The notes under the pieces are model-generated. The model did not search any database, was not told the origin of the DNA, and worked only from the letters and a program-made list of their open reading frames with translations. 60,539 nucleotides of DNA, taken from Rhodanobacteraceae bacterium. GTDB taxonomy: Bacteria; Acidobacteriota; Terriglobia; Terriglobales; Acidobacteriaceae. Position numbers and translations under genes: made by a program. Positions 1 to 60,539 of the stretch are shown piece after piece; within the stretch, counting starts at the first letter, position 1; each line of letters starts with the position of its first letter. The stretch is taken from assembly GCA_025350865.1 (NCBI GenBank), contig JANXWZ010000098.1, positions 1-60,539 on the forward strand. Direction: 5' to 3'.

Positions 1-378
1 CACCCCTTCGTCGGAGTCGCGTACCTCCGCGAGCACGGCTGGCCCGAAGACGTACTCCACGCGATACTTGCCCACGCTGATTACTCCGGTATCAAGCCGG
101 AGACGCATCTCGACCGGACCCTCTTCGCCTGCGACGAACTGGCCGGCTTCCTCACCGCCTGCGCCCTCGTCAAACCCACCAAATCAATCCACGACGTCGA
201 AGCCAAGGGCGCGGTCAAAAAGATGAAGGACAAGGGCTTCGCCCGAGCCGTCAAGCGCGAAGACATGACCCACGGCGCCGAACTCCTCGGCCTGCCGCTT
301 GAAGATCACGTCGCCAACTGCATCCGGGCCATGCAATCCCACGCCGCCGAACTGGGCCTCCAAGGTCAAACTACATAG
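1..378 (+). CDS. HD-superfamily phosphohydrolase, C-terminal part (5' end outside window)
   Basis: An open frame runs from base 1 to TAG at 376-378 (125 residues) with no start inside the window. It contains a late HD-domain pattern: HAILAHADYSG near residues 20-30, then a helical tail (DRTLFACDELAGFLTACALV). This matches the C-terminal half of small HD/HDIG hydrolases annotated as metal-dependent phosphohydrolases; the first metal-binding His and HD pair would lie upstream. Substrate cannot be told. It is followed after 3 bp by a family A repeat. Family assignment is fairly sure, specific function is not. Confidence 0.75.
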   Translation, partial: HPFVGVAYLREHGWPEDVLHAILAHADYSGIKPETHLDRTLFACDELAGFLTACALVKPTKSIHDVEAKGAVKKMKDKGFARAVKREDMTHGAELLGLPLEDHVANCIRAMQSHAAELGLQGQTT

Positions 379-381
379 CCT

Positions 382-422
382 CGGTCCGTCATCCTGGCGA
401 AGCCAGAATCTCCGTAGTTGTC
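382..422 (+). repeat. Family A palindromic repeat, copy A1
   Basis: Core TCCTGGC, loop GAA, GCCAGAA (392-408), followed by TCTCCGTAGTTGTC. It fills the gap between two convergent genes, starting 4 bp after the HD gene's stop and touching the last stop base of the DUF3592-like gene. Confidence 0.8.
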
Positions 423-781
423 TACCGGCACCCACGCAAAATCGCCAACCAAACCAGCGACAGCACCACCGACCCAACAATCCCGACCGCAACCAGAGGC
501 GGCTTCCCATCTCCCTCTCGGGTCCCTACCACGCCCCGGTCCCGGCTATTCTCTTCCGGCCTCAGCGGGTTGTAGCTCACAGAAATCCGCTCATCCTGCG
601 CGACCGCCACCGCCGACTGAAACTCCCCCGAGTACAGCCGCCCATGCGCGTAGTAATCGAATGTAATCCGAAACTTCTCCTGCCGCGAGAAGCCGAACGC
701 CATGTTCCCCAGACCCGCGAACTGGAACCTGCAGGTGGTTACGGTCGCTTGCGTCTCAATCCACGGCACGGGTCCGGACAT
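422..781 (-). CDS. DUF3592-like small membrane protein
   Basis: 119 residues. The first about 85 residues form a beta-rich soluble part (FRITFDYYAHGRLYSGEF, then DERISVSYNPLRPEENS) and the C-terminus is one hydrophobic helix (VAVGIVGSVVLSLVWLAIL). The pattern 'Y.v.G..Y.g......vg..v.V.YnP.nP' is what DUF3592 proteins show. A relative lies about 1.3 kb away at 2032-2349. No enzymatic motif is present; function unknown. The stop codon overlaps the edge of repeat A1. It ends 6 bp before the stop of the VOC gene's frame region and is probably a separate unit. Confidence 0.6.
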   Translation of the reverse strand: MSGPVPWIETQATVTTCRFQFAGLGNMAFGFSRQEKFRITFDYYAHGRLYSGEFQSAVAVAQDERISVSYNPLRPEENSRDRGVVGTREGDGKPPLVAVGIVGSVVLSLVWLAILRGCR

Positions 782-787
782 ACTGTA

Positions 788-1285
788 TTAGACGCCCTCA
801 TCTGCTGCATCGAGCAGCGTCTGCAAATCCAGCCCGCGCGTATACATCGCCAGCGCCCCATCCGCCGTCCGGGGCCACTCCGCCTCCGGCCGATCCCAGT
901 ACAGTTCGACGCCATTTTCATCCGGGTCGCGCAGATACAGCGCCTTGCTCACGCCGTGGTCCGAGGCCCCATCCAGCAGAATCTTCGCCGCGATCAGCCG
1001 CTTCAAAGCATCGCCCAGCGCAGCCTCCGTCGGATACAGCAGCGCCACATGGTACAGCCCGGTCGTCCCTGCAGCCGGCGGTTTCCCGCCCAGGCTCTCC
1101 CACGTATTCAACCCGATATGATGGTGATATCCGCCCGCCGAAACGAACGCTGCCGAATCCCCAAACTTCAACTGCAACTCCAGCCCCAGCACACCGCAAT
1201 AGAAGTCCAGTGCCCGCTGCAGGTCGGCAACCTTCAAATGAACATGCCCGATGCGGGCTCCGGGATGGATCGCTTTCGTACTCAT
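788..1285 (-). CDS. VOC-family (glyoxalase / catechol 2,3-dioxygenase-like) protein
   Basis: 165 residues from ATG at 1283-1285. It has two VOC modules: IGHVHLKVADLQRALDFYCGVLGL near the N-terminus and YHVALLYPTEAALGDALKRL in the middle, ending in the metal-site segment DPDENGVELYWDRP. Paired His (HVH, YHV) and Glu (VELYW) fit a single divalent metal site as in CatE/extradiol dioxygenase-like proteins. The frame is open 41 codons further upstream, but that extension (ILRFFATLRMT) is a translated palindromic repeat, so the inner ATG was chosen. Substrate unknown. Confidence 0.75.
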   Translation of the reverse strand: MSTKAIHPGARIGHVHLKVADLQRALDFYCGVLGLELQLKFGDSAAFVSAGGYHHHIGLNTWESLGGKPPAAGTTGLYHVALLYPTEAALGDALKRLIAAKILLDGASDHGVSKALYLRDPDENGVELYWDRPEAEWPRTADGALAMYTRGLDLQTLLDAADEGV

Positions 1286-1340
1286 GTAGATTCGATGTCG
1301 GTCAACCGCAAAAGTACCGACCAGATCATCCACCCCCCCC

Positions 1341-1380
1341 GAGGTCATTCTGAGCGTAGCGAAGAATCTCAGTATTTCGT
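1341..1380 (+). repeat. Divergent family A/B-like repeat
   Basis: GTCATTCTGAGCG, TAGC, GAAGAATCTCAGTATTTCG resembles family A (TCATTCTGGCG...AGAATCTCCGTA) with altered arms. Read on the minus strand it encodes the peptide ILRFFATLRMT, the false extension of the VOC gene. Same orientation as the other repeats. Confidence 0.65.
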
Positions 1381-1394
1381 TTTTGCTTTTACGC

Positions 1395-2024
1395 TCATGC
1401 CACCACATCCGCCGCCGTCACCCGCGGAATCCCCGCCCCCGCAAAGGCCTCATTCGTCCCATCCACCGACCCCGGCAAACCAACCGCCCGCGTCGCATCC
1501 TCAATCACGATCGTCTCAAACCCCAGCGCCTTCCCGTCGATCGCCGAGAACCGCACGCAGTAGTCATACGCCAACCCGGCAATAAACAGCCGCTGCAACC
1601 CACGCTCCCGCAGATACCCCGCCAACCCCGTCGGCGTCTTGTGGTCGTTCTCCAGAAACGCCGAGTAGCTATCGATCTCGCGACGAAACCCCTTGCGCAG
1701 AATCAACTCGGCATGAGGCACATCCAGCGCTGGATGCACCGCCGCCCCCGCCGAGTGCTGCAGGCAATGATCCGGCCAAAGCGTCTGCGGCCCATATGCC
1801 ACCTCAATCTGTCCAAACGGAGCCTGCCCCGCGTGCGAACTCGCAAACGAGATATGCCCCTCCGGATGCCAGTCCTGCGTCAGGATTACATGCTCAAACC
1901 TCGCCGCCAGCCCGTTGATCAGCGGAAGAATCTCATCGCCGCCAGCGACTGCAAGCGCCCCACCCGGCATGAAGTCCGGCTGCAGGTCGATCAGCAGAAG
2001 CGCGTCGGTGGGTCGAGTGGTCAT
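1395..2024 (-). CDS. pncA: Nicotinamidase (nicotinamide to nicotinate)
   Basis: 209 residues of the isochorismatase-like cysteine hydrolase fold. The catalytic triad is visible: Asp13 in LLIDLQPDF, Lys111 in ILRKGF and Cys156 in YDYCVRFS. Metal ligands are Asp51, His53 and probably His57 or His87 (TQDWHPEGH and WPDHCLQ). Spacing of Asp, Lys and Cys matches PncA closely. The enzyme would feed nicotinamide into NAD salvage as nicotinic acid in the cytoplasm. The gene stands between the VOC gene and a DUF3592-like gene on the same strand, with an 8 bp gap to the latter's stop. Confident call. Confidence 0.9.
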   Translation of the reverse strand: MTTRPTDALLLIDLQPDFMPGGALAVAGGDEILPLINGLAARFEHVILTQDWHPEGHISFASSHAGQAPFGQIEVAYGPQTLWPDHCLQHSAGAAVHPALDVPHAELILRKGFRREIDSYSAFLENDHKTPTGLAGYLRERGLQRLFIAGLAYDYCVRFSAIDGKALGFETIVIEDATRAVGLPGSVDGTNEAFAGAGIPRVTAADVVA

Positions 2025-2031
2025 TTTTCCA

Positions 2032-2349
2032 TTATCTATTCAACGCGAATAAACCAATTACACCTGCCGCCAAAATCCCGGCGATTGCAAACACAAACGG
2101 CAAACCATGTTGGTATATGAAGTCGAAATCCGGGTAAATGCTAATGTTTGGATCGGATGGGCAATATAGGACCTCCACGGTATCATCCTTTTTCCAACTT
2201 GAAGGATCGTAGTCGGAGCCAACCGGAGCCGAAAATTCCCCTTCATAAATATGGCCGTCGATCCAGAACGTATAAATAACGTCCAGATGAGCGGGACTAT
2301 TTCTTGTACCTGAATGGAACTCAGTCGAGCACACGCAAGCTGTGGTCAT
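2032..2349 (-). CDS. DUF3592-like small membrane protein, second copy
   Basis: 105 residues: a soluble beta-rich part (DVIYTFWIDGHIYEGEFSAPVG, then DDTVEVLYCPSDPNISI) and one C-terminal transmembrane helix (FVFAIAGILAAGVIGLFAL). It shares the layout and the 'YEGEF...V.Y.P..P' signature with the protein at 422-781, so the two are probably paralogues. The start at 2349 is the first ATG; a later start is possible. It sits just upstream of pncA on the same strand and may be co-transcribed. Function unknown. Confidence 0.5.
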   Translation of the reverse strand: MTTACVCSTEFHSGTRNSPAHLDVIYTFWIDGHIYEGEFSAPVGSDYDPSSWKKDDTVEVLYCPSDPNISIYPDFDFIYQHGLPFVFAIAGILAAGVIGLFALNR

Positions 2350-2487
2350 GGGCCAGCATGCCTACCGACATAGCGGGTTCTCAGTCTTTCGAACATGACA
2401 GAGTATCCCACGTCTGCTCTTGCACAACGCCACGTAGTGCGAAGGGACAGCGAAAGCGGTATCGTGGACCAGCAGAGGGAATCCAAG

Positions 2488-4200
2488 TTGAGCGAAGCAG
2501 CCTTCCAAAATCAGATCGTCAGCACCCTGAAGCCGTCGCCCAAGGCGACCGCAAATGCCGCCGCAGTAAAGTCTCTCCTCGCCGAGCTGTCCTCGCAGGA
2601 GACCACCATCCGTCTCGGCGGAGGCGCCAAGGCCATTGAAGGCCAGCACGCCAAAGGCCGACTCACCGCCCGCGAGCGCATCGCCCTGCTGCTCGACCCC
2701 GGCACCGAGTTGTTTGAGCTCTCGCTCTGGGTAGCCTTCGGCATGTACGAGGAGTGGGGCGGCGCGCCCTCCGCCGGAGTCGTCGTCGGCATCGGCCGCG
2801 TGTACGGGCGCCTCTGCATGCTCGTCGCCAACGACGCCACCGTCAAGGCCGGCGCCTTCTTCCCCATGACCGCCAAGAAGGTTCTGCGCGCCCAGCACAT
2901 CGCGCTCGAAAACCGCATCCCCACGCTGTACCTGGTCGATTCCAGCGGCGTCTTCCTGCCTCTTCAAGAGGAAGTATTTCCAGATCAAGACGACTTCGGC
3001 CGCGTCTTCCGCAACAACGCCGTCATGAGCTCGCTGGGCGTCCCGCAGATCACCGCCATCATGGGCATGTGCGTCGCGGGAGGAGCCTACCTGCCTGTCA
3101 TGACCGACACTGTGCTGATGACGGAAGGTTCGGGGCTATTCCTCGCCGGCCCCGCGCTCGTGCAGGCGGCCATCGGCCAGAAGACCCCCGCCGAAGAGCT
3201 TGGCGGAGCAACCATGCACGCCGAAATCTCCGGAACCGTCGATTTCAAGGAGCCAAACGACGAATCGTGCCTCAAACGGTTACGTTCTCTCGTTGACAAA
3301 TTCGGCTCTCATTCTAAAAGCCCATTTTCAGTTACAAATTACGATCCAGCCAGCGACAGCCCGCTCTATCCCGCCGAAGAGCTCTACGGTTTGCTCGACC
3401 CCGCCCCCGGAGCAAGCAATGTCTACGACATGCGCGAGATCATCGCACGCCTCGTCGACCGCAGCGAGTTCGACGAATACAAAGCCGACTTTGGCCGCAC
3501 GCTGATCTGCGGCTACGCCCGCATCGGTGGCCGCGCGGTCGGCATCGTCGCCAACCAGAAGCTCAACCAGTCCCAAACCGTCGCGCAGGGGCCGATGGCC
3601 GGTACCAAGCGCATCGAGGTCGGCGGCGTCATTTACACCGAAGCCGCCCAGAAGGCCGCACGCTTCATCATGGACTGCAACCAGTCGCTCGTCCCGCTGC
3701 TCTTCCTGCACGACGTCAACGGCTTCATGGTGGGCAAAGACGCCGAGTGGAGCGGCATCATCCGCGCCGGGGCCAAGATGGTCTCGGCCGTCTCCACCTC
3801 CGTCGTACCCAAGATTTCGGTCATCATCGGCGGCAGCTTCGGCGCGGGCCACTACGCCATGTGCGGCAAGGCCTACGATCCGCGCTTCCTCTTCGCTTGG
3901 CCCACGGCGCGATACGCCGTCATGGGCGGAGCCGCCGCCGCAAACACCTTGGCAGAGATCAAAGCCAAACAACTCGAACGTGGGGGCAAGGTCGTCGACG
4001 AGGCCGCGAAGAAAGCCATCTGGCAGGAGATCAAGGACGGCTACGACGCCGCAGCCGACCCACGCTATGGAGCCGCGCGACTGTGGATCGACGCCATCAT
4101 CGACCCCGCCAAAACCCGCGAAGCGCTGATGCTCGCGCTGGAAGCATGCGCCCTGAACCCCGACGTCCCGCGCTTTAGCCCCGGAGTGATCCAGACATGA
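2488..4200 (+). CDS. Acyl-CoA carboxylase carboxyltransferase (beta) subunit, methylcrotonyl-CoA carboxylase type
   Basis: 570 residues from TTG 2488, chosen because AGAGGGA lies 7 nt upstream; the frame stays open from ATG 2395, but the extra 31 residues look unlike the family. N- and C-terminal crotonase-like halves are clear: GRLTARERIALLLDPGT, SGVFLPLQEEVFPD, MCVAGGAYLPVM, then VGKDAEWSGIIRAGAKM, GGSFGAGHYAMCGKAYDPRF and WPTARYAVMGG. The family transfers CO2 from carboxybiotin to an acyl-CoA; the 'LPLQEEVFPD' and 'FAWP.ARYAVMGG' wording is closest to 3-methylcrotonyl-CoA carboxylase. A biotin carboxylase partner is not in the window. HMG-CoA lyase follows 1 kb downstream, supporting a role in leucine breakdown. 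Confidence 0.85.
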   Translation: MSEAAFQNQIVSTLKPSPKATANAAAVKSLLAELSSQETTIRLGGGAKAIEGQHAKGRLTARERIALLLDPGTELFELSLWVAFGMYEEWGGAPSAGVVVGIGRVYGRLCMLVANDATVKAGAFFPMTAKKVLRAQHIALENRIPTLYLVDSSGVFLPLQEEVFPDQDDFGRVFRNNAVMSSLGVPQITAIMGMCVAGGAYLPVMTDTVLMTEGSGLFLAGPALVQAAIGQKTPAEELGGATMHAEISGTVDFKEPNDESCLKRLRSLVDKFGSHSKSPFSVTNYDPASDSPLYPAEELYGLLDPAPGASNVYDMREIIARLVDRSEFDEYKADFGRTLICGYARIGGRAVGIVANQKLNQSQTVAQGPMAGTKRIEVGGVIYTEAAQKAARFIMDCNQSLVPLLFLHDVNGFMVGKDAEWSGIIRAGAKMVSAVSTSVVPKISVIIGGSFGAGHYAMCGKAYDPRFLFAWPTARYAVMGGAAAANTLAEIKAKQLERGGKVVDEAAKKAIWQEIKDGYDAAADPRYGAARLWIDAIIDPAKTREALMLALEACALNPDVPRFSPGVIQT

Positions 4201-4520
4201 TCTCGCGAGCGACCGTTATCTGGTTCTGCTTGTTGGTTGCGCTCACGGCTGGGCTTGAATTTCATCAATACCAACTCAACGCCCCATGTCGAGGTCGCGC
4301 CCACAAAACTGCGTTGAACCATGTGTCATTCCAGAACGCGCCTGTTGACTCGTTCGATCTCTGCGGTGCGTACGTGGATGGACCGATGCCGGTCTGGGTA
4401 AAGTTGTCCGTTCTAGGTCGGCTGGTGTTCAGCGTCGGATTCGTCACAAATTTTGTTCGTGACATTTGGGGATTGTTTCTGCGTCTGAAACTCCGAAAGC
4501 GCACGGGGCCGCACCCATGA
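4197..4520 (+). CDS. Small membrane protein, translationally coupled (MISR-1)
   Basis: 107 residues. ATG 4197-4199 overlaps the TGA of the carboxyltransferase gene (ATGA), indicating translational coupling. It begins MISRATVIWFCLLVALTAGLEF (one membrane helix or uncleaved signal), has a short loop with two Cys (about residues 31 and 57) and a second hydrophobic stretch (LGRLVFSVGFVTNFV), ending in a basic tail. No known family recognised. The next gene starts the same way with a second ATGA and a similar N-terminus, so the two may be diverged duplicates. Confidence 0.55.
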   Translation: MISRATVIWFCLLVALTAGLEFHQYQLNAPCRGRAHKTALNHVSFQNAPVDSFDLCGAYVDGPMPVWVKLSVLGRLVFSVGFVTNFVRDIWGLFLRLKLRKRTGPHP

Positions 4521-4840
4521 TCTCGCGCCGCACAATAGCCTCGCTCCTCCTGGCCATCGCGATCTTCCTCGGCATCCGCGTCTGGATCATGAACCACCAC
4601 GACCCCTGCGACTCCTACCTCCCCGGCCACGTCCTCCCCCAAACCGTCTACGTCGAATCCGGCACCCGCACCGTCGAGATGCCCTGCGACTGGTGGCTCC
4701 CGCGCCAGCCCGACTGGCTGCAACTCGTCTGCCTGCTGGACCTCGTGGCCACCGTCGTGTTCCTGTTGAGTGTGTGGCTGGACGTGAAGCGGCGCAGCGA
4801 ATCGCGAATGACAAACCAGATAGCTCGCAAGCAAGGCTGA
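4517..4840 (+). CDS. Small membrane protein, translationally coupled (MISR-2)
   Basis: 107 residues from ATG 4517, which overlaps the previous TGA. The frame is open earlier (4466) but the coupled start gives a normal N-terminal helix (MISRRTIASLLLAIAIFLGIRV). A loop with two Cys (DPCDSYLPGH, MPCDWWLP) is followed by a second helix (LVCLLDLVATVVFLLSVWL) and a basic tail. Length, start, paired helices and two loop cysteines match the preceding protein. Unknown family; likely inner-membrane, N-in with a periplasmic loop. Confidence 0.55.
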   Translation: MISRRTIASLLLAIAIFLGIRVWIMNHHDPCDSYLPGHVLPQTVYVESGTRTVEMPCDWWLPRQPDWLQLVCLLDLVATVVFLLSVWLDVKRRSESRMTNQIARKQG

Positions 4841-4951
4841 AACGTTCCGCGTGATCGCCTCCCGAAATAATTTCGTCGAAAACACCAGCAAAATCGCATG
4901 TCAATACCCCAACCCACCTAACTCATAGCAAACAAAAGGAAGATAGGTTGC

Positions 4952-4987
4952 ATGTTCACTATGCTCAACCTGTTATTCTTTAAATAG
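4952..4987 (+). CDS. Candidate 11-codon leader peptide upstream of HMG-CoA lyase
   Basis: ATG 4952 to TAG 4987 encodes MFTMLNLLFFK. AGGAAG lies 9 nt upstream (4937-4942). Three of eleven codons are leucine (CTC, CTG, TTA) and a terminator-like hairpin begins 11 nt after the stop. The arrangement resembles a transcription-attenuation leader, but so short a frame can arise by chance. Confidence 0.25.
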   Translation: MFTMLNLLFFK

Positions 4988-4998
4988 GGATAAAAGAG

Positions 4999-5035
4999 GC
5001 CCCGGAGCAGATCCGGGGCTATCTTGTTTGTTTTC
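4999..5035 (+). terminator. Rho-independent terminator or attenuator hairpin
   Basis: GCCCCGGA (4999-5006), loop GCAGA, TCCGGGGC (5012-5019), followed by TATCTTGTTTGTTTT. Perfect 8 bp GC-rich stem plus a T-rich tail. It could end the carboxyltransferase-MISR transcript, or act as an attenuator for the downstream lyase gene. The rest of the 346 bp gap (4841-5187) holds the leader candidate, a duplicated TCCGGACTTTAC motif (5034-5077) and a G-run at 5127-5142; no other gene is seen there. Confidence 0.65.
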
Positions 5036-5187
5036 CGGACTTTACCTGTAAGTCCAATGCTGTCCGGACTTTACGGGATGCTTCAGACCTAACTGCTGCA
5101 ATCATTGAGCTTAGTGCCCCGGTATAGGGGGGGGAGGGGGACCAGAAACGTGTTAATACAGCGCCACACACAAGGTCGGCCATACCG

Positions 5188-6051
5188 ATGGTCAAACTGA
5201 TTGAATGCCCCCGCGACGCCTGGCAGGGCCTCCCCGGCGTAATGCCTCCCGAGGTCAAGGCCGACTACCTGCGCGTCCTTATCGCCGCCGGCTTCAAGCA
5301 CATCGACGCGGTCAGCTTCGTCTCCAAAACCGCCGTCCCGCAGATGGCCGATTCCGAACTAGTCCTGCAGTATCTCGACCCACCTGACGACGTCGAGATC
5401 ATCGGCATCGTCGTCAACGAGAAAGGTGCCGAGCGCGCCGTCGCCACCGGAGCCGTCTCCACCCTCGGCTTCCCCTACAGCATCTCGCCGGGCTTCCTAA
5501 AGCGCAACCAGAACCAGACCCCCGAGGAGTCGCTTGAAGCGCTCGAAGCCATTGGCGGGGTCGCCTTCAAAGCCGGGCTCGACCTGGTCGCCTACATCTC
5601 CATGGCCTTCGGCAACCCCTACGGCGACGCCTGGTCCATCGACGAGGTGGTCGACGCCTGCGACCTGCTCGCCGACAACGGCGTCACCCAGATCTCGCTC
5701 GCCGATACCGTCGGCGCCGCCACCCCAAGACTCATCTCGGACCTTGTCGCCGACGTGCTCGCCGTCCACGACGCCATCGAAATCGGCGTCCACCTCCACA
5801 CCCGGCCCGACACCGCAGCCGACCTCATCCGTGCAGCATACCAAGCCGGTTGCCGCCGCTTCGACTCCGCCATCGGCGGCCTCGGCGGCTGCCCCTTCGC
5901 GCAGGATGCCCTCGTCGGCAACCTCCCCACCGAGGCCCTGATCGAAACCCTCAAAACCCTCGGAGCAACCCTCCCCGACATGCGCCCCCTCGACGGCCTG
6001 CTTCACGCCACCGCTGAAATCTCCCGGCGATACGGCCCCAAGGTCCAGTAA
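5188..6051 (+). CDS. Hydroxymethylglutaryl-CoA lyase (Bacteroidetes-like variant)
   Basis: 287 residues. The HMGL/DRE-TIM barrel is clear: IECPRDAWQGL at the start (Arg and Asp of the usual PRDG.Q motif), SFVSKTAVPQMAD, ISMAFGNPYGD, SLADTVGAATP, HLHTRPD (metal-binding HxH) and the active-site glycine/Cys loop GGLGGCPFAQD. The reaction is HMG-CoA to acetoacetate and acetyl-CoA, the last step of leucine degradation. The 'ECPRDA.QG' start is the variant I remember from Bacteroidetes, not the usual EVGPRDG. It ends 0 bp from the convergent thioesterase gene. Confidence 0.85.
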   Translation: MVKLIECPRDAWQGLPGVMPPEVKADYLRVLIAAGFKHIDAVSFVSKTAVPQMADSELVLQYLDPPDDVEIIGIVVNEKGAERAVATGAVSTLGFPYSISPGFLKRNQNQTPEESLEALEAIGGVAFKAGLDLVAYISMAFGNPYGDAWSIDEVVDACDLLADNGVTQISLADTVGAATPRLISDLVADVLAVHDAIEIGVHLHTRPDTAADLIRAAYQAGCRRFDSAIGGLGGCPFAQDALVGNLPTEALIETLKTLGATLPDMRPLDGLLHATAEISRRYGPKVQ

Positions 6052-6462
6052 CTACTCCGCCATCACCCGCCGAAACAGCTCCGCATACCGTTCCGGCATC
6101 CGCGCCCGCTTCATCGTCTTATCCACCACCAGGTGGCTAGTGAAGCCCTCAGTTAGCAGTAGCTCATCGCCCGCCCGAAAGACCTGGTATGCAAACTTGA
6201 TAATCGACCCACGAAACTCCGCGATCCGCGTCCGCACGACCACCTCATCGTCGTACCGCGCCGGAGCCTTGTAACGCACGTTGGCCTCAACGACCGCGAT
6301 GCTGCACCCGTCTTCGGTTTCCATCGACTTGTAATCCAGCCCCATCTGCCGGATCAGCTCCACCCGCCCAACCTCAAACCAGATCAGGTAGTTCGCGTGA
6401 TACACCACGCCCATCTGGTCCGTCTCGGCGTACCGCACCCTTACCCGCGTCTCACCCGTCAT
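6052..6462 (-). CDS. Acyl-CoA thioesterase, YbgC/4HBT hot-dog family
   Basis: 136 residues. Starts with the 4HBT signature RVRYAETDQMGVVYHANYLIWFE, containing catalytic Asp15 and His22, followed by IEF-type strands VRYKAPARYDDEVVVRTRI and a C-terminal helix PERYAELFRRVM. Full length for the YbgC family, which hydrolyses short- to medium-chain acyl-CoAs in the cytoplasm. It lies directly downstream of the enoyl-CoA hydratase gene (17 bp gap, same strand), so it likely works on acyl-CoA intermediates or as a release valve for them. Confidence 0.85.
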   Translation of the reverse strand: MTGETRVRVRYAETDQMGVVYHANYLIWFEVGRVELIRQMGLDYKSMETEDGCSIAVVEANVRYKAPARYDDEVVVRTRIAEFRGSIIKFAYQVFRAGDELLLTEGFTSHLVVDKTMKRARMPERYAELFRRVMAE

Positions 6463-6479
6463 CCGGTTAGTCTACCCAA

Positions 6480-7271
6480 CTACCGTCCCCATTCCGGTTT
6501 CCGCTTCTCCAGAAACGCCGTGATGCCTTCGAGAAAGTCCGGCGTCTGCCTCGTCCTAACGCTTGCGTCCAGCGCCAGGGTAACCGAATTATCGAGGAAG
6601 TCGCGATTCTGTTCGGCCAGCAAAGCCTTCGTATCGCGCAGCGCCGTGGGTGAATTTGCAACCAGAGTTTCGGCCAGCTCCTGTACCCGCGCCATCAGCG
6701 CATCTGGCTCGACGATCTCGCTGATCAGCCCAAGTTGGTAGCCGTGAGCAGCACTAAAAAGTCGCCCAGTCAGCAGCAGTTCCCGCGCACGCTTCTCGCC
6801 TGTCTGTAGAGCGAGGTACACCGAAACCACCGCCGGAATAAAGCCGATCTTCACCTCGGTGTAGCCGAACTTCGCCTCCGGCACCGCCAGCGTAAAGTCG
6901 CACACAGTGGCAATCCCTGTGCCACCGGCGATTGCGTGCCCGTTCACCGCAGCGATCGTAGGAATCGGAAGTTCATACAGCATGCGAAGAATCTGTGCGA
7001 AGCGGCTCGTGTTGTCGGCAAGCTCCTTTGCTTCGGGCGAAGACGCTTCCAAGGTCTCACCCAGCTTCAGCGCCCCCAAATCAAGCCCCGCGCAGAACGC
7101 TTTGCCCGCGCCGGTAATCACCAGCACCCGCACGGACTTCGTCGACGCCGCCTGCTCCAGCGCCCGAATCAGCTCACGCTGCAACTCCGGCGACAGGGCA
7201 TTGCGAGCATCCGGCCGGTTCAGCGTCAGCGTCCGGATCGGCCCGGCATCATTGACCAGTAGCGAATCCAT
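6480..7271 (-). CDS. Enoyl-CoA hydratase/isomerase family protein (methylglutaconyl-CoA hydratase-like)
   Basis: 263 residues from ATG 7269-7271 (the frame is open upstream, but that part is in the B12 gene's sequence). Crotonase landmarks: [33 protein letters not shown] (oxyanion hole), [21 protein letters not shown] and GLISEIV. The context of a carboxyltransferase and HMG-CoA lyase suggests hydration of 3-methylglutaconyl-CoA in leucine breakdown; general enoyl-CoA hydratase remains possible. It overlaps the upstream B12-domain gene by 23 bp in a different frame, a sign of one transcript. Confidence 0.82.
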
Positions 7272-7680
7272 GCCTCTCCTTGACGTTGCTGCGGATAAAC
7301 TCAATCGTGGTCTCGAGCGGTGTGCCCGGCCCGAAGATTGCCGCAACCCCCGAGGCCTTCATCAGCGGTTCATCCTGCGCCGGAATCGTGCCGCCCAACA
7401 CCAGCAAAATGTCGTCCGCGCCCTGCGCCTTCAGCAACTCGTGAATGCGGGGAACAATCCCATTGTGCGCTCCGGAAAGAATCGACAATCCAATGCAATC
7501 CACGTCCTCCTGGATCGCCGCCGACACAATCATCTCCGGAGTCTGGCGCAGCCCGGTGTAGATCACTTCCATACCGGCATCGCGCAGCGCCCGCGCAATG
7601 ATCTTCGCGCCGCGGTCGTGCCCGTCCAGCCCGGGTTTCGCAACCAACACACGTATTAGCGATCCATTCCGCAGCATCAT
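7249..7680 (-). CDS. Stand-alone cobalamin (B12)-binding domain protein, methylmalonyl-CoA mutase C-domain type
   Basis: 143 residues from ATG 7678-7680. The B12-binding motif is complete: [12 protein letters not shown] with Asp19, His21 and Gly24 (DxHxxG), then [10 protein letters not shown] (Ser region) and LVLGGTIP (GG). Its length and wording match the C-terminal domain of methylmalonyl-CoA mutase or the small subunit of ICM-like mutases; the catalytic TIM barrel is not in the window. A longer open frame reaching 8289 lies antisense to the SDR gene and was not used. Likely partner is a separate mutase large subunit elsewhere in the genome. Confidence 0.85.
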
Positions 7681-7758
7681 GCGCGAGTATACGAGGTACG
7701 TCCGTTCCGTGCATCTTCCACGCCGCCGCGTCATCTCATCTTGGAAAGAGGAAACCTC

Positions 7759-8484
7759 ATGTCGAAGATCGCCCTTATCTCCGGAGCCAACAAAGGAATC
7801 GGCCTCGAAACCGCCCGCCAGCTCGGCCAGCAAGGCATTACCGTGCTTCTCGGTGCCCGCGACCTCGCCAAAGGTGAGGCTGCCGCCGACACCTTGAAGC
7901 AGCAGGGAATCGACGCCCGCGCCGTCCAGTTCGACGTCCTGAACGCCGCCGACATCCAGGCTGCAACCGCCTCTATCAGCCAAGAGTTTGGCCACCTCGA
8001 CATCCTGATCAATAACGCAGCCATTTTGCTTGAAAACCTTGGGACCAATACCGCTGTGACAGTTTCCGAGGAAGATTTGCGCCGGACTTTCGATTCGAAT
8101 TTCTTCGCAGTCATCGCGGTCACGAACGCCTTCCTGCCGCTGCTGCGCAAGTCCCCAGCCGCGCGCATCGTCAACGTCTCCAGCATCGTCGGTTCCCTCG
8201 CCATCCAGTCGGATCCCAAGGCCGGCATGAACTCGAAAACCCTCGCCTACGACTCGTCCAAGGCCGCGCTGAACGCCTACACGATCCACCTTGCAGACGC
8301 GCTGAAAGAGACCAAGATCAAGGTCAACTCAGCCCACCCCGGCTGGGTCAAAACCGACATGGGCACCGAATCCGCACCCATGGACCTACCCTACGGCGCA
8401 AAGACTGAAGTTTACCTCGCGACGCTGCCGGAAGACGGGCCGACTGGTGGTTTTTACCATTTGGTAGATGTGCTGCCATGGTAA
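7759..8484 (+). CDS. Short-chain dehydrogenase/reductase (carbonyl reductase-like)
   Basis: 241 residues from ATG 7759; AAAGAGGAAA lies just upstream and decides the start over TTG 7741. Classical SDR features: [16 protein letters not shown] (nucleotide binding), [21 protein letters not shown] (catalytic Ser) and YDSSKAALN (YxxxK), then [10 protein letters not shown]. The Arg/Lys pattern and 'SGANKGIG' are like carbonyl reductases using NADPH. Single gene, divergent from the B12-domain gene (78 bp between starts) and convergent with the Uma2 gene. Confidence 0.88.
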
Positions 8485-8505
8485 CGCGTTCAGTGGTTGT
8501 CAGGC

Positions 8506-9120
8506 TCAACGAGCGCTGCGCAGCTTAAGAGACGAGAAGAGAAAATCCAAATCAAGAAACACCGGAGAATCGATGATCGAGATGCGTGTACCTTCCACTA
8601 ACTTCAGCCCGCCCAAGGAATACCTGTAAGCGACACATGTGATCGGATCAAGCAACCAGATATGCCGCACTCCCATTGCCGCAAAGTCCTGAAGGCGTAC
8701 AAGGACTCGAGGCATGTGATCGCCAACCGAGAGGATTTCAATGGCGATGAAGGCAGGAGTGGTGCGAGGTTCTTCGAGCAGTGAGTCATCATCCAAGACC
8801 ACGGATACGTCCGGAAGCCGGACACGGCTTTCACTGATTCTCGTCCTTTGTTCGCCAACCGTCCGAAGATTCCAATCCGAATGAAGGTGGAACCAGATTG
8901 CCAGTTGCATCTGGAGTAAGCCGTGCTTCGTGCCGCCCACGTTTCGTTCCTGCAGGTGGCCTTCAACAAACTCCTGATCCGGCTCATAGCTGGTCTGAAG
9001 GTACTCGTCGAGAGTCAAGAGTGCGGGACAGATTGAGTCGCAGCGGCCATGATTTCCCTCTTCGGTTATTATGCACGTTTCTCCTTGAAATGCTCCCTTA
9101 CATCTCCTCGTCATCCCCAA
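8506..9120 (-). CDS. Uma2-family (PD-(D/E)XK-like) protein, possibly frameshifted at the 5' end
   Basis: The open frame is 204 residues, but the family-like part begins about residue 35 (LLTLDEYLQTSYEPDQEFVEGHLQERNVGG) and continues with RLPDVSVVLDDD and FIAIEILSVGDHMPRVLVRLQDFAAMGVRHIWLLDP. Uma2 (DUF820) proteins have a restriction-endonuclease-like fold with no settled role. A good start, ATG at 9048-9050 (MAAATQSVP...), is in another frame and hits TGA before LDEYL, suggesting a one-base deletion. The usual Lys before the DY/DF helix is Arg here. It overlaps the end of the protease gene by 23 bp. It may be a decaying copy of the gene at 13002-13523. Confidence 0.6.
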   Translation of the reverse strand: MGMTRRCKGAFQGETCIITEEGNHGRCDSICPALLTLDEYLQTSYEPDQEFVEGHLQERNVGGTKHGLLQMQLAIWFHLHSDWNLRTVGEQRTRISESRVRLPDVSVVLDDDSLLEEPRTTPAFIAIEILSVGDHMPRVLVRLQDFAAMGVRHIWLLDPITCVAYRYSLGGLKLVEGTRISIIDSPVFLDLDFLFSSLKLRSAR

Positions 9121-11614
9121 TCGGCATCCCCGGCGGAGCCTCCACCGGCTTCACCGGCACAAACTTCGTCGGATCCCTCTGGAACTCGTTGATCCGCTCG
9201 ATCATCGCCGCGCGGTGAATCGCCTCCGCTGAATCCGTCGGAGGAGGCGTTGTCGTCCACGCCTTCAACAAATCATTGATATGCGACCGCGCAATCGCCC
9301 TCGCCTGGCTGGATGCCGCCGGGTTGACCGCGAGCCCAAACATCGACTCCAGCCCGCGAAACTCAACCGCCCGTTCCACCTCCGACGACATCGTATGCCC
9401 GCCGTCGATCCGCTCCGCCGTCGTCTTCGACACGGCCTCCATGATCTCGCGCAGCGAAGGCGACGAGGGCGGCGTCCGCATGTGGTACTGAATCACCCGC
9501 GACGCCCGCGCCGGATCGAACAGCACCTGCAGCGTCAGGTCCGCGGCCGATTCTGCGGTCGCAATCGGATCAAAGGTCAGTCCAGTTTCTGAGGGGAACG
9601 ACTCCTGGGACTTCCGCAGCCCCGGCGGTCGCGGCGGCATGATACGGAGTAGCGCCTCGGGAATCGTCAGGGTATCCGGAGCAAGTGTCTTCAGCACCGC
9701 CGCCAGCGCCCGCTTCTGATCCGCGTTGGCTACGATGGTCGGCATCGGCTGCCCATCCCCGCGCAGGTTGTACCGGTAATCCAGGCCGCCGATCATCTTG
9801 ATCGCTGCCTCTGCCTGGTAGCGGTGCAGAAGGTAAAGTGGCACCAGGACATCCTCCATTTTGGCTAATGGTTCGCCGGCTTTGATTGAGTTTTCTCCGA
9901 ATTGCGCCAGCGCCGCAGTCCGAACGGTCAGAATTCGCTCCAGCTCAGCGGCTGGGTCCGAACCGTTATCCCAGAGGTGCGCGTAGGGATGCGCGCTGCC
10001 AAAAGGACGCGAATCCTCGTCCGTGATGTAACGCAGCCCCGCCTTTTCGCTGTCGGACAGAATCTTGTTCAACTCCGCGTGCTCGTCGGTCTTTGACGCG
10101 AAGTCGCGGTAACCGTAGTTGATCGCGACCTTGTCCCATACCCCGATGTTCACCGGGTAGGCGTGCGACAGATCCGGCACCCCATTCTTATCCAGCGTTA
10201 CCCACGGATGCGGATACTCCATCACCGAGGTCGTCTCGTCCACGCCGTGCGGCAGGATGCTTGCGACATAGTTGTGGGACAGCCCAAGCGTATGGCCGGT
10301 CTCGTGCGCCGCCAGTTGGCGAATGCGCTGCAGCACCATCGCCAGCATAGGATCGTTCGCCGGGGTGAACGTCTTACCCTGCACGTAAGGCGAGAGCAGC
10401 GCTTCGGCGATCATGTAATCCTGCCGCCCGCGCAGGCTTCCCAGCGTCACATTGCCCTTGATGATCTCGCCGGTCCTTGGATCGGTGATCGCCGCGCCGT
10501 AGCTCCAGCCGCGCGTGTAGCGATGCACCCACTGGATCATGTTGAAGCGGATGTCCATCGGGTCTGCACCCGCAGGCAGCATATCCGCCTTGAACGTTCC
10601 CGGAGCCCAGCCCGCCGCCTGGAACGCCTGATCCCACCACCGCGCGCCCTCCAGCAGAGCTGTCCGCACCGGCTCCGCAGCCCCGGTATCGACGTAATAC
10701 TGAATCGGCGTCACCGCAACGCAAGACTTGGTGCAGCTTGGGTCCTTCTTCACCAGGCGATGCCGGATGATGAACTGCTGGTCCAGATTCGCGCCCAGCG
10801 GAGCCGAATAATCGCGGTACGAGGAAGGGAAGTAGCCTGCCCTCGGATCGAAGCGGCGGGGCGTAAAGCCCGGCGGCGGCAGCTCCAGAAACGATTGGTG
10901 TTCATGGATCGTCATCGCATGGGCGTCCGGCGTAACCTCCGCTACATACGACCTCCGCCCCGACGGCGCCTCCGACACAAAAGTCAGGGCAGCCTCGACC
11001 TCTGTGTTCTTCGGGAAAGCTTTGGTCGACTCCAGATCGATCGTCGAACGCATCGGATCGACCCGATACACACCCTGCTGCGCCCTGGTCAGGGTCGTCG
11101 CTACTTCGTGTGCATCGCGCAGGAAGAATTCCGTAGCATCGACCAGAACCGCGCCATCGGATTGTCCGGCAACCACAAAGCCTGCCAGAACAGAGGTCGG
11201 GAAGGACGTCTTGACGGCCAGCTGCTCCGGCGCTTCGGTCGCCGACGAGCGGAACATCTCGTTCTGCTCTACGAGCAGAATCTTGGGGCCTGTCCGCTCA
11301 AAACGCACTACCTTTCCACCCGATGTCTGCCCACGATCCAGCCCGAGATCGTTCGAGCCCGTGCCCCACGGCAGCGAGTTCGTGTAGAGCATCTCCGCGC
11401 TGTTGCCCTTGGCATCCAGCGGAATTTCCAGATACAGTTTGCCCGCCGTCGCATCCCAATGCAGCGGGAGCAGGCCCGGCATGTTGGTCATGGATGCTGT
11501 CTTGGCGGCAATAGTGGGGATCCCGGCTGGTTCAGGACGCTGAGCTGCAACAGACGCAGCAGAAAGCAGGGTGAGCGTGAAAATAATCGCTGGGCGCATG
11601 GTCTTTTTTACCAT
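9098..11614 (-). CDS. Secreted zinc-dependent metalloprotease (metzincin, DUF5117/DUF4953 type)
   Basis: 838 residues. An N-terminal signal peptide (MRPAIIFTLTLLSAASVAAQ) follows the first five residues. The zinc site is HETGHTLGLSHN near residues 435-446 (HExxHxxGxxH), with a downstream Met-turn TSVMEYPHPW. N-terminal beta-rich region contains RRFDPRAGYFPSSY and ALLEGARWWDQAFQAAG, wording typical of the large bacterial 'zinc-dependent metalloprotease' family. Likely periplasmic or exported; substrate unknown. Single-gene unit or first gene before Uma2, 21 bp downstream of the glycosyltransferase stop region. Confidence 0.85.
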   Translation of the reverse strand: MVKKTMRPAIIFTLTLLSAASVAAQRPEPAGIPTIAAKTASMTNMPGLLPLHWDATAGKLYLEIPLDAKGNSAEMLYTNSLPWGTGSNDLGLDRGQTSGGKVVRFERTGPKILLVEQNEMFRSSATEAPEQLAVKTSFPTSVLAGFVVAGQSDGAVLVDATEFFLRDAHEVATTLTRAQQGVYRVDPMRSTIDLESTKAFPKNTEVEAALTFVSEAPSGRRSYVAEVTPDAHAMTIHEHQSFLELPPPGFTPRRFDPRAGYFPSSYRDYSAPLGANLDQQFIIRHRLVKKDPSCTKSCVAVTPIQYYVDTGAAEPVRTALLEGARWWDQAFQAAGWAPGTFKADMLPAGADPMDIRFNMIQWVHRYTRGWSYGAAITDPRTGEIIKGNVTLGSLRGRQDYMIAEALLSPYVQGKTFTPANDPMLAMVLQRIRQLAAHETGHTLGLSHNYVASILPHGVDETTSVMEYPHPWVTLDKNGVPDLSHAYPVNIGVWDKVAINYGYRDFASKTDEHAELNKILSDSEKAGLRYITDEDSRPFGSAHPYAHLWDNGSDPAAELERILTVRTAALAQFGENSIKAGEPLAKMEDVLVPLYLLHRYQAEAAIKMIGGLDYRYNLRGDGQPMPTIVANADQKRALAAVLKTLAPDTLTIPEALLRIMPPRPPGLRKSQESFPSETGLTFDPIATAESAADLTLQVLFDPARASRVIQYHMRTPPSSPSLREIMEAVSKTTAERIDGGHTMSSEVERAVEFRGLESMFGLAVNPAASSQARAIARSHINDLLKAWTTTPPPTDSAEAIHRAAMIERINEFQRDPTKFVPVKPVEAPPGMPIGDDEEM

Positions 11615-11635
11615 GTTCCACTCAGACCAGAGTTT

Positions 11636-12433
11636 CTACTCGGCCACCGGCTTCGCATCGCGAGCCGCGTACCATGCCTTCGAATACTTCCAGCTCACAT
11701 AGGTCGAGTGGTACAGATGCAGCAGCAAACCCTCGCGCCCATCCAGCCACCCAAACCGCACAATGTAGTTGTAGAAGAAGCTCAGATGCGGAACGACCAG
11801 CACGTTCCAGTAAAACGCCAGGTGCGATCGGCTCGTTCTGCCCTGGTCGACCAGCAGTTGCGCGCCCAGCGTGGAGTACCGGTCCATATGTTCCAGGTAA
11901 TCTTCGAGCGTCGGATAGGCATGGTGGATCAGGTCAAAATCCAGCTTTGCCGATTCGCCGTCGAACACGATCGTCTCGTGTACCGGACGCTCTTCAAAGT
12001 GCGGCTGCTGCGAGAAGTTCGCCGCCCGGCGCCGGAACAGTCGCAGCTTTGGGTCGGGGTAGTAGCCGCCGCGCTTGATCCAGCGGCCCAGAAACAGGTT
12101 CCGGCGATTGATAAAATAAGCATCCGCCGGCGGGTTTGTCGGCAGCAGCAACTGAAGCTGCTTCGCCAATTCGGGCGACATCTCTTCATCCGCGTCCAGT
12201 GACAGAACCCAGTCGCCCGAGCACTGCGCAATCGCGAAGTTCTTCTGCGCGGCAAATCCCGGCCATTCGCGCACAAAAACCTTCGCGCCAAACGACTCCG
12301 CAATCGCCACCGTCCGATCCTTCGAGCCGGAATCGACCACGATAACCTCGTCGGCGAAGCCAACGCTGGCCAGCGTCCGCGGCAGGTTCCGTTCTTCGTC
12401 GCAGGTGATGATCGCTACTGAGAGCAAAGGCAT
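11636..12433 (-). CDS. Family 2 glycosyltransferase, WaaE/KdtX-like
   Basis: 265 residues. GT-A fold motifs: LSVAIITCDEERNLPRTLASVGFADEVIVVDSGSKDRT at the start, then AQKNFAIAQCSGDWVLSLDADEEMSPEL containing the DxD motif, and a C-terminal segment rich in aromatic residues (LAFYWNVLVVPHLSFFYNYIVRFGWLDGREGLLLHLYHSTYVSWKYSK, seen as an amphipathic membrane-near part). This pattern fits WaaE-type beta-glucosyltransferases of lipopolysaccharide core assembly. It acts at the cytoplasmic face of the inner membrane. The acceptor is not known. Confidence 0.82.
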   Translation of the reverse strand: MPLLSVAIITCDEERNLPRTLASVGFADEVIVVDSGSKDRTVAIAESFGAKVFVREWPGFAAQKNFAIAQCSGDWVLSLDADEEMSPELAKQLQLLLPTNPPADAYFINRRNLFLGRWIKRGGYYPDPKLRLFRRRAANFSQQPHFEERPVHETIVFDGESAKLDFDLIHHAYPTLEDYLEHMDRYSTLGAQLLVDQGRTSRSHLAFYWNVLVVPHLSFFYNYIVRFGWLDGREGLLLHLYHSTYVSWKYSKAWYAARDAKPVAE

Positions 12434-12643
12434 AATGGGCCGTCTCGTGGAAAGTTGGGATAATTCCGTTGGCCCAGGGAGTTCGTGCTAAGACCCGCAG
12501 ACACACGACGGTTCCAGCATTCGCAGCGAACAAAATTCCGGTCAACGCATGTCCCCCCAGTCTACCGTGCGAGAGGAATGTTCGAACAGGATTTTTCGCG
12601 TCTTTCCAACGCCAGTAATGGCGATTATCGGAGCTGAACCGCA

Positions 12644-12979
12644 TTATTGGAGCTGAATCGAAGGATCGTCCAGTTGTTCCCGCAACAGGCGCGTCGTCAG
12701 CGCCGTCAGCGTCTCACCGGTCTTGGCCAGAACGAACGCCCCCCCCGCCTCATCCCAGTCCAGCTTGAAGCTAGTCGTCCGAGCCGAAATCCAGACCTGC
12801 CGTACCGGAGTCTGCGGCGTAAAAACAAACTTCGTGCCGCCATCTTCAAACAGCACATTCAGCACGCCGTTGTTGTCTTCGGCCTCGAACCCGCCATCTT
12901 CCTCAGCGGCAATCAGCGACTGCTTCAAGGCTTCGAGCGCGCTGTCGGAAACACGGCGGAAGGTGGCTTCATCAATCAT
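12644..12979 (-). CDS. cyaY: Frataxin-like iron donor protein CyaY
   Basis: 111 residues. The frataxin pattern is evident: an acidic N-terminal helix (MIDEATFRRVSDSALEALKQSLIAAEEDGG), then GVLNVLFEDGGTKFVFTPQTPVRQVWISARTTSFKLDWDEAGGAFVLAKTGETL. The 'NGGVL...FE.G...V.N.Q.P..Q.W.A...G...F' backbone of CyaY is conserved. It would bind iron and regulate Fe-S cluster assembly. The stop codon lies in a short duplicated stretch (12630-12660), so the C-terminus may have been altered recently. No isc genes are nearby. Confidence 0.75.
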   Translation of the reverse strand: MIDEATFRRVSDSALEALKQSLIAAEEDGGFEAEDNNGVLNVLFEDGGTKFVFTPQTPVRQVWISARTTSFKLDWDEAGGAFVLAKTGETLTALTTRLLREQLDDPSIQLQ

Positions 12980-13001
12980 ACAATCAGTCTACTAGGCTCG
13001 G

Positions 13002-13523
13002 CTACCAATCCAGCATCTCCTTCACGCGAGCCCAATCAATCGAACATGGGCTGTCGGGAAGTTGTTCGATCTCGGTATCGACTGGCACCAGCGTGCCATT
13101 CTCGAAACGCGATATCTCTTTGGACTTAGGCTGGATTACGCGGATGGTACGGATTCCCATCGCCTCGTAGTCGGCCAGCTTGATCATCATCCTCGACATC
13201 CGATCTTCCGGCGACAACACCTCGAAGATCGCAATCGGCGTATGAGTCAGAATTTGTTCCGTCGGCCGCGACCGGTCCCATACCACCACATCGGGAATGC
13301 GATACCGAGTCGGACTAACCTGAACGCGCAACTCCTGCCGAACCCGAACATTCCATTCGGGCCCGTGGTTCATAAACCACATCTGAATCGCCGTCTGCCA
13401 ACTGGTGTGGTCAAACTCGCCCATCGGCCTCAACTCAATCTCGCCGTCAACGTAGTCGGCATCCGGCTCGAATTCATCGGAGAGCCGAAGGTACAGTTCA
13501 ACCGGCATCAAGGTTGCGGGCAT
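13002..13523 (-). CDS. Uma2-family (PD-(D/E)XK-like) protein
   Basis: 173 residues, intact. It starts MPATLMPVELYLRLSDEFEPDADYVDGEIELRPMGEFDH and keeps the family core: RYRIPDVVVWD (Asp), IAIFEVLSPEDRMSRMMIKLADYEAMGIRTIRVIQP (Glu, then Lys). All candidate catalytic residues of the endonuclease-like fold are present, unlike the copy at 8506-9120. Uma2 genes are often numerous in Acidobacteria and Cyanobacteria; function is not established. Stands alone between cyaY and ssb on the same strand. Confidence 0.8.
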   Translation of the reverse strand: MPATLMPVELYLRLSDEFEPDADYVDGEIELRPMGEFDHTSWQTAIQMWFMNHGPEWNVRVRQELRVQVSPTRYRIPDVVVWDRSRPTEQILTHTPIAIFEVLSPEDRMSRMMIKLADYEAMGIRTIRVIQPKSKEISRFENGTLVPVDTEIEQLPDSPCSIDWARVKEMLDW

Positions 13524-13562
13524 ATTCGCACCACCTGCGCTGAGAATATCACTGGCCGTGGA

Positions 13563-14027
13563 CTAAAACGGAATGTCGTCGTCCGTAATCCCGCTGTCGC
13601 CATAATCCGGCGCGGTCGCTGGCGCGCGTTGATCGTATGAGGTCGCCGCAGGCTTCGAATACGAACTGCCGCCGCCCTCTGACCCGCCCGACTTGCCGCC
13701 CAGAAGGCTCAAATCATTCACCAGGATCTCGGTCTTGTACTTCTTTTCGCCGCTCGTCTTGTCGTCCCACGAGCGTGTCTGGATCTTGCCCTCGACGAAA
13801 ATCTGCGAGCCCTTCTTAACGTAGTCGCGCACAATTTCCGCTGTCCGCTGGAAGCACACCAGGTTGTGCCACTCGGTCTTGTCGGCCCAGTTGCCCTGCG
13901 CGTCTTTGGCGCGATCCGCAGTCGCCAGCGAGAAGCTTGCCACTACCATGCCGCCGGCCGTCGAACGAATCTCGGGGTCTTTCCCAACGTTGCCGAGCAG
14001 GAATACTTTGTTGACGCCTTTTGCCAT
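13563..14027 (-). CDS. ssb: Single-stranded DNA-binding protein
   Basis: 154 residues. An OB-fold at the N-terminus (KGVNKVFLLGNVGKDPEIRSTAGGMVVASFSLAT, then TEWHNLVCFQRTAEIVRDYVKKGSQIFVEGKIQTRSWDD), a Gly/Ser-rich linker, and the acidic tip DSGITDDDIPF that recruits replication and repair partners. Length and C-terminal tip match canonical bacterial SSB, which coats single-stranded DNA during replication, recombination and repair. Start at ATG 14025-14027. No ribosomal protein neighbours (rpsF/rpsR) are present, so this may be a single-gene unit. Confidence 0.95.
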   Translation of the reverse strand: MAKGVNKVFLLGNVGKDPEIRSTAGGMVVASFSLATADRAKDAQGNWADKTEWHNLVCFQRTAEIVRDYVKKGSQIFVEGKIQTRSWDDKTSGEKKYKTEILVNDLSLLGGKSGGSEGGGSSYSKPAATSYDQRAPATAPDYGDSGITDDDIPF

Positions 14028-14104
14028 GAGAATGCTCCAAACCGCTTAGATTTCAGACCCTGAGAATAGCAGACCCACCGCATCCCAGCCTGTGGACGAC
14101 GCGC

Positions 14105-14329
14105 CTACTTCCGCCGATCCGCCCCAACCTTCGCCAGACCCAGCAGTAGCGTCAGCGTACCGGTCGGCAGGCAACCCATTGCCAGCATCAGCGCCAGCCA
14201 GCCCATATTGGTGTGTGGCCCCTGCCGGCCAATCCCCCCCAGCACCGTCTCCGCCAGCACAGCCGCCACCACGCCCATCGCCAGGATGATCGAGCCCGTC
14301 GTCAGGATTTTGCGAGTGTCTGGACGCAT
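14105..14329 (-). CDS. Small two-helix membrane protein, unknown
   Basis: 74 residues: a basic start (MRPDTRK), a first helix (ILTTGSIILAMGVVAAVLAETVLGGIG), a short loop and a second helix (MGWLALMLAMGCLPTGTLTLLLGLA), ending in a basic tail. No family recognised. Encoded 19 bp downstream of the DUF420 gene on the same strand, so likely co-transcribed with it and possibly connected with the respiratory membrane proteins there. Confidence 0.6.
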   Translation of the reverse strand: MRPDTRKILTTGSIILAMGVVAAVLAETVLGGIGRQGPHTNMGWLALMLAMGCLPTGTLTLLLGLAKVGADRRK

Positions 14330-14348
14330 AAGTGTAGTTTCTAGAGTC

Positions 14349-14912
14349 CTAACGGTACACCGCCAGCATCCCGTATACGATCACGCCCGACACAGACACG
14401 TAAAGCCAAAGCGGAAACGTGTAGCGTGCAATCCGCCGATGCCACGGAATTCGTCCCGTCAGCGAAAAGAAGAACGTGATCAAGATCATCGGTAGCGCAA
14501 CCATCGACGCGAGAATATGCGGCGTCAGCAAAATCCAAAGATAGATGAACCGCGCCGTCGGATGCGTCGTCGGAAATTTCGCGTCCCCATGCAGCGCATG
14601 GTTCGTAATATACGAAACCAGAAACAGCGTCGAGAAGATGAACGCCGTAAACATCGCATTTCGGTGTTTAACAATGCGGCCGTTCCAAATGTGGCGGAAG
14701 CCGATCAGCAGCGCGATCGTGCACAGCAGATTCAGCCCCGCATTCAGCGCTGGCAGAAACAGAAGGTGTTGCTGCATCGCATCCGTCGGCTCGTGTTTGT
14801 ATACCAGCCAAAACAAAAATGCAGAAGCCGCGGCGCTGATGCCGATGATCATGGCAATCACATTCAGCGGCGTTTGAAACACCTCAATGGAAGTCTTCTT
14901 CGGGATCATCAT
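14349..14912 (-). CDS. DUF420 membrane protein (cytochrome oxidase assembly neighbour)
   Basis: 187 residues with five predicted membrane helices, e.g. LNVIAMIIGISAAASAFLFWLV, HLLFLPALNAGLNLLCTIALLIG, MFTAFIFSTLFLVSYITNHAL, IYLWILLTPHILASMVALPMILITFFF and YTFPLWLYVSVSGVIVYGML. The 'H.LLPALNA.LN' and 'LT.HI..A....P' spacing with conserved His is typical of DUF420/CtaM-like proteins, which sit with heme-copper oxidase assembly genes. The CtaB gene lies just upstream on the same strand, separated by a family A repeat, supporting that role. Confidence 0.8.
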   Translation of the reverse strand: MMIPKKTSIEVFQTPLNVIAMIIGISAAASAFLFWLVYKHEPTDAMQQHLLFLPALNAGLNLLCTIALLIGFRHIWNGRIVKHRNAMFTAFIFSTLFLVSYITNHALHGDAKFPTTHPTARFIYLWILLTPHILASMVALPMILITFFFSLTGRIPWHRRIARYTFPLWLYVSVSGVIVYGMLAVYR

Positions 14913-14973
14913 CAGTGCTTTCAGTCTAAACGACGACTACTCGCGATTCCGGCGCAACCTTGATCGGCTCAAA

Positions 14974-15040
14974 CCACCGCCGTCATTCTGGCGGAGCCAG
15001 AATCTCCGTAGTTGTCTTTCTGGGCGGCACACTTTCACAA
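14974..15040 (+). repeat. Family A palindromic repeat, copy A2 (extended)
   Basis: TTCTGGC, loop GGA, GCCAGAA (14986-15002) with the flank TCTCCGTAGTTGTCTTTCTG and a degenerate tail GGCGGCACACTTTCACAAAATT. It lies between the DUF420 start and the ctaB stop. Confidence 0.8.
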
Positions 15041-15048
15041 AATTAGCC

Positions 15049-15990
15049 TTAAAACGGTGCCCGCCCCTGCGCATTCAGCAGCATCGCAGCCATCAGCGCG
15101 GGCAGATAGAGCACACTTACCTTTAGCAGGCTCTTCGCGAGTGCGCGACTTTCCGCTGCGCCCGGGTCGCGCAGGATCCGTGCAAAGCGAATCGTCGCCC
15201 ATAGATACCATAGGGAAAGCAAAGTCGCGGCAATGGCATAAGGTGCGCCGGTCACACCGAGAAACGTCGTCCACAAAGCAGTTGGAATCATCAGCACGGC
15301 GTAAAACAGGGCCTGAAATACGGTCGACCGCGCTGCCCACCCAATCGGTTGCTGCGTCGCCGCCAATCGGATTCCACCATGCCGATAATCGTCGCGGTAC
15401 ATCCAGCCGATCGCCATAAAGTGGGGGAACTGCCACACAAACAAGACCGCGAACAGAGCCACAGCAGGCCACTCGATCAACCCGCGTGCCGCCGTCCATC
15501 CGATCAGCGGCGGCAGAGCCCCGGGGAAAGCCCCGATAAACGTGTTCAACGTCGTCATTCGCTTCAGCGGCGTGTAGATCGCAACATAGCCCGTGGCGGT
15601 GAGCAGGGTCAGCGTCGTCGTTAAAATGTTGGTTTCCGCCGCCAGAATGAGCGTACCGACCGCGACAGCCGCAAATCCCAGCAGCAGGCCATGCATCAGC
15701 CCAATCCGCCCGGTCACCATCGGCCGTTTCCGTGTCCGAGGCATCCGCGCGTCCGAGCGCCGCTCCAGCGCCTGATTGAGCGCGGAAGAGCCGCACGTCA
15801 CCAGCGCGATCCCGGCCAGCGCATAAAACGCCTGCAGATGAAATGGGTTCACGCCAGAATGTAAGTCGCCCAGGTAAAGTCCCGCCGCCGCCGTGATGAT
15901 CACCATCACCGACACGCGCAGCTTGAACAGCACTGCGTACGCGGAAGCCAACGATGTATCCGCCGCAATCTCGTTCAGATCGCGCGTCAT
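15049..15990 (-). CDS. ctaB: Protoheme IX farnesyltransferase (heme O synthase)
   Basis: 313 residues from ATG 15988-15990; the frame is open upstream but residues before this do not fit the family and lie in the peptidase gene's 3' region. UbiA-type prenyltransferase with about nine helices; the first Asp-rich site is NQALERRSDARMPRTRKRP and the second includes YRDDYRHGGI. LKPRVSVMVIITAAAGLYLG-like start (FKLRVSVMVIITAAAG). The enzyme adds a farnesyl group to heme b to make heme O for terminal oxidases, in the inner membrane. DUF420 downstream fits an oxidase-assembly unit. Note that the first Asp motif is NxxxxxxxDxxM rather than NDxxDxxxD. Confidence 0.9.
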   Translation of the reverse strand: MTRDLNEIAADTSLASAYAVLFKLRVSVMVIITAAAGLYLGDLHSGVNPFHLQAFYALAGIALVTCGSSALNQALERRSDARMPRTRKRPMVTGRIGLMHGLLLGFAAVAVGTLILAAETNILTTTLTLLTATGYVAIYTPLKRMTTLNTFIGAFPGALPPLIGWTAARGLIEWPAVALFAVLFVWQFPHFMAIGWMYRDDYRHGGIRLAATQQPIGWAARSTVFQALFYAVLMIPTALWTTFLGVTGAPYAIAATLLSLWYLWATIRFARILRDPGAAESRALAKSLLKVSVLYLPALMAAMLLNAQGRAPF

Positions 15991-16046
15991 CGCCGGGTGG
16001 GTTGTTGCAAGATGAGCCACATCTTCCAGTTTACAGCGTCCCGCCC

Positions 16047-17765
16047 CTACGTCTTGCTCACATTGACATAAAACAAGTCCGTCGCCACTTTGAAGTCCTT
16101 CAACCCCAGCGGCGACTTCAACACCTTCCACTCGGTCGTCGGGTGAATCGTCTGCCAGTGTTGCGGGTCGCCTACCTTGATCGCCATGTCGAACCCCGTC
16201 TCATCGGCCTGCCACTTGTACATCACCGTGTGGGCCGCCTCGTCGAAGTTCAGTTCCAGGCTCGGAATCGCCGTGTGCCGCAGATATTCATTGAAAAACG
16301 CGGTCAGATTCATCCCCGTCTGTGCGTTCCACCACGCGACCACATCTTCCGTCATCGAGTTCTGATACTTGAAGTGCTGATAGAACCCCTTGATCAGCGT
16401 GAACCACTTCGGATCATCGTCAATCCACGACCTAAGGCTCATCAACATCAGGGCAGCCTTGAAATACATATCCTGCGGCGGCTCGGCCAGCGCTTCGCGC
16501 TCCGTCACAATCGGCGACTGATTCCTAACCTTTGGAATAAATCCGGAGGCATATTTCAGCCCATCAGCCTTGCCGTAGTGATATTCCACAAATAATTCTT
16601 CAAGGTAAGTATCCCAACCTTCATGGATCCACATGTCCGAACGATCCTGCGCCGACACCGCGTTGCCAAACCACTCATGCCCGCTCTCGTGAATGATAAT
16701 GAAGTCGAATCTCGGCGATATCCCAACGCCAGTCCAGTCGCGCTCCAGATAGCCATTGACGAAATGATTCCCATAAGTCACCGCCGACTGATGCTCCATC
16801 CCGGCGTATGGAACCTGCACCAGCTTGTACCCATCGCGAGCAAACGGATATTCCCCGAAATAATGCTCAAATGCATCCAGCATTCCCTTGGCTTGTGCGA
16901 ACTGGACCTTCGCCTTTTCCAAATCCTCCGGTAGAGCGTAATAGTCCAGTGCAAGCGGTGGATAGGCCGCATTCTTATAAGTATCGGAAAAATGGACATA
17001 GGCCCCGATATTCAAAGCCACCCCATAACTATTGATCGGATAAGTTACTTTCCAGTTCCATTGAGAGTAGCCATCGCCCAAATCCTTCTTCCCGGTCAGC
17101 TTCCCGTTGGCAACAGCGACCAGATCATTCGGCACCGCAACCGAGATGTCCATCCCCTCCTGCGGCTCGTCCTTCCACTGGTCTTTGCAGGGCCAGAAGA
17201 TGTTGCAGCCATCATCCTCGTCCGCCGTCACGATCCACGGCCTGCCCTGCGGATCGGTTTCGAAGCTCATCCCGCCGAACCGCCCCTTCGCCCTGGGTGC
17301 CCCGGAATAGTAGAAGTCGACGGAGTACGTCTGTCCACTCTTCAGCATGTGCGGAAAGTCAATAAATACCGCGCCCGAATCCCGTGTGTATACCAGCTCT
17401 TCCTTGCCCAGCATCACCTTGTCGACGACCAGCACCTCGCTCAGGTCGAGCTGGATGCGCGTGCCATCGGCAAACATCTTGAAGCGCACGGTATTCTTGC
17501 CCGCAATGGTCTTGGCCACCGGATCGACCCGTACATCGAGGTGGTAATACAGCAGATCGTTGTTCGCCCGGAACGGTCCATAAGCCCCGCGCAAGACCTC
17601 TGCCCGCGTCGGCGTATGCGGAGCGGGAGCCGCTTCCTGCTGCGCATTGCGCGACGGATTGGTGGTCGAAGTGGTTGCCGTCGGGGTCTTCGGCAAGGGT
17701 GTTGTCTGCGCGTGGAGCGCAGTCGTCAGAATAACGGTCGCAAGAGCGAATCGACAGGCAAGCAT
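16047..17765 (-). CDS. M1-family metallopeptidase (secreted aminopeptidase-like)
   Basis: 572 residues from ATG 17763-17765. This start gives a normal signal peptide (MLACRFALATVILTTALHAQ); the earlier ATG at 17807 lies inside repeat D0 and was rejected. The M1 zinc site is HESGHEWFG near residue 358 with the third ligand Glu in MWIHEGWDTYLEEL 19 residues later, and the substrate-binding loop is VPYAGMEHQSAVTYG (a GAMEN-like GMEHQ). It is shorter than PepN, lacking the ERAP1 C-terminal domain. Probably periplasmic, trimming peptides. GMEHQ is a change from the usual G.MEN. Confidence 0.87.
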   Translation of the reverse strand: MLACRFALATVILTTALHAQTTPLPKTPTATTSTTNPSRNAQQEAAPAPHTPTRAEVLRGAYGPFRANNDLLYYHLDVRVDPVAKTIAGKNTVRFKMFADGTRIQLDLSEVLVVDKVMLGKEELVYTRDSGAVFIDFPHMLKSGQTYSVDFYYSGAPRAKGRFGGMSFETDPQGRPWIVTADEDDGCNIFWPCKDQWKDEPQEGMDISVAVPNDLVAVANGKLTGKKDLGDGYSQWNWKVTYPINSYGVALNIGAYVHFSDTYKNAAYPPLALDYYALPEDLEKAKVQFAQAKGMLDAFEHYFGEYPFARDGYKLVQVPYAGMEHQSAVTYGNHFVNGYLERDWTGVGISPRFDFIIIHESGHEWFGNAVSAQDRSDMWIHEGWDTYLEELFVEYHYGKADGLKYASGFIPKVRNQSPIVTEREALAEPPQDMYFKAALMLMSLRSWIDDDPKWFTLIKGFYQHFKYQNSMTEDVVAWWNAQTGMNLTAFFNEYLRHTAIPSLELNFDEAAHTVMYKWQADETGFDMAIKVGDPQHWQTIHPTTEWKVLKSPLGLKDFKVATDLFYVNVSKT

Positions 17766-17792
17766 GTTCCGAAGTTTACTTCGTTTGGCAGC

Positions 17793-17829
17793 GGGTGCCC
17801 CATTCATCGCGCTTCTGCGATGAGTGGGA
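17793..17829 (+). repeat. Family D variable-stem hairpin, copy D0
   Basis: GGGTGCCCCATTCATCGC, loop GCTTCT, GCGATGAGTGGG: a 12 bp stem (17799-17828) with one G.T pair. The flank GGGTGCCCCAT matches copies D1-D4 while the arms differ; the loop GCTTCT is the same as in family B. Confidence 0.7.
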
Positions 17830-18861
17830 TCACGAATGTCGCAATAGCCGGTCCCGCACAAGAATCGTCGGACGCTCCACCGCGAAGTAAAACACAGCCG
17901 ACCCCACCAGCGTACAAGCCAGAATCGTCCCGGTCTTCACCACCCCGCGCGGCCATCCATCAATCATCAAGCGCACATCCGTAAACAGCAACGTATGCAC
18001 CAGATAAATACTGTACGAGGCCAGTGCAATCCCGTGGACCGCGCCGACCGCGGCCTTTCCCATTGCAGATGTGGGAGCCCAGCGCACGTCGTACAGGAGC
18101 CGCAGCCACGCCGCGTAGCCCACCGCGTACAGCAGAAAAACCGTAGCCCGGAATCCTAGCGGCTGTTCCGCGGCAAAATTCTGATAAATCAAAACCGCCA
18201 CCGGTACACTCGCGAGCCAAATCGCCGGTCGACGCAGCTTGCCCCACAACTCGGTCCGGTCCACAAACACATAAGCCAGCCAGACTCCGAGGATCAGCCC
18301 CTCGCAATGCAGATGCGTCTGCCAATACCAGTTTTCCGGCAAACCCCCACCCAGTGCCGCCGCCATGCGCAACACCTGCGGCACCAAAGCCAGCGCCGGC
18401 AGCGCCCACAGCAATTTCGTGCGTCCTACAAAGCGCAGCAGCAGGAACCCGATCAGCGGAAGCGCAAGATAAAAATGCTCCTCCACGCACAACGACCACG
18501 AAGGCCCAAAACCAGTCACGCCAAGATAATTTTGCGCAAACACCAGGTAGTACGCATGAATCGGATTGTTATGAAACCACCGCTCCGCCAGCCCAAACAA
18601 CCCCAGCGCCGCAAGATACGGCGGCAACGTCCGAAACCAGCGCGCCGACCAGAATCCCCAAAGCGTAAACGTCCCCGGCGCATGATGGGCGTCCATCTGC
18701 GACCGCAGATAAATCCGTCCAATCAGAAACCCCGACAGCACGAAGAATAAATCCACGCCCACACCAAGAGTCTCCAGCGCTGAAACCCCGTGAGACAGAA
18801 ACACCATCGTGATCGCGATAGCACGCGCCAGGTCGAGCCCGAAGTTTCGCTTGGAAGGCAT
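17830..18861 (-). CDS. Acyltransferase family 3 membrane protein (OafA/YrhL-like)
   Basis: 343 residues with about ten membrane helices. Family marks: the N-terminal GLDLARAIAITMVFLSHG with catalytic His, GVDLFFVLSGFLIGRIYLR, FWSARWFRTLPPYL (RxxR..P.Y) and PSWSLCVEEHFYLALPLIGF. These enzymes transfer acyl groups to cell-surface sugars at the inner membrane. Length is that of the membrane domain alone, with no SGNH domain. Target is unknown; no polysaccharide genes adjoin it apart from the glycosyltransferase 6 kb away. Confidence 0.87.
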   Translation of the reverse strand: MPSKRNFGLDLARAIAITMVFLSHGVSALETLGVGVDLFFVLSGFLIGRIYLRSQMDAHHAPGTFTLWGFWSARWFRTLPPYLAALGLFGLAERWFHNNPIHAYYLVFAQNYLGVTGFGPSWSLCVEEHFYLALPLIGFLLLRFVGRTKLLWALPALALVPQVLRMAAALGGGLPENWYWQTHLHCEGLILGVWLAYVFVDRTELWGKLRRPAIWLASVPVAVLIYQNFAAEQPLGFRATVFLLYAVGYAAWLRLLYDVRWAPTSAMGKAAVGAVHGIALASYSIYLVHTLLFTDVRLMIDGWPRGVVKTGTILACTLVGSAVFYFAVERPTILVRDRLLRHS

Positions 18862-18884
18862 GGTCGACCAATAGTTTATCCGCG

Positions 18885-19214
18885 ATGGCGTGGGGCGGAA
18901 GTTGTACGATAGGGCACATTGACGTCTTTGTTAGCCGGGGCAGTTTGCGATTTGTCTGGGATAGCGAGAAAGCAACTGCCAACTTTGCGAAGCACGGTGT
19001 AACCTTCGATCAAGCAATCGAAGTCTTTTTCGACTCTCTACACGAACTGATAGATGCAGGAGTCGACGACGAGAGTCGCAAGGCTGCAATCGGCCTCGAT
19101 TTTCAGAGACACCTTCTCTTCGTTGTGCATATCGCAATCGAAGGGGAGACGATACGGATTATCTCAGCCCGTGAAGCCACGCGGAGAGAGCTGAAAATTT
19201 ATGAAAACGCTTAG
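18885..19214 (+). CDS. brnT: BrnT-family ribonuclease toxin
   Basis: At most 109 residues; the BrnT fold starts about residue 21 (LRFVWDSEKATANFAKHGVTFDQAIEVFFD), so a TTG at 18945 is also possible as the start. Core motifs FVWD..KA..N..KHGV, then RKAAIGLDFQRHLLFVVHIAIEGETIRIISAREATRRELKIYE are typical of BrnT, an RNase of the RelE-like fold. The downstream gene overlaps by 14 bp and is a ribbon-helix-helix protein, as in BrnTA type II modules. Self-repression by the pair is expected from the family. Confidence 0.85.
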   Translation: MAWGGSCTIGHIDVFVSRGSLRFVWDSEKATANFAKHGVTFDQAIEVFFDSLHELIDAGVDDESRKAAIGLDFQRHLLFVVHIAIEGETIRIISAREATRRELKIYENA

Positions 19215-19497
19215 CGAAAAATTGAAACGTCGAATGACCAAAGACCGCCCTCGAACCACCGTGACCATCCGACTGCCCGAGGATGTAGTTGAAGATTTGA
19301 CTGAGATGGCACCTGTTCTTGGCTTCAGTACCTGCGAATCCCTGATCCGTGTCTACATCAGTGAAGGCATGAGAAAAGACGAATCTCGGCTGAATCAGCC
19401 AGAGGTCACAACTTTACTCGAGAGCCTCAAGCGCCACGGAATCGCCGATGAGGTGATCTCCGAAGTGCTCGCCGAGACACTCCAGAAGATCGCCTAG
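19201..19497 (+). CDS. brnA: BrnA-family antitoxin, ribbon-helix-helix
   Basis: 98 residues. RPRTTVTIRLPEDVVEDLTEMAPVLGFSTCESLIRVYISEGMRKD gives the ribbon (TTVTIRLP) and two helices of an RHH/CopG DNA-binding domain; the rest is a helical C-terminus. ATG 19201 sits inside the toxin's last codons, so translation is coupled. It would neutralise BrnT and repress the operon promoter. Its stop overlaps, in the opposite direction, the PolX stop (shared CTAG at 19494-19497). Confidence 0.8.
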   Translation: MKTLSEKLKRRMTKDRPRTTVTIRLPEDVVEDLTEMAPVLGFSTCESLIRVYISEGMRKDESRLNQPEVTTLLESLKRHGIADEVISEVLAETLQKIA

Positions 19498-21269
19498 CTC
19501 CGCTTCCGCAGCCGCCCCAAAAACTCCTCCGCCGTCGCCGCCGTATTCACCACATCGTCCGCCGTCAGCCACGCCCGCCTCAGCTGTACGATGCCATCTT
19601 CCATGTAGTCCATCTCGCCCGTCGCATGGGCGTCGGTGTTCATCGAAATCCGGCACCCCAGCGACTTCGCCAGGCGCAAATTCGCGTCCGACAAATCAGT
19701 CCGAGCCGGCGCGGCATTATGCTCCACCGCGACCCCAAGCTCCGCAGCTCGCCTGCACACCGCCTCCACGTCAACCGCATAGGCATCGCGCTTCAGCAGC
19801 TTGCGCCCAGTTGGATGGCCCAGAATCCGCACGTAAGGATTCTCGATCGCCCGGATGATCCTTGCCGTGATGACCTCCTTCGGCTGATCGAACCGCGAGT
19901 GAACGCTAGCCACCACGATGTCGAGCTGCGCCAAGGTCGCATCCTCCAGATCCAGCTCGCCCTCGGCGAGAATGTCCACCTCGACACCCGTGAAGATGTG
20001 AATCCTGCCCTCCATCTCCGCGTTCACCTGCCGCACACGGGCCGCGTGGGCCAGCGCCCGTGCGTCGTCCATGCCGTTAGTCATCGCCAGGTTCTTGGAG
20101 TGGTCCGTAATCGCGATGTACTTGCGCCCGCGAGCAATCGCCGCCTCCGCCATCTCGCGTATCGAAGCCGTTCCATCCGTCTCCGTCGTGTGCATGTGGA
20201 CGTCGCCGCGAATATCCGCAAGCGTGATCAGCTTCGGCAAACCACCCGTGGCGGCGCCGGAGAAGCTCGCCGCCGCCGCTTCGATTTCGCCATTATTCTC
20301 CCGCAACTCAGGCGGAATATACGCCAGGTCGAGCGCGTTATAGATCGCCTCCTCCGTCTCCGAAGCGATGATCTTGTTGTCTTCCAGCCGCACCAGCGCA
20401 TACTCGCTCAACGTCAATCCACGCTTGATCGCCCGCTGCCGCAGCGCCACATTATGGTGTTTCGACCCCGTAAAGTACTGCATGGCGGCGCCGTAGCTCA
20501 CCCGCGGCAGTAGTCTTACATCCACCTGTAGATTGTTCCGCAGGGTGAACGTCACTTTGTTCTGCCCCCGCGCAAGCAGGTTATCGATCAGCGGTAGCGT
20601 CGCTACATGCTGAACCGCCGCCGCGACCACATCCGGCTCGCAGGCCGGCCCCGTCGCCAGCAGGTCGAGATCGCCCACCGTCTCCCGGCCGCGACGCAAA
20701 GAGCCCGCCGGCGTCACCGTCTCGATGCCCGGGAACGCCAGAATCAGCGCCGAAATCCGCTCCGCAAACTCTCGTGCCACGTCGATCCGGAACCGCGACG
20801 AATTCTTCCGGTAGTCCTCGATCCCCTTTAGCAGCTTGGTCGTAAACTTCTCGCCCATCCGCGGCAGTTCGTTCAACTGCCCGGCCTTTGCCGCCGCCTC
20901 CAGCTCGTCCATGTTGGAGACCTGCAACGCGGACCACACCAGCGCTACCGTCTTAGGACCCATCCCCGGCAGTCTCAGCAGGTCCAGCATCGTCGCCCTG
21001 TATTTCGTCAGCAACTCCTCGCGCAGAGGCATCGTTCCGGTATCCACCAGGTCACGGAGATTCGCGGCCATCCCCTTGCCGATCCCCGGGATCGCCAACA
21101 GCAGTTTCGGATCCGCGTCGGGTGCAAGCAGCGTCGCCAGCTGAATCGTCTGCTGCTCCACGGTCTCGGCTGCGCGCCGGTAAGACCGCACGCGGAACAC
21201 GTCGGCTCCGTCAATCTCCAGCAGGGAAGCAGTCTCATCCAACAACCGGGCCAGCGCAATGTTATCCAT
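19494..21269 (-). CDS. polX: Family X DNA polymerase / PHP phosphoesterase (PolX)
   Basis: 591 residues from ATG 21267-21269. Order: helix-hairpin-helix part (LARLLDETASLLEIDGADVFRVRSYRRAAE, then LLRLPGMGPKTVALVW), pol beta-like palm with the metal site GSLRRGRETVGDLDLLATG, fingers/thumb with GSKHHNVALRQRAIKRGL, and a C-terminal PHP domain (DVHMHTTETDGTAS, AITDHSKNL, HPTGRKLLKR, NTDAHATGEMDYM). Bacterial PolX fills short gaps and has 3'-5' exonuclease activity from the PHP domain in base-excision repair. Motifs are complete. It lies 90 bp downstream of the cold-shock gene. Confidence 0.93.
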   Translation of the reverse strand: MDNIALARLLDETASLLEIDGADVFRVRSYRRAAETVEQQTIQLATLLAPDADPKLLLAIPGIGKGMAANLRDLVDTGTMPLREELLTKYRATMLDLLRLPGMGPKTVALVWSALQVSNMDELEAAAKAGQLNELPRMGEKFTTKLLKGIEDYRKNSSRFRIDVAREFAERISALILAFPGIETVTPAGSLRRGRETVGDLDLLATGPACEPDVVAAAVQHVATLPLIDNLLARGQNKVTFTLRNNLQVDVRLLPRVSYGAAMQYFTGSKHHNVALRQRAIKRGLTLSEYALVRLEDNKIIASETEEAIYNALDLAYIPPELRENNGEIEAAAASFSGAATGGLPKLITLADIRGDVHMHTTETDGTASIREMAEAAIARGRKYIAITDHSKNLAMTNGMDDARALAHAARVRQVNAEMEGRIHIFTGVEVDILAEGELDLEDATLAQLDIVVASVHSRFDQPKEVITARIIRAIENPYVRILGHPTGRKLLKRDAYAVDVEAVCRRAAELGVAVEHNAAPARTDLSDANLRLAKSLGCRISMNTDAHATGEMDYMEDGIVQLRRAWLTADDVVNTAATAEEFLGRLRKRS

Positions 21270-21289
21270 CGGTATCCTTAACGTAAGAA

Positions 21290-21311
21290 AGCGCCGCAAA
21301 GAAGCGGCGCT
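21290..21311 (-). terminator. Rho-independent terminator of the cold-shock gene
   Basis: On the minus strand AGCGCCGC, loop TTCTTT, GCGGCGCT, then TTTCTTACG. A perfect 8 bp stem with a T-rich tail, 48 bp after the cspA-like stop and before polX, so the small gene is probably transcribed on its own. Confidence 0.7.
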
Positions 21312-21358
21312 CTCAGTATCACCTGAAATCCGGTCGCAAATCGTGTCCAAACTGCGGG

Positions 21359-21577
21359 TTAAAGGGCTGCCCTCAATCGAGCTACATTATCTGCCTGCGG
21401 ACCCTTGGTGCCTTGGATGATATCGAACTCCACCTCGTCACCTTCCTTCAGCGACTTGTACCCCTCCAACTGAATCGAACTGTAGTGGACGAAAACATCC
21501 GGACCCTCGTCGCGCCCCAGAAATCCGAAACCTTTTGCGTTGTTAAACCATTTCACCTGACCTTTGTATTGCGGCAT
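21359..21577 (-). CDS. Cold-shock domain protein, CspA family
   Basis: 72 residues: [63 protein letters not shown]. Both RNA-binding motifs are visible: RNP1 KGFGFLGRD and RNP2 DVFVHYSS. Single OB-fold RNA/single-strand DNA chaperone. A very strong Shine-Dalgarno (AGGAGGGG, 21585-21592) sits 7 nt before the ATG. The 188 bp upstream region is rich in hairpins (separate entry). Canonical length. Confidence 0.95.
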
Positions 21578-21730
21578 GAACGAACCCCTCCTAAGCCTGG
21601 ATCACTGCATCCAACTTTGGACGCCGACCATGAGCGAATTCGCTGCCTGAGGCGTTCAACTTTTTGCAAACTTGGAGTCCAAAAGTCGAGTGCCTTGTGT
21701 CACATGGAGACGTGACACGAGCAATTGTGC
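21578..21730 (-). promoter_or_regulatory. Structured 5' leader of the cold-shock gene
   Basis: The 188 bp between the cold-shock gene and the NUDIX gene has several hairpins: a perfect 7 bp GTGTCAC/GTGACAC pair at 21697-21718, an imperfect ACTTGGA...TCCAAAAGT pair at 21670-21686 and CCAACTTTGG at about 21610-21619, plus the AGGAGGGG ribosome site. CspA-type messages commonly carry long structured leaders that control cold induction; the role here is inferred from position only. Confidence 0.4.
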
Positions 21731-21765
21731 TCACGTGAATCGTTCCCCGACCACGGCAAACTGTT

Positions 21766-22392
21766 CTAATTCAGAAGCTTAGAGCGTCTCGCATAAAGCA
21801 AAACCGACAGGATCGTCTTGCCGTCAACAATCTTTCCAGACTCAATCAGCTCCAACACCTCAGAGAGCGGAATCTGCTGCAGCGTGATCTTTTCATCGGC
21901 TTCCGGCTCCGCAACCCCTGGCCAGATGTCTTCCGCCAGAAACACCTGCATCGTCTCCCCCAGGAATCCCGGGCTCGCGTAGTACTTCACCAGCCTGCTC
22001 CATTTCTTCGCGCGGAACCCGGTTTCTTCAATCAATTCGCGTTTCGCGGCCGCCAGTGGAGCCTCGCCTGGCTCAATCCGCCCCGCCGGTAATTCCCGCA
22101 GAAACTGCCCAGCCGCGTGACGATACTGCCGCTCGATCAGGATCGTCGGATCCGCCGGATTCACCGACCGGTCAACCGCCAGGACGATCACCGATCCGTT
22201 GTGCCGAATCACGTCCCGCGTGCTCGTTACGCCACCCGGTTCGGTCACGGTATCCGTTGTGACCGAAAATACCTTACCCTTGTACGAAACCTTCGATTTC
22301 AGCACGACTGCCTTCGTCCGCGAAGGGCTGGCCGGGGTTGGTAGGGAAGTCTGCTTCTTCGCTGCTGTCTTCGATTTGATTTTGCTCGCCAT
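21766..22392 (-). CDS. NUDIX hydrolase, ADP-ribose pyrophosphatase-like
   Basis: 208 residues: a basic, Lys/Thr/Ser-rich N-terminal 28 residues (MASKIKSKTAAKKQTSLPTPASPSR) then VSYKGKVFSVTTDTVTEPGG and the NUDIX box GRIEPGEAPLAAAKRELIEETGF, preceded by RQYRHAAGQFLRELPAG. The 'QYR.......ELPAG.ie.GE' pattern is typical of ADP-ribose/nucleotide-sugar pyrophosphatases, which hydrolyse ADP-ribose to AMP and ribose-5-phosphate. It is transcribed divergently from bshC with 100 bp between starts. The basic N-terminal extension is unusual and may be a nucleic-acid binding tail or an over-long start call. Confidence 0.87.
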   Translation of the reverse strand: MASKIKSKTAAKKQTSLPTPASPSRTKAVVLKSKVSYKGKVFSVTTDTVTEPGGVTSTRDVIRHNGSVIVLAVDRSVNPADPTILIERQYRHAAGQFLRELPAGRIEPGEAPLAAAKRELIEETGFRAKKWSRLVKYYASPGFLGETMQVFLAEDIWPGVAEPEADEKITLQQIPLSEVLELIESGKIVDGKTILSVLLYARRSKLLN

Positions 22393-22492
22393 TTGCCTAC
22401 GGTATCATTCTGCGTCGGCAACCCGGCGCAACGCATCCAACGTGTGTCCCGTTTGCAGCGCCGTCATTCCCCTTTACCGCACCAGAGGCCCG

Positions 22493-24127
22493 ATGACTGT
22501 CCCAAACCAAGAAGCGTCTATCGCCGAGTGTTATCCGATGTCGGTGCTCCCGCATATTACCCGCCTGTACGCGGACTACCTCGCGATGGCGGAGGCTCCC
22601 GCAGCCCTTCGCCACTGGTACGGAGCCGAACCCATCGGCAATAGCTGGATGAACCGCGATGTCGCCGTTCCCCATACCGACGCTTTGGCCGACGCTCTCC
22701 TGCGACAGAACGTCTCCTTCGGCGCGGGCGAAGCCGCCCTGCAACATATCGAGCTGCTTCGCCAGGGAGCGCGAGCGGTCGTCACCGGCCAGCAGGTTGG
22801 CCTGTTCGGCGGGCCGCTGCTGACGCTCCTCAAGGCCGCAACCGCCGTCGCCCGAGCCAGGGAAGCCACAACCGCCACCGGCATCCCCCACGTCCCCATC
22901 TTCTGGCTCGCCTCCGAGGACCACGACCTGGCCGAGGTCGATCAGGTCACGCTCCTCAGCAAACACGCCATAGAAACCCTCCGCCTCGGCCTCCAGTCCT
23001 CGGGCCAGCCGGTCGGCGGCCTCGTCCTCGGCCCGGCCGTAACCGAAACTCTCGATCAGGTCAGCGAACTGCTCGCCTACGCGCCCGTCTGCGATCTGCT
23101 GCGCGAGTGTTATACCCCCACCGCAACCCTCGGCTCTGCCTTCGGCCGTTTCCTGTCCCGCCTCTTCGCCGCCCACGGCCTCATCGTGATGGACGCCGCC
23201 GGCCCCGAGTTCCACGCCCTCGGCGCCCCTGCTCTCCGCTCGGCGATCGAGCGGGCCTCGGAGATAGAAGCGGCTCTCCTAAGTCGCACCAGCGAACTTG
23301 AGTCCGCCGGCTACCATGCCCAGGTTCTCGTCAAGCCCGGCTCCTCAATGCTCTTCCTGATCGACGGCGAAACCGGGATCCGCCACATTCTTCGCCACGC
23401 CTCAGCCGACGTCTGGAAGGCTGGCCCCGGCACCTTCTCCACCGCCGACCTCCTCGCGATCCTCGACGCCGCGCCCGAGCGCATCAGCCCCAACGCGCTG
23501 CTTCGCCCCATCTTTCAGGACACCATGCTGCCCACCGCTGCCTACATCGGCGGACCCGCTGAAATCGCTTACTTTGCCCAGAGCGAAGTCATCTACCGCA
23601 CCGTCCTGGGCCGTCTCACGCCTGTCCTGCCGCGCTTCTCCGCCACTCTGATCGAGCCCGCCATCGCGACGATCATGGCCGCCGATGAAGTGACGCTGGA
23701 GGCGGTCTTTGCCTCCAAAACGGTAGATGAGTTGGCCCTCCGTCTCGGAGCACGCGCCATGCCCATCGAATGCAAACGCAAGATCGCCGCCGTCGGCAAT
23801 GCAATGGACGAAGAGCTCCTCGTCCTGACTGACTATCTAGCGGCGTTAGACGCAAGCCTCGGCCGTTCGGCCCTCGTCTCTGCCAGCAAGATGCGCTATC
23901 AGATGAACCGTCTGCGCCGCATGGCCGCCAGCTTCGAGGTCCAGAAACAGGCCAGCCTCAGCAAACACGCTGAGGCTATGGTGCTTCACCTATTTCCGAG
24001 CAGCCACCCGCAGGAGCGCCTGATCGGCGGAATCCACTTTCTGGCCATCTCCGGCGAAGGCCTCATCGATCAGCTCGTCAGCGAGGCTGGCGAGATGTGT
24101 CTCGGCCACTCCGTAGTCCGCATCTAG
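22493..24127 (+). CDS. bshC: BshC, putative cysteine-adding enzyme of bacillithiol synthesis
   Basis: 544 residues from ATG 22493, the start that gives a family-like N-terminus (the frame is open from 22199 but over the divergent NUDIX gene). Family marks: RARAVVTGQQVGLFGGPLLTLLKAATAV-like GARAVVTGQQVGLFGGPL, FWLASEDHDLAEVDQ, RHILRHASADVW, LRPIFQDTMLPTAAYIGGPAEIAYFAQ and HPQERLIGGIHFL. BshC is assigned to adding cysteine to GlcN-malate in bacillithiol biosynthesis. bshA and bshB are not in the window. Length fits the family. Confidence 0.92.
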   Translation: MTVPNQEASIAECYPMSVLPHITRLYADYLAMAEAPAALRHWYGAEPIGNSWMNRDVAVPHTDALADALLRQNVSFGAGEAALQHIELLRQGARAVVTGQQVGLFGGPLLTLLKAATAVARAREATTATGIPHVPIFWLASEDHDLAEVDQVTLLSKHAIETLRLGLQSSGQPVGGLVLGPAVTETLDQVSELLAYAPVCDLLRECYTPTATLGSAFGRFLSRLFAAHGLIVMDAAGPEFHALGAPALRSAIERASEIEAALLSRTSELESAGYHAQVLVKPGSSMLFLIDGETGIRHILRHASADVWKAGPGTFSTADLLAILDAAPERISPNALLRPIFQDTMLPTAAYIGGPAEIAYFAQSEVIYRTVLGRLTPVLPRFSATLIEPAIATIMAADEVTLEAVFASKTVDELALRLGARAMPIECKRKIAAVGNAMDEELLVLTDYLAALDASLGRSALVSASKMRYQMNRLRRMAASFEVQKQASLSKHAEAMVLHLFPSSHPQERLIGGIHFLAISGEGLIDQLVSEAGEMCLGHSVVRI

Positions 24128-24160
24128 CCAGGTCTCACGCCGCCGCGTGGCAAATCGGCC

Positions 24161-24469
24161 TTACGCCTCGTCCGTGCCAAGCTTTTTCTGGATGTTATCC
24201 CAGACCTTATCGCTCGGATCGTCAGTCGCAAACAAACCGCGCGCCGCTTCCGCGATGTACTCCAGGTCCCGGATCAGCGCAGAATAGTTCGGATCGTTGC
24301 GCAACTGCGCCAAGGGATCCTCCTCGTCCAAAACCTCGCCCAGCGGAGCCCCTTGAAACAAATCGTGCATATCGTCCGGATTGATTGGCCCCAGTTTCAC
24401 GTCCGTAGCTTCATTGCCGATAGCCAACGATGCCGCTTCGGTCTCCAACTTGGTATTTTGTTCGATCAC
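24161..24469 (-). CDS. Small acidic protein coupled to the sigma factor gene, function unknown
   Basis: 102 residues from GTG 24467-24469. This start overlaps the sigma factor's TGA (GTGA), so translation is coupled; a longer open frame to 24586 lies inside the sigma gene. Sequence is acidic and helical ([68 protein letters not shown]), with no Cys, no HxxxCxxC zinc site and no membrane helix. No family recognised. The position is that of an anti-sigma factor or sigma partner. Confidence 0.65.
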
Positions 24470-25275
24470 GCCTTGGCCTCCTTGCCTTGCAACGCCATCG
24501 CAGGACTCTGCGCATGCTGGCGAAGCAGGTCGCGCAATTTCAGGCGCGCCTTGTGTAACTGTGACTTGCTGTTTCCGGTCGAGCACTCCAGCATCTTCGC
24601 AATTTCATTATGCTCGAACCCTTCCACATCATGAAGCACAAAAACCATGCGATAGCCCGGCGGCAGCGAAGCCACCGCGCGTTCCAGCGCCACCCGATCT
24701 ACTGACCCCGCCAGCATCGGATCGCGGCTGCCGAAATCCCGCTTCGGTGCATCCTCATCCGATGGGCTGATCGTCTCCTCTAGGGAGACCAGATTCAAAC
24801 CTTTTTTGCGCAGATGCATCAGTACCAGATTCACCGTCAACCGGTGCAGCCAGGTAGAAAATGCTGACTCGCCGCGAAAGCTCCCGATCTTGCGAAACAG
24901 GTGGAGGAACGCCTCCTGCGTCATATCCTCGGCTTCGGAAACATTCCCCAGCATGCGCAGGCAAAGCGTGTAGACCCTGCGCTTATGCAGGTTGTACAGC
25001 TTCGAAAACGCATCGGCGTCGCCGCCCTTTGCCGCTTCGATCGCCTCCGCCTCACCCGCGATCGGAGGATTGCGTTTGAACGATCCGTTGAGCGGCTTGG
25101 CGGCAGCCGGTACATCCGCAACCGGCTCTGAAGCTACCGCCGGAGCCGCTATAGCAGCTCCAGCACCATCCACGAGGAGCCCCTCGGCCGACGACCCATG
25201 CGCCCCCGATTTCATCACCCCAGATTTCAATGTGGGACTCGGCTCCCGCTGGTCTTCCATTGGAGCTCTACTCAT
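24466..25275 (-). CDS. ECF-type sigma-70 family RNA polymerase sigma factor
   Basis: 269 residues from ATG 25273-25275. About 75 residues of Ala/Pro/Gly-rich, probably disordered sequence precede region 2 ([62 protein letters not shown]). A linker is followed by region 4 ([55 protein letters not shown]). The RpoE-like architecture is clear, but the long N-terminal tail is unusual. The coupled downstream gene is a candidate regulator. Confidence 0.9.
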
Positions 25276-25415
25276 ACTCGCCACGATCGTACCTTTCACA
25301 AAACTGTCTTGAAGCTCGCCACGTGCACCCTCGCGATGGCGCCGCCTCAAAGGTTTCTTTGTCCTTAAGAGTCGCATCTCTATGTAAAGGTTGTCTAACC
25401 ACGGAGGCGCGCCGC

Positions 25416-26471
25416 CTATGCCCCGATGAAACGAGCATACAGCGACCGTGCCACCGCCGTGTCAGTTGTTCCTTGGATCAGCGCCCGGCCATCCGGAAAA
25501 ACGGTCAAAGTATGTCCTCCGCGCCGGAACCGCAGCAGCATCGCATTTGACCTGAGTTCCGAAATTTCTTGTTGCAGACTTAACTGAACCTCCAGGGCTG
25601 CAAGGTCGATCGGCCGCCGATGCTCATGGATCTGCACTGAATTCCGCCCGCACAACGTAATGTGCGGACGCGCCGTCCCGGCCAGGTGGCGGAAGTTCCG
25701 TCCGGCGCAAACCTCGCATCCCGGATTGGGCTTGCCTGTCGCAATCTCTGACCGCTCATTCGTCCACAAGTCGAACGACAGCAGACTCCGCCGCACCAGC
25801 CGCATCTGCCCGGTCAGCAGCTTCATCGCCTCGGTCACCTGCACAGACGCCGCAAGATTCACCGCCGTCGCCAAAATCCCGGCCGTATCGCACGTCTCCA
25901 CTGTCCCCGTGGGCGCAGCGGGGAACAGGCACGCAAGACACGCCGTCCGCAGATCGCCCACGGGCAGGATGGTCATCGTCGCGGCATAAGCTCCCACCGC
26001 CGCCGCATAGATCCAAGGCTTGCCCTGCTCCACTGCATAGTCATTCAACAGATACCGCGTCTCGAAGTTGTCGGTGCAGTCCAGCACGAGGTGCGCTGGC
26101 CCCAGCAGCTCACGAATATTCCCCGGAACCAGGTCAGCGATCACCGCTTCCACCGTGACGTCACGATTGAAAGCCGTGATCTTGCGTCGTGCCGCTTCGG
26201 CCTTTGGCAGGGAAGCCAGGGCATCGGCCTCGTCGAATAGCACCTGCCGTTGCAGGTTGGAGGGCTCCACAAAGTCCCGATCGATCAGCGTCAGGTGGCC
26301 GACACCGCTCCGCGCCAGCAGCGATGCCGCCGCTGCTCCGGTCGCCCCCACCCCCACCACCGCGACCCTCGCCCGGCCCAGCTTCTCCTGTCCATCGGCG
26401 CCAACCCCCGGAAACAGAATCTGCCGCGAATAGCGGTCGCTGAAGACGTCGGGTACAGGCGGCACAGGCAT
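25416..26471 (-). CDS. MoeB/ThiF/HesA-family adenylyltransferase
   Basis: 351 residues. [64 protein letters not shown] is the E1-like ATP-binding start. It continues with [21 protein letters not shown] (first zinc pair) and ETCDTAGIL (catalytic Cys region), CEVC (second zinc pair) and a 90-residue C-terminal extension holding a short ubiquitin-like or rhodanese-free domain. This family adenylates the C-terminal Gly of MoaD or ThiS. moaD at 40522 is a plausible substrate, though ThiS is also possible. Transcribed away from the sigma gene, single unit. Confidence 0.87.
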
Positions 26472-26608
26472 CGGTCCAGTATAGGAGGTTACGAACCGCC
26501 ATGATTGTGCATCGAAGCACTAGAATGGTGATTCGATGGAGTAGGCCATCGAAGCGGTCGCGGGCCTGAGTACCGCCGCCACGCGATGTTTCAGAATGAG
26601 GCCCGCGA

Positions 26609-29600
26609 GTGTTGGTATTGCAGCGACGAGTGTTGATATTGCCGCTTGAGAGTCTGCGGTCCCGCAACCTGAGGAGATTCCTCTGCGGTGCCGCCTGCCT
26701 CATCGCCCTCGGCACTTCCGTTCCTGCGCAGACTTCCCCCGCCAAACCCGCCACTGACGAGCCCGTCCCCACCCAGGCAGCCGCGCCCGAGGCATCGCTC
26801 CCACCGCTCGACGCCTCGCTCACCCAGTACGCGGGCCGCATGGTCGACCAGATTCGTTACGACGGAGTCGACTTCGACAAGTCGGACAAACTGACCGCCG
26901 AACTCACCCAGAAAGCCGGCGAGCCACTCGATCCCATCAAAGTCCGCCAAACCACCCGCCGCCTCTTCGCCACAGGCCGTTACCGCAGCATCGCCGTTCG
27001 CGTGGAGCTTTCCGGCTCCAACCTCACCCTCATCTTCAGCGGCATCCCCCGCTTCTACGTAGGGCGCATCACCATTCTGGGCGTCAAAAATGATCGCCTC
27101 ACTTCGCTGCTCCAGTACGGAACCAAGCTAAACCCAGGCGCAGCCTATGCCGAAACAGACGCCGCCACCAGTGTCGAAGCCGTCAAACTCGTTCTCGCCA
27201 CCAACGGCTACTACGAGCCAACCGTAAGTGTGAAGACAAGCGCCGAGCCCGCCGATCAGCAGATTAATCTCACCTACACCGTCGCCCTCGGTCCCCAGGC
27301 GCGAGTCGGTAAAGTCACCGTAGCAGGCAAAGACCCGGGCATCACGGTCGAGGCCTTTCGCAGCAAAGGCAAGCTCAAGGCCAACTCCAAGGTCAGCCAT
27401 GAGACCACCAGTACGGCCCTCGACAACCTTCGCAAGTACTACCAGAAAAAGGATCTCCTCGAGGCGACGGTCACCCTTCGAAAGTCCACCTACAACCCCG
27501 CCTCCCGGACGATCGATTATGACTTCGCGGTCGAGCAGGGACCCGTGGTCAAGGTCCAGGTTGTCGGAGCCAGATTCTCCAAGTCGCGCCTGCATCTCCT
27601 CGTGCCCATCTACGAAGAGGGAACCGTCGACAGCGACCTGCTCAACGAAGGCACCTACAACATGAAGGACTATCTGCAACAGCAGGGGTTCTTCGACGCC
27701 GTTGTTAAAGTCTCCGTCATCGAGCCCGAGAACAATCCCGGGGTGGTCAACGAGACCGTTACCTACTCTGTCGATAAGGGTGAAGGGCACAAGGTCGCCT
27801 CGGTAGATATCGTCGGCAACAAGTACTTCACCACCGATCTTCTGAAGGAGAATCTGAAGATTCAGAAGGCCGACGCCTACTCCCGCCACGGTCGATTCAG
27901 CCAGCAACTCCTCAGCTCCGACGAGAAAAACCTGGAAGCCCTCTATCGGGCAAACGGCTTCAGCAAGGCCAAAGTCACCGCAACGGTCGGCGACGCCGAC
28001 CTGAAATCAAACGGTCGCCCCGCCAAAATCGCAGGTATTTCGGTCCGGTTCAACATCCAGGAGGGAACCCAGCAGAAATTCGGCGACGTGGTGCTCAGCG
28101 GCGTCGATTCCGACAAAATCCCGGTCCTCAAAAACCTGCTGCAATCCGCCCCCGGCCAGCCCTTTTCGCTGATCACCCTCTCCGGCGACCGCGACGCCAT
28201 CCTCGGTTACTTCCTCTCCAACGGCTTCGATCAGGCCCGTATCGAGGTCACGCAGGTGCCCGACTCCGCCGACCCCAGCCGCACCAACATCGCCTTCAAC
28301 GTCACCCAGGGCCAGCAGGTCTTTGTCGGCAAAATCCTTGAGAGTGGCATCCACTACACCAAGCCCGCCGTGGTAAACCAGCAGTTGCGCGTCCACCCTG
28401 GCGATCCCCTGGATCAGAGTGCCATCCTCGAAACCCAGCGCAACCTCTACAACCTCACCCTCTTCAACGAGGTCAACGCCGCCGTCCAGAACCCCCTCGG
28501 CGATGCCGAGCAGAAGAACGTCCTCGTTCAGATTCAGGAGGCCAAACGCTGGGATGTCACCTACGGCTTTGGTCTGGAAGCGCAGACCGGCCTGCCCGCC
28601 TGCAACTACTGCACCCAGCAGGGCACCACTGCCGCCCAGCAGGGAAGGGCAGGAGTCAGCCCCCGTGTATCGATCGATGTCACCCGCATCAACGTGCGCG
28701 GTCAGGATGAGTCGCTAACGCTGCACGGCTCCTATGGCCTGTTGGAGCGCGTCGTAACCCTCACGTTCCAGAACCCCCACATTCGCGATTTCAAGACGCT
28801 CTCCGCGCAGGTTTCCGGCGGTTATTCCAACGTCCAGGACATCACCACCTTCGCCTCCTCCAAAATCAGTTTCGACCTGCGCGTCACCCAAAAGGCAACC
28901 CGCAAAGACACCTTCATCTACGACTTTGAATATCGCCGGGTAGCCGTCGACCCCAACTCGCTGGCGATTTCCGCCTCGCTCATCCCCCAGCTTTCAGAGC
29001 CCGTCCGCGTCGGCGGCCCTGCCTTTACCTGGTTCCACGACACCCGCTCCCCCAACCCGCTCGACGCCCACAAAGGCTCCTACACCAGCGTCCAGAACTT
29101 TTTCGCCTCCTCCAAATTTGGCTCCCAGACCGACTTCAACCGCACCGACATCAGCAACTCCACCTACTACCAGTTCGGCAAGAAAAAGTACGTCTTCGCC
29201 CGCGAGACCCGCCTCGGCTTCATCGAGTCCTTCGGCGTCAACGACAACGCCGGCATCGCTGCCTGTGCGGGCTCTCTCATCAACACCAACGCCAGTTGCA
29301 ACGCCGTCCCGCTGCCCGAGCGTCTCTACGCCGGCGGAGCCACCTCACACCGTGGCTTTCCCATCAACGATGCCGGCCCGCGCGACCTCCAGACCGGCTA
29401 CCCCGTCGGCGGCTCAGCCGTCTTCGTCAACAGCATCGAAATGCGCCTCCCCCCGCCCGTCCTGCCCTTCGTCGGGGACAGCGTCAGCTTCGTCCTCTTC
29501 CACGACATGGGCAACGTCTTCCAGCACATCGGCGACATGTTCCCCAGCGCCGGCCGCTTCCATCAACCCAACGTCGACACCTGCAAAGTCGTCACCAACG

Positions 29601-29833
29601 TCACAGTTGGCACCTGCGACTTCAACTACTTCTCCCACGCCCTCGGCCTTGGAGCCCGCTATAAAACAGCGGTCGGCCCCATCCGTGTCGACTTCAGCTA
29701 CAACCTCAACCCGCCCACTTACCCCGTCATCACCCAGCAAACCGCCCCCGGCGTCTATGTCAATAACATCAAGCCATACGTCGGACAAGGCAGCCACTTC
29801 AACTTCTTCTTCAGCATCGGCCAAACCTTCTAG
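26609..29833 (+). CDS. BamA/TamA-like outer-membrane assembly protein with about seven POTRA modules
   Basis: 1074 residues; GTG 26609 is the first start, but the signal peptide (RNLRRFLCGAACLIALGTSVPAQ) begins about residue 19, so a later TTG or CTG is possible. POTRA-like modules start at about IRYDGVDF, VGRITILGVKN, VGKVTVAGKD, VKVQVVGARFS, VASVDIVGNKYF, FGDVVLSGVDSD and VGKILESGIHY. The C-terminal half is a 16-strand Omp85 barrel (RVDFSYNLNPP, VGQGSHFNFFFSIGQTF ending in Phe). It likely inserts proteins into the outer membrane together with TamB encoded downstream. Seven modules exceeds the five of BamA and three of TamA. Confidence 0.87.
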   Translation: MLVLQRRVLILPLESLRSRNLRRFLCGAACLIALGTSVPAQTSPAKPATDEPVPTQAAAPEASLPPLDASLTQYAGRMVDQIRYDGVDFDKSDKLTAELTQKAGEPLDPIKVRQTTRRLFATGRYRSIAVRVELSGSNLTLIFSGIPRFYVGRITILGVKNDRLTSLLQYGTKLNPGAAYAETDAATSVEAVKLVLATNGYYEPTVSVKTSAEPADQQINLTYTVALGPQARVGKVTVAGKDPGITVEAFRSKGKLKANSKVSHETTSTALDNLRKYYQKKDLLEATVTLRKSTYNPASRTIDYDFAVEQGPVVKVQVVGARFSKSRLHLLVPIYEEGTVDSDLLNEGTYNMKDYLQQQGFFDAVVKVSVIEPENNPGVVNETVTYSVDKGEGHKVASVDIVGNKYFTTDLLKENLKIQKADAYSRHGRFSQQLLSSDEKNLEALYRANGFSKAKVTATVGDADLKSNGRPAKIAGISVRFNIQEGTQQKFGDVVLSGVDSDKIPVLKNLLQSAPGQPFSLITLSGDRDAILGYFLSNGFDQARIEVTQVPDSADPSRTNIAFNVTQGQQVFVGKILESGIHYTKPAVVNQQLRVHPGDPLDQSAILETQRNLYNLTLFNEVNAAVQNPLGDAEQKNVLVQIQEAKRWDVTYGFGLEAQTGLPACNYCTQQGTTAAQQGRAGVSPRVSIDVTRINVRGQDESLTLHGSYGLLERVVTLTFQNPHIRDFKTLSAQVSGGYSNVQDITTFASSKISFDLRVTQKATRKDTFIYDFEYRRVAVDPNSLAISASLIPQLSEPVRVGGPAFTWFHDTRSPNPLDAHKGSYTSVQNFFASSKFGSQTDFNRTDISNSTYYQFGKKKYVFARETRLGFIESFGVNDNAGIAACAGSLINTNASCNAVPLPERLYAGGATSHRGFPINDAGPRDLQTGYPVGGSAVFVNSIEMRLPPPVLPFVGDSVSFVLFHDMGNVFQHIGDMFPSAGRFHQPNVDTCKVVTNVTVGTCDFNYFSHALGLGARYKTAVGPIRVDFSYNLNPPTYPVITQQTAPGVYVNNIKPYVGQGSHFNFFFSIGQTF

Positions 29834-29880
29834 AGCGAGTTCTCGTTGCTATGCAGTCAAACCACCAACGCCGTCATTCC

Positions 29881-29935
29881 ACCGCCGTCATTCTGGCAAA
29901 GCCAGAATCTCCGTAGTTGTCTTTCTGCTGGCAAC
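29881..29935 (+). repeat. Family A palindromic repeat, copy A3
   Basis: TTCTGGC, loop AAA, GCCAGAA (29891-29907), then TCTCCGTAGTTGTCTTTCTG. A partial copy (CCGTCATTCC) precedes it at 29871-29880. It lies between the barrel gene and the SurA-like gene. Confidence 0.8.
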
Positions 29936-29945
29936 ATATTCTTCT

Positions 29946-29994
29946 CGTCATCCCGTCTGATTTTGTTGTCATCCCGTAGGGATCTGCTTCTGTC
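29946..29994 (+). repeat. Family C repeat, copy C1 (plus a fragment)
   Basis: GTCATCCCGTAGGGATCTGCTTCTG at 29968-29992 with a truncated GTCATCCCGT copy 20 bp before. Short hairpin ATCCC/GGGAT. It directly follows A3, forming an A-C composite. Confidence 0.7.
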
Positions 29995-30037
29995 ATTGTT
30001 CGTTCCAACCCTTTGTCTCGCTCCGCCGAATCCGCCA

Positions 30038-30739
30038 ATGACCCAACGCAACCCCAACCCGGCCTCGACCATCCTCGCGATCCTCCTCGCCCTCTTCTGC
30101 GCGCCCCGGCTCCACGCCCAGTCCGTCCTCGTCGACCAGGTCATCGCCGTCGTCAACGGCGATCTCATCCTCGAGTCCGACATCGACGAAGAGCGCCGTT
30201 TCGAGTCCTTCCAGCCCATGACGCAGGCGGAAGGTCCATCCGTCCGCGCCGCCCTCATCGAGCGCCTCATTGATCGCGCCCTCATTCTCCAGCAGGCCAA
30301 GCTCCAGCCCGACGACCGCGTCACCCTGCCCCAGGCCCAGGCCAATCTCAACGCCCTCCGGGCCGACATCCCGGCCTGCAAGCAGTACCACTGCGAAACC
30401 GACGATGGCTGGCACAAGTTCGTCGAAAGTCAGGGCTTCACCGTGCCTCAGCTGGACGAACTCTGGCGGCAGCGCATGGAAACCCTCAAGTTCGTCGAGC
30501 TGCGCTTCCGCGCCGGCATCCGCATCACACCCGCGGAGATCAAAACCTACTACGACAACACGCTCGTGCCGCAACTCACCCGCCGCAACCTCGCTCCACC
30601 CTCGCTCGATTCCGTCTCCGACCGCATCCAGGAGATACTCCTCCAGCAACGCGTCGGCGGCCTCCTCAACGACTGGCTCACCTCGCTCAAAGCCCAGGGC
30701 ACCGTCCGCATCATGAAATCCGGAGAGGATGCCCCATGA
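30038..30739 (+). CDS. SurA-like periplasmic chaperone without PPIase domain
   Basis: 233 residues from ATG 30038; the upstream open frame is repeat sequence. It has a signal peptide (MTQRNPNPASTILAILLALFCAPRLHAQ), then the SurA N-domain SVLVDQVIAVVNGDLILESDIDEERRFE, IERLIDRALILQQAK and the chaperone helices TVPQLDELWRQRMETLKFVELRFR. The parvulin motif (usually after about residue 170) is missing: the C-terminus is FRAGIRITPAEIKTYYDNTLVPQL and SDRIQEILLQQRVGGLLNDWL. Coupled to TamB by ATGA (30736-30739), so it probably escorts outer-membrane proteins in this operon. Confidence 0.85.
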   Translation: MTQRNPNPASTILAILLALFCAPRLHAQSVLVDQVIAVVNGDLILESDIDEERRFESFQPMTQAEGPSVRAALIERLIDRALILQQAKLQPDDRVTLPQAQANLNALRADIPACKQYHCETDDGWHKFVESQGFTVPQLDELWRQRMETLKFVELRFRAGIRITPAEIKTYYDNTLVPQLTRRNLAPPSLDSVSDRIQEILLQQRVGGLLNDWLTSLKAQGTVRIMKSGEDAP

Positions 30740-33700
30740 GCGAACAGACCGAACAGTCAAAACACGAACCTGTCCACGCTGCTCAACCCCCACCCGGGAC
30801 CGGGCGCTACATTCTCCGCGTCATTGGCTGGACCCTCGCCGCCTCTGCTGCGCTCACCGTTGTCGTCTTGATCGCTCTCGCCATCTACTCCACGACGGCC
30901 GACTTCCAGCGCCGCGTTACGACACAGCTTGCAACGGTTCTTGAAGATGCCACCGGCGGCAAGGTCGAGGTCCGCCACGTCGGCCTCGATGTCTGGCATC
31001 TGGCCGCCGAAGTCGACGGCCTCGTCATCCACGGCCTCGAAGCGCCGACCGACGCACCATATCTCAGCGCGGACAAGATCTTCCTCCGCATTCAAATCCT
31101 CAACCTGATGGGTCACGCCACCGGGTCGTCTCCGGCCTCCCACGTCTCCCTCTCCTATCTCCGCATCGAATCCCCCCGCATCCATCTCATCGTGGATAAG
31201 GACGGCAAGACCAACCAGCCCACGCCCAAAAAGAAAGCCGAAACGAACGAGTCAGTTCAGGACACCTTGCTCGATCTCAAGGCCAAGCAGATCGAGCTCG
31301 TCCGAGGAATCGCCCTCATCAACGACCGCGCCGTCCCCTTGAACCTCGCCGCGCAGGATTTGAACACCCAGATTCACTACGTTGGCAGCTCCGACCGTTA
31401 CGCCATCAACCTCGACCTCAACGACCTCCGCACGCAATTAGCGAAGCAGCCCGAAGCCAAATCGAGCCTGCACCTCGCAGCCGAACTCGGTCGCGATGCC
31501 GCCGAACTCAAAGCCTTCGACTTCCATTCCGGCGAGCGTTCCGAACTCAAAGCCTCCGGCTCCATCAAGCAATTCAAAAATCCCGAGTGGCAAGCGCAGC
31601 TGGTCGGCTCCCTCGAGATGCAGCAGCTGGCCATCCTCGCCAATCTGGACGGCTTCAACCTCGGCTCCATCGAACTCAATGTCGCCGGCCATAACTGCTA
31701 CGTCGCTCCAGCCGCCGCGCAAAAGCAGCCTAAACTGTGGGAACGCCTGCGCAGCAAACGCGAGGCCCAGACCTCCGCACCCAAGACGCTTCCGCCCGAC
31801 CCGCAATGCCAGAAGGGTTACCTCTTCGTCGGCGACTTCAAGCTCCACAACGCCTCCTACAAGAACGAATACGTCCGCTTCCGCGACATCAACGGCGGTG
31901 CCCAGCTCAAAGTGACGCCAACCCAGCTGCTCTTCACCGCTCTCTCCGCCTACCTGCCCGGCGGCGGCTCCATCCTGGGCGAACTCAAGATCGACGACTG
32001 GCTCGGCGAAGTTCCGATCACGCCGGGAAATACAACCACGTCCGCCACGGTCAAAGGAGCCACCGAGATTGGTGGCAAAACCAACGCCGCCATTACCGGC
32101 AAGGCAATCCCCGCGCCGCCCAAACTCGTCGCCAAGCCTTCCGTCACCGTCAGCGCCTCGCGCGCCTACCTCACCGTCAAGGTCGGAGCCATCCCCCTCC
32201 GCACCATACTCGACGACTCGGCCCCAACCAGCTTTGGCGATCTCGGCTTCGACACCTCCATCACCGGCCCCGTCAAGGTGGAGTGGGGCGGGCCAGTCAC
32301 CGAAGTTTCGCGCACCGTCATCGTCGACGCCGACCTCGAGCTCGCCCCTACCGGTGCCCGCCGTAAGACAGCCATCTCCGACATTCCCGTCACCGGCCAG
32401 CTCGTCGCTCACTACGAAGGCGAGCACGAAACCGTCCAGATCCAGCGCCTCCTCTTCAACACTCCGAAATCGACCCTGAACGTAGCCGGCCTGCTCGGCG
32501 TCAACGAGGGAGACCCGCTCACCGTCCTCACCGTGGACCTCCAGGTCCGCGACCTCGCGGAATACGATCAGCTCTTCCGCACCATCAACCTCACCGGCAA
32601 CAACCGCCTCGGGGCGGCTGCTGTCCCGCTGAATCTCCACGGGACGGTCAACTTCCACGGCACCACCCGCGGCCCCATCGCCAAGCTGGATTGGAAGGGT
32701 CACCTTCAGGCTGACAACCTCGAAATCCGTCTCGGCGACATCCTCAGCGCGCCGCCGCCCGCCCTCACCACCTCCGTCTCCCCCCCGGCTTCCACCGACG
32801 TCCACATCGATCAGCTCCTCGCCGACGCCGAGTACAGTCCCACCGGCATCGCCGTCGCCACCTCCACCCTCACCCAGGGCACCGCCGTCCTCCATATCGC
32901 CGGAAACTTCAAGCCCCGCCAAGTCATCGCCAAGCGCCAGCCCGACTACGTCTGGGATGCCGGCACCGAACTCGACGCCACCGTCCAGCTCGCCAACTCC
33001 AAACTCACCGACCTCCTCACCATCGCCGGCCAGCAGAATGCCGTCCCCGTTACCGGCAACATCGCCATCGACGCGCACGTCACCGGCACCTTCGCCAATC
33101 TCAACGGCTCCGGCAAAATCGGCCTCTCCAACGGCGTCGCCTACGGTGAACCATACGAGTCGGTCAACGTCACCGGCACCGCCCAGGGCCAGGACATCGA
33201 AGCCAGCGCGATAGCCATTCGCCTCCACGGCATGGCCATCAACGGCACCGCGGGCTACAACCTCACCAGCAAGCATCTCCATGCGCACGTCCAGGGCGAC
33301 AACCTCCGCCTCTCCAAATTCGCCCTCTTCCAGCAGCAAGCCATCAACGCCGACGGTACCCTCAACCTCGTCGCCGACGCCAACGGCACCGTAGAGCAGC
33401 CTGGCCTCAAAACCAGCATCAAGCTCACCAACCTGGTCGCCCAGGGCAAACCCATCGGCCAGGCCACCGCCGAAGCCCACAGCGAAGCCTCCCGCGTCTT
33501 CTACACCATCCAGTCGAACCTCATCGGCACCCAGATCGACGCCACCGGCCAGACCGACATCACCGGCAATTACGAGACCCAGGCCAAACTCACCCTCGCC
33601 AACCTCGACATCGCCCAGCCCCTCGCGCTCTTTGGCGTCGGAAACAGGAACGGCAAGCCCATCGCCACCTCCAACATCTCCGGCACCGTCAACATCTCTG

Positions 33701-35214
33701 GCCCCGCCAAGACTCCCACCGCCCTCACCGGTCAGGCCCTCTTCCAGAGCTTCGAGTTCACCTCCCAGGGCATCACCCTCAAAGCCGCCGAGCCTCTCTC
33801 CATAGGCCTCCGCAACGGCCTCGCAACCCTCGACGCCGTCCACATCACCGGCACCGACACCGACATGCGCGCCAGCGGAACCGCCCAGATCTTCGGCGCG
33901 ATCAACCCCAAAACCCACCTGGCCGAAGTCGCCAGCGGCAAGCTCAACGTCAACGCCCTCGGCAGCGTCAGCATGGCCCTCGCCCACTCCTTCGATCCCG
34001 ACCTCAACACCAGCGGCAAGGTCGTCTTCGCCGTCGGCGTCGGAGGCGTACTTTCCAACCCCGCGCTGACCGGCAAGGTCGATCTCCAGAATGTCAACAT
34101 GGCCATTGACGGTATCCCCAACGGCCTCAGCAACATGAACGGAACCCTCGTCTTCAACGAGGACCGCCTCAACGTCCAGTCGCTGGTCGCCACCACCGGC
34201 GGAGGCCAGCTCAAGATCGGCGGGTTCCTCACCTATCGCAGCGGCCTCTACGCAGACCTCACCGCCACCGGAGACGTCGTCCGCGTTCGCCTCTACGGGC
34301 TCAGCGCAACCGCCAACGCCAACTTTCGCCTCCAGGGCGGCCCCCAAACCTCGCTCCTCAGCGGCAACGTTCTCCTCACCCGCTTCGGCGTCGGGGCCGA
34401 CGTCGACTTCGCCGCCTTTGCCTCAGCCGGAGGCGTCAGCGCGCCGCCCGACCCCGATTCCGCTTCCAACAAAATTCAGCTCGACGTCCACGTCACCAGC
34501 TCCCCTCAGCTCGACTTCCAGAACAGCTACGCCAAGCTCGCCGGCACCGTTGACCTCACCCTCCGCGGTACCATCGCCGAGCCGACAGTTCTGGGACGGA
34601 TTCAGATCACCGACGGCTCCGCCACCTTCGCCGGCACCAAGTACCAGCTCCAGCGCGGCGACGTCTATTTCACCAACCCCGTCCGCATCGACCCCACCAT
34701 CGACCTCGACGCCACCGCCCGCGTCGAAAACTACGACGTCACCGTCGGCCTGCACGGCACTGCCACCAACCTCCGCCCCACCTACCGCTCCGAGCCCCCG
34801 CTTAGCGAACCGGACATCTTCGCCCTCCTCGCCCTCGGTCGGACCCAGGAAGAATCCCGCATCTATCAGGAGCAGCAATCCGCCGCCGGGACTGACCCCA
34901 CCACCAACGCCCTGCTCTCCGGAGCCCTCAACGCCACCGTATCCAACCGCGTTTCAAAGCTCTTCGGCGGAGCCGGAACCGTAAAAATCGACCCCTCCTA
35001 CGTCGGCACGCTGGGTAACTCCTCCGCCCGCATTACGGTGCAGCAGCAGTTATCCCGCCAATTATCCGTCACTTACGCCACCAACGTAAACTCGTCCGCG
35101 CAACAACTCATCCAGCTTCAATACGACTTATCGCCAACCATGTCGATAGTAGCGGCCCGCGACGAAACCGGAGTATTTTCCGTAGTCTATAAAATCCGCC
35201 GAGCCTACCGCTAG
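30736..35214 (+). CDS. tamB: TamB/translocation and assembly module inner-membrane protein
   Basis: 1492 residues. An N-terminal cytoplasmic tail of about 26 residues precedes one membrane helix (ILRVIGWTLAASAALTVVVLIALAIYSTT), followed by AsmA-like start (DFQRRVTTQLATVLEDATGGKVEVRHVGLDVW) and a very long beta-rich repeat region. The C-terminal DUF490 region shows LTLRGTIAEPTVLGRIQITDGSATFAGTKYQLQRGDVYFTNP, then EPDIFALLALGRTQEES and a final YDLSPTMSIVAARDETGVFSVVYKIRRAYR. TamB spans the periplasm and with TamA moves lipids or autotransporters to the outer membrane. Upstream SurA-like gene overlaps by 4 bp. Codon use is Ala/Thr/Pro-rich as in neighbours. Confidence 0.92.
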   Translation: MSEQTEQSKHEPVHAAQPPPGTGRYILRVIGWTLAASAALTVVVLIALAIYSTTADFQRRVTTQLATVLEDATGGKVEVRHVGLDVWHLAAEVDGLVIHGLEAPTDAPYLSADKIFLRIQILNLMGHATGSSPASHVSLSYLRIESPRIHLIVDKDGKTNQPTPKKKAETNESVQDTLLDLKAKQIELVRGIALINDRAVPLNLAAQDLNTQIHYVGSSDRYAINLDLNDLRTQLAKQPEAKSSLHLAAELGRDAAELKAFDFHSGERSELKASGSIKQFKNPEWQAQLVGSLEMQQLAILANLDGFNLGSIELNVAGHNCYVAPAAAQKQPKLWERLRSKREAQTSAPKTLPPDPQCQKGYLFVGDFKLHNASYKNEYVRFRDINGGAQLKVTPTQLLFTALSAYLPGGGSILGELKIDDWLGEVPITPGNTTTSATVKGATEIGGKTNAAITGKAIPAPPKLVAKPSVTVSASRAYLTVKVGAIPLRTILDDSAPTSFGDLGFDTSITGPVKVEWGGPVTEVSRTVIVDADLELAPTGARRKTAISDIPVTGQLVAHYEGEHETVQIQRLLFNTPKSTLNVAGLLGVNEGDPLTVLTVDLQVRDLAEYDQLFRTINLTGNNRLGAAAVPLNLHGTVNFHGTTRGPIAKLDWKGHLQADNLEIRLGDILSAPPPALTTSVSPPASTDVHIDQLLADAEYSPTGIAVATSTLTQGTAVLHIAGNFKPRQVIAKRQPDYVWDAGTELDATVQLANSKLTDLLTIAGQQNAVPVTGNIAIDAHVTGTFANLNGSGKIGLSNGVAYGEPYESVNVTGTAQGQDIEASAIAIRLHGMAINGTAGYNLTSKHLHAHVQGDNLRLSKFALFQQQAINADGTLNLVADANGTVEQPGLKTSIKLTNLVAQGKPIGQATAEAHSEASRVFYTIQSNLIGTQIDATGQTDITGNYETQAKLTLANLDIAQPLALFGVGNRNGKPIATSNISGTVNISGPAKTPTALTGQALFQSFEFTSQGITLKAAEPLSIGLRNGLATLDAVHITGTDTDMRASGTAQIFGAINPKTHLAEVASGKLNVNALGSVSMALAHSFDPDLNTSGKVVFAVGVGGVLSNPALTGKVDLQNVNMAIDGIPNGLSNMNGTLVFNEDRLNVQSLVATTGGGQLKIGGFLTYRSGLYADLTATGDVVRVRLYGLSATANANFRLQGGPQTSLLSGNVLLTRFGVGADVDFAAFASAGGVSAPPDPDSASNKIQLDVHVTSSPQLDFQNSYAKLAGTVDLTLRGTIAEPTVLGRIQITDGSATFAGTKYQLQRGDVYFTNPVRIDPTIDLDATARVENYDVTVGLHGTATNLRPTYRSEPPLSEPDIFALLALGRTQEESRIYQEQQSAAGTDPTTNALLSGALNATVSNRVSKLFGGAGTVKIDPSYVGTLGNSSARITVQQQLSRQLSVTYATNVNSSAQQLIQLQYDLSPTMSIVAARDETGVFSVVYKIRRAYR

Positions 35215-35231
35215 GCTATACAGTCCAACCA

Positions 35232-35304
35232 ACCACCGCCGTCATTCCGGCGAAGCCAGAATCTCCGTATTTGTCTTTCAGGCAGCAGCACACCTTCGCA
35301 AGAT
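35232..35304 (+). repeat. Family A palindromic repeat, copy A4 (extended)
   Basis: TTCCGGC, loop GAA, GCCAGAA (35243-35259), then TCTCCGTATTTGTCTTTCAG and tail GGCAGCAGCACACCTTCGCA. It follows the tamB stop by about 17 bp. Confidence 0.8.
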
Positions 35305-35310
35305 TTTATT

Positions 35311-35338
35311 TGTCATCCCGCAGTGATCTGCTTCTGCA
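35311..35338 (+). repeat. Family C repeat, copy C2
   Basis: TGTCATCCCGCAGTGATCTG followed by CTTCTG. Directly after A4, as C1 follows A3. Confidence 0.7.
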
Positions 35339-35339
35339 C

Positions 35340-35368
35340 TTGCACTTGCCCACCCAAACCCCTATAGT
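35340..35368 (+). promoter_or_regulatory. Candidate sigma-70-like promoter of the BON gene
   Basis: TTGCAC at 35340-35345 and TATAGT at 35363-35368, 17 bp apart, with the gene starting at 35428. Both boxes are close to the housekeeping consensus. The -35 box abuts repeat C2. Predicted only. Confidence 0.4.
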
Positions 35369-35427
35369 CCAAAGGTCTTCCGCGTGCATCCAATATCAGT
35401 GGCCAGATAGGCCCGGAGGAATCGGAC

Positions 35428-36207
35428 ATGAATCTTAGTTCGAACGTAGTTACATTAGCCTTATTTGCAGGCGCACTCGCTATCTCCCCAGCGACCCATG
35501 CGCTCGCGCAATCCAACCCCGACACACAGACCCAGGCCGACGTGACCAAAGCGCTTGAAAAGAAGCAGTTCTCTGACGTTCACGCCCAAGTCAACAACGG
35601 TGTGGTCAAGCTCACCGGATCAGTCTCGAACTACGCCGACAAGGAGGACGCTGATCGCCGCGCCCACCATCGCAAAGGGGTCACTGCGGTAGACAACGAG
35701 TTGCAGGTAGCCAGCGGCTCCGAAGTCGATGACGCAACACTCCAGTCGAAGCTCGTCGAGAAGCTGGAGTACGACCGCGTAGGCTACGGCACAACCGCCT
35801 TCAACGCCATCGCGGTCTCAGTCCAGAACGGCGTAGTCACGCTTTCCGGCAACGCCTACGGCCCAACCGACAAGGACTCCGCCCTGTCGCTCGTTTCCCA
35901 CTACCGCGGGGTCAAAGACGTCATCGACGAGATCAACGTCGATCCATTGTCGCCCAACGATGACCGCATTCGGATAGAAGCATACCGCGCCATCTACGGC
36001 TATCCGTCGCTCAACAAGTACGCGATCGATCCCGGCAAGCCCATTCGGATCGTGGTTGCAAACGGCAACATTACGCTAGCTGGCGTGGTGGACACGCAGG
36101 CCGACAAGGACACCGCAAACATCCGTGCCAACGGTGTCTCCGGAGCATTCAAAGTAACGAATCTCCTTCAGGTAGCCAACGCGAACGCCAGAGAAGCGAA
36201 GCGGTAA
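35428..36207 (+). CDS. Periplasmic BON-domain protein
   Basis: 259 residues. A signal peptide (MNLSSNVVTLALFAGALAISPATHALA) precedes three BON-like modules: DVTKALEKKQFSDVHAQVNNGVVKLTGSVSNYADKEDADRRAHHRKGVTAVDNEL, LQSKLVEKLEYDRVGYGTTAFNAIAVSVQNGVVTLSGNAYGPTDKD, and IRIVVANGNITLAGVVDTQADKDTANIRANGVSGAFKVTN. BON modules bind phospholipid or hold the envelope together under osmotic stress (OsmY-like). A promoter candidate lies upstream and a strong terminator downstream; a separate transcription unit. Confidence 0.9.
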   Translation: MNLSSNVVTLALFAGALAISPATHALAQSNPDTQTQADVTKALEKKQFSDVHAQVNNGVVKLTGSVSNYADKEDADRRAHHRKGVTAVDNELQVASGSEVDDATLQSKLVEKLEYDRVGYGTTAFNAIAVSVQNGVVTLSGNAYGPTDKDSALSLVSHYRGVKDVIDEINVDPLSPNDDRIRIEAYRAIYGYPSLNKYAIDPGKPIRIVVANGNITLAGVVDTQADKDTANIRANGVSGAFKVTNLLQVANANAREAKR

Positions 36208-36230
36208 TCGCAACTGTCTACCTACACGCT

Positions 36231-36261
36231 AAAAGGCCCACCCGTTTCGGGTGGGCCTTTT
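36231..36261 (+). terminator. Strong bidirectional rho-independent terminator
   Basis: AAAAGGCCCACCCG, loop TTT, CGGGTGGGCCTTTT: a perfect 14 bp stem with A tract on one side and T tract (TTTTAGTTTG) on the other. It stands between the convergent BON and CsbD-like genes and would serve both strands. Confidence 0.85.
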
Positions 36262-36278
36262 AGTTTGAAACATCACAA

Positions 36279-36587
36279 TTACCGATCATGTTTCAGGTGA
36301 TCTACCGTGCGCGAAATGCTGTCCTTGGCATGATCCACTGCATCCGTGATACTTGTGCGGATATTGTGGCCCGTTTTCTCTTCAGTGGCTGTCGCTTCAG
36401 CCTCATGCTGGTTGCCGATATCCGAAGCGGCATCCTTCACGTTGCCCCAGGCCTCTTTCGCATGGCCCTTCACCTCGTCGACGGCACCTTCGTTCGCGAG
36501 ACTCTGGTCATTGAACGTTTCACCGATCGCCTGCTTTACCTTGCCCTTTGCTACATCGAAACTACCTTCAACATGTGTAGAATTCAT
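36279..36587 (-). CDS. CsbD-family stress protein
   Basis: 102 residues from ATG 36585-36587 (a longer open frame to 36896 is not family-like). The CsbD pattern is clear: VEGSFDVAKGKVKQAIGETFNDQSLANEGAVDEVKGHAKEAWGNVKDAASD, a hydrophilic helical stress protein. The C-terminal 40 residues (EATATEEKTGHNIRTSITDAVDHAKDSISRTVDHLKHDR) add an extra amphipathic helix. AAGGAAC lies ahead of the ATG. Family members are induced by general stress; no mechanism is known. Confidence 0.87.
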   Translation of the reverse strand: MNSTHVEGSFDVAKGKVKQAIGETFNDQSLANEGAVDEVKGHAKEAWGNVKDAASDIGNQHEAEATATEEKTGHNIRTSITDAVDHAKDSISRTVDHLKHDR

Positions 36588-36655
36588 AGATTGTTCCTTT
36601 CTGATTTGGTTAGCGTACTCACAGCTCGTGCAACTAGGAATTTGTAGCAGCCGAT

Positions 36656-36805
36656 TTACAGCGCTCGACGGCCGGAAAGTAAGTTGAAGATGAGTACGAT
36701 GACTGCGAGCACGAGCAGAATGTGGATCCAGCTGCCAAACATATTGCCGCTCACCATACCAAGCAGCCAGAGGATGAAGAGTACAACTGTAATAGTCCAA
36801 AGCAT
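36656..36805 (-). CDS. Lmo0937-like small membrane protein
   Basis: 49 residues from ATG 36803-36805: MLWTITVVLFILWLLGMVSGNMFGSWIHILLVLAVIVLIFNLLSGRRAL. Two helices joined by a short loop and a basic end, matching the lmo0937-family small membrane proteins. The ATG was preferred over the earlier ATG at 36877 because the 24 extra residues are polar and unlike the family. Lies just upstream of the CsbD gene on the same strand; such genes are commonly found with stress proteins. Confidence 0.75.
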   Translation of the reverse strand: MLWTITVVLFILWLLGMVSGNMFGSWIHILLVLAVIVLIFNLLSGRRAL

Positions 36806-36963
36806 GGGAATCTCCTGGAAGGTGCCCGGCAAGCGCGTCTGCCTTAGGCGGGGGTCGGTGGCCGCAAAGGCCATCATCTGGTAAGTTGCCCTCCAATCGT
36901 CGGAGGTTGTCTCCCTCTTTTGCGACGCAAAGGTTTATTCTGAATCTTTCTGAGGCATGAAGC

Positions 36964-37821
36964 TTGAGCTATCCATCGACGCTGAAATCGGCATCTAAGG
37001 TCGCAATTCAAGGCGAGCCGGGTTCCAACTCGCACGTCGCCGCCATAGACGCAATGTCCCTGCAGCACCCTGGCCTAGGCATCGAGATCGTGCCCTGCAC
37101 GCTCGCCGCCGAGGCCTGCGAAGCCGTCCAATCGGGCGCCGTCGACTTCGCCGTCATCCCCATCGAAAACAGCCTCCACGGTTCCGTCGCCGAACACCTC
37201 GACCTCCTCCTCACTCACGATCTCGTCGTCACCGGCGAATTCCTCCTCCGCATCCGGCACAGCGTCATTGCCGCCCCCGGCGTCGCGCTCGCCGACATCC
37301 GGCAAATCCTCTCGCACCCCGTCGCCCTCTCCCAATGCCGCCGCTGGCTCCGCGCCCATCCCGGAATAACCGCCATTCCGTTCTACGACACCGCCGGAAG
37401 CGTGAAGCACGTGCTTAAAGAGAACCTCCGCGACTCAGCAGGCATCGCCCCCGCTCTGGCCGCCACCCAATATGACGCCCACATCCTCGTCGCCGGCATT
37501 GAGGACCATCCCAACAATTACACCCGCTTCCTTACTCTCGTCTCCGCCCCGGCCCCTGCTCCCTTCGCCGCCAACAAGCTCAGCATCGCCTTCTCGCTCG
37601 ACCACCGCCCCGGCACGCTCCTCAGCGCCCTCTCCGCCTTCGCGTCTGCCGGGCTCAATCTCACCAAAATCGAGTCCCGTCCCGTCCACGGCCGCCCCTG
37701 GGAGTACATCTTCTTCGTCGACCTACGCTTTGAAGACTCTGCCGCAGTGGAACGGGCCCTCGCGGACCTTCGCCCCCATACCCAAATGCTCCGGGAACTG
37801 GGCCGCTATCCCGCCGCCTGA
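36964..37821 (+). CDS. pheA: Prephenate dehydratase
   Basis: 285 residues from TTG 36964; GAGG lies 11 nt upstream, and an ATG at 36957 is out of frame. PDT domain: VAIQGEPGSNSHVAA, AVDFAVIPIENSLHGSVAEHLDLL, then the catalytic Thr-Arg-Phe in NNYTRFLTL. The C-terminal ACT domain has KLSIAFSLDHRPGTLLSALSAFASAGLNLTKIESRPVHGRPWEYIFFVD with the ESRP Phe-binding motif, so phenylalanine feedback inhibition is expected. Makes phenylpyruvate from prephenate; monofunctional (no chorismate mutase). Single gene upstream of lon. Confidence 0.93.
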   Translation: MSYPSTLKSASKVAIQGEPGSNSHVAAIDAMSLQHPGLGIEIVPCTLAAEACEAVQSGAVDFAVIPIENSLHGSVAEHLDLLLTHDLVVTGEFLLRIRHSVIAAPGVALADIRQILSHPVALSQCRRWLRAHPGITAIPFYDTAGSVKHVLKENLRDSAGIAPALAATQYDAHILVAGIEDHPNNYTRFLTLVSAPAPAPFAANKLSIAFSLDHRPGTLLSALSAFASAGLNLTKIESRPVHGRPWEYIFFVDLRFEDSAAVERALADLRPHTQMLRELGRYPAA

Positions 37822-37939
37822 ACATTTTCATCTCCCATCCGAAATTCTCAGGGCCGCTTGCCCCCAATCCACCGTCATAGAGTGATGGCGTCCTGCGACG
37901 TGGTCGATAGGGACCGAGTTGGGGTTTTTGCGACCAATC

Positions 37940-37968
37940 TTGACGTGACACATCGAATAGTAGATAAC
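37940..37968 (+). promoter_or_regulatory. Possible lon promoter
   Basis: TTGACG (37940-37945) and GATAAC (37963-37968), 17 bp apart; lon starts at 37990. The -10 box is weak. No CIRCE or sigma-32 site was seen. Confidence 0.25.
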
Positions 37969-37989
37969 TTGATAGAAGGACACTCAACT

Positions 37990-40413
37990 ATGACTAACGA
38001 CTTCGTAAGCGTCATCAAGCCCACAGGTACCATCGAAGCCTCAGGCGGCTCCGTACCCGTCCTCCCCGTACGCGATACCGTTCTCTTTCCGCACGCCGTC
38101 CTTCCGCTTACCGTAGGCCGCGAAAGCTCCATCCAGCTCATCCAATCGCTCGGCGAAGAGAAGACCATCCTCGTCGTCGCCCAGCGTGACGCCCGCCAGG
38201 ATGCGCCAGAAGGCGTCGATCTGCACGAAGTCGGAACGCGCGCCACCGTCCATAAAGTCGTAAAAATGCCTAACCAGAGCCTCTTTGTGTTCACGGAGGG
38301 CAACGAGCGCGTCCGGCTCGGCCAGTTCACCCAGGCCTCGCCCTTCCTCACCGCCGAGTACGAAGTTATCCCCGAGTCCGAGCCCGAGAAGACCCCGGAA
38401 CTCGAGGCGCTGCAGCGCAACGTGGTCAGCCAGTTCCAGACCATCGTCACTTCCTCGGCCACCCTCTCGGACGACCTGCAGACCATCGCCATCAACATCG
38501 ACGAACCCGGCCGCCTGGCAGACTTCATCGCCTCAAGCCTGCCCTTCCTCACCACTTCGGACAAGCAGGAATTGCTTGAACTTCCCGACGTTGTCGCCCG
38601 CCTGGAACGCATCAACAAGCATCTCGCCAAGGAGCTGGAAGTCCAGTCCCTGCGCAACAAGATCCAGTCCGAGGTCCAGGATTCCGTGCAATCCTCCCAG
38701 CGCGACTACTACCTCCGCGAGCAGTTGAAAGCCATCCAGAAGGAACTCGGCGACCTCGACGACACCCAGAAAGACATCGCCGACCTCAAAGAAAAAATCG
38801 AAACCGCCGGCATGCCCGACGAAGTCAAGAAAGATGCCCTCAAAGAACTCGGCCGCCTCAGCCGCATGAACCCCGCCGCCGCCGACTACTCGCTCACTCG
38901 CAACTACGTCGAGTGGCTGGCCGTCCTGCCGTGGTCGAAAACCAGCGCCGGCGAGGTCGACATCCTCAAGGCCCAGAAGTTCCTCGACGAAGACCACTAC
39001 GGCCTCCGCAAGGTAAAAGACCGCATCCTGGATTACTTGTCCGTGCGTCGTTTGAAGCCCGACATGAAGGGTCCAATCCTGTGCTTCGTCGGACCTCCCG
39101 GCGTCGGCAAAACCTCGCTCGGCCGTTCGATCGCCCGTGCCCTCGACCGTAAGTTCTCGCGCATCTCGCTCGGCGGCATGCACGATGAGGCTGAAATCCG
39201 CGGACATCGCCGTACCTACATTGGCGCGCTCCCCGGCCAGATCATCCAGCACCTCAAGAGAGTCGAGGTGAAGGACCCCGTCTTCATGCTCGACGAAATC
39301 GACAAGCTAGGCCGCGACTTCCGTGGCGACCCAGCCAGCGCGCTGCTCGAGACGCTCGACCCGGAGCAGAACAACACCTTCCGCGATAACTATCTCGACC
39401 AGCCGTTCGATCTCTCCAAGGTCCTCTTCATCTGCACCGCCAACCAGCTCGACACCATCCCCGGCCCGCTTCTCGACCGCATGGAAATCATCGAACTCAC
39501 CGGCTACACCGAAGAGGAAAAGGTCGCCATCGCCGAGAAGTACCTCATCCCGCGCCAGATCAAGGAAAACGGTCTCGAAGACACCATGATCGAGTTCCCC
39601 ACGGAATCCGTCGCCATGGTCGCTCGCCACTACACCCGCGAGGCTGGCGTCCGCAAACTCGAGCAGCAGATCGGCACCATCTGCCGCAAGCTGGCACGCA
39701 AGATCGCCGAAGGCCGCACCGAGAAGCTCACCATCACGCCGGAGATTATCAACGAGTTCCTGGGCGGCATCAAGGTTCGGGTCGACACCGAAATCGCCGA
39801 GCGCACCAAGCGCGCCGGCGTGGTCGTCGGCCTCGCCTGGACCCCCGCCGGCGGCGACATCCTCTTCATCGAGGCCAACAAGATGAAGGGCAAGGGCGGC
39901 TTCAACATCACCGGCCAGATCGGCGACGTGATGAAGGAGTCCATGCAGGCCGCGCTCACCTGGGTCCGCTCCAACGCCATCTCGCTCGGCCTCGACGAGG
40001 ACTTCACCAAGGATCAGGACATCCACATCCACGTCCCCGCCGGAGCCATCCCCAAGGACGGCCCATCGGCCGGCGTCACCATGACGACCGCCCTGGTCTC
40101 GCTCCTCACCGATCGCCGCGTCCGTCCGCTGCTCGCCATGACTGGCGAAATCACGCTCTCCGGCGATGTCCTGCCCGTCGGTGGCATCAAGGAGAAGTTC
40201 CTCGCCGCCAAGCGCGCCGGCGTTCGCGACGTCATCATGCCCGCCGACTGCAAGCAGCAGGTAGACGAAGACCTCACCCCCGACCAGACCGAAGGCGTCA
40301 CTATCCACTACGCCCGCCGCATCGAAGACGTCCTCGCCGTAGCCTTCCCCAGGGATGTCGACGAAGCCATCCACGACGAAGTCCTCCGCGAGGAAGTCCT
40401 CCACGCCGCCTAA
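37990..40413 (+). CDS. lon: ATP-dependent Lon protease
   Basis: 807 residues from ATG 37990 (GAAGGA 10 nt upstream; the frame is open from 37858). Domains: LonN ([23 protein letters not shown]), helical linker, AAA+ module with Walker [19 protein letters not shown] near residue 367 and Walker [12 protein letters not shown], and the serine/lysine protease domain with Ser693 ([11 protein letters not shown]) and Lys736 ([14 protein letters not shown]). Ser-Lys spacing of 43 equals that of E. coli Lon. Degrades damaged and regulatory proteins in the cytoplasm. Complete. Confidence 0.97.
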
Positions 40414-40416
40414 CAA

Positions 40417-40466
40417 CCGTCCGGGTGCCCCATCTCAAACAGTTTCATCGTTTGAGGTGGGGTAAA
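40417..40466 (+). repeat. Family D variable-stem hairpin, copy D1
   Basis: CCGGGTGCCCC flank, arms CCCCATCTCAAAC (40428-40440) and GTTTGAGGTGGGG (40450-40462), loop AGTTTCATC. 13 bp stem with one T.G pair. It is 3 bp after lon's stop and could end that transcript. Confidence 0.75.
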
Positions 40467-40521
40467 CATACCGCACGATAATCTGCTCGGCGACCGCAAA
40501 GAGGGTTGATACCATAACCAA

Positions 40522-40779
40522 GTGACCATCCACGTTCTCTATTTCGGCCTCCTCAAAGACTTCTTCGACGCCGACCGCGACACCGTCGAGCTTTCCGAAC
40601 CCGCAACCGTCGCCGACCTCCTCGCGCTCCTCCACGACCGCGGCACCGACGATCTCCCCATCTGGAAACACATCGCCGTAGCCGTCAACCGCGAGTATGC
40701 CCAGCTCCACTCGCCGCTCCACGACGGCGACGAAGTCGCTCTCCTGCCCCCTGTAAGCGGAGGCGCCGATGCGCATTGA
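40522..40779 (+). CDS. moaD: Molybdopterin synthase small subunit MoaD, with a 4-residue tail after the Gly-Gly
   Basis: 85 residues from GTG 40522. The ubiquitin-like fold is clear: MTIHVLYFGLLKDFFDADRDTVELSEPATVADLLALLHDRG, HIAVAVNREYAQLHSPLHDGDEVALLPPVSGG. The family normally ends at Gly-Gly, which must be the free C-terminus for thiocarboxylation; here ADAH follows before TGA. The overlap with moaE (ATG 40769, 11 bp inside moaD) explains why those codons exist. Whether the tail is clipped is unknown. Confidence 0.87.
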   Translation: MTIHVLYFGLLKDFFDADRDTVELSEPATVADLLALLHDRGTDDLPIWKHIAVAVNREYAQLHSPLHDGDEVALLPPVSGGADAH

Positions 40780-41206
40780 GATCCTCGACGAAATCCTGCC
40801 CGTAGCTGAAGTGATCGAACAGATCAAGGCTGGCTCCGACGGCGCCGTCTGCACCTTCGAGGGCATCGTCCGCAACCAAACCCGCGACCGCCAGACCCTC
40901 CATCTCGACTACGAATCCTACCGCGACATGGCCCTCAGCCAGATGCAAACCCTCGCCACCGAAGCCCTCGTCAAATTCAAAATCCGCGACGTAGCCATCC
41001 TCCACCGCCTCGGTCGCCTCCACGTGGGCGAGACCAGCGTCCTCATCGTCGTAGTCTCCGCCCACCGCGGCCCTGCCTTCGACGCCTGCCGCTGGCTGAT
41101 CGACACCCTCAAAAAGCAAGTCCCCATATGGAAGAAAGAGACCTTCGTCGATGGAGCCGTTTGGGCCGACGGCGAACCCTTCCCCGAAGCCATCGCCTTA
41201 ACCTGA
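40769..41206 (+). CDS. moaE: Molybdopterin synthase catalytic subunit MoaE
   Basis: 145 residues. GSDGAVCTFEGIVRNQTRDRQTLHLDYESYRDMALSQM, DVAILHRLGRLHVGETSVLIVVVSAHRGPAFDACRWLIDTLKKQVPIWKKETFVDG. The catalytic lysines of the KKQVPIWKKE segment and the R..H..G loop are present. Converts precursor Z (cPMP) to molybdopterin with sulfur from MoaD. Overlaps moaD in another frame, so the two are translated together in the expected ratio. Confidence 0.95.
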   Translation: MRIEILDEILPVAEVIEQIKAGSDGAVCTFEGIVRNQTRDRQTLHLDYESYRDMALSQMQTLATEALVKFKIRDVAILHRLGRLHVGETSVLIVVVSAHRGPAFDACRWLIDTLKKQVPIWKKETFVDGAVWADGEPFPEAIALT

Positions 41207-41254
41207 TAGCTGTCAGCTCGAAAGCTGTCAGCTCATAATTCTTGCCTTTAGCTG
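41206..41254 (+). repeat. Family E repeat, copy E1
   Basis: Two direct copies of AGCTGTCAGCTC separated by GAA, and a third AGCTGTCT at 41250. Follows moaE's stop immediately. Confidence 0.55.
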
Positions 41255-41297
41255 TCTCCAGCCCTGCACCCGCCGCTCGAATTCTCCGTCTACTCTC

Positions 41298-42293
41298 ATG
41301 GCAGGTTACAAACCCATCACAGCTCCCATTCCATTCCGGATCTGCACGATTCTCCTCCTCGCATCAGCGACCCTCAGTCTGGCGCAGGCCCCCATTGAGC
41401 GTCGCCCACCAGCCGACCAGCCCACCCCCACCCTCAAGCTCGAATCCCGCCTCGTCACCCTCGCCGTCAACGCCGTAGACGACAAAGGTTCGCCCGTAGG
41501 CGGGCTGGACCGCCCCGACTTCCGCCTCTTCGAAGACGGCCGCGAGCAAAAATTCGCTTTCTTCGAGAGGGAATCCGCCACCCCCCTCTCCATCGTCCTC
41601 TCCATCGACGGCAGCGAATCCACCCTCCGCAACGAGCGCCTCGAAAAAGAGGCCGCCAAAAAATTCGTCGCCTCCATCCTCCGCACCGGCCCCAACGATT
41701 CCGACGAACTTGACCTCATGGAGTTCGCCGACACCGTCCGCGAGATCGTCGCCTTCACCCCCAATAAGCAGCGCATCGCCGACGGCCTCAACGACCTCCG
41801 CCACGGCGACGCCACCGCCCTCTACGACGCCATCTACTTAGGCAGTCAGAGGCTGGGCGAGACAAGCCAGGCCAACGGCCGCCGCCGCGTCCTGCTCCTT
41901 GTCACCGACGGCGGCGACACCGCTCACGGCGTCAGCTACGACAAGGCGCTCGAACAGGCTCAACGCAACGGCGTCATCATCTACTCACTCATCGTCATCC
42001 CCATCTGGGCCGACGCCGGCCGCAACACCGGCGGCGAGCACGCGCTGATGCAGCTCTCTGAAGACACCGGCGGCAAGTACTACTACATCGAAGACCCCAA
42101 AGAGCTAGCACCTGCCTTCCGCAAGGTCTCCGACGACCTCCGCACCCAATACATCCTCGGCTACTACGCCCCGGAGAAGACCCCAAAATCCCGTTCCGAC
42201 GGCTTCCGCACTCTCAAGGTCGAAGTCACCGACCCCACCGCCGCCGCCCGCATCGCCCTCCGTTACCGCACCGGCTACTACGCCGCCCGATAG
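41298..42293 (+). CDS. Secreted VWA-domain protein (acidobacterial VWFA-related type)
   Basis: 331 residues with a signal peptide (ILLLASATLSLAQ). The N-terminal LESRLVTLAVNAVDDKGSPVGGLDRPDFRLFEDGREQKFAFFERESATPLSIVLSIDGSES is the start of the acidobacterial VWFA-related family (TIGR03436). MIDAS Asp-x-Ser-x-Ser is DGSES; the Thr/Asp sites are DATALYDAIYLG and VTDGGDTA. The end QYILGYYAPEKTP...YRTGYYAAR is typical. Likely a periplasmic or surface metal-dependent adhesion protein; function unproven. Followed by the TonB receptor gene, 366 bp later. Confidence 0.88.
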   Translation: MAGYKPITAPIPFRICTILLLASATLSLAQAPIERRPPADQPTPTLKLESRLVTLAVNAVDDKGSPVGGLDRPDFRLFEDGREQKFAFFERESATPLSIVLSIDGSESTLRNERLEKEAAKKFVASILRTGPNDSDELDLMEFADTVREIVAFTPNKQRIADGLNDLRHGDATALYDAIYLGSQRLGETSQANGRRRVLLLVTDGGDTAHGVSYDKALEQAQRNGVIIYSLIVIPIWADAGRNTGGEHALMQLSEDTGGKYYYIEDPKELAPAFRKVSDDLRTQYILGYYAPEKTPKSRSDGFRTLKVEVTDPTAAARIALRYRTGYYAAR

Positions 42294-42322
42294 AGCTTCC
42301 ACTTCGTCCCTATTCTTTTATT

Positions 42323-42352
42323 GTTTGTCATCCCGCAGGGATCTGCTTTTTA
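42323..42352 (+). repeat. Family C repeat, copy C3
   Basis: TTTGTCATCCCGCAGGGATC then TGCTTTT. Here C precedes A5, the reverse order of the other two composites, with both still in the same direction. Confidence 0.7.
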
Positions 42353-42385
42353 TCTTTCAAGCCCACCCCGCCGCCAACCCCACCC

Positions 42386-42430
42386 CCGCCGTCATTCCGG
42401 CGCAGCCGGAATCTCCGTATTTGCCTTTTG
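42386..42430 (+). repeat. Family A palindromic repeat, copy A5
   Basis: TTCCGGC, loop GCA, GCCGGAA (42394-42410), then TCTCCGTATTTGCC. Both arms have changed together relative to A1 (T to C and A to G), keeping the pairing. The rest of the 366 bp gap 42294-42659 is C/T-rich and holds no gene I can support. Confidence 0.75.
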
Positions 42431-42659
42431 CCCGCCCCCCCAACCGCCTCCCCATTTCGCAAATTCCGCTTCTTCTTTTCCCGTCGCTCGTTCGACCGTC
42501 AGCCTGCCCAAGGCATCGCTGCATCCGCGCGTCTTTTCATCAAAATCTAACGTCGCCCACCGATCTGCCGTGGTACTCTCGCGGAACAAGACTCGTCTCG
42601 ATTCCTTTTCAATTTTGGACCGCACTCCACGATCCAGCTACTCTTCAAGGAGCCTCCCC

Positions 42660-45600
42660 ATGCGCCGACTGTCTGCCATCCTCTTTTTCTTTCTTACTGC
42701 CAGCGTTGCAACCTCGCCCCGGCACCTCGCCGCCCAGGTTCAGGCCCAGAACGGCAGCATCCAGGGTGACGTCACTGACCCCAGCGGCGGACTCGTCCCG
42801 GGCGCATCCGTCGAAGCCACCGAGACCGCTACCGGCACCGTGCACACCGCCGTCACTGACAGCGGCGGCCACTTTACCTTCCCGGTGCTCCAGCCCGGTG
42901 CATACCTCGTCAAAGTCTCGAAGGCCGGCTTCTCCACCATCATTCAGCAGAATCTCGCCCTCACCGTCGGTCGTACGATCTCGCTCAAACTCGCCCTCGC
43001 GGTCGCCTCCGCATCCGACACCGTCATCGTCAACTCCGCGCCCTTGATCGACGAAATCTCCGCCTCCTCCACGGCCACGCTCAACGATCTCGTCATCGCC
43101 ACCACCCCGGTCCTCGGCCGCAAGTTTGAAGACCTCCTCACCCTCACTCCCGGAGTCAGCATCGTGCAGGGCCCCGACGGCGACGAGATCAACATCAACG
43201 GCCAGCGCGGCATCTTCAACAATATTTCGCTGGATGGCGGCGACTATAACAACGGCTTCTTCGGCGAGCAGTCCGGCGGTCAGCGTGCCGCAGTCGACAT
43301 CACTCTCGAAGCCGTCAAGGAGTTCCAGGTCGTCGCCTCCGGAGCCAACGCCGAATTCGGCCGCACCGGCGGTGGCGTCATCAACGTCATCACCAAGTCC
43401 GGAACCAACACCTTCCACGGCAGTCTCTTCGCCTACCAGCGGCTTGAAGCCCTCACCTCCGCCACCTCCGACGGCACCCCGCTCACCAACTTCCACCGCG
43501 AGCAGTTCGGCGGCTCCATCGGCGGTGCCCTCGTCAAGGACAAGCTCTTCGCCTTCTTTGCGGGCGAAGGCGTCAACGAAAACCTGCGCCGCGCCAACCT
43601 CAGCCAGTACAACGCTGCAAATCTTGGGTCTGCGGCCTGTCCCATCGCCAACCCCGTCTTCGGTTCCAACATCACCGACGCCCAGATCAACGCCAATGGC
43701 GACTGCCAGCGCCAGGTTCTCCTCAGCTTCTACTCCACCAACTTCAAGACCCAGGAAGGTCTCCCCATCGATCACGGCGTACGCAACGCCGCATTGTTTG
43801 GTCGGATCGACTGGAACATCAACCCCAAAAATCTCTTCTATACCTCCTTCAACTACGACCACTCCCGCAACGCCAACCAGACGTTCGACGTGTCCACCTA
43901 CGGCGCATCCGCCAACGGCGTCGAGGGCCCGGCCAACATCTCCACCCTCAACGGAAACCTCATCACCACCCTCAACGATCACCTGCTCAATGAGGCGCAC
44001 GCCACCTACGGGTATGAGACCCGGCCCCGCACACCCATCGATCCCAACGCCGTCCCCGACACCGGCATCGGCTTCTTTCCATCCTTCCGCTTCGGCCAGC
44101 CATTCTTCCTCGGGCCCGGCTCCAACGAGAACTTCTACCACATCGACATCAAGGACAATGTCAGCATCACCCGCGGCAAACATTCCTTCAAGATCGGCGG
44201 CGAATTCCTCTACAGCCACAACGTCCAGATCTTTGATGGCTTCGCCCTTGGCCGCTACATCTTCGGCGATACCGCCGGCTTCCTCCACTACGCCTCCCCC
44301 GCCAGCAAGGGCAACGGATATGGTCCCAACGTCTCCGAGTGCTCCAACGGAACCTTCGTCTCCACCACCGCTTGTGCGGCTGGATCAACCAACAACGGCA
44401 GCCCGCTCTTCCTCTATCTGCAGGACGCAGGCACCCAGCCCGGCCAGACCGTGCAGCAAGCTGGTTACTCCAACATTTCCAACAAAGAACCCGGCTTCTA
44501 CGCCCAGGACACCTGGAAGGCGACCCGCCGCCTGACCCTCAACTACGGCCTTCGCTGGGAAGCACAATACTTTCCCCAGATGACGATTGCCCCCTCCGCC
44601 ACTCTCTACGGCCAGTACCTCAACAATCCGGCCTTCCCCTCGACCGGTCTGCTGCCTAACCAGACCAAACAGTTCCAACCCCGCTTCGGCTTCGTCTTCG
44701 ATCTGCTCGGCAACGGAAAGTCCAGCTTCCGTGGTAGCGCCGGCATCTTCAACGCCCACCAGAACGGCCTCACCCAGGTCGGCGCAATCACCACCAACGG
44801 CGTCCAGCAGCAGACCATCACGCAATTCTCGGGCCTTGGCAACCCGGTCTATGCCGGCATCCTGCCGCCCGCCACCTGCCCCAAAACCGGTTGCGTCGGC
44901 GCCGGCGTCACTGTCTTCGACAAGAATTACCACAACCCCCGGATCTACACCTACAACGTAGGCTATGACCAGCAGATCGGCAGCGACTTCGTGGTCTTTG
45001 TCGATGCCACCCTCTCCAAGGGCGTCTACCTCACCAACTTCCTCAACCCCAACGTCGGACCTACCGCGGTCCTGCCCGGCAAGGGCGGCACCTCCGGCAA
45101 CTCCGACACTGTCAGCTACGCCGGCAACGCTCCGTTCGCCAACCTGGGCTCCATCACCAACACCGCCAGCACCGCCAAGAGCCTCTATCGCGGAGTCACC
45201 TTTGGCCTCCGCAAGCCGCTCAGCCATCACTACCAGTTCGAGGCCGAATACACCTACTCCGTCGACAAGGATTCCGACTCCAACGAGCGCGACCCCTTCA
45301 CCTTCCGTTACGCCAATCTCTACAACCTCGCCGCCGAATACAGCAACTCCGACCGCGATCAGCGCCACAAATTCAACGCGTACGGCATCGGCGATCTGCC
45401 CTTCGGCTTCAAAGGCAACGTCCGCATGCAGGCCCACTCCGCCGAACCCCAGACCGACAACGTTAACAGCACCGGCGTGGGCGCACCCTGCAGCTTCACC
45501 AACTCCGGAACCCGCTTCGTCAACGGCATCGACTGCGGACGCAACCATCTGCGCAAGAACAACGAGTACTTCTCGCTCGACTTCGGCATCGCTCGTCCGT

Positions 45601-45779
45601 TCCACTTCCACGACAGCAAATTCGCCCTCATCCCCCGCGTTGAAATCTTCAACACGACCAACTCCAACAATCTCCTCAACCCGCTCAGCTCTCCCGCCCT
45701 CTTTGACTTCAACGGCTTCCTCCGCGTCGGCGTAGGCGATCCCCGCCAAGCCCAATTAGCCCTCCGCTTCGAGTTCTAA
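42660..45779 (+). CDS. TonB-dependent receptor with N-terminal carboxypeptidase-regulatory domain (Oar-like)
   Basis: 1039 residues from ATG 42660 (AAGGAG 7-12 nt upstream). Signal peptide MRRLSAILFFFLTASVATSPRHLAAQ, then a CarboxypepD_reg domain (NGSIQGDVTDPSGGLVPGASVEATETATGTVHTAVTDSGGHFTFPVLQPGAYLVKVSKAGF), a plug (LLTLTPGVSIVQG, INGQRGIFNNISLDGG, EFQVVASGANAEFGRTGGGVINVITKSGTN) and a long barrel ending RQAQLALRFEF. These proteins are abundant in Acidobacteria and are thought to import polysaccharide-derived or other large ligands; the ligand here is unknown. Confidence 0.93.
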   Translation: MRRLSAILFFFLTASVATSPRHLAAQVQAQNGSIQGDVTDPSGGLVPGASVEATETATGTVHTAVTDSGGHFTFPVLQPGAYLVKVSKAGFSTIIQQNLALTVGRTISLKLALAVASASDTVIVNSAPLIDEISASSTATLNDLVIATTPVLGRKFEDLLTLTPGVSIVQGPDGDEININGQRGIFNNISLDGGDYNNGFFGEQSGGQRAAVDITLEAVKEFQVVASGANAEFGRTGGGVINVITKSGTNTFHGSLFAYQRLEALTSATSDGTPLTNFHREQFGGSIGGALVKDKLFAFFAGEGVNENLRRANLSQYNAANLGSAACPIANPVFGSNITDAQINANGDCQRQVLLSFYSTNFKTQEGLPIDHGVRNAALFGRIDWNINPKNLFYTSFNYDHSRNANQTFDVSTYGASANGVEGPANISTLNGNLITTLNDHLLNEAHATYGYETRPRTPIDPNAVPDTGIGFFPSFRFGQPFFLGPGSNENFYHIDIKDNVSITRGKHSFKIGGEFLYSHNVQIFDGFALGRYIFGDTAGFLHYASPASKGNGYGPNVSECSNGTFVSTTACAAGSTNNGSPLFLYLQDAGTQPGQTVQQAGYSNISNKEPGFYAQDTWKATRRLTLNYGLRWEAQYFPQMTIAPSATLYGQYLNNPAFPSTGLLPNQTKQFQPRFGFVFDLLGNGKSSFRGSAGIFNAHQNGLTQVGAITTNGVQQQTITQFSGLGNPVYAGILPPATCPKTGCVGAGVTVFDKNYHNPRIYTYNVGYDQQIGSDFVVFVDATLSKGVYLTNFLNPNVGPTAVLPGKGGTSGNSDTVSYAGNAPFANLGSITNTASTAKSLYRGVTFGLRKPLSHHYQFEAEYTYSVDKDSDSNERDPFTFRYANLYNLAAEYSNSDRDQRHKFNAYGIGDLPFGFKGNVRMQAHSAEPQTDNVNSTGVGAPCSFTNSGTRFVNGIDCGRNHLRKNNEYFSLDFGIARPFHFHDSKFALIPRVEIFNTTNSNNLLNPLSSPALFDFNGFLRVGVGDPRQAQLALRFEF

Positions 45780-45800
45780 ATGTCGCATCACAAAAGGTAG

Positions 45801-45857
45801 ATCATCCTGAGCGGAGTTTGTCGCGCTTCTGCGACAAACGCAGTCGAAGGATCCCGA
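45801..45857 (+). repeat. Family B palindromic repeat, copy B1
   Basis: CATCCTGAGCGGA, arms GTTTGTCGC (45816-45824) and GCGACAAAC (45831-45839) with loop GCTTCT, then GCAGTCGAAGGATCCCGA. Outer TCCT...AGGA also pair. Followed 29 bp later by D2, a B-D composite. Confidence 0.8.
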
Positions 45858-45885
45858 GTCTGCCCGTAGCGCCTCAAACACCAAC

Positions 45886-45935
45886 CATCCGGGTGCCCCA
45901 TGTTCGACCAGCCTCACCGGTCGACCATGGGGTTA
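45886..45935 (+). repeat. Family D variable-stem hairpin, copy D2
   Basis: TCCGGGTGCCCC flank, arms CCCCATGTTCGACC (45896-45909) and GGTCGACCATGGGG (45919-45932), loop AGCCTCACC. 13 of 14 pairs. Arm sequence is quite unlike D1 or D4, but pairing holds. Confidence 0.75.
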
Positions 45936-45982
45936 TTCCCACCCAAAACCACCGCTCAGCGTCCGCGCGATACCATAGCAAC

Positions 45983-46885
45983 ATGGCCGTCGACACCCTA
46001 CCCACCTTCCCCTTCGCCACCCCCGCCGCCGAGATCGCCCGCGAAGCCGGCGCCCTCCTCCGCTCCTTCTACGAGCGCGGCGTCACCACCGAGTACAAGG
46101 GCGACGTCGACCTCGTCACCGAGGCCGACCGCGCCAGCGAAGCCCTCATCAAGTCCCGCCTCGCCGCCGCCTTCCCCGAACACGGAATCTACGGCGAAGA
46201 GGGAACCCGCGACCGCCTCGCCGCCGAATACCGCTGGTACGTCGACCCCCTCGACGGCACCACCAACTTCGCCCACGGCTTCCCCGCCTTCTGTGTAGTC
46301 CTCGGCCTCGAACACCGGGCTGGAAACCTGCCTCAGGATCAGGATGGGGAAATGGTCGCCGGAGTCATCTACGACCCGCTGCGCGACGAGCTCTTCCTCA
46401 CCGAGCGCGGCCAGGGAGCCTACCTCGTAGACCGCAGCGGCGCTATCCGTCGCATTCACGTCTCCAAAACAAAATCGCTCGCCGAATCCCTCACCGCCAC
46501 CGGCTTCCCCTCCAGCAAGCGCCACGGCAGTCCCAACATCCACTTTTACCAGCAGTTCACCCTGCGCTCGCACGGCGTGCGCCGAGCCGGTTCCGCCGCC
46601 CTTGACCTTGCATACGTCGCTTGCGGACGCTTGGACGGCTTCTGGGAGTTCCGCCTAAACCCCTGGGACACATCGGCAGGCTACCTGCTGGTCGAAGAGG
46701 CGGGCGGCACCGTCACCCACTTCGACGGCAGCAAGTTCACGCTGGACTCCGTCGAAACGCTCGCGACCAACAGCCTCATCCACACCGAAATGCAAACCCT
46801 CTTCGAAAACATGTTCGCCGGTCGCGACCTGAGCCCCATCCCCACCCCCGCCCAGTTCCGCGCCAACCGCGAAGCCGCCGAATAG
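45983..46885 (+). CDS. Inositol monophosphatase family protein
   Basis: 300 residues from ATG 45983 (the frame is open upstream through repeats B1/D2). Family motifs: VDLVTEADRASEALI, GIYGEEGTRDR (metal-binding Glu), WYVDPLDGTTNFAHGFPAFCVVLGL (DPIDGT motif) and WDTSAGYLLVEEAGG (WDxxAG). All metal ligands are present. Hydrolyses inositol-1-phosphate or similar sugar phosphates; SuhB-like. A 30-residue C-terminal extension (MFAGRDLSPIPTPAQFRANREAAE) follows the usual end. Confidence 0.92.
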   Translation: MAVDTLPTFPFATPAAEIAREAGALLRSFYERGVTTEYKGDVDLVTEADRASEALIKSRLAAAFPEHGIYGEEGTRDRLAAEYRWYVDPLDGTTNFAHGFPAFCVVLGLEHRAGNLPQDQDGEMVAGVIYDPLRDELFLTERGQGAYLVDRSGAIRRIHVSKTKSLAESLTATGFPSSKRHGSPNIHFYQQFTLRSHGVRRAGSAALDLAYVACGRLDGFWEFRLNPWDTSAGYLLVEEAGGTVTHFDGSKFTLDSVETLATNSLIHTEMQTLFENMFAGRDLSPIPTPAQFRANREAAE

Positions 46886-46890
46886 CAGTC

Positions 46891-46950
46891 AACCGTCATC
46901 CCGCGACAACCGTCGTTCTGGCGAAGCCAGAATCTCCGTAGTTGTTCTTT
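46891..46950 (+). repeat. Family A repeat, copy A6, with a family C fragment
   Basis: GTCATCCCGCGAC fragment, then TTCTGGC, loop GAA, GCCAGAA (46916-46932) and TCTCCGTAGTTGTTC. Occupies nearly all of the 78 bp gap between two co-directional genes. Confidence 0.8.
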
Positions 46951-46963
46951 GGACAACCTCAGC

Positions 46964-47428
46964 ATGCGTAAACGCCAAGCCTCCCGAGTCCTGCTTTTCA
47001 ACCCCCAGGGCGAAATCCTCCTCGTCCGCTTCGCCATCCCCTGCGACGGCGTCGACTTCATCTTTTGGGCCACCCCCGGCGGCGAGATCGAACCCGGCGA
47101 AACCCCCACCGAAGCCATGCACCGCGAGATCGCCGAAGAACTCGGCCTCTCGCTCGCCCTCGATGGCCCTCTCTGGACCGACCACAACTGCTTCCTGCAT
47201 CAGGGCCAGATGTGTGACAACACCGATTTCTACTTCCGCGCCGACTGTCCCCGCCAAGCACCCGTCCTGATCGGCCTCACCGCAGACGAACTCAAGATCA
47301 TGAAGGAAATCCGCTGGTGGACCATGGAACAACTACAGTCCACCACCGAACAAATCTTCCCCAAAGACCTGATCGCCTGGACCCTGAATCGAACTGAATC
47401 CGCTGCCCCCAATAACCCGTCATCCTGA
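46964..47428 (+). CDS. NUDIX hydrolase
   Basis: 154 residues from ATG 46964 (a TTG at 46949 lies within repeat A6). SRVLLFNPQGEILLVRFA, FWATPGGEIEPGETPTEAMHREIAEELGL (NUDIX box GGEIEPGETPTEAMHREIAEELG complete) and a C-terminal KEIRWWTMEQL helix. Substrate unknown; the arrangement resembles small NUDIX enzymes that act on 8-oxo or modified nucleotides. The stop codon TGA and the last residues (NNPSS) come from family B repeat copy B2, so the repeat has replaced or extended the original C-terminus. Confidence 0.87.
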   Translation: MRKRQASRVLLFNPQGEILLVRFAIPCDGVDFIFWATPGGEIEPGETPTEAMHREIAEELGLSLALDGPLWTDHNCFLHQGQMCDNTDFYFRADCPRQAPVLIGLTADELKIMKEIRWWTMEQLQSTTEQIFPKDLIAWTLNRTESAAPNNPSS

Positions 47429-47475
47429 GCGAAGTTTGTCGCGCTTCTGCGACAAACGCAGTCGAAGGACCCCGA
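47419..47475 (+). repeat. Family B palindromic repeat, copy B2
   Basis: CATCCTGAGCGAA, arms GTTTGTCGC and GCGACAAAC with loop GCTTCT, then GCAGTCGAAGGACCCCGA. It overlaps the NUDIX gene's last codons and stop. Confidence 0.8.
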
Positions 47476-47555
47476 AGCCGCCAGCCCAGCCCCTGAAATC
47501 CACCCCTTCCCCCCAAACACCGGGTGGTATCCCAAGGCCGTCCACGACCTCGCCG

Positions 47556-49268
47556 TTAAGCCCCCTTCAACATCCCCAGATTCGCCGGCGTAATCCGCAG
47601 CGCCAGCGCGAGCTCTCCCGGCCGTTGCCCCGGCAGCGTTACCTCCAGTGCATCGGCCTTGCGCTCGAACTTCAAGCCGCCCGCCGCGCCCAGCAGCTCC
47701 ACCTTCACCACCTCCGACGGGAACAGATCCGAGCCCTTCGCCAACGACTTGATCCGCACCACGCCCGAATCCGGCCACACCATCACGATGGCGTACAGCC
47801 GGCCATCCTTCACCGTGAACCGCATATCTTCTGACGTATACGGGCGGCCCTTGTTCTCGTTGAAGTTCCCCGTAGCAACCACGTCCGGCGGGCCCTCGCC
47901 TGAAACCTTGAACGGCCGCGTCCCATAGATCGCCTCGCCGTTGGCTGGAAACCACGTCGCCAGATCCGTCACCACCTTCATCTCGTCCGAATCGATCGTG
48001 CCGTCGCCCTTCACCGGAATATTCAGCATCAGATTCCCGTTTTTGCTCACGATATCCGCGAGCATCTGGATCACTGTCTTCGCCGACTTGTACCGGTGCT
48101 TCTCGAGCACATCGATGTTGTAGTGCCAGTCGCCGATGCAGGTATCGGTCTGCCACGGCAGAGGCAGAATATCGTTCGACCGGCCGCGTTCAATGTCCAG
48201 CACCGCCGCACCAAGATGCTCCTTGTTGAAGCCCTTGGCGAACACGCAGGCCTCCAGCTTGCCGCCCCTCGCCTGGATGTTCCGGTTATAGTAGTCCGCC
48301 ACCACATCCAGCCCCGTCTGCTCGAGCGGAAACTCCGTGTCGTCGAAGTAGAGAAAGTCCAGATCGTACTTCGACACCAGCTCCCGCGTCCGCAGGAACC
48401 AGCTATTCGCAAACCCCGGATAGAGCGGCGGCACATCCTCATGCCACTTGCCGTCGTTGGCCTGGTGCCAGTCCCGAGCCTCCTTCGCCGTCTTGATTCC
48501 ATCCGGCATGACGATGCTCGGACCGACATACAGCTCCTGCGGATCCATGCCATCCCACCACTTGCCCTTGCCGTCCGCGCGCTTGGCATAGCCGTCGTAG
48601 CGAACGCCAGCCATCGGTCCTTCGGGGTCGTATCCAAAGGCCGGCTGCAGCCAGTGCCATGCATGCGAGGTATGGTTGCTCGCACCAAACTTCAGGCCCT
48701 TGGCGCGTGCGATCTTGGCCCAGGTCCCGATGATGTCCTTCTTCGGACCCACCTTCACCGAGTTCCAATTCTGGTAAGTCGAGTCGTAGCAGTCCAAATT
48801 GTCGTGGTGATTCGCCAGGCCCATAAAGTACTTCGCCCCGGCCTTCGCGTAGAGGTCGATTATGTACTCCGGCTGCCAGTTCTCGGCGTGCCAGATGTGG
48901 TCGATATCCTTGAAGCCGAACACCGACGGATGCCCATAGTGCGCCACATGGTATAGGTTCTGTTCATGCCCCTGCATGTACATATTGCGGGCATACCAGT
49001 CGCCCTGCTCCGGTACGCACTGTGCCGACCAGTGCGCCCACATGCCGAACTTCGCGTCGCGAAACCAGTCCGGAGCCTTGGACTGCTTCAGCGACTCCCA
49101 CGTAGGCTGGAACGGCCCTTTTGCGAGGTTCCGCTCAGCGCTGGTAGCCACCCGGGTGGTGGACGCGATCGGGTTCTGCGCCTGCATCAAGGCGCGCAGC
49201 TTCGCGCTCGAAGCCAATGGAAAAGTTGCCGCTAAACCGCTGAGAGCCGCACGCCGCGATATCTTCAT
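47556..49268 (-). CDS. Secreted alpha-L-fucosidase, GH29
   Basis: 570 residues. N-terminal Tat-like signal (MKISRRAALSGLAATFPLASSA). GH29 marks: APDWFRDAKFGMWAHWSAQCVPEQGDWYARNMY, YIIDLYAKAGAKYFMGLANHHDNLDCYDS, GLKFGASNHTSHAWHW, YDLDFLYFDDTEFPLEQ (catalytic nucleophile Asp) and LPLPWQTDTCIGDWHYN. The family releases terminal L-fucose from glycans; the GH29-A type uses the Asp and a distant Glu. The C-terminal 100 residues form a beta-rich domain. Single gene, probably periplasmic or extracellular, convergent with the NUDIX gene. Confidence 0.92.
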   Translation of the reverse strand: MKISRRAALSGLAATFPLASSAKLRALMQAQNPIASTTRVATSAERNLAKGPFQPTWESLKQSKAPDWFRDAKFGMWAHWSAQCVPEQGDWYARNMYMQGHEQNLYHVAHYGHPSVFGFKDIDHIWHAENWQPEYIIDLYAKAGAKYFMGLANHHDNLDCYDSTYQNWNSVKVGPKKDIIGTWAKIARAKGLKFGASNHTSHAWHWLQPAFGYDPEGPMAGVRYDGYAKRADGKGKWWDGMDPQELYVGPSIVMPDGIKTAKEARDWHQANDGKWHEDVPPLYPGFANSWFLRTRELVSKYDLDFLYFDDTEFPLEQTGLDVVADYYNRNIQARGGKLEACVFAKGFNKEHLGAAVLDIERGRSNDILPLPWQTDTCIGDWHYNIDVLEKHRYKSAKTVIQMLADIVSKNGNLMLNIPVKGDGTIDSDEMKVVTDLATWFPANGEAIYGTRPFKVSGEGPPDVVATGNFNENKGRPYTSEDMRFTVKDGRLYAIVMVWPDSGVVRIKSLAKGSDLFPSEVVKVELLGAAGGLKFERKADALEVTLPGQRPGELALALRITPANLGMLKGA

Positions 49269-49338
49269 CTATCATCCCCTGTTCGCGAGAACCCGCGACA
49301 GGAGAATAGTAAACGATAAAGTCGGCAGAAAACACCCT

Positions 49339-50487
49339 CTACATCTTCTTCAGCAACTCCCGCGCAATCACGATCCGTTGAATCTCGCTGGTCCCCTCGC
49401 CGATCGTGCACAGCTTTACATCGCGATAGAACTTCTCCGCAGGGAAGTCCTTGATGAAGCCGTACCCCCCATGAATCTGCACGCCCTCGTCGCAGATCCG
49501 GCACGCTACTTCGCTGGCAAACAACTTCGCCATGCTCGATTCCAGCGTCACATTCTGCCCGGCATCCTTCATCTGCGCCGCGCGCATCGTCAGCAACCAC
49601 GCGGCGTCCAGCTCCGTCGCCATCGTCGCCAGCTTGAACTGGATCGCCTGGAACTCACTGATCGCCTTGCCAAACTGCCGCCGCTCGGTCGCATACTTCA
49701 TCGCCGCATCGAGTGCCCCGCGCGCAATCCCAAGGCTCAGCGCGGCAATAGAAATCCGTCCGCCGTCCAGCACTCGCATCGCATCTTTGAAGCCGCTGCC
49801 TTCTGTCCCCAGCATGTTGGCCGCCGGAACCACGCAGTCCTCGAAGATCAACTCGGCCGTATCGCTGGCCCGAAGACCAAGCTTGTTCTCTTTGCGACCC
49901 GACCGAAAGCCAGCCGTCCCGCGCTCGACCACGAATCCCGTAATCCCGCCGTGTGTCCCCTTCACCTTGTCGGTCAAAGCCATCACAACGGCGCAATTCG
50001 CATGGCTGCCATTGGTGATGAACGTCTTGCCGCCATTCAGAACCCATTCATCACCGCGCCGGACCGCGGTCGTCCGCATGCCGCCCGCGTCAGAACCCGA
50101 TCCCGGCTCGGTAAGGCCCCACGCGCCCAGCCACTGTCCGCTTGCCAGCTTCGGAATCCAGCGCTTGCGCTGCTCGTCATTGCCCGCCAGCATAATGTGG
50201 TTCGTGCACAGCGAGTTGTGTGACGCGACGATAATCCCGACGCTGCCATCCACCCGCGACAGCTCTTCGATCGCGGTCACATACTCGACATACCCCAGGC
50301 CGGATCCGCCCAGCTCTTCCGGAAAGATGATGCCCATCAGGCCCATCTCACCCATCTTCTTCACCACTTCATGCGGGAAATCGCCATGTTCGTCCCACTC
50401 CATCACGTGCGGCAGAATCTCCTTCGCCGCAAAACTCCGTATCTCTTTGCGCAGAGCTTCCTGCTCCGCATTCAGTCCAAACTGCAT
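49339..50487 (-). CDS. Acyl-CoA dehydrogenase
   Basis: 382 residues. [78 protein letters not shown] and [52 protein letters not shown]. The catalytic Glu is in IGEGTSEIQ (the position used by short/medium-chain enzymes, not the isovaleryl type). FAD-dependent oxidation of acyl-CoA to enoyl-CoA. Could serve the branched-chain pathway at 2.5-7.7 kb only loosely; more likely general beta-oxidation. Single gene. Confidence 0.92.
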
Positions 50488-50590
50488 ACATCACCTCGGT
50501 ACATCATCAGCCAAACTAATAACCGCATTAGTCTAGCGAATAGCCTCAAGCCTTGGCAACTGCGAACGCCGCGGTCACTTGTACCTGGCT

Positions 50591-50632
50591 CATAGCTGAC
50601 AGCTTCAAAGCTGTCAGCTCACAGATGATCGC
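50591..50632 (+). repeat. Family E repeat, copy E2
   Basis: AGCTGACAGCTT, loop CAA, AGCTGTCAGCTC: an 11 bp perfect inverted repeat at 50594-50619. The rest of the 297 bp gap 50488-50784 shows a ribosome site (AGGAGA, 50773-50778) for the next gene and no other gene. Confidence 0.65.
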
Positions 50633-50784
50633 CTTTGTCGTCGTACTTTCGCAGAGCCGACAACTCAGTATGATCCCCCTCAGCACCACAAAATTGATCC
50701 GACCGGGAACAAAATCCCCTCCAGAGGGGTCTAAGCTCATAGTTGCCGCATCGTGCCAACCTCAGCACCCCCAGGAGAACTCCC

Positions 50785-53322
50785 GTGCGCCTCACTCGCC
50801 TTGCGGTTACCGCCATCGCCCTTTACTCCTCCGCTCTCGCCCAAGCCCCATTGAAGCCCCGCCCCGTCGAGCCCACCAGCGCCTCCGAGCTCCCCATCAC
50901 CCGCGTCGCCCTCTACAAAAACGGCGTCGGCTTCTTCGAGCACGCGGGCCACGTCACCGGCGACCAGGCCGTCACCATCGACTTCACCAGCGCCCAGCTC
51001 AACGACGTCCTCCAGTCCCTTACCGCCATCGACCTCAACGGCGGCCGTATCACCGGCGCCGGCTACAACAGCACCACGCCCCTCGAAGAGCAGCTCAAAA
51101 CCCTCTCCCTCTCCCTCAACTCCACCCCCACCGACGTCGACTTCTACAACGCCATCCGCGGGGCGCGCGTCCAGCTCTCACAAGTTGGAGCCCTCCCCTT
51201 TACCGGTCGCCTCCTCTCCATCGACAACCGCGCCACCAACACCCCCGACCACCGCTTCGTCACCGTAGTCGCCGATTCCGGTCAGGTCCGCACCGTCGAA
51301 CTCACCCCCGCCGTCTCCGTCACCCTGCTCGACACCGCCCTCCACACCGACGTCACCAAGTACCTCGAACTCCTCGCCGGCAACCGCAGCCAGGGCCTCC
51401 GCCACTTGACGCTGCTGGACCGTGGCACGGGCAACCGCGACCTCCGCGTCAGCTACATTTCCGAGGTCCCAGTCTGGAAGTCCACCTACCGCATCCTCTT
51501 CACCGACCCAAAATCTTCGGGTGCCCCATCTCAATCTGCCTCATCGTCAGGTAACCGTCCGGGTGCCCCATCTCAATCGGCCTCATCGATTGAGGTGGGG
51601 GTAACGTCTGCCACCATCCAGGGTTGGTCCGTCGTCGACAACACCACCGGCACCGACTGGACCAACGTCCACCTCGACCTCATCGCCGGAGCCCCGCAAT
51701 CCTTCATCCAGCCGCTATCGATCCCCTACTACACTCGACGCCCGGAGATTGGCCTGCCCAGCGAAGCCCAGATGGCACCCCAGACGCATGACTCCGGCGA
51801 ACTCAACGGTGCGGGCGGCTCCACCATCCGAGGCATGGTGAACGATCAATCCGGAGCCGTCATCACCAACGCCACAGTCGTCGCCACCAACACGGCTACG
51901 GGCCAGCAAATCACCCGTCAGACTTCTTCCGACGGACGCTTCTCGATCCCAGTCGGCCAGCCCGGCCAATACACCCTGAACATCACCTCGCCCGGCTTCC
52001 AGACCTACATGATGCAGGGCATCGGAGTCGGAACCTCGCCCACCGGAATGCTGAACGCCCAGCTCAGTGTCGGAGCCGCAAGCGAGCAAATAACGGTCAG
52101 CGCCAACTCCGTCATGATGGAAACGCAAAGCGCATCCATGGCCGGAAAAGCACGTATATCGTCTCGTGGGCTAAGCGCTCCTGCGAAAGCCGAACGGTTT
52201 ACCGGAGGATTGGGAGGCTCGATCAGCTATGGGTATGGCCCGCCTCCCCCACCACCCGTCGCCAACTACGCCGAAGCCGCCGAGGCCTCCATCGCTCCCC
52301 AAACCAGCAACTCCGCCTTCGACGATTTCTTCCAGTACTCCCTCACCGACCCCATCACCATCCGCAAGAACGAATCCGCGATGGTCCCCATCCTCCAGGC
52401 CAAGCTCCCCGTCGAGCGCGTCACCCTCTGGTCCAGCGCGCATCCCACCGCCCTGCGCGCCCTCTGGCTCACCAACTCTTCCACCCTCACGCTCGACCGC
52501 GGCAGCTTCTCCATCGTCGAGAACGACAGCTTCGGCGGCGAGGGCCTGCTCGACCCCATCCACCCCGGCGAAAAGCGCCTCCTCTCCTACGCCGCCGACC
52601 AGGCCGTCCACGTCGACAACGCCCAGGGCGCGCAGCAGCACCGGCTCCGCTCGGTCGTCATCGCCAAGGGCATCCTCACCCAGCACTACCGCGACTCGGT
52701 CGAGCGCGACTACACCATCCGCAACGCCGCGCCCGACCCCCGCATCGTCATCGTCGAACACCGCCGCCTCGCCAACCACGACCTCGCCACCACGACCCAC
52801 TTTGCCGTCTCCGGCCAGCCCGACCTCGTCGTCAAGCCGGAAGAGACCACGCCAACCTCCTATCGTTTCCGCGTCACCATCCCCGCCGGAGTAACTGCCC
52901 ACCTCTACGTCGCCGAATCCCGCGCCTACCCCAGCACCATCGACGTCGGCTCCATGAACGACCAGCAGGTACGCGTCCTCGTGCTCGAAATGGGCAGCGA
53001 TCCCGCCATCGCCAAACAGCTCCAGCCCGTCATCGACGCCCAGCGCGTAGTCGCCGATCTGGACACCAAAAACGAAGCGCTCGGCGACAAGCTCGACAAC
53101 CTCGACAAGGAAGAGGAGCGTCAGCGCAGCAACATTGTCGCCCTCAAGGATGCCGACAAGCTCGCGCAGAAGCGCTTCACCGATCAGCTCGGCAAAATCG
53201 AAGACCAGATCCTCGTCCTGCAAAAGCAGCAGGAGACCCTCACCACGCAACTCGAAGCCGCCCAGGCCGACCTCGCCAACAAGGTCCAGGCCGTCCAATT
53301 TGACAAAACCCTCGAACCATAA
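50785..53322 (+). CDS. DUF4139-like secreted protein with inserted repeat and carboxypeptidase-regulatory domain
   Basis: 845 residues from GTG 50785, which has AGGAGA 6 nt upstream. Signal peptide (RLTRLAVTAIALYSSALAQ), then the DUF4139-type fold (LPITRVALYKNGVGFFEHAGHVTGD, LLDRGTGNRDLRVSYISEVPVWKSTYRILFTDPK). A 33-residue stretch (SSGAPSQSASSSGNRPGAPSQSASS) made from two family D repeats interrupts it near residue 245. The fold resumes (ATIQGWSVVDNTTGTDWTNVHLDL) and is again split by a CarboxypepD_reg module (GGSTIRGMVNDQSGAVITNATVVATNTATG, about residues 345-450). A C-terminal coiled coil ends it (LDNLDKEEERQRSNIVALKDADKLAQK). Function unknown. Confidence 0.82.
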   Translation: MRLTRLAVTAIALYSSALAQAPLKPRPVEPTSASELPITRVALYKNGVGFFEHAGHVTGDQAVTIDFTSAQLNDVLQSLTAIDLNGGRITGAGYNSTTPLEEQLKTLSLSLNSTPTDVDFYNAIRGARVQLSQVGALPFTGRLLSIDNRATNTPDHRFVTVVADSGQVRTVELTPAVSVTLLDTALHTDVTKYLELLAGNRSQGLRHLTLLDRGTGNRDLRVSYISEVPVWKSTYRILFTDPKSSGAPSQSASSSGNRPGAPSQSASSIEVGVTSATIQGWSVVDNTTGTDWTNVHLDLIAGAPQSFIQPLSIPYYTRRPEIGLPSEAQMAPQTHDSGELNGAGGSTIRGMVNDQSGAVITNATVVATNTATGQQITRQTSSDGRFSIPVGQPGQYTLNITSPGFQTYMMQGIGVGTSPTGMLNAQLSVGAASEQITVSANSVMMETQSASMAGKARISSRGLSAPAKAERFTGGLGGSISYGYGPPPPPPVANYAEAAEASIAPQTSNSAFDDFFQYSLTDPITIRKNESAMVPILQAKLPVERVTLWSSAHPTALRALWLTNSSTLTLDRGSFSIVENDSFGGEGLLDPIHPGEKRLLSYAADQAVHVDNAQGAQQHRLRSVVIAKGILTQHYRDSVERDYTIRNAAPDPRIVIVEHRRLANHDLATTTHFAVSGQPDLVVKPEETTPTSYRFRVTIPAGVTAHLYVAESRAYPSTIDVGSMNDQQVRVLVLEMGSDPAIAKQLQPVIDAQRVVADLDTKNEALGDKLDNLDKEEERQRSNIVALKDADKLAQKRFTDQLGKIEDQILVLQKQQETLTTQLEAAQADLANKVQAVQFDKTLEP
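51516..51606 (+). repeat. Family D repeats D3 (partial) and D4, inside a coding sequence
   Basis: D3 (51516-51554) has GGGTGCCCCATCTCAATC, then a different end. D4 (51555-51606) is complete: arms CCCCATCTCAATC (51566-51578) and GATTGAGGTGGGG (51588-51600), loop GGCCTCATC. Together they keep the reading frame of the DUF4139-like gene. Confidence 0.8.
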
Positions 53323-53328
53323 AAGAGA

Positions 53329-53372
53329 ACGTCGTCATTCTGGCGCAGCCAGAATCTCCGTATTGGTCTTCC
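53329..53372 (+). repeat. Family A palindromic repeat, copy A7
   Basis: TTCTGGC, loop GCA, GCCAGAA (53338-53354), then TCTCCGTATTGGTC. Starts 7 bp after the DUF4139-like gene's stop, between two convergent genes. Confidence 0.8.
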
Positions 53373-53406
53373 TATCCCAGCCCCAACCCTTCCGTGCACC
53401 CCGCTT

Positions 53407-55011
53407 CTAAGCCGCCGGCTTCTCCCCCCCCGCCGGAGCCGTCGTCCCTTCCTTGATCGGCGGAACCGGCGTGTCGGCCGTCAACGTGGGCCTCTTCAAG
53501 TGCCACTGCGTCGCCTGCTGATACGCGTAGGCCAGCGCCAGAACCTTGCCCTCCTGAAAATGCGGAGCGGCAATCATCAAACCAATCGGCAGCCCGTCTT
53601 TAGTAAAGCCGCAGGGAACCGAGATGGCGGGTATGCCGAAGAGATCGAAGGGGCGGGTATTGGTGCATCCACCCTGAGTTTCAAACCAGTTGTAGACCTT
53701 GCCTGTAGGTGGTGTGGCGCGCGCCTCCTGCGCCAGCGATTCGTTGATCTTGCCGGCCTGCATCACAGTCGTGGGAACGACGACTAGATCAAAGTTAGTG
53801 AAGTGCGAGTCGATCATGCGGCGGGTCAGCGCGAGCTGCTGGTGCGCCTTGACGCTCTCCATCGCGGTAGCAAACTTGGTGCCGGCGGGCGGATTCTCCA
53901 TGCGCTCAAATCGCGTCCGGTCGGGCAGCATGTAGTTGATCCCGTACTTCTCGATCAGTTCGTGGTGGTACTCCTCCTGCTCGCCCGTGGTGTCGCCCGT
54001 CAGCCCTTCCCACAGCGGCGCTTCGGAGGTAACGCCCGCAGTCAGTCCCTTCAGCACTTCGAGCGCGGCCTTGACAGCGGTTTCAATCTCCGGGTCTACG
54101 TGATCGTAAAAGCTCGCCGGCGTCCCCAGCCGGAAGCCCTTCACGGGCTGGCGCATCTCCTTCACATAGTCGACCGGCGTGCTGGGGACGCTGTACACGT
54201 CGAGCGGGTCGAAGCCAGCCATCTGCCCGAGCATCAGGGCGACGTCTTCGACCGTACGGGCCATGGGGCCGCAGTGGTCGGCCGAGGCGCGACAGGGAAT
54301 GATGCCGCGAATGGAAACCAGCCCAATCGTAGGCTTCAGTCCGACGACACCGCACCACGCGGAAGGGCACCGGATGCTTCCACCGGTGTCAGTTCCCAGC
54401 GCGCCGGGGACAAGGTTCGCCGCAAGCGACGCAGCCGAGCCGGAGGAAGACCCGCCGGTGATGTGGTCCAGCGACCACGGGTTCCGCGCCGGGCCAAAGT
54501 AGGAGATGTCGCCCGTGCAGCCGATCGCGAACTCATGCAGATTCACCTTGCCCAGAATGATCGCGCCGGATTGCTTCAGCCGTGTCACGATAGCCGCATC
54601 TTCGCTTGGGATGCGGTCCTTGAACATCGGGCTTGCGGCCGTGGTGCGCGTGCCAGCGGTATCGATGTTGTCCTTCAGCGCCAGCGGGATGCCATGCAGC
54701 GGGCCGCGAAACTTGCCGGTCTTGGCTTCCGCGTCCAGTGTCGTGGCCTGCGCCAGAGCCTCCTTGCCCATGACGCTCACGTACGCATTCACCTTAGGAT
54801 TGATGACGTTGATGCGGTCCAGCAGCGCCTTCACCAGGTCGGTCGAGGTTAGCGTCTTCGCATGGATGCGCGCCGAAATTTCGGTCACGGAAAGATCGGT
54901 CAGCGTCGCTGGATCGTCAGCCGCCCAGGCTGGCGTGTAGGGCAGCGCTGCGGTGGCGGCAACGGTGCCTGCAAGCAGGCGCGCGAATTCGCGGCGAGTC
55001 AACTCAAGCAT
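53407..55011 (-). CDS. Secreted amidase, amidase-signature family
   Basis: 534 residues with a Tat-like leader (TRREFARLLAGTVAATAALPYTPAWA). Catalytic triad: Lys in GIPLALKDNIDTAG, cis-Ser in DTGGSIRCPSAWCG and nucleophile Ser in HITGGSSSGSAASLAANLVPGALGTDTGGS. Long GluADT-like C-terminal half (TRPFDLFGIPAISVPCGF). The family hydrolyses amide bonds in many substrates; the leader indicates export. The C-terminal tail (VPPIKEGTTAPAGGEKPAA) is low-complexity. Single gene, convergent with the DUF4139-like gene. Confidence 0.93.
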   Translation of the reverse strand: MLELTRREFARLLAGTVAATAALPYTPAWAADDPATLTDLSVTEISARIHAKTLTSTDLVKALLDRINVINPKVNAYVSVMGKEALAQATTLDAEAKTGKFRGPLHGIPLALKDNIDTAGTRTTAASPMFKDRIPSEDAAIVTRLKQSGAIILGKVNLHEFAIGCTGDISYFGPARNPWSLDHITGGSSSGSAASLAANLVPGALGTDTGGSIRCPSAWCGVVGLKPTIGLVSIRGIIPCRASADHCGPMARTVEDVALMLGQMAGFDPLDVYSVPSTPVDYVKEMRQPVKGFRLGTPASFYDHVDPEIETAVKAALEVLKGLTAGVTSEAPLWEGLTGDTTGEQEEYHHELIEKYGINYMLPDRTRFERMENPPAGTKFATAMESVKAHQQLALTRRMIDSHFTNFDLVVVPTTVMQAGKINESLAQEARATPPTGKVYNWFETQGGCTNTRPFDLFGIPAISVPCGFTKDGLPIGLMIAAPHFQEGKVLALAYAYQQATQWHLKRPTLTADTPVPPIKEGTTAPAGGEKPAA

Positions 55012-55089
55012 GGTGGGGGATCTCCACGAACAGAATGAGGCATTCAGGGGCCGTAGGGCAAGCCCATACTGACGGGGAAACTGGTTGCC

Positions 55090-55130
55090 TTTAGCTGTGA
55101 GCTTGCAGCTCTCAAGCTTACAGCTCGAGA
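55090..55130 (+). repeat. Family E repeat, copy E3
   Basis: AGCTGTGAGCTTG, loop CAGCTCT, CAAGCTTACAGCT: 12 of 13 pairs plus a G.T. Arms differ from E2 but pairing is kept. Lies between the amidase gene and the end of the M14 gene. Confidence 0.6.
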
Positions 55131-55222
55131 ATCAAGTCTCTTTTGCCTCGAACAACGTCAAATGCGCTCTCCCTGACGCCGCCCTCCCCGCCTCGGCAGG
55201 ACAGCGTCAATATCGGGTCCAA

Positions 55223-58096
55223 TTACTTCAGCGTGGTTGCGGTAGCCGCGCCATAAAACACGCCGTTGAACAGGAACTTGAACGTAGCGTGGGGCTGTCC
55301 GCGGAACGCGACTTCCGGTCCAAGCAGCAGCACCTTGCCCTTGCCCACGTTGGCCTGCGCAATCGCAATCGAGTCGTTCAGGTACGTCTGACCCCATGCC
55401 CACCCGCTGTCCAGCAGGTTGCCGGAGCCGTACCACGCCACGCTCTGCAGACCGCGATTCGCCGCGTTCGGCTCGGCCTTGAAGGCAGGGCTGTTGTCGA
55501 AGAACACGTCCACCGACGAAGGAAGTCCATACGCCAGCGGCTGGGTGTTATCCACCTGCGCCCGCAGCAGCGAGCCCGGCACATAGAACCGTTCCGGCGG
55601 CACCGCCTGCTCCTTGCCCTTCACAATCTCCGTAACGGCATCGTGGACCGGCAGGCTCATCGACTTGTACATCCGCGACGAACTGCCGATAGCCACCACC
55701 GTTCCCCCGGCCTCAACGAAAGCCTTGATCTGCGGCAGTGTCTTATCTGCCGTGATGCGGCCCAGGTGCGAGCGGAACTCCTCGGGAATCGACTCCGGTG
55801 CCGGCTGTGCCTGGAAGCGCGGTGCATCGCCGCCAAGCTGCGGTCCGGCAGGAACCGGGGCGTTGGCCAGTGGTGCCGGTGCCGCCAGGTTCGGGAACGT
55901 GCCGTCCGGGAACACGAGGGTGTCGAAGCTGGCGTTCAGCTTGCCCGCGTCCAGCGTCTGCGGATAGATAACCGTAAACGGAAATTCAAACTGCTCGAAG
56001 AGCCAGCGCGTCCAGCCCGAAGGCATGGAGCCGCCGTAAGTGTCAGCCAGCCCGATGCGCGGAGTGTGGACCTGAAGCGCTTCGCCGGTGGGTGCAGTGG
56101 CAAGTGCGAAGGCGTTGATGCCAAGGTCCTTCGCCGCCGTTTCGATCACGTCATGCGCGGGCTTCGAGAAGGGAATCCAGAGCGCACCTGCTGCCAGTTG
56201 GGTCTCGCCCACCTTCATCGGCTGCTTCAGCCAATACACCGCCACGTTCGCCTTCAGCAGCCGATTCGTCAGGGTGTAGGCGTCGTTGTACTCGTGCGAG
56301 ACCACGTAGCCCGCAGCCTTCGCCGGACCCGCAATCGTTCCAGCCGGCGGCGCGGCCAGTTCCGTCTTGATCGCCTCGAAAGGCCCGCTGATGGTCGTCA
56401 GCATCCGGTCGGCCTTCACGCCCATCTGGTAGCTCAGCGTCCAGCCTGTGGTGTCGTACGGGCGGGTAGGCGGCGCGCCCGGATAGGCGAAGTCGTTGGG
56501 GTGATCCTGCGGCTCCATCATGTCCAGAATCTGCGGGCGGTACGATTGCGCGCAGTCGATGAACAGCGAGCCAGCGGGATAGTGTTTGCCCTCGGCATCG
56601 AACGCCGCACTGGCCCGCTGGATCGCGATCCCGGACTTCATCAGCGCATTGACGAACTTCACCGCAGTCGGAAAGTCGGGCTGATCGGATGGCAGCACAT
56701 AGCCGCGCGGATCGCGATGCGCCGGGTCATGCAGCACCGTGTCGTACAGTCCGGCAGGCAGACCCGCATTGCGCCCGCCGCCGGGGCCGGCCTCTGCGGC
56801 TGGGGCTGCACCGGCGCGTGCCCCGCGTGCCGGAACTGCCGCCGCCGCTGCCTCTTCCAGAGCGTCGATGCGCTTCGGCGTAATCGTCCAGCTATCCTTC
56901 TTGGCGTTCTCGATGGACCGCTTGCCCATCACGAACATGTCGTACAGCAGCAGGGTGCGGTTGCGCGACGCGTAGTCCAGCATCGCGCGATTGTTGGTCT
57001 GTTCATAGGCGATCGACTGCGCGTAGTGCCACGTCTGCGGAGCGATCGGGAACGGCTCGTCGCCCGTCGGAATCTGCCTCGCGGCGATCAGCGGAAGCGG
57101 CATCGGTGTAGGGCTGCCGATAATCTCAGTCAAAACGCCCGTCACATTATGGAAGTAGGTAACGGTGCGCAGACCGCCGTTGTACCAGGTGCTATAGGGC
57201 GCGGTGGACCGCATGCCCGACCCCGGCTTGCCCTCTTCGATCAGGCGCCCGTGCATCGCGCTGCCGATCTGCTCGATCTTCACCGGAATCAACGGGTCAT
57301 AGTGGAAGTTGAAGGGGTCGCGGAACGGCGGCATGAAGATCACCGTGCCCAGCGGACCAGTCTGGTGGTGGTTGTACATCAACTGCGGATACCATTCGCG
57401 AAACAGTACCCGGCTCATGTTGGTGGATTCCTTCATGTTCATCATGTAGAAGTCGCGATTGTCATCGTGGCCAATGTACTTGGCCCACAGGCGCGGCGTT
57501 GCGCTGTCGACGCGCTTCTTCGGATCGGGTTCCCGCATGTACCATTTGGCCACCAGGTCATCGCCGTCCGGATTGCAGAAGACGAACAGCGTAATGTCGT
57601 CGTTCAGAAAGCGCATCGTCTCCGCGTCGGTAAACGAGTTCAGCTCATAGATCGCCTCAACCAGCTGCGTAAATCCAACCGTCTCGGACGCATGCAGCCC
57701 ACCGTCGATCCACACCACCGACTTGCCTTCTTCCGCCAGCGCGTGGGCCTGCGCATCGGTCAGCCCGTCGGCATGCGCCAGCTTTTCGGAAATCTCCTTA
57801 TAGCGGTCCAGCTTCTTCAGGTTCTCGGGCGACGTAACGATCACCATGTACTGGTGGCGACCCTCCTCGGTCGGTCCGATGTCAACCAGCTTCATCCGGT
57901 CCGACTCGGTTGCGATCTTCTTTAGATAGGTCTCGATCTGGTCGTAGTTCGCCAGCATGTAGTCGTCACCCATGTTGAAGCCGATGACAGACTTCGGCGT
58001 GGAAACGTTGGGCCGCGGAGACTGGGCGGTGGCAATGCAACTGGAAACGGCAACGGCAAGCGACAACGAAAGACAGGACTTCAGAGTGGAGGGCAC
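55223..58096 (-). CDS. Secreted M14-like zinc carboxypeptidase family protein
   Basis: 957 residues from GTG 58094-58096 (AGGAG 8 nt upstream). Signal peptide (LKSCLSLSLAVAVSSCIATAQS). The N-terminal M14 module shows VVWIDGGLHASETVGFTQLVEAIYEL (HxSE zinc pair), FCNPDGDDLVAKWYMREPDPKKRVDS (NPDG) and PQLMYNHHQTGPLGTVIFMPP (later His ligand). A middle region with an Ala/Gly-rich linker (AAAAAVPARGARAGAAPAAEAGPGGG) and a C-terminal glutamine-amidotransferase-like part (ADKTLPQIKAFVEAGGTVVAIGSSS) follow. Probably periplasmic; substrate unknown. Confidence 0.87.
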   Translation of the reverse strand: MPSTLKSCLSLSLAVAVSSCIATAQSPRPNVSTPKSVIGFNMGDDYMLANYDQIETYLKKIATESDRMKLVDIGPTEEGRHQYMVIVTSPENLKKLDRYKEISEKLAHADGLTDAQAHALAEEGKSVVWIDGGLHASETVGFTQLVEAIYELNSFTDAETMRFLNDDITLFVFCNPDGDDLVAKWYMREPDPKKRVDSATPRLWAKYIGHDDNRDFYMMNMKESTNMSRVLFREWYPQLMYNHHQTGPLGTVIFMPPFRDPFNFHYDPLIPVKIEQIGSAMHGRLIEEGKPGSGMRSTAPYSTWYNGGLRTVTYFHNVTGVLTEIIGSPTPMPLPLIAARQIPTGDEPFPIAPQTWHYAQSIAYEQTNNRAMLDYASRNRTLLLYDMFVMGKRSIENAKKDSWTITPKRIDALEEAAAAAVPARGARAGAAPAAEAGPGGGRNAGLPAGLYDTVLHDPAHRDPRGYVLPSDQPDFPTAVKFVNALMKSGIAIQRASAAFDAEGKHYPAGSLFIDCAQSYRPQILDMMEPQDHPNDFAYPGAPPTRPYDTTGWTLSYQMGVKADRMLTTISGPFEAIKTELAAPPAGTIAGPAKAAGYVVSHEYNDAYTLTNRLLKANVAVYWLKQPMKVGETQLAAGALWIPFSKPAHDVIETAAKDLGINAFALATAPTGEALQVHTPRIGLADTYGGSMPSGWTRWLFEQFEFPFTVIYPQTLDAGKLNASFDTLVFPDGTFPNLAAPAPLANAPVPAGPQLGGDAPRFQAQPAPESIPEEFRSHLGRITADKTLPQIKAFVEAGGTVVAIGSSSRMYKSMSLPVHDAVTEIVKGKEQAVPPERFYVPGSLLRAQVDNTQPLAYGLPSSVDVFFDNSPAFKAEPNAANRGLQSVAWYGSGNLLDSGWAWGQTYLNDSIAIAQANVGKGKVLLLGPEVAFRGQPHATFKFLFNGVFYGAATATTLK

Positions 58097-58198
58097 GGTG
58101 GGAACTCCTCGAAGCTTGATGAATAGCGGGTGACTCCTACTGTAGCGCAGTCCAGGCCGTTCGGAGGATGTCGAATACAATTGAGGCGAGAGGTCACT

Positions 58199-58498
58199 AT
58201 GTCCGATGTCGTTACAGGGTTGCGGCAGGTGATTCAGGATTTGGTGGCGCCGGAGCTGAAGTCGCATACCGCAAAGTTCGAGATGCTCCAGAAGACGATT
58301 GAAGTGCAGCATCAGTCCGTCATGAAGCTGATCGAGTCTCAAGGCAAGCGGCTGGACGAGAAAATCGATTCGCTGCGTTCGGAGATGCACTCGGAATTTT
58401 CGGCGTTGCGTGCAACCAACGAAGTCGAGGTTCTGCGCCAGGTATCGCCCATCAGCGAACGGATCGCCGTGGTTGAGTCGCGGGTAAGGCAGGGCTAA
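58199..58498 (+). CDS. Small coiled-coil protein, unknown
   Basis: 99 residues from ATG 58199 (GAGAGG upstream). No signal peptide. Nearly entirely helical with heptad-like spacing: LRQVIQDLVAPELKSHTAKFEMLQKTIEVQHQSVMKLIESQGKRLDEKIDSLRSEMHSEFSALRATNEVEVLRQVSPISERIAVVESR. No family recognised. Transcribed divergently from the M14 gene (102 bp between starts). Codon use is less C-rich than neighbours, e.g. GTG, CGG and TTG appear, which might hint at different origin; weak evidence. Confidence 0.65.
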   Translation: MSDVVTGLRQVIQDLVAPELKSHTAKFEMLQKTIEVQHQSVMKLIESQGKRLDEKIDSLRSEMHSEFSALRATNEVEVLRQVSPISERIAVVESRVRQG

Positions 58499-58528
58499 AG
58501 CATTCTCCCTACAGCTATTCCGAATCCC

Positions 58529-58606
58529 CACCGCCGTCATTCTGGCGAAGCCAGAATCTCCGTAGTTGTCTTTTCTGGCGGCGGCACACCTTCGCGAAAT
58601 TCGCTC
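58529..58606 (+). repeat. Family A palindromic repeat, copy A8 (extended)
   Basis: TTCTGGC, loop GAA, GCCAGAA (58540-58556), then TCTCCGTAGTTGTCTTTTCTG and tail GGCGGCGGCACACCTTCGCGAAATT. A degraded partial copy (CCAGAATTTCCGCAGTTGCC) follows at 58623-58642. Confidence 0.8.
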
Positions 58607-58766
58607 TGACTGCCGTACCCTTCCAGAATTTCCGCAGTTGCCTACCTACCCACCCCTCGCAACCGGTTCAGGGCAACGGCCCGGCCCAAGCCGCTCAACG
58701 ACGTTAAATCCCGCCAACGTCCCTAACCAATCCGTCTGAGCCACCCGGATATCTGTCTCGCCCGAC

Positions 58767-60539
58767 TCAAACCGCCACGGCTTCCTGATCCTGATACTGC
58801 AATTGATACAGCTTGAAGTACAGCCCCCGCTCCGCCAGCAATTGCTGATGCGTCCCCTGCTCCCGAAGCTGCCCCTTGTGCATCACCAGAATCGTATCCG
58901 CCGACTGAATCGTCGACAGGCGATGCGCGATCAGAACGCTGGTCCGGCCCGTAATCATCCGCGATAGCGCAAGCCGCACCCGGTGTTCGGTCTCAGTATC
59001 AACCGAGCTGGTAGCCTCATCCAAGATCAGGATTTCAGGGTCGTGCGCCAGCGCCCGGGCAAAGCTGATGAGCTGCTTCTGCCCAGTGGAAAGACCAGCA
59101 CCGCGTTCGCGTACCGGCTCCGCAAACCCCAGCGGCAGCGTCCGGATAAAGTCGCCCACGTTCACCTCGTCGGCAGCCTTTTCGACCCGTTCTTCCGTAA
59201 TGTTCGGCGTTCCCAGCCGGATGTTGTCCGCGATTGTCCCGGAGAATAGGAACGGGTCCTGCAGCACCACGCCAAACCGCTGGCGCAGCTTCTTCAGGTC
59301 CTGCCTACGGACATCCACGCCATCAACCAGAATCTCACCGCGCTGGATCTCGTAGAACCGCATCATCAGCCCTGTGATGGTGGTCTTGCCGGCCCCCGTG
59401 TGGCCCACGATCGCCGCGGTTTCGTTGGGGTGAATGGTGAACGAAACGTCCTTCAGTATCCACTCAATGTCGGGGTCGGACAGGCCTCCCACCGCGTCGA
59501 TCTTCTGGTACGTAAACCAGACATTGCGGAACTCCACCGAGCCATACATCGCGCTCTCCGGAGCCGGTTCAACGGGCCGCGAGGGTGAGACTATCTCCGG
59601 CTTGTGGTCCAGCAGCTTGAAGACACGTTCAGACGCGGCCATCGCGGCCTGCAGGATGTTGAACTTGTCCGAGAGCTCCTGAATGGGCCGGAAGAAGCGC
59701 TGCGCGTATTGGATGAACGCGATCAGTACACCCACCGTGACCGACCCGAAGATCCCCTGCGGCACGGCGATGCCAAGGTTGTTCAGCACGGCCCGGCCCC
59801 CAATCCACACGACCAGCGCAATCGCCACCGAGGAGAGGAATTCAACGATCGGGTAGTAAAGCGAGTAGGCATAGATGGCGTCCGCCCACGCTCGCTTGTT
59901 CTCACGGTTCACTTCGGAAAAGTCCTTGAAGGCGCGCTGCTCGCGGTTGAACAGCTGCACCACCGACATGCCGGAGACGTATTCCTGCGTGAAGGAGTTG
60001 ATGCGTGCCGTGGCCGCGCGCTGACGGCGGTAGCTCGACCGCACCGACTTCCGGAAGATGCTGGTTGCGATCAGGATGGCCGGAATGACCGAAAGCGTAA
60101 GCAGCGCGACCGGCCAGTTCATGCGGATCATTGCGATCACAATGAACAGCAGCAGAATCACGTTGCCGAAGATCTCCAGCACGCCGGACGTGAACATTTC
60201 GTTCAGCGCGTCGACGTCGGACGTGACGCGGGTGACCAGCCGGCCGACGGGGTTCTTGTCGAAGAAGCCCACATCCTGCAACTGGATGTGCCGGAAGATC
60301 TCGCGCCGCATGTCGAACATGATCTTCTGCCCGGTCCACTGCATCAGGTACGTTTGGACAAACTCCAGGCCGAACGAGATGCAGAGCGCGGTCAGGTAAA
60401 GAAGGGCCAGTTGCGTGACGCCGGAGGACGCCACTGCGGAAAGATGTTGGGTGAGCCAGTTAGGATGGCCGTCGGGCTTCAGGTAGCTGTCGACCGCCGT
60501 CTTGACCAGGAAAGGCCCGGCGACGTCCGTTCCCGCTTT
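58767..60539 (-). CDS. ABC-type exporter with fused membrane and ATP-binding domains (5' end outside window)
   Basis: 590 residues, reading in frame to the window edge (no start inside it). Membrane helices in the first half (LALLYLTALCISFGLEF, VILLLFIVIAMIRMNWPVALLTLSVIPAILIATSIF). The nucleotide-binding domain has Walker A VGHTGAGKTTITGL, Q-loop, signature RERGAGLSTGQKQLISFARALA, Walker B DPEILILDEATSSVD and H-loop IAHRLST. This is the MsbA/heterodimeric exporter kind; the substrate is unknown. It continues past base 60539. Confidence 0.92.
   Translation of the reverse strand, partial: KAGTDVAGPFLVKTAVDSYLKPDGHPNWLTQHLSAVASSGVTQLALLYLTALCISFGLEFVQTYLMQWTGQKIMFDMRREIFRHIQLQDVGFFDKNPVGRLVTRVTSDVDALNEMFTSGVLEIFGNVILLLFIVIAMIRMNWPVALLTLSVIPAILIATSIFRKSVRSSYRRQRAATARINSFTQEYVSGMSVVQLFNREQRAFKDFSEVNRENKRAWADAIYAYSLYYPIVEFLSSVAIALVVWIGGRAVLNNLGIAVPQGIFGSVTVGVLIAFIQYAQRFFRPIQELSDKFNILQAAMAASERVFKLLDHKPEIVSPSRPVEPAPESAMYGSVEFRNVWFTYQKIDAVGGLSDPDIEWILKDVSFTIHPNETAAIVGHTGAGKTTITGLMMRFYEIQRGEILVDGVDVRRQDLKKLRQRFGVVLQDPFLFSGTIADNIRLGTPNITEERVEKAADEVNVGDFIRTLPLGFAEPVRERGAGLSTGQKQLISFARALAHDPEILILDEATSSVDTETEHRVRLALSRMITGRTSVLIAHRLSTIQSADTILVMHKGQLREQGTHQQLLAERGLYFKLYQLQYQDQEAVAV

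Follow-up and report, generated by a model that had tools for sequence, protein, structure and literature searches.

Several families of short hairpin repeats in this acidobacterial genome and in other Granulicella soil bacteria each keep one fixed polarity relative to the local GC skew, and this polarity recurs across families and species. Such near-constant pointing suggests that the repeats spread as single-stranded DNA during chromosome copying. We class them as REP elements (small, non-autonomous hairpins) of two kinds: those with a CGTC or TGTC tag (families A, C and F, with B related) and those associated with RAYT genes (families D and Z). The window, that is, the whole stretch of 60,539 nucleotides that was analysed, is contig C230 of a genome (G000) of 246 contigs and 4,777,417 bp.

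The initial annotation had counted eight copies of family A, two of B, three of C and five of D in the window, all on the + strand although the flanking genes run both ways. A recount confirmed each of these numbers and the common strand. The A copies are 86-100% identical over 34-37 nt and lie between predicted genes in ++ (4), -- (2) and convergent (2) spacers. The five D copies were taken as the GGGTGCCCCAT hairpins at ~17793, 40423, 45891, 51519 and 51561; a sixth GTGCCCCA word, on the + strand at 11361, is located within a predicted gene and was excluded from the D count. Scanning the window with words for B, C, D and F revealed no - strand copies, and what matched A on the - strand was either the A palindromes themselves or weak partial similarity. 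Family E comprises near-symmetric AGCTG palindromes, for which strand carries little meaning. GC skew is negative in all 12 of the 5-kb bins of the window. An Rfam search of the window gave no match at gathering scores. The copies are the following.

388..423, +, family A REP (CGTC-like tag, 8-bp stem, 3-nt loop), located by blastn
14982..15018, +, family A REP
29887..29923, +, family A REP
35241..35277, +, family A REP
42391..42427, +, family A REP
46912..46945, +, family A REP
53334..53370, +, family A REP
58536..58572, +, family A REP
45802..45854, +, family B repeat (F-like start, longer hairpin)
47419..47472, +, family B repeat
29966..29989, +, family C REP (TGTC-like tag, GNA loop)
35309..35333, +, family C REP
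42324..42348, +, family C REP
17793..17828, +, family D REP (of the RAYT-associated family, with GGGTG tag and CCCCAT stem); its end is an estimate based on the hairpin
40423..40462, +, family D REP
45891..45932, +, family D REP
51518..51547, +, family D REP, partial copy
51561..51600, +, family D REP
1344..1356, +, family F word GTCATTCTGAGCG, single related copy
41203..41235, no strand, family E AGCTG palindrome (not polar; outside the polarity argument)
50589..50621, no strand, family E AGCTG palindrome
55095..55127, no strand, family E AGCTG palindrome, diverged

In family A, strong conservation extends from ~3 nt ahead of the core to ~37 nt past the core start, with the consensus GCCGTC-ATTCTGGC-NNA-GCCAGAAT-CTCCGTA.TTGTCTTT. 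Its tag holds GTC in essentially all copies, with a preceding C in 95% of 122. The stem ATTCTGGC/GCCAGAAT has 8 bp, the first two pairs being A-T, the loop has 3 nt and the tail is CTCC; a stem wobble test gave no signal (GT 9, AC 15). On the tagged strand the loop is GNA in 91 of 122 A copies (with ANA in 28 more), in 24 of 25 C copies, and for F in 30 of 32 copies in the relative G031 and 13 of 17 in G000. Nearly all loops of the CGTC-like hairpins (A and C in L097-L176, F in G031) read NNA although the stems differ. A and C combine a CGTC or TGTC tag with an AT-starting stem, as does F in G031; the F tag in G000 is GGTC.

The CGTC REPs of Di Nocera et al. 2013 (PMC3733652) are given, in the accessible text of that paper, an unpaired 5' CGTC tag (with TGTC and CCTC variants), an 8-9 bp stem opening with two A-T pairs, a 4-5 nt loop, a tail fitting CCA and a mostly inverted-dimer arrangement; the superfamily is named there from five phyla other than Acidobacteriota and is said to "apparently lack a dedicated transposase". 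Family A resembles it in its tag, its 8-bp AT-starting stem and unpaired tail, its mostly intergenic position and the lack of any transposase found for it. It differs in its 3-nt loop, its CTCC rather than CCA tail, its mostly single copies rather than dimers, its host phylum, and a near-absolute skew polarity that the same text does not mention for CGTC REPs. Since loop, tail and dimer habit set A, C and F apart from that superfamily, we file them as CGTC-like.

Copies of D and Z, in contrast, adjoin REP-associated tyrosine transposase genes. A D word was found at 11 of 29 Y1_Tnp loci and a Z word also at 11 of 29; at five loci (L094, L185, L188, L197 and L199) inverted D pairs point at the gene from both sides, and all five proteins tested score above the cut-off of NF047646, the model for REP-associated tyrosine transposases. 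At L094 (contig C103 of G000) the transposase copy between the inverted D repeats has an internal stop. Seven Y1 transposase-like loci (L096, L181, L184, L186, L193, L200 and L202) have neither word, and some have hairpins of their own. D stems are variable and the GGGTG tag is constant; the wobble test on these stems (GT 34, AC 15, p = 0.009) gave a weak signal in which most copies share one wobble. Neither D nor Z has GNA loops. In flanking RAYT-family genes, D and Z are like the RAYT/GTAG REPs and REPtrons of PMC2817692, PMC8266576, PMC6006769 and PMC3116915, as far as the accessible parts of these papers describe them, but the D tag reads CGGGTG, with GGTG where those REPs have GTAG. Family A was found at none of the 29 Y1_Tnp loci. 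Five of them (L093, L183, L190, L202 and L203) carry GTCATYCTGAG in their flanks, none as an inverted flanking pair, and no RAYT for family A was found among the 29; the hairpins beside eight transposase loci likewise included no family A.

Across G000 family A has 164 copies at <=3 mismatches, whereas the reversed A pattern gave 0 matches in the same genome at the same limit, so the family is not a product of chance. Of these copies 69 are forward and 95 reverse, but orientation tracks the local GC skew. Among the A copies listed, one orientation is often kept along a contig, and C25, C48, C156 and C205 are mixed. Close pairs are few: 5 neighbour pairs lie within 250 bp among 122 copies, 2 of them inverted. 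Rare clusters occur at L114 (C48, ~12636-13250) and L151 (C102, ~11887-12045), with two inverted pairs ~78 bp apart and three tandem copies every 66 bp. Family A is present in 8 of 61 genomes searched, its own included, all of one genus, and among the matches listed it recurs chiefly in contigs titled Granulicella. One listed match, L069 (CAIYRG010000023.1), is a contig labelled Alphaproteobacteria that is possibly mis-binned. Intergenic DNA of G000 also holds a 7-nt tandem repeat (AGTTGGT type), seen as 9 stretches of aligned copies; of its 16 seeds, 12 lie on the C-rich strand.

Skew was measured in the window and 60 further stretches (1.05 Mb in all; genes from our own gene finder, 87% coding), picked from the 100 of 164 A places that were listed, so that A-bearing contigs are over-represented. 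In the 60 further stretches family A lies on the C-rich strand in 96 of 114 copies, and in 72 of 74 where the skew is strong; below a skew of 0.15, repeats and skew agree in 8 of 19. D and Z are as strongly biased relative to skew, and C is more weakly so (19 of 23 even at strong skew). Agreement in loci from other MAGs, mostly Granulicella, is 98 of 100, counted over loci with measurable third-codon skew. In families A, B, C, D and F it is the C-rich strand that reads tag first (CGTC-like or GGTG). The strand-asymmetry link suggested in the initial annotation is strongly supported in this genome, in one relative with a finished chromosome and in loci from other species.

In most stretches, + genes and - genes share one sign of third-codon GC skew, and the skew is therefore not produced by transcription; where the two signs match, 90 of 102 A copies agree with it. 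Of the 122 A copies, 111 could be classed by their flanking genes: plus and minus copies number 19 and 24 in ++ spacers, 15 and 8 in --, 15 and 24 in +-, and 3 and 3 in -+, and agreement with skew in these classes is 33/39, 19/21, 30/37 and 5/6, respectively. The orientation of family A is independent of gene direction.

The chromosome of G031 (4,309,153 bp) allowed orientation to be compared with position. Copies on small contigs were left out (A 3/25, D 3/27, F 2/101), and for F the matches listed comprise 96 of 101 copies. The three families agree with skew in 47 of 47 cases inside the measured stretches, while by chromosome position alone 86 of 140 fit the replichore, or 92 of 140 with the terminus put at 2.77 Mb. 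The switch of orientation at the terminus envisaged in the initial annotation is only weakly apparent by position on this one finished chromosome. Sampled along the chromosome (G031:C5, L117-L136 and L216-L255), third-codon skew changes sign many times, as if the chromosome had been heavily rearranged, and REP polarity changes with it. Agreement by position is low because the order of the skew blocks is scrambled and it is these blocks that the repeats follow; it follows that the link to replication direction runs through GC skew, from which we infer it. That earlier proposal is, on the whole, partly supported.

The leading strand is taken here as the G-rich one. This sign rests on the position of dnaA at 1.2 kb in G031 with a mean skew of +0.15 on the right arm and -0.10 on the left (p = 0.006), on five motif matches, all on the G-rich strand, and on the usual pattern in bacteria. 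Genes overall show no preference for the G-rich strand (52.8% of coding in G000, 47.5% in G031), and rpoB was uninformative as a leading-strand marker. On C14 (L102/L103) and C156 (L161/L162) the skew switches from negative to positive in mid-contig, with an origin-like look. Since the two flips have the same direction, they cannot both be the origin; dnaA lies elsewhere (contig C127), and neither was accepted as the origin.

As a control we took GTAG-headed REPs at <=4 mismatches in E. coli MG1655, from six stretches of 50 kb each, divided equally between the two replichores as generally given for this strain; GC skew had the expected sign. Of these REPs, 48 of 84 are on the leading strand (p = 0.23), as are 20 of 31 singletons (p = 0.15). 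A weak bias is compatible with the counts, but nothing like that in Granulicella, where dispersed D and Z copies are strongly polar relative to skew. The control fits the earlier remark that REP-like elements usually show no orientation bias. Gomez et al. 2014 reportedly studied the orientation of transposable elements. The closest finding in the literature searched is in P. fluorescens, whose tandem REP arrays, in the accessible text of PMC3116915, run forward at ~2 Mb and in reverse at ~4 Mb.

We consider it probable that both kinds of REP spread as single strands of defined polarity at replication forks, and that polarity is set on entry, with skew serving as a stand-in for replication direction. 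The repeats would travel as hairpins of single-stranded DNA, to be joined into DNA exposed at the fork by a strand-specific HUH enzyme (a RAYT for D and Z, a putative one for the CGTC kind). Each family would enter with one polarity, as do IS200/IS605 elements, whose orientation recapitulates replication direction with entry at the fork, according to the available portions of PMC5371812 and PMC6006769. The proposed likeness to such elements, for example IS608, lies in single-stranded, strand-specific movement with orientation tied to replication; the elements here differ in being non-coding hairpins of tens of bases. Moreover, IS608 uses the lagging template, as the same portions have it, whereas the tagged strand here is on the opposite strand, if the tag marks the active strand. 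With a G-rich leading strand, the tagged strand would read as the lagging strand, the one made discontinuously. Since an IS608-type top strand would be in the lagging template, either the untagged strand would be the active one or the joining step would differ. After an inversion repeats would keep the polarity of their own segment, and so would also record past replication direction. The relatives match at 63-75% identity, none of them near enough to provide an empty site. The common insertion mechanism raised in the initial annotation is likely, short of proof. A tentative and on balance doubtful extension is that orphan CGTC-like and RAYT REPs use one route, in which the tagged hairpin strand is joined to the nascent lagging strand (3' ends of Okazaki fragments) and not to the lagging template as for IS608, so that polarity gives past replication direction.

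Orientation-dependent loss, in which repeats enter both ways and later deletion or selection removes those copies whose more stable hairpin falls on the exposed template of the lagging strand, seems to us unlikely. In A, C and F the tagged strand mostly has GNA triloops, so that the two strands may fold unequally, and it is the strand not exposed as lagging template; GNA loops give very stable DNA mini-hairpins, with a Tm of 78 C for GCGAAGC, according to the accessible text of PMC4686876. However, a folding program with standard DNA parameters gave no stability difference between the strands of family A, and D and Z are equally biased without GNA loops. Older copies agree with skew slightly more often (51/53 vs 45/50, p = 0.26), but the bias is present already in exact-consensus copies (21/24), a point in favour of entry rather than later loss that does not settle the choice.

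It is less likely still that the repeats are a polar functional motif, KOPS-like or another strand-biased signal, kept in orientation by selection. KOPS and Chi are strand-biased motifs skewed relative to replication, and the strong genome-wide polarity of the repeats is like theirs in being a replication-related skew. The repeats, however, are several lineage-specific hairpin families of different sequence, each patchy (A in 8/61 genomes), and in G031 their polarity moves with the reversed skew blocks, not with the present arm. We regard as very improbable that an enzyme preferring C-rich targets, with skewed DNA alone orienting the insertions, is the sole cause: flanks of the tagged strand are C-rich and the bias declines with weaker skew, but a target model built from these flanks, which should overstate the effect, predicts 1.3-3.0 to 1 against 63/64 at strong skew. 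That flanking genes set the orientation is scarcely credible, and was rejected for family A by the flank-class counts, since most copies do lie in ++, -- or convergent spacers but orientation is mixed in every class and the four classes agree with skew to a similar degree.

As repeats, these elements belong to known kinds. As far as the literature searched shows, three points are apparently undescribed: the strand polarity of both REP kinds, the occurrence of CGTC-like REPs in this phylum, and the difference from E. coli; no published report of replication-strand polarity of REPs was found in that literature, outside which subscription papers largely fall. In their accessible parts, PMC8266576 calls the spread of RAYT REPs unresolved and PMC3733652 presents CGTC REPs as having no known enzyme. 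The near-absolute polarity in both kinds of REP is genomic evidence for strand-specific spread, probably at the fork, and a constraint that every mechanism of REP spread must explain. If the shared lagging-strand route were true, skew blocks marked by REPs would read out old chromosome inversions.
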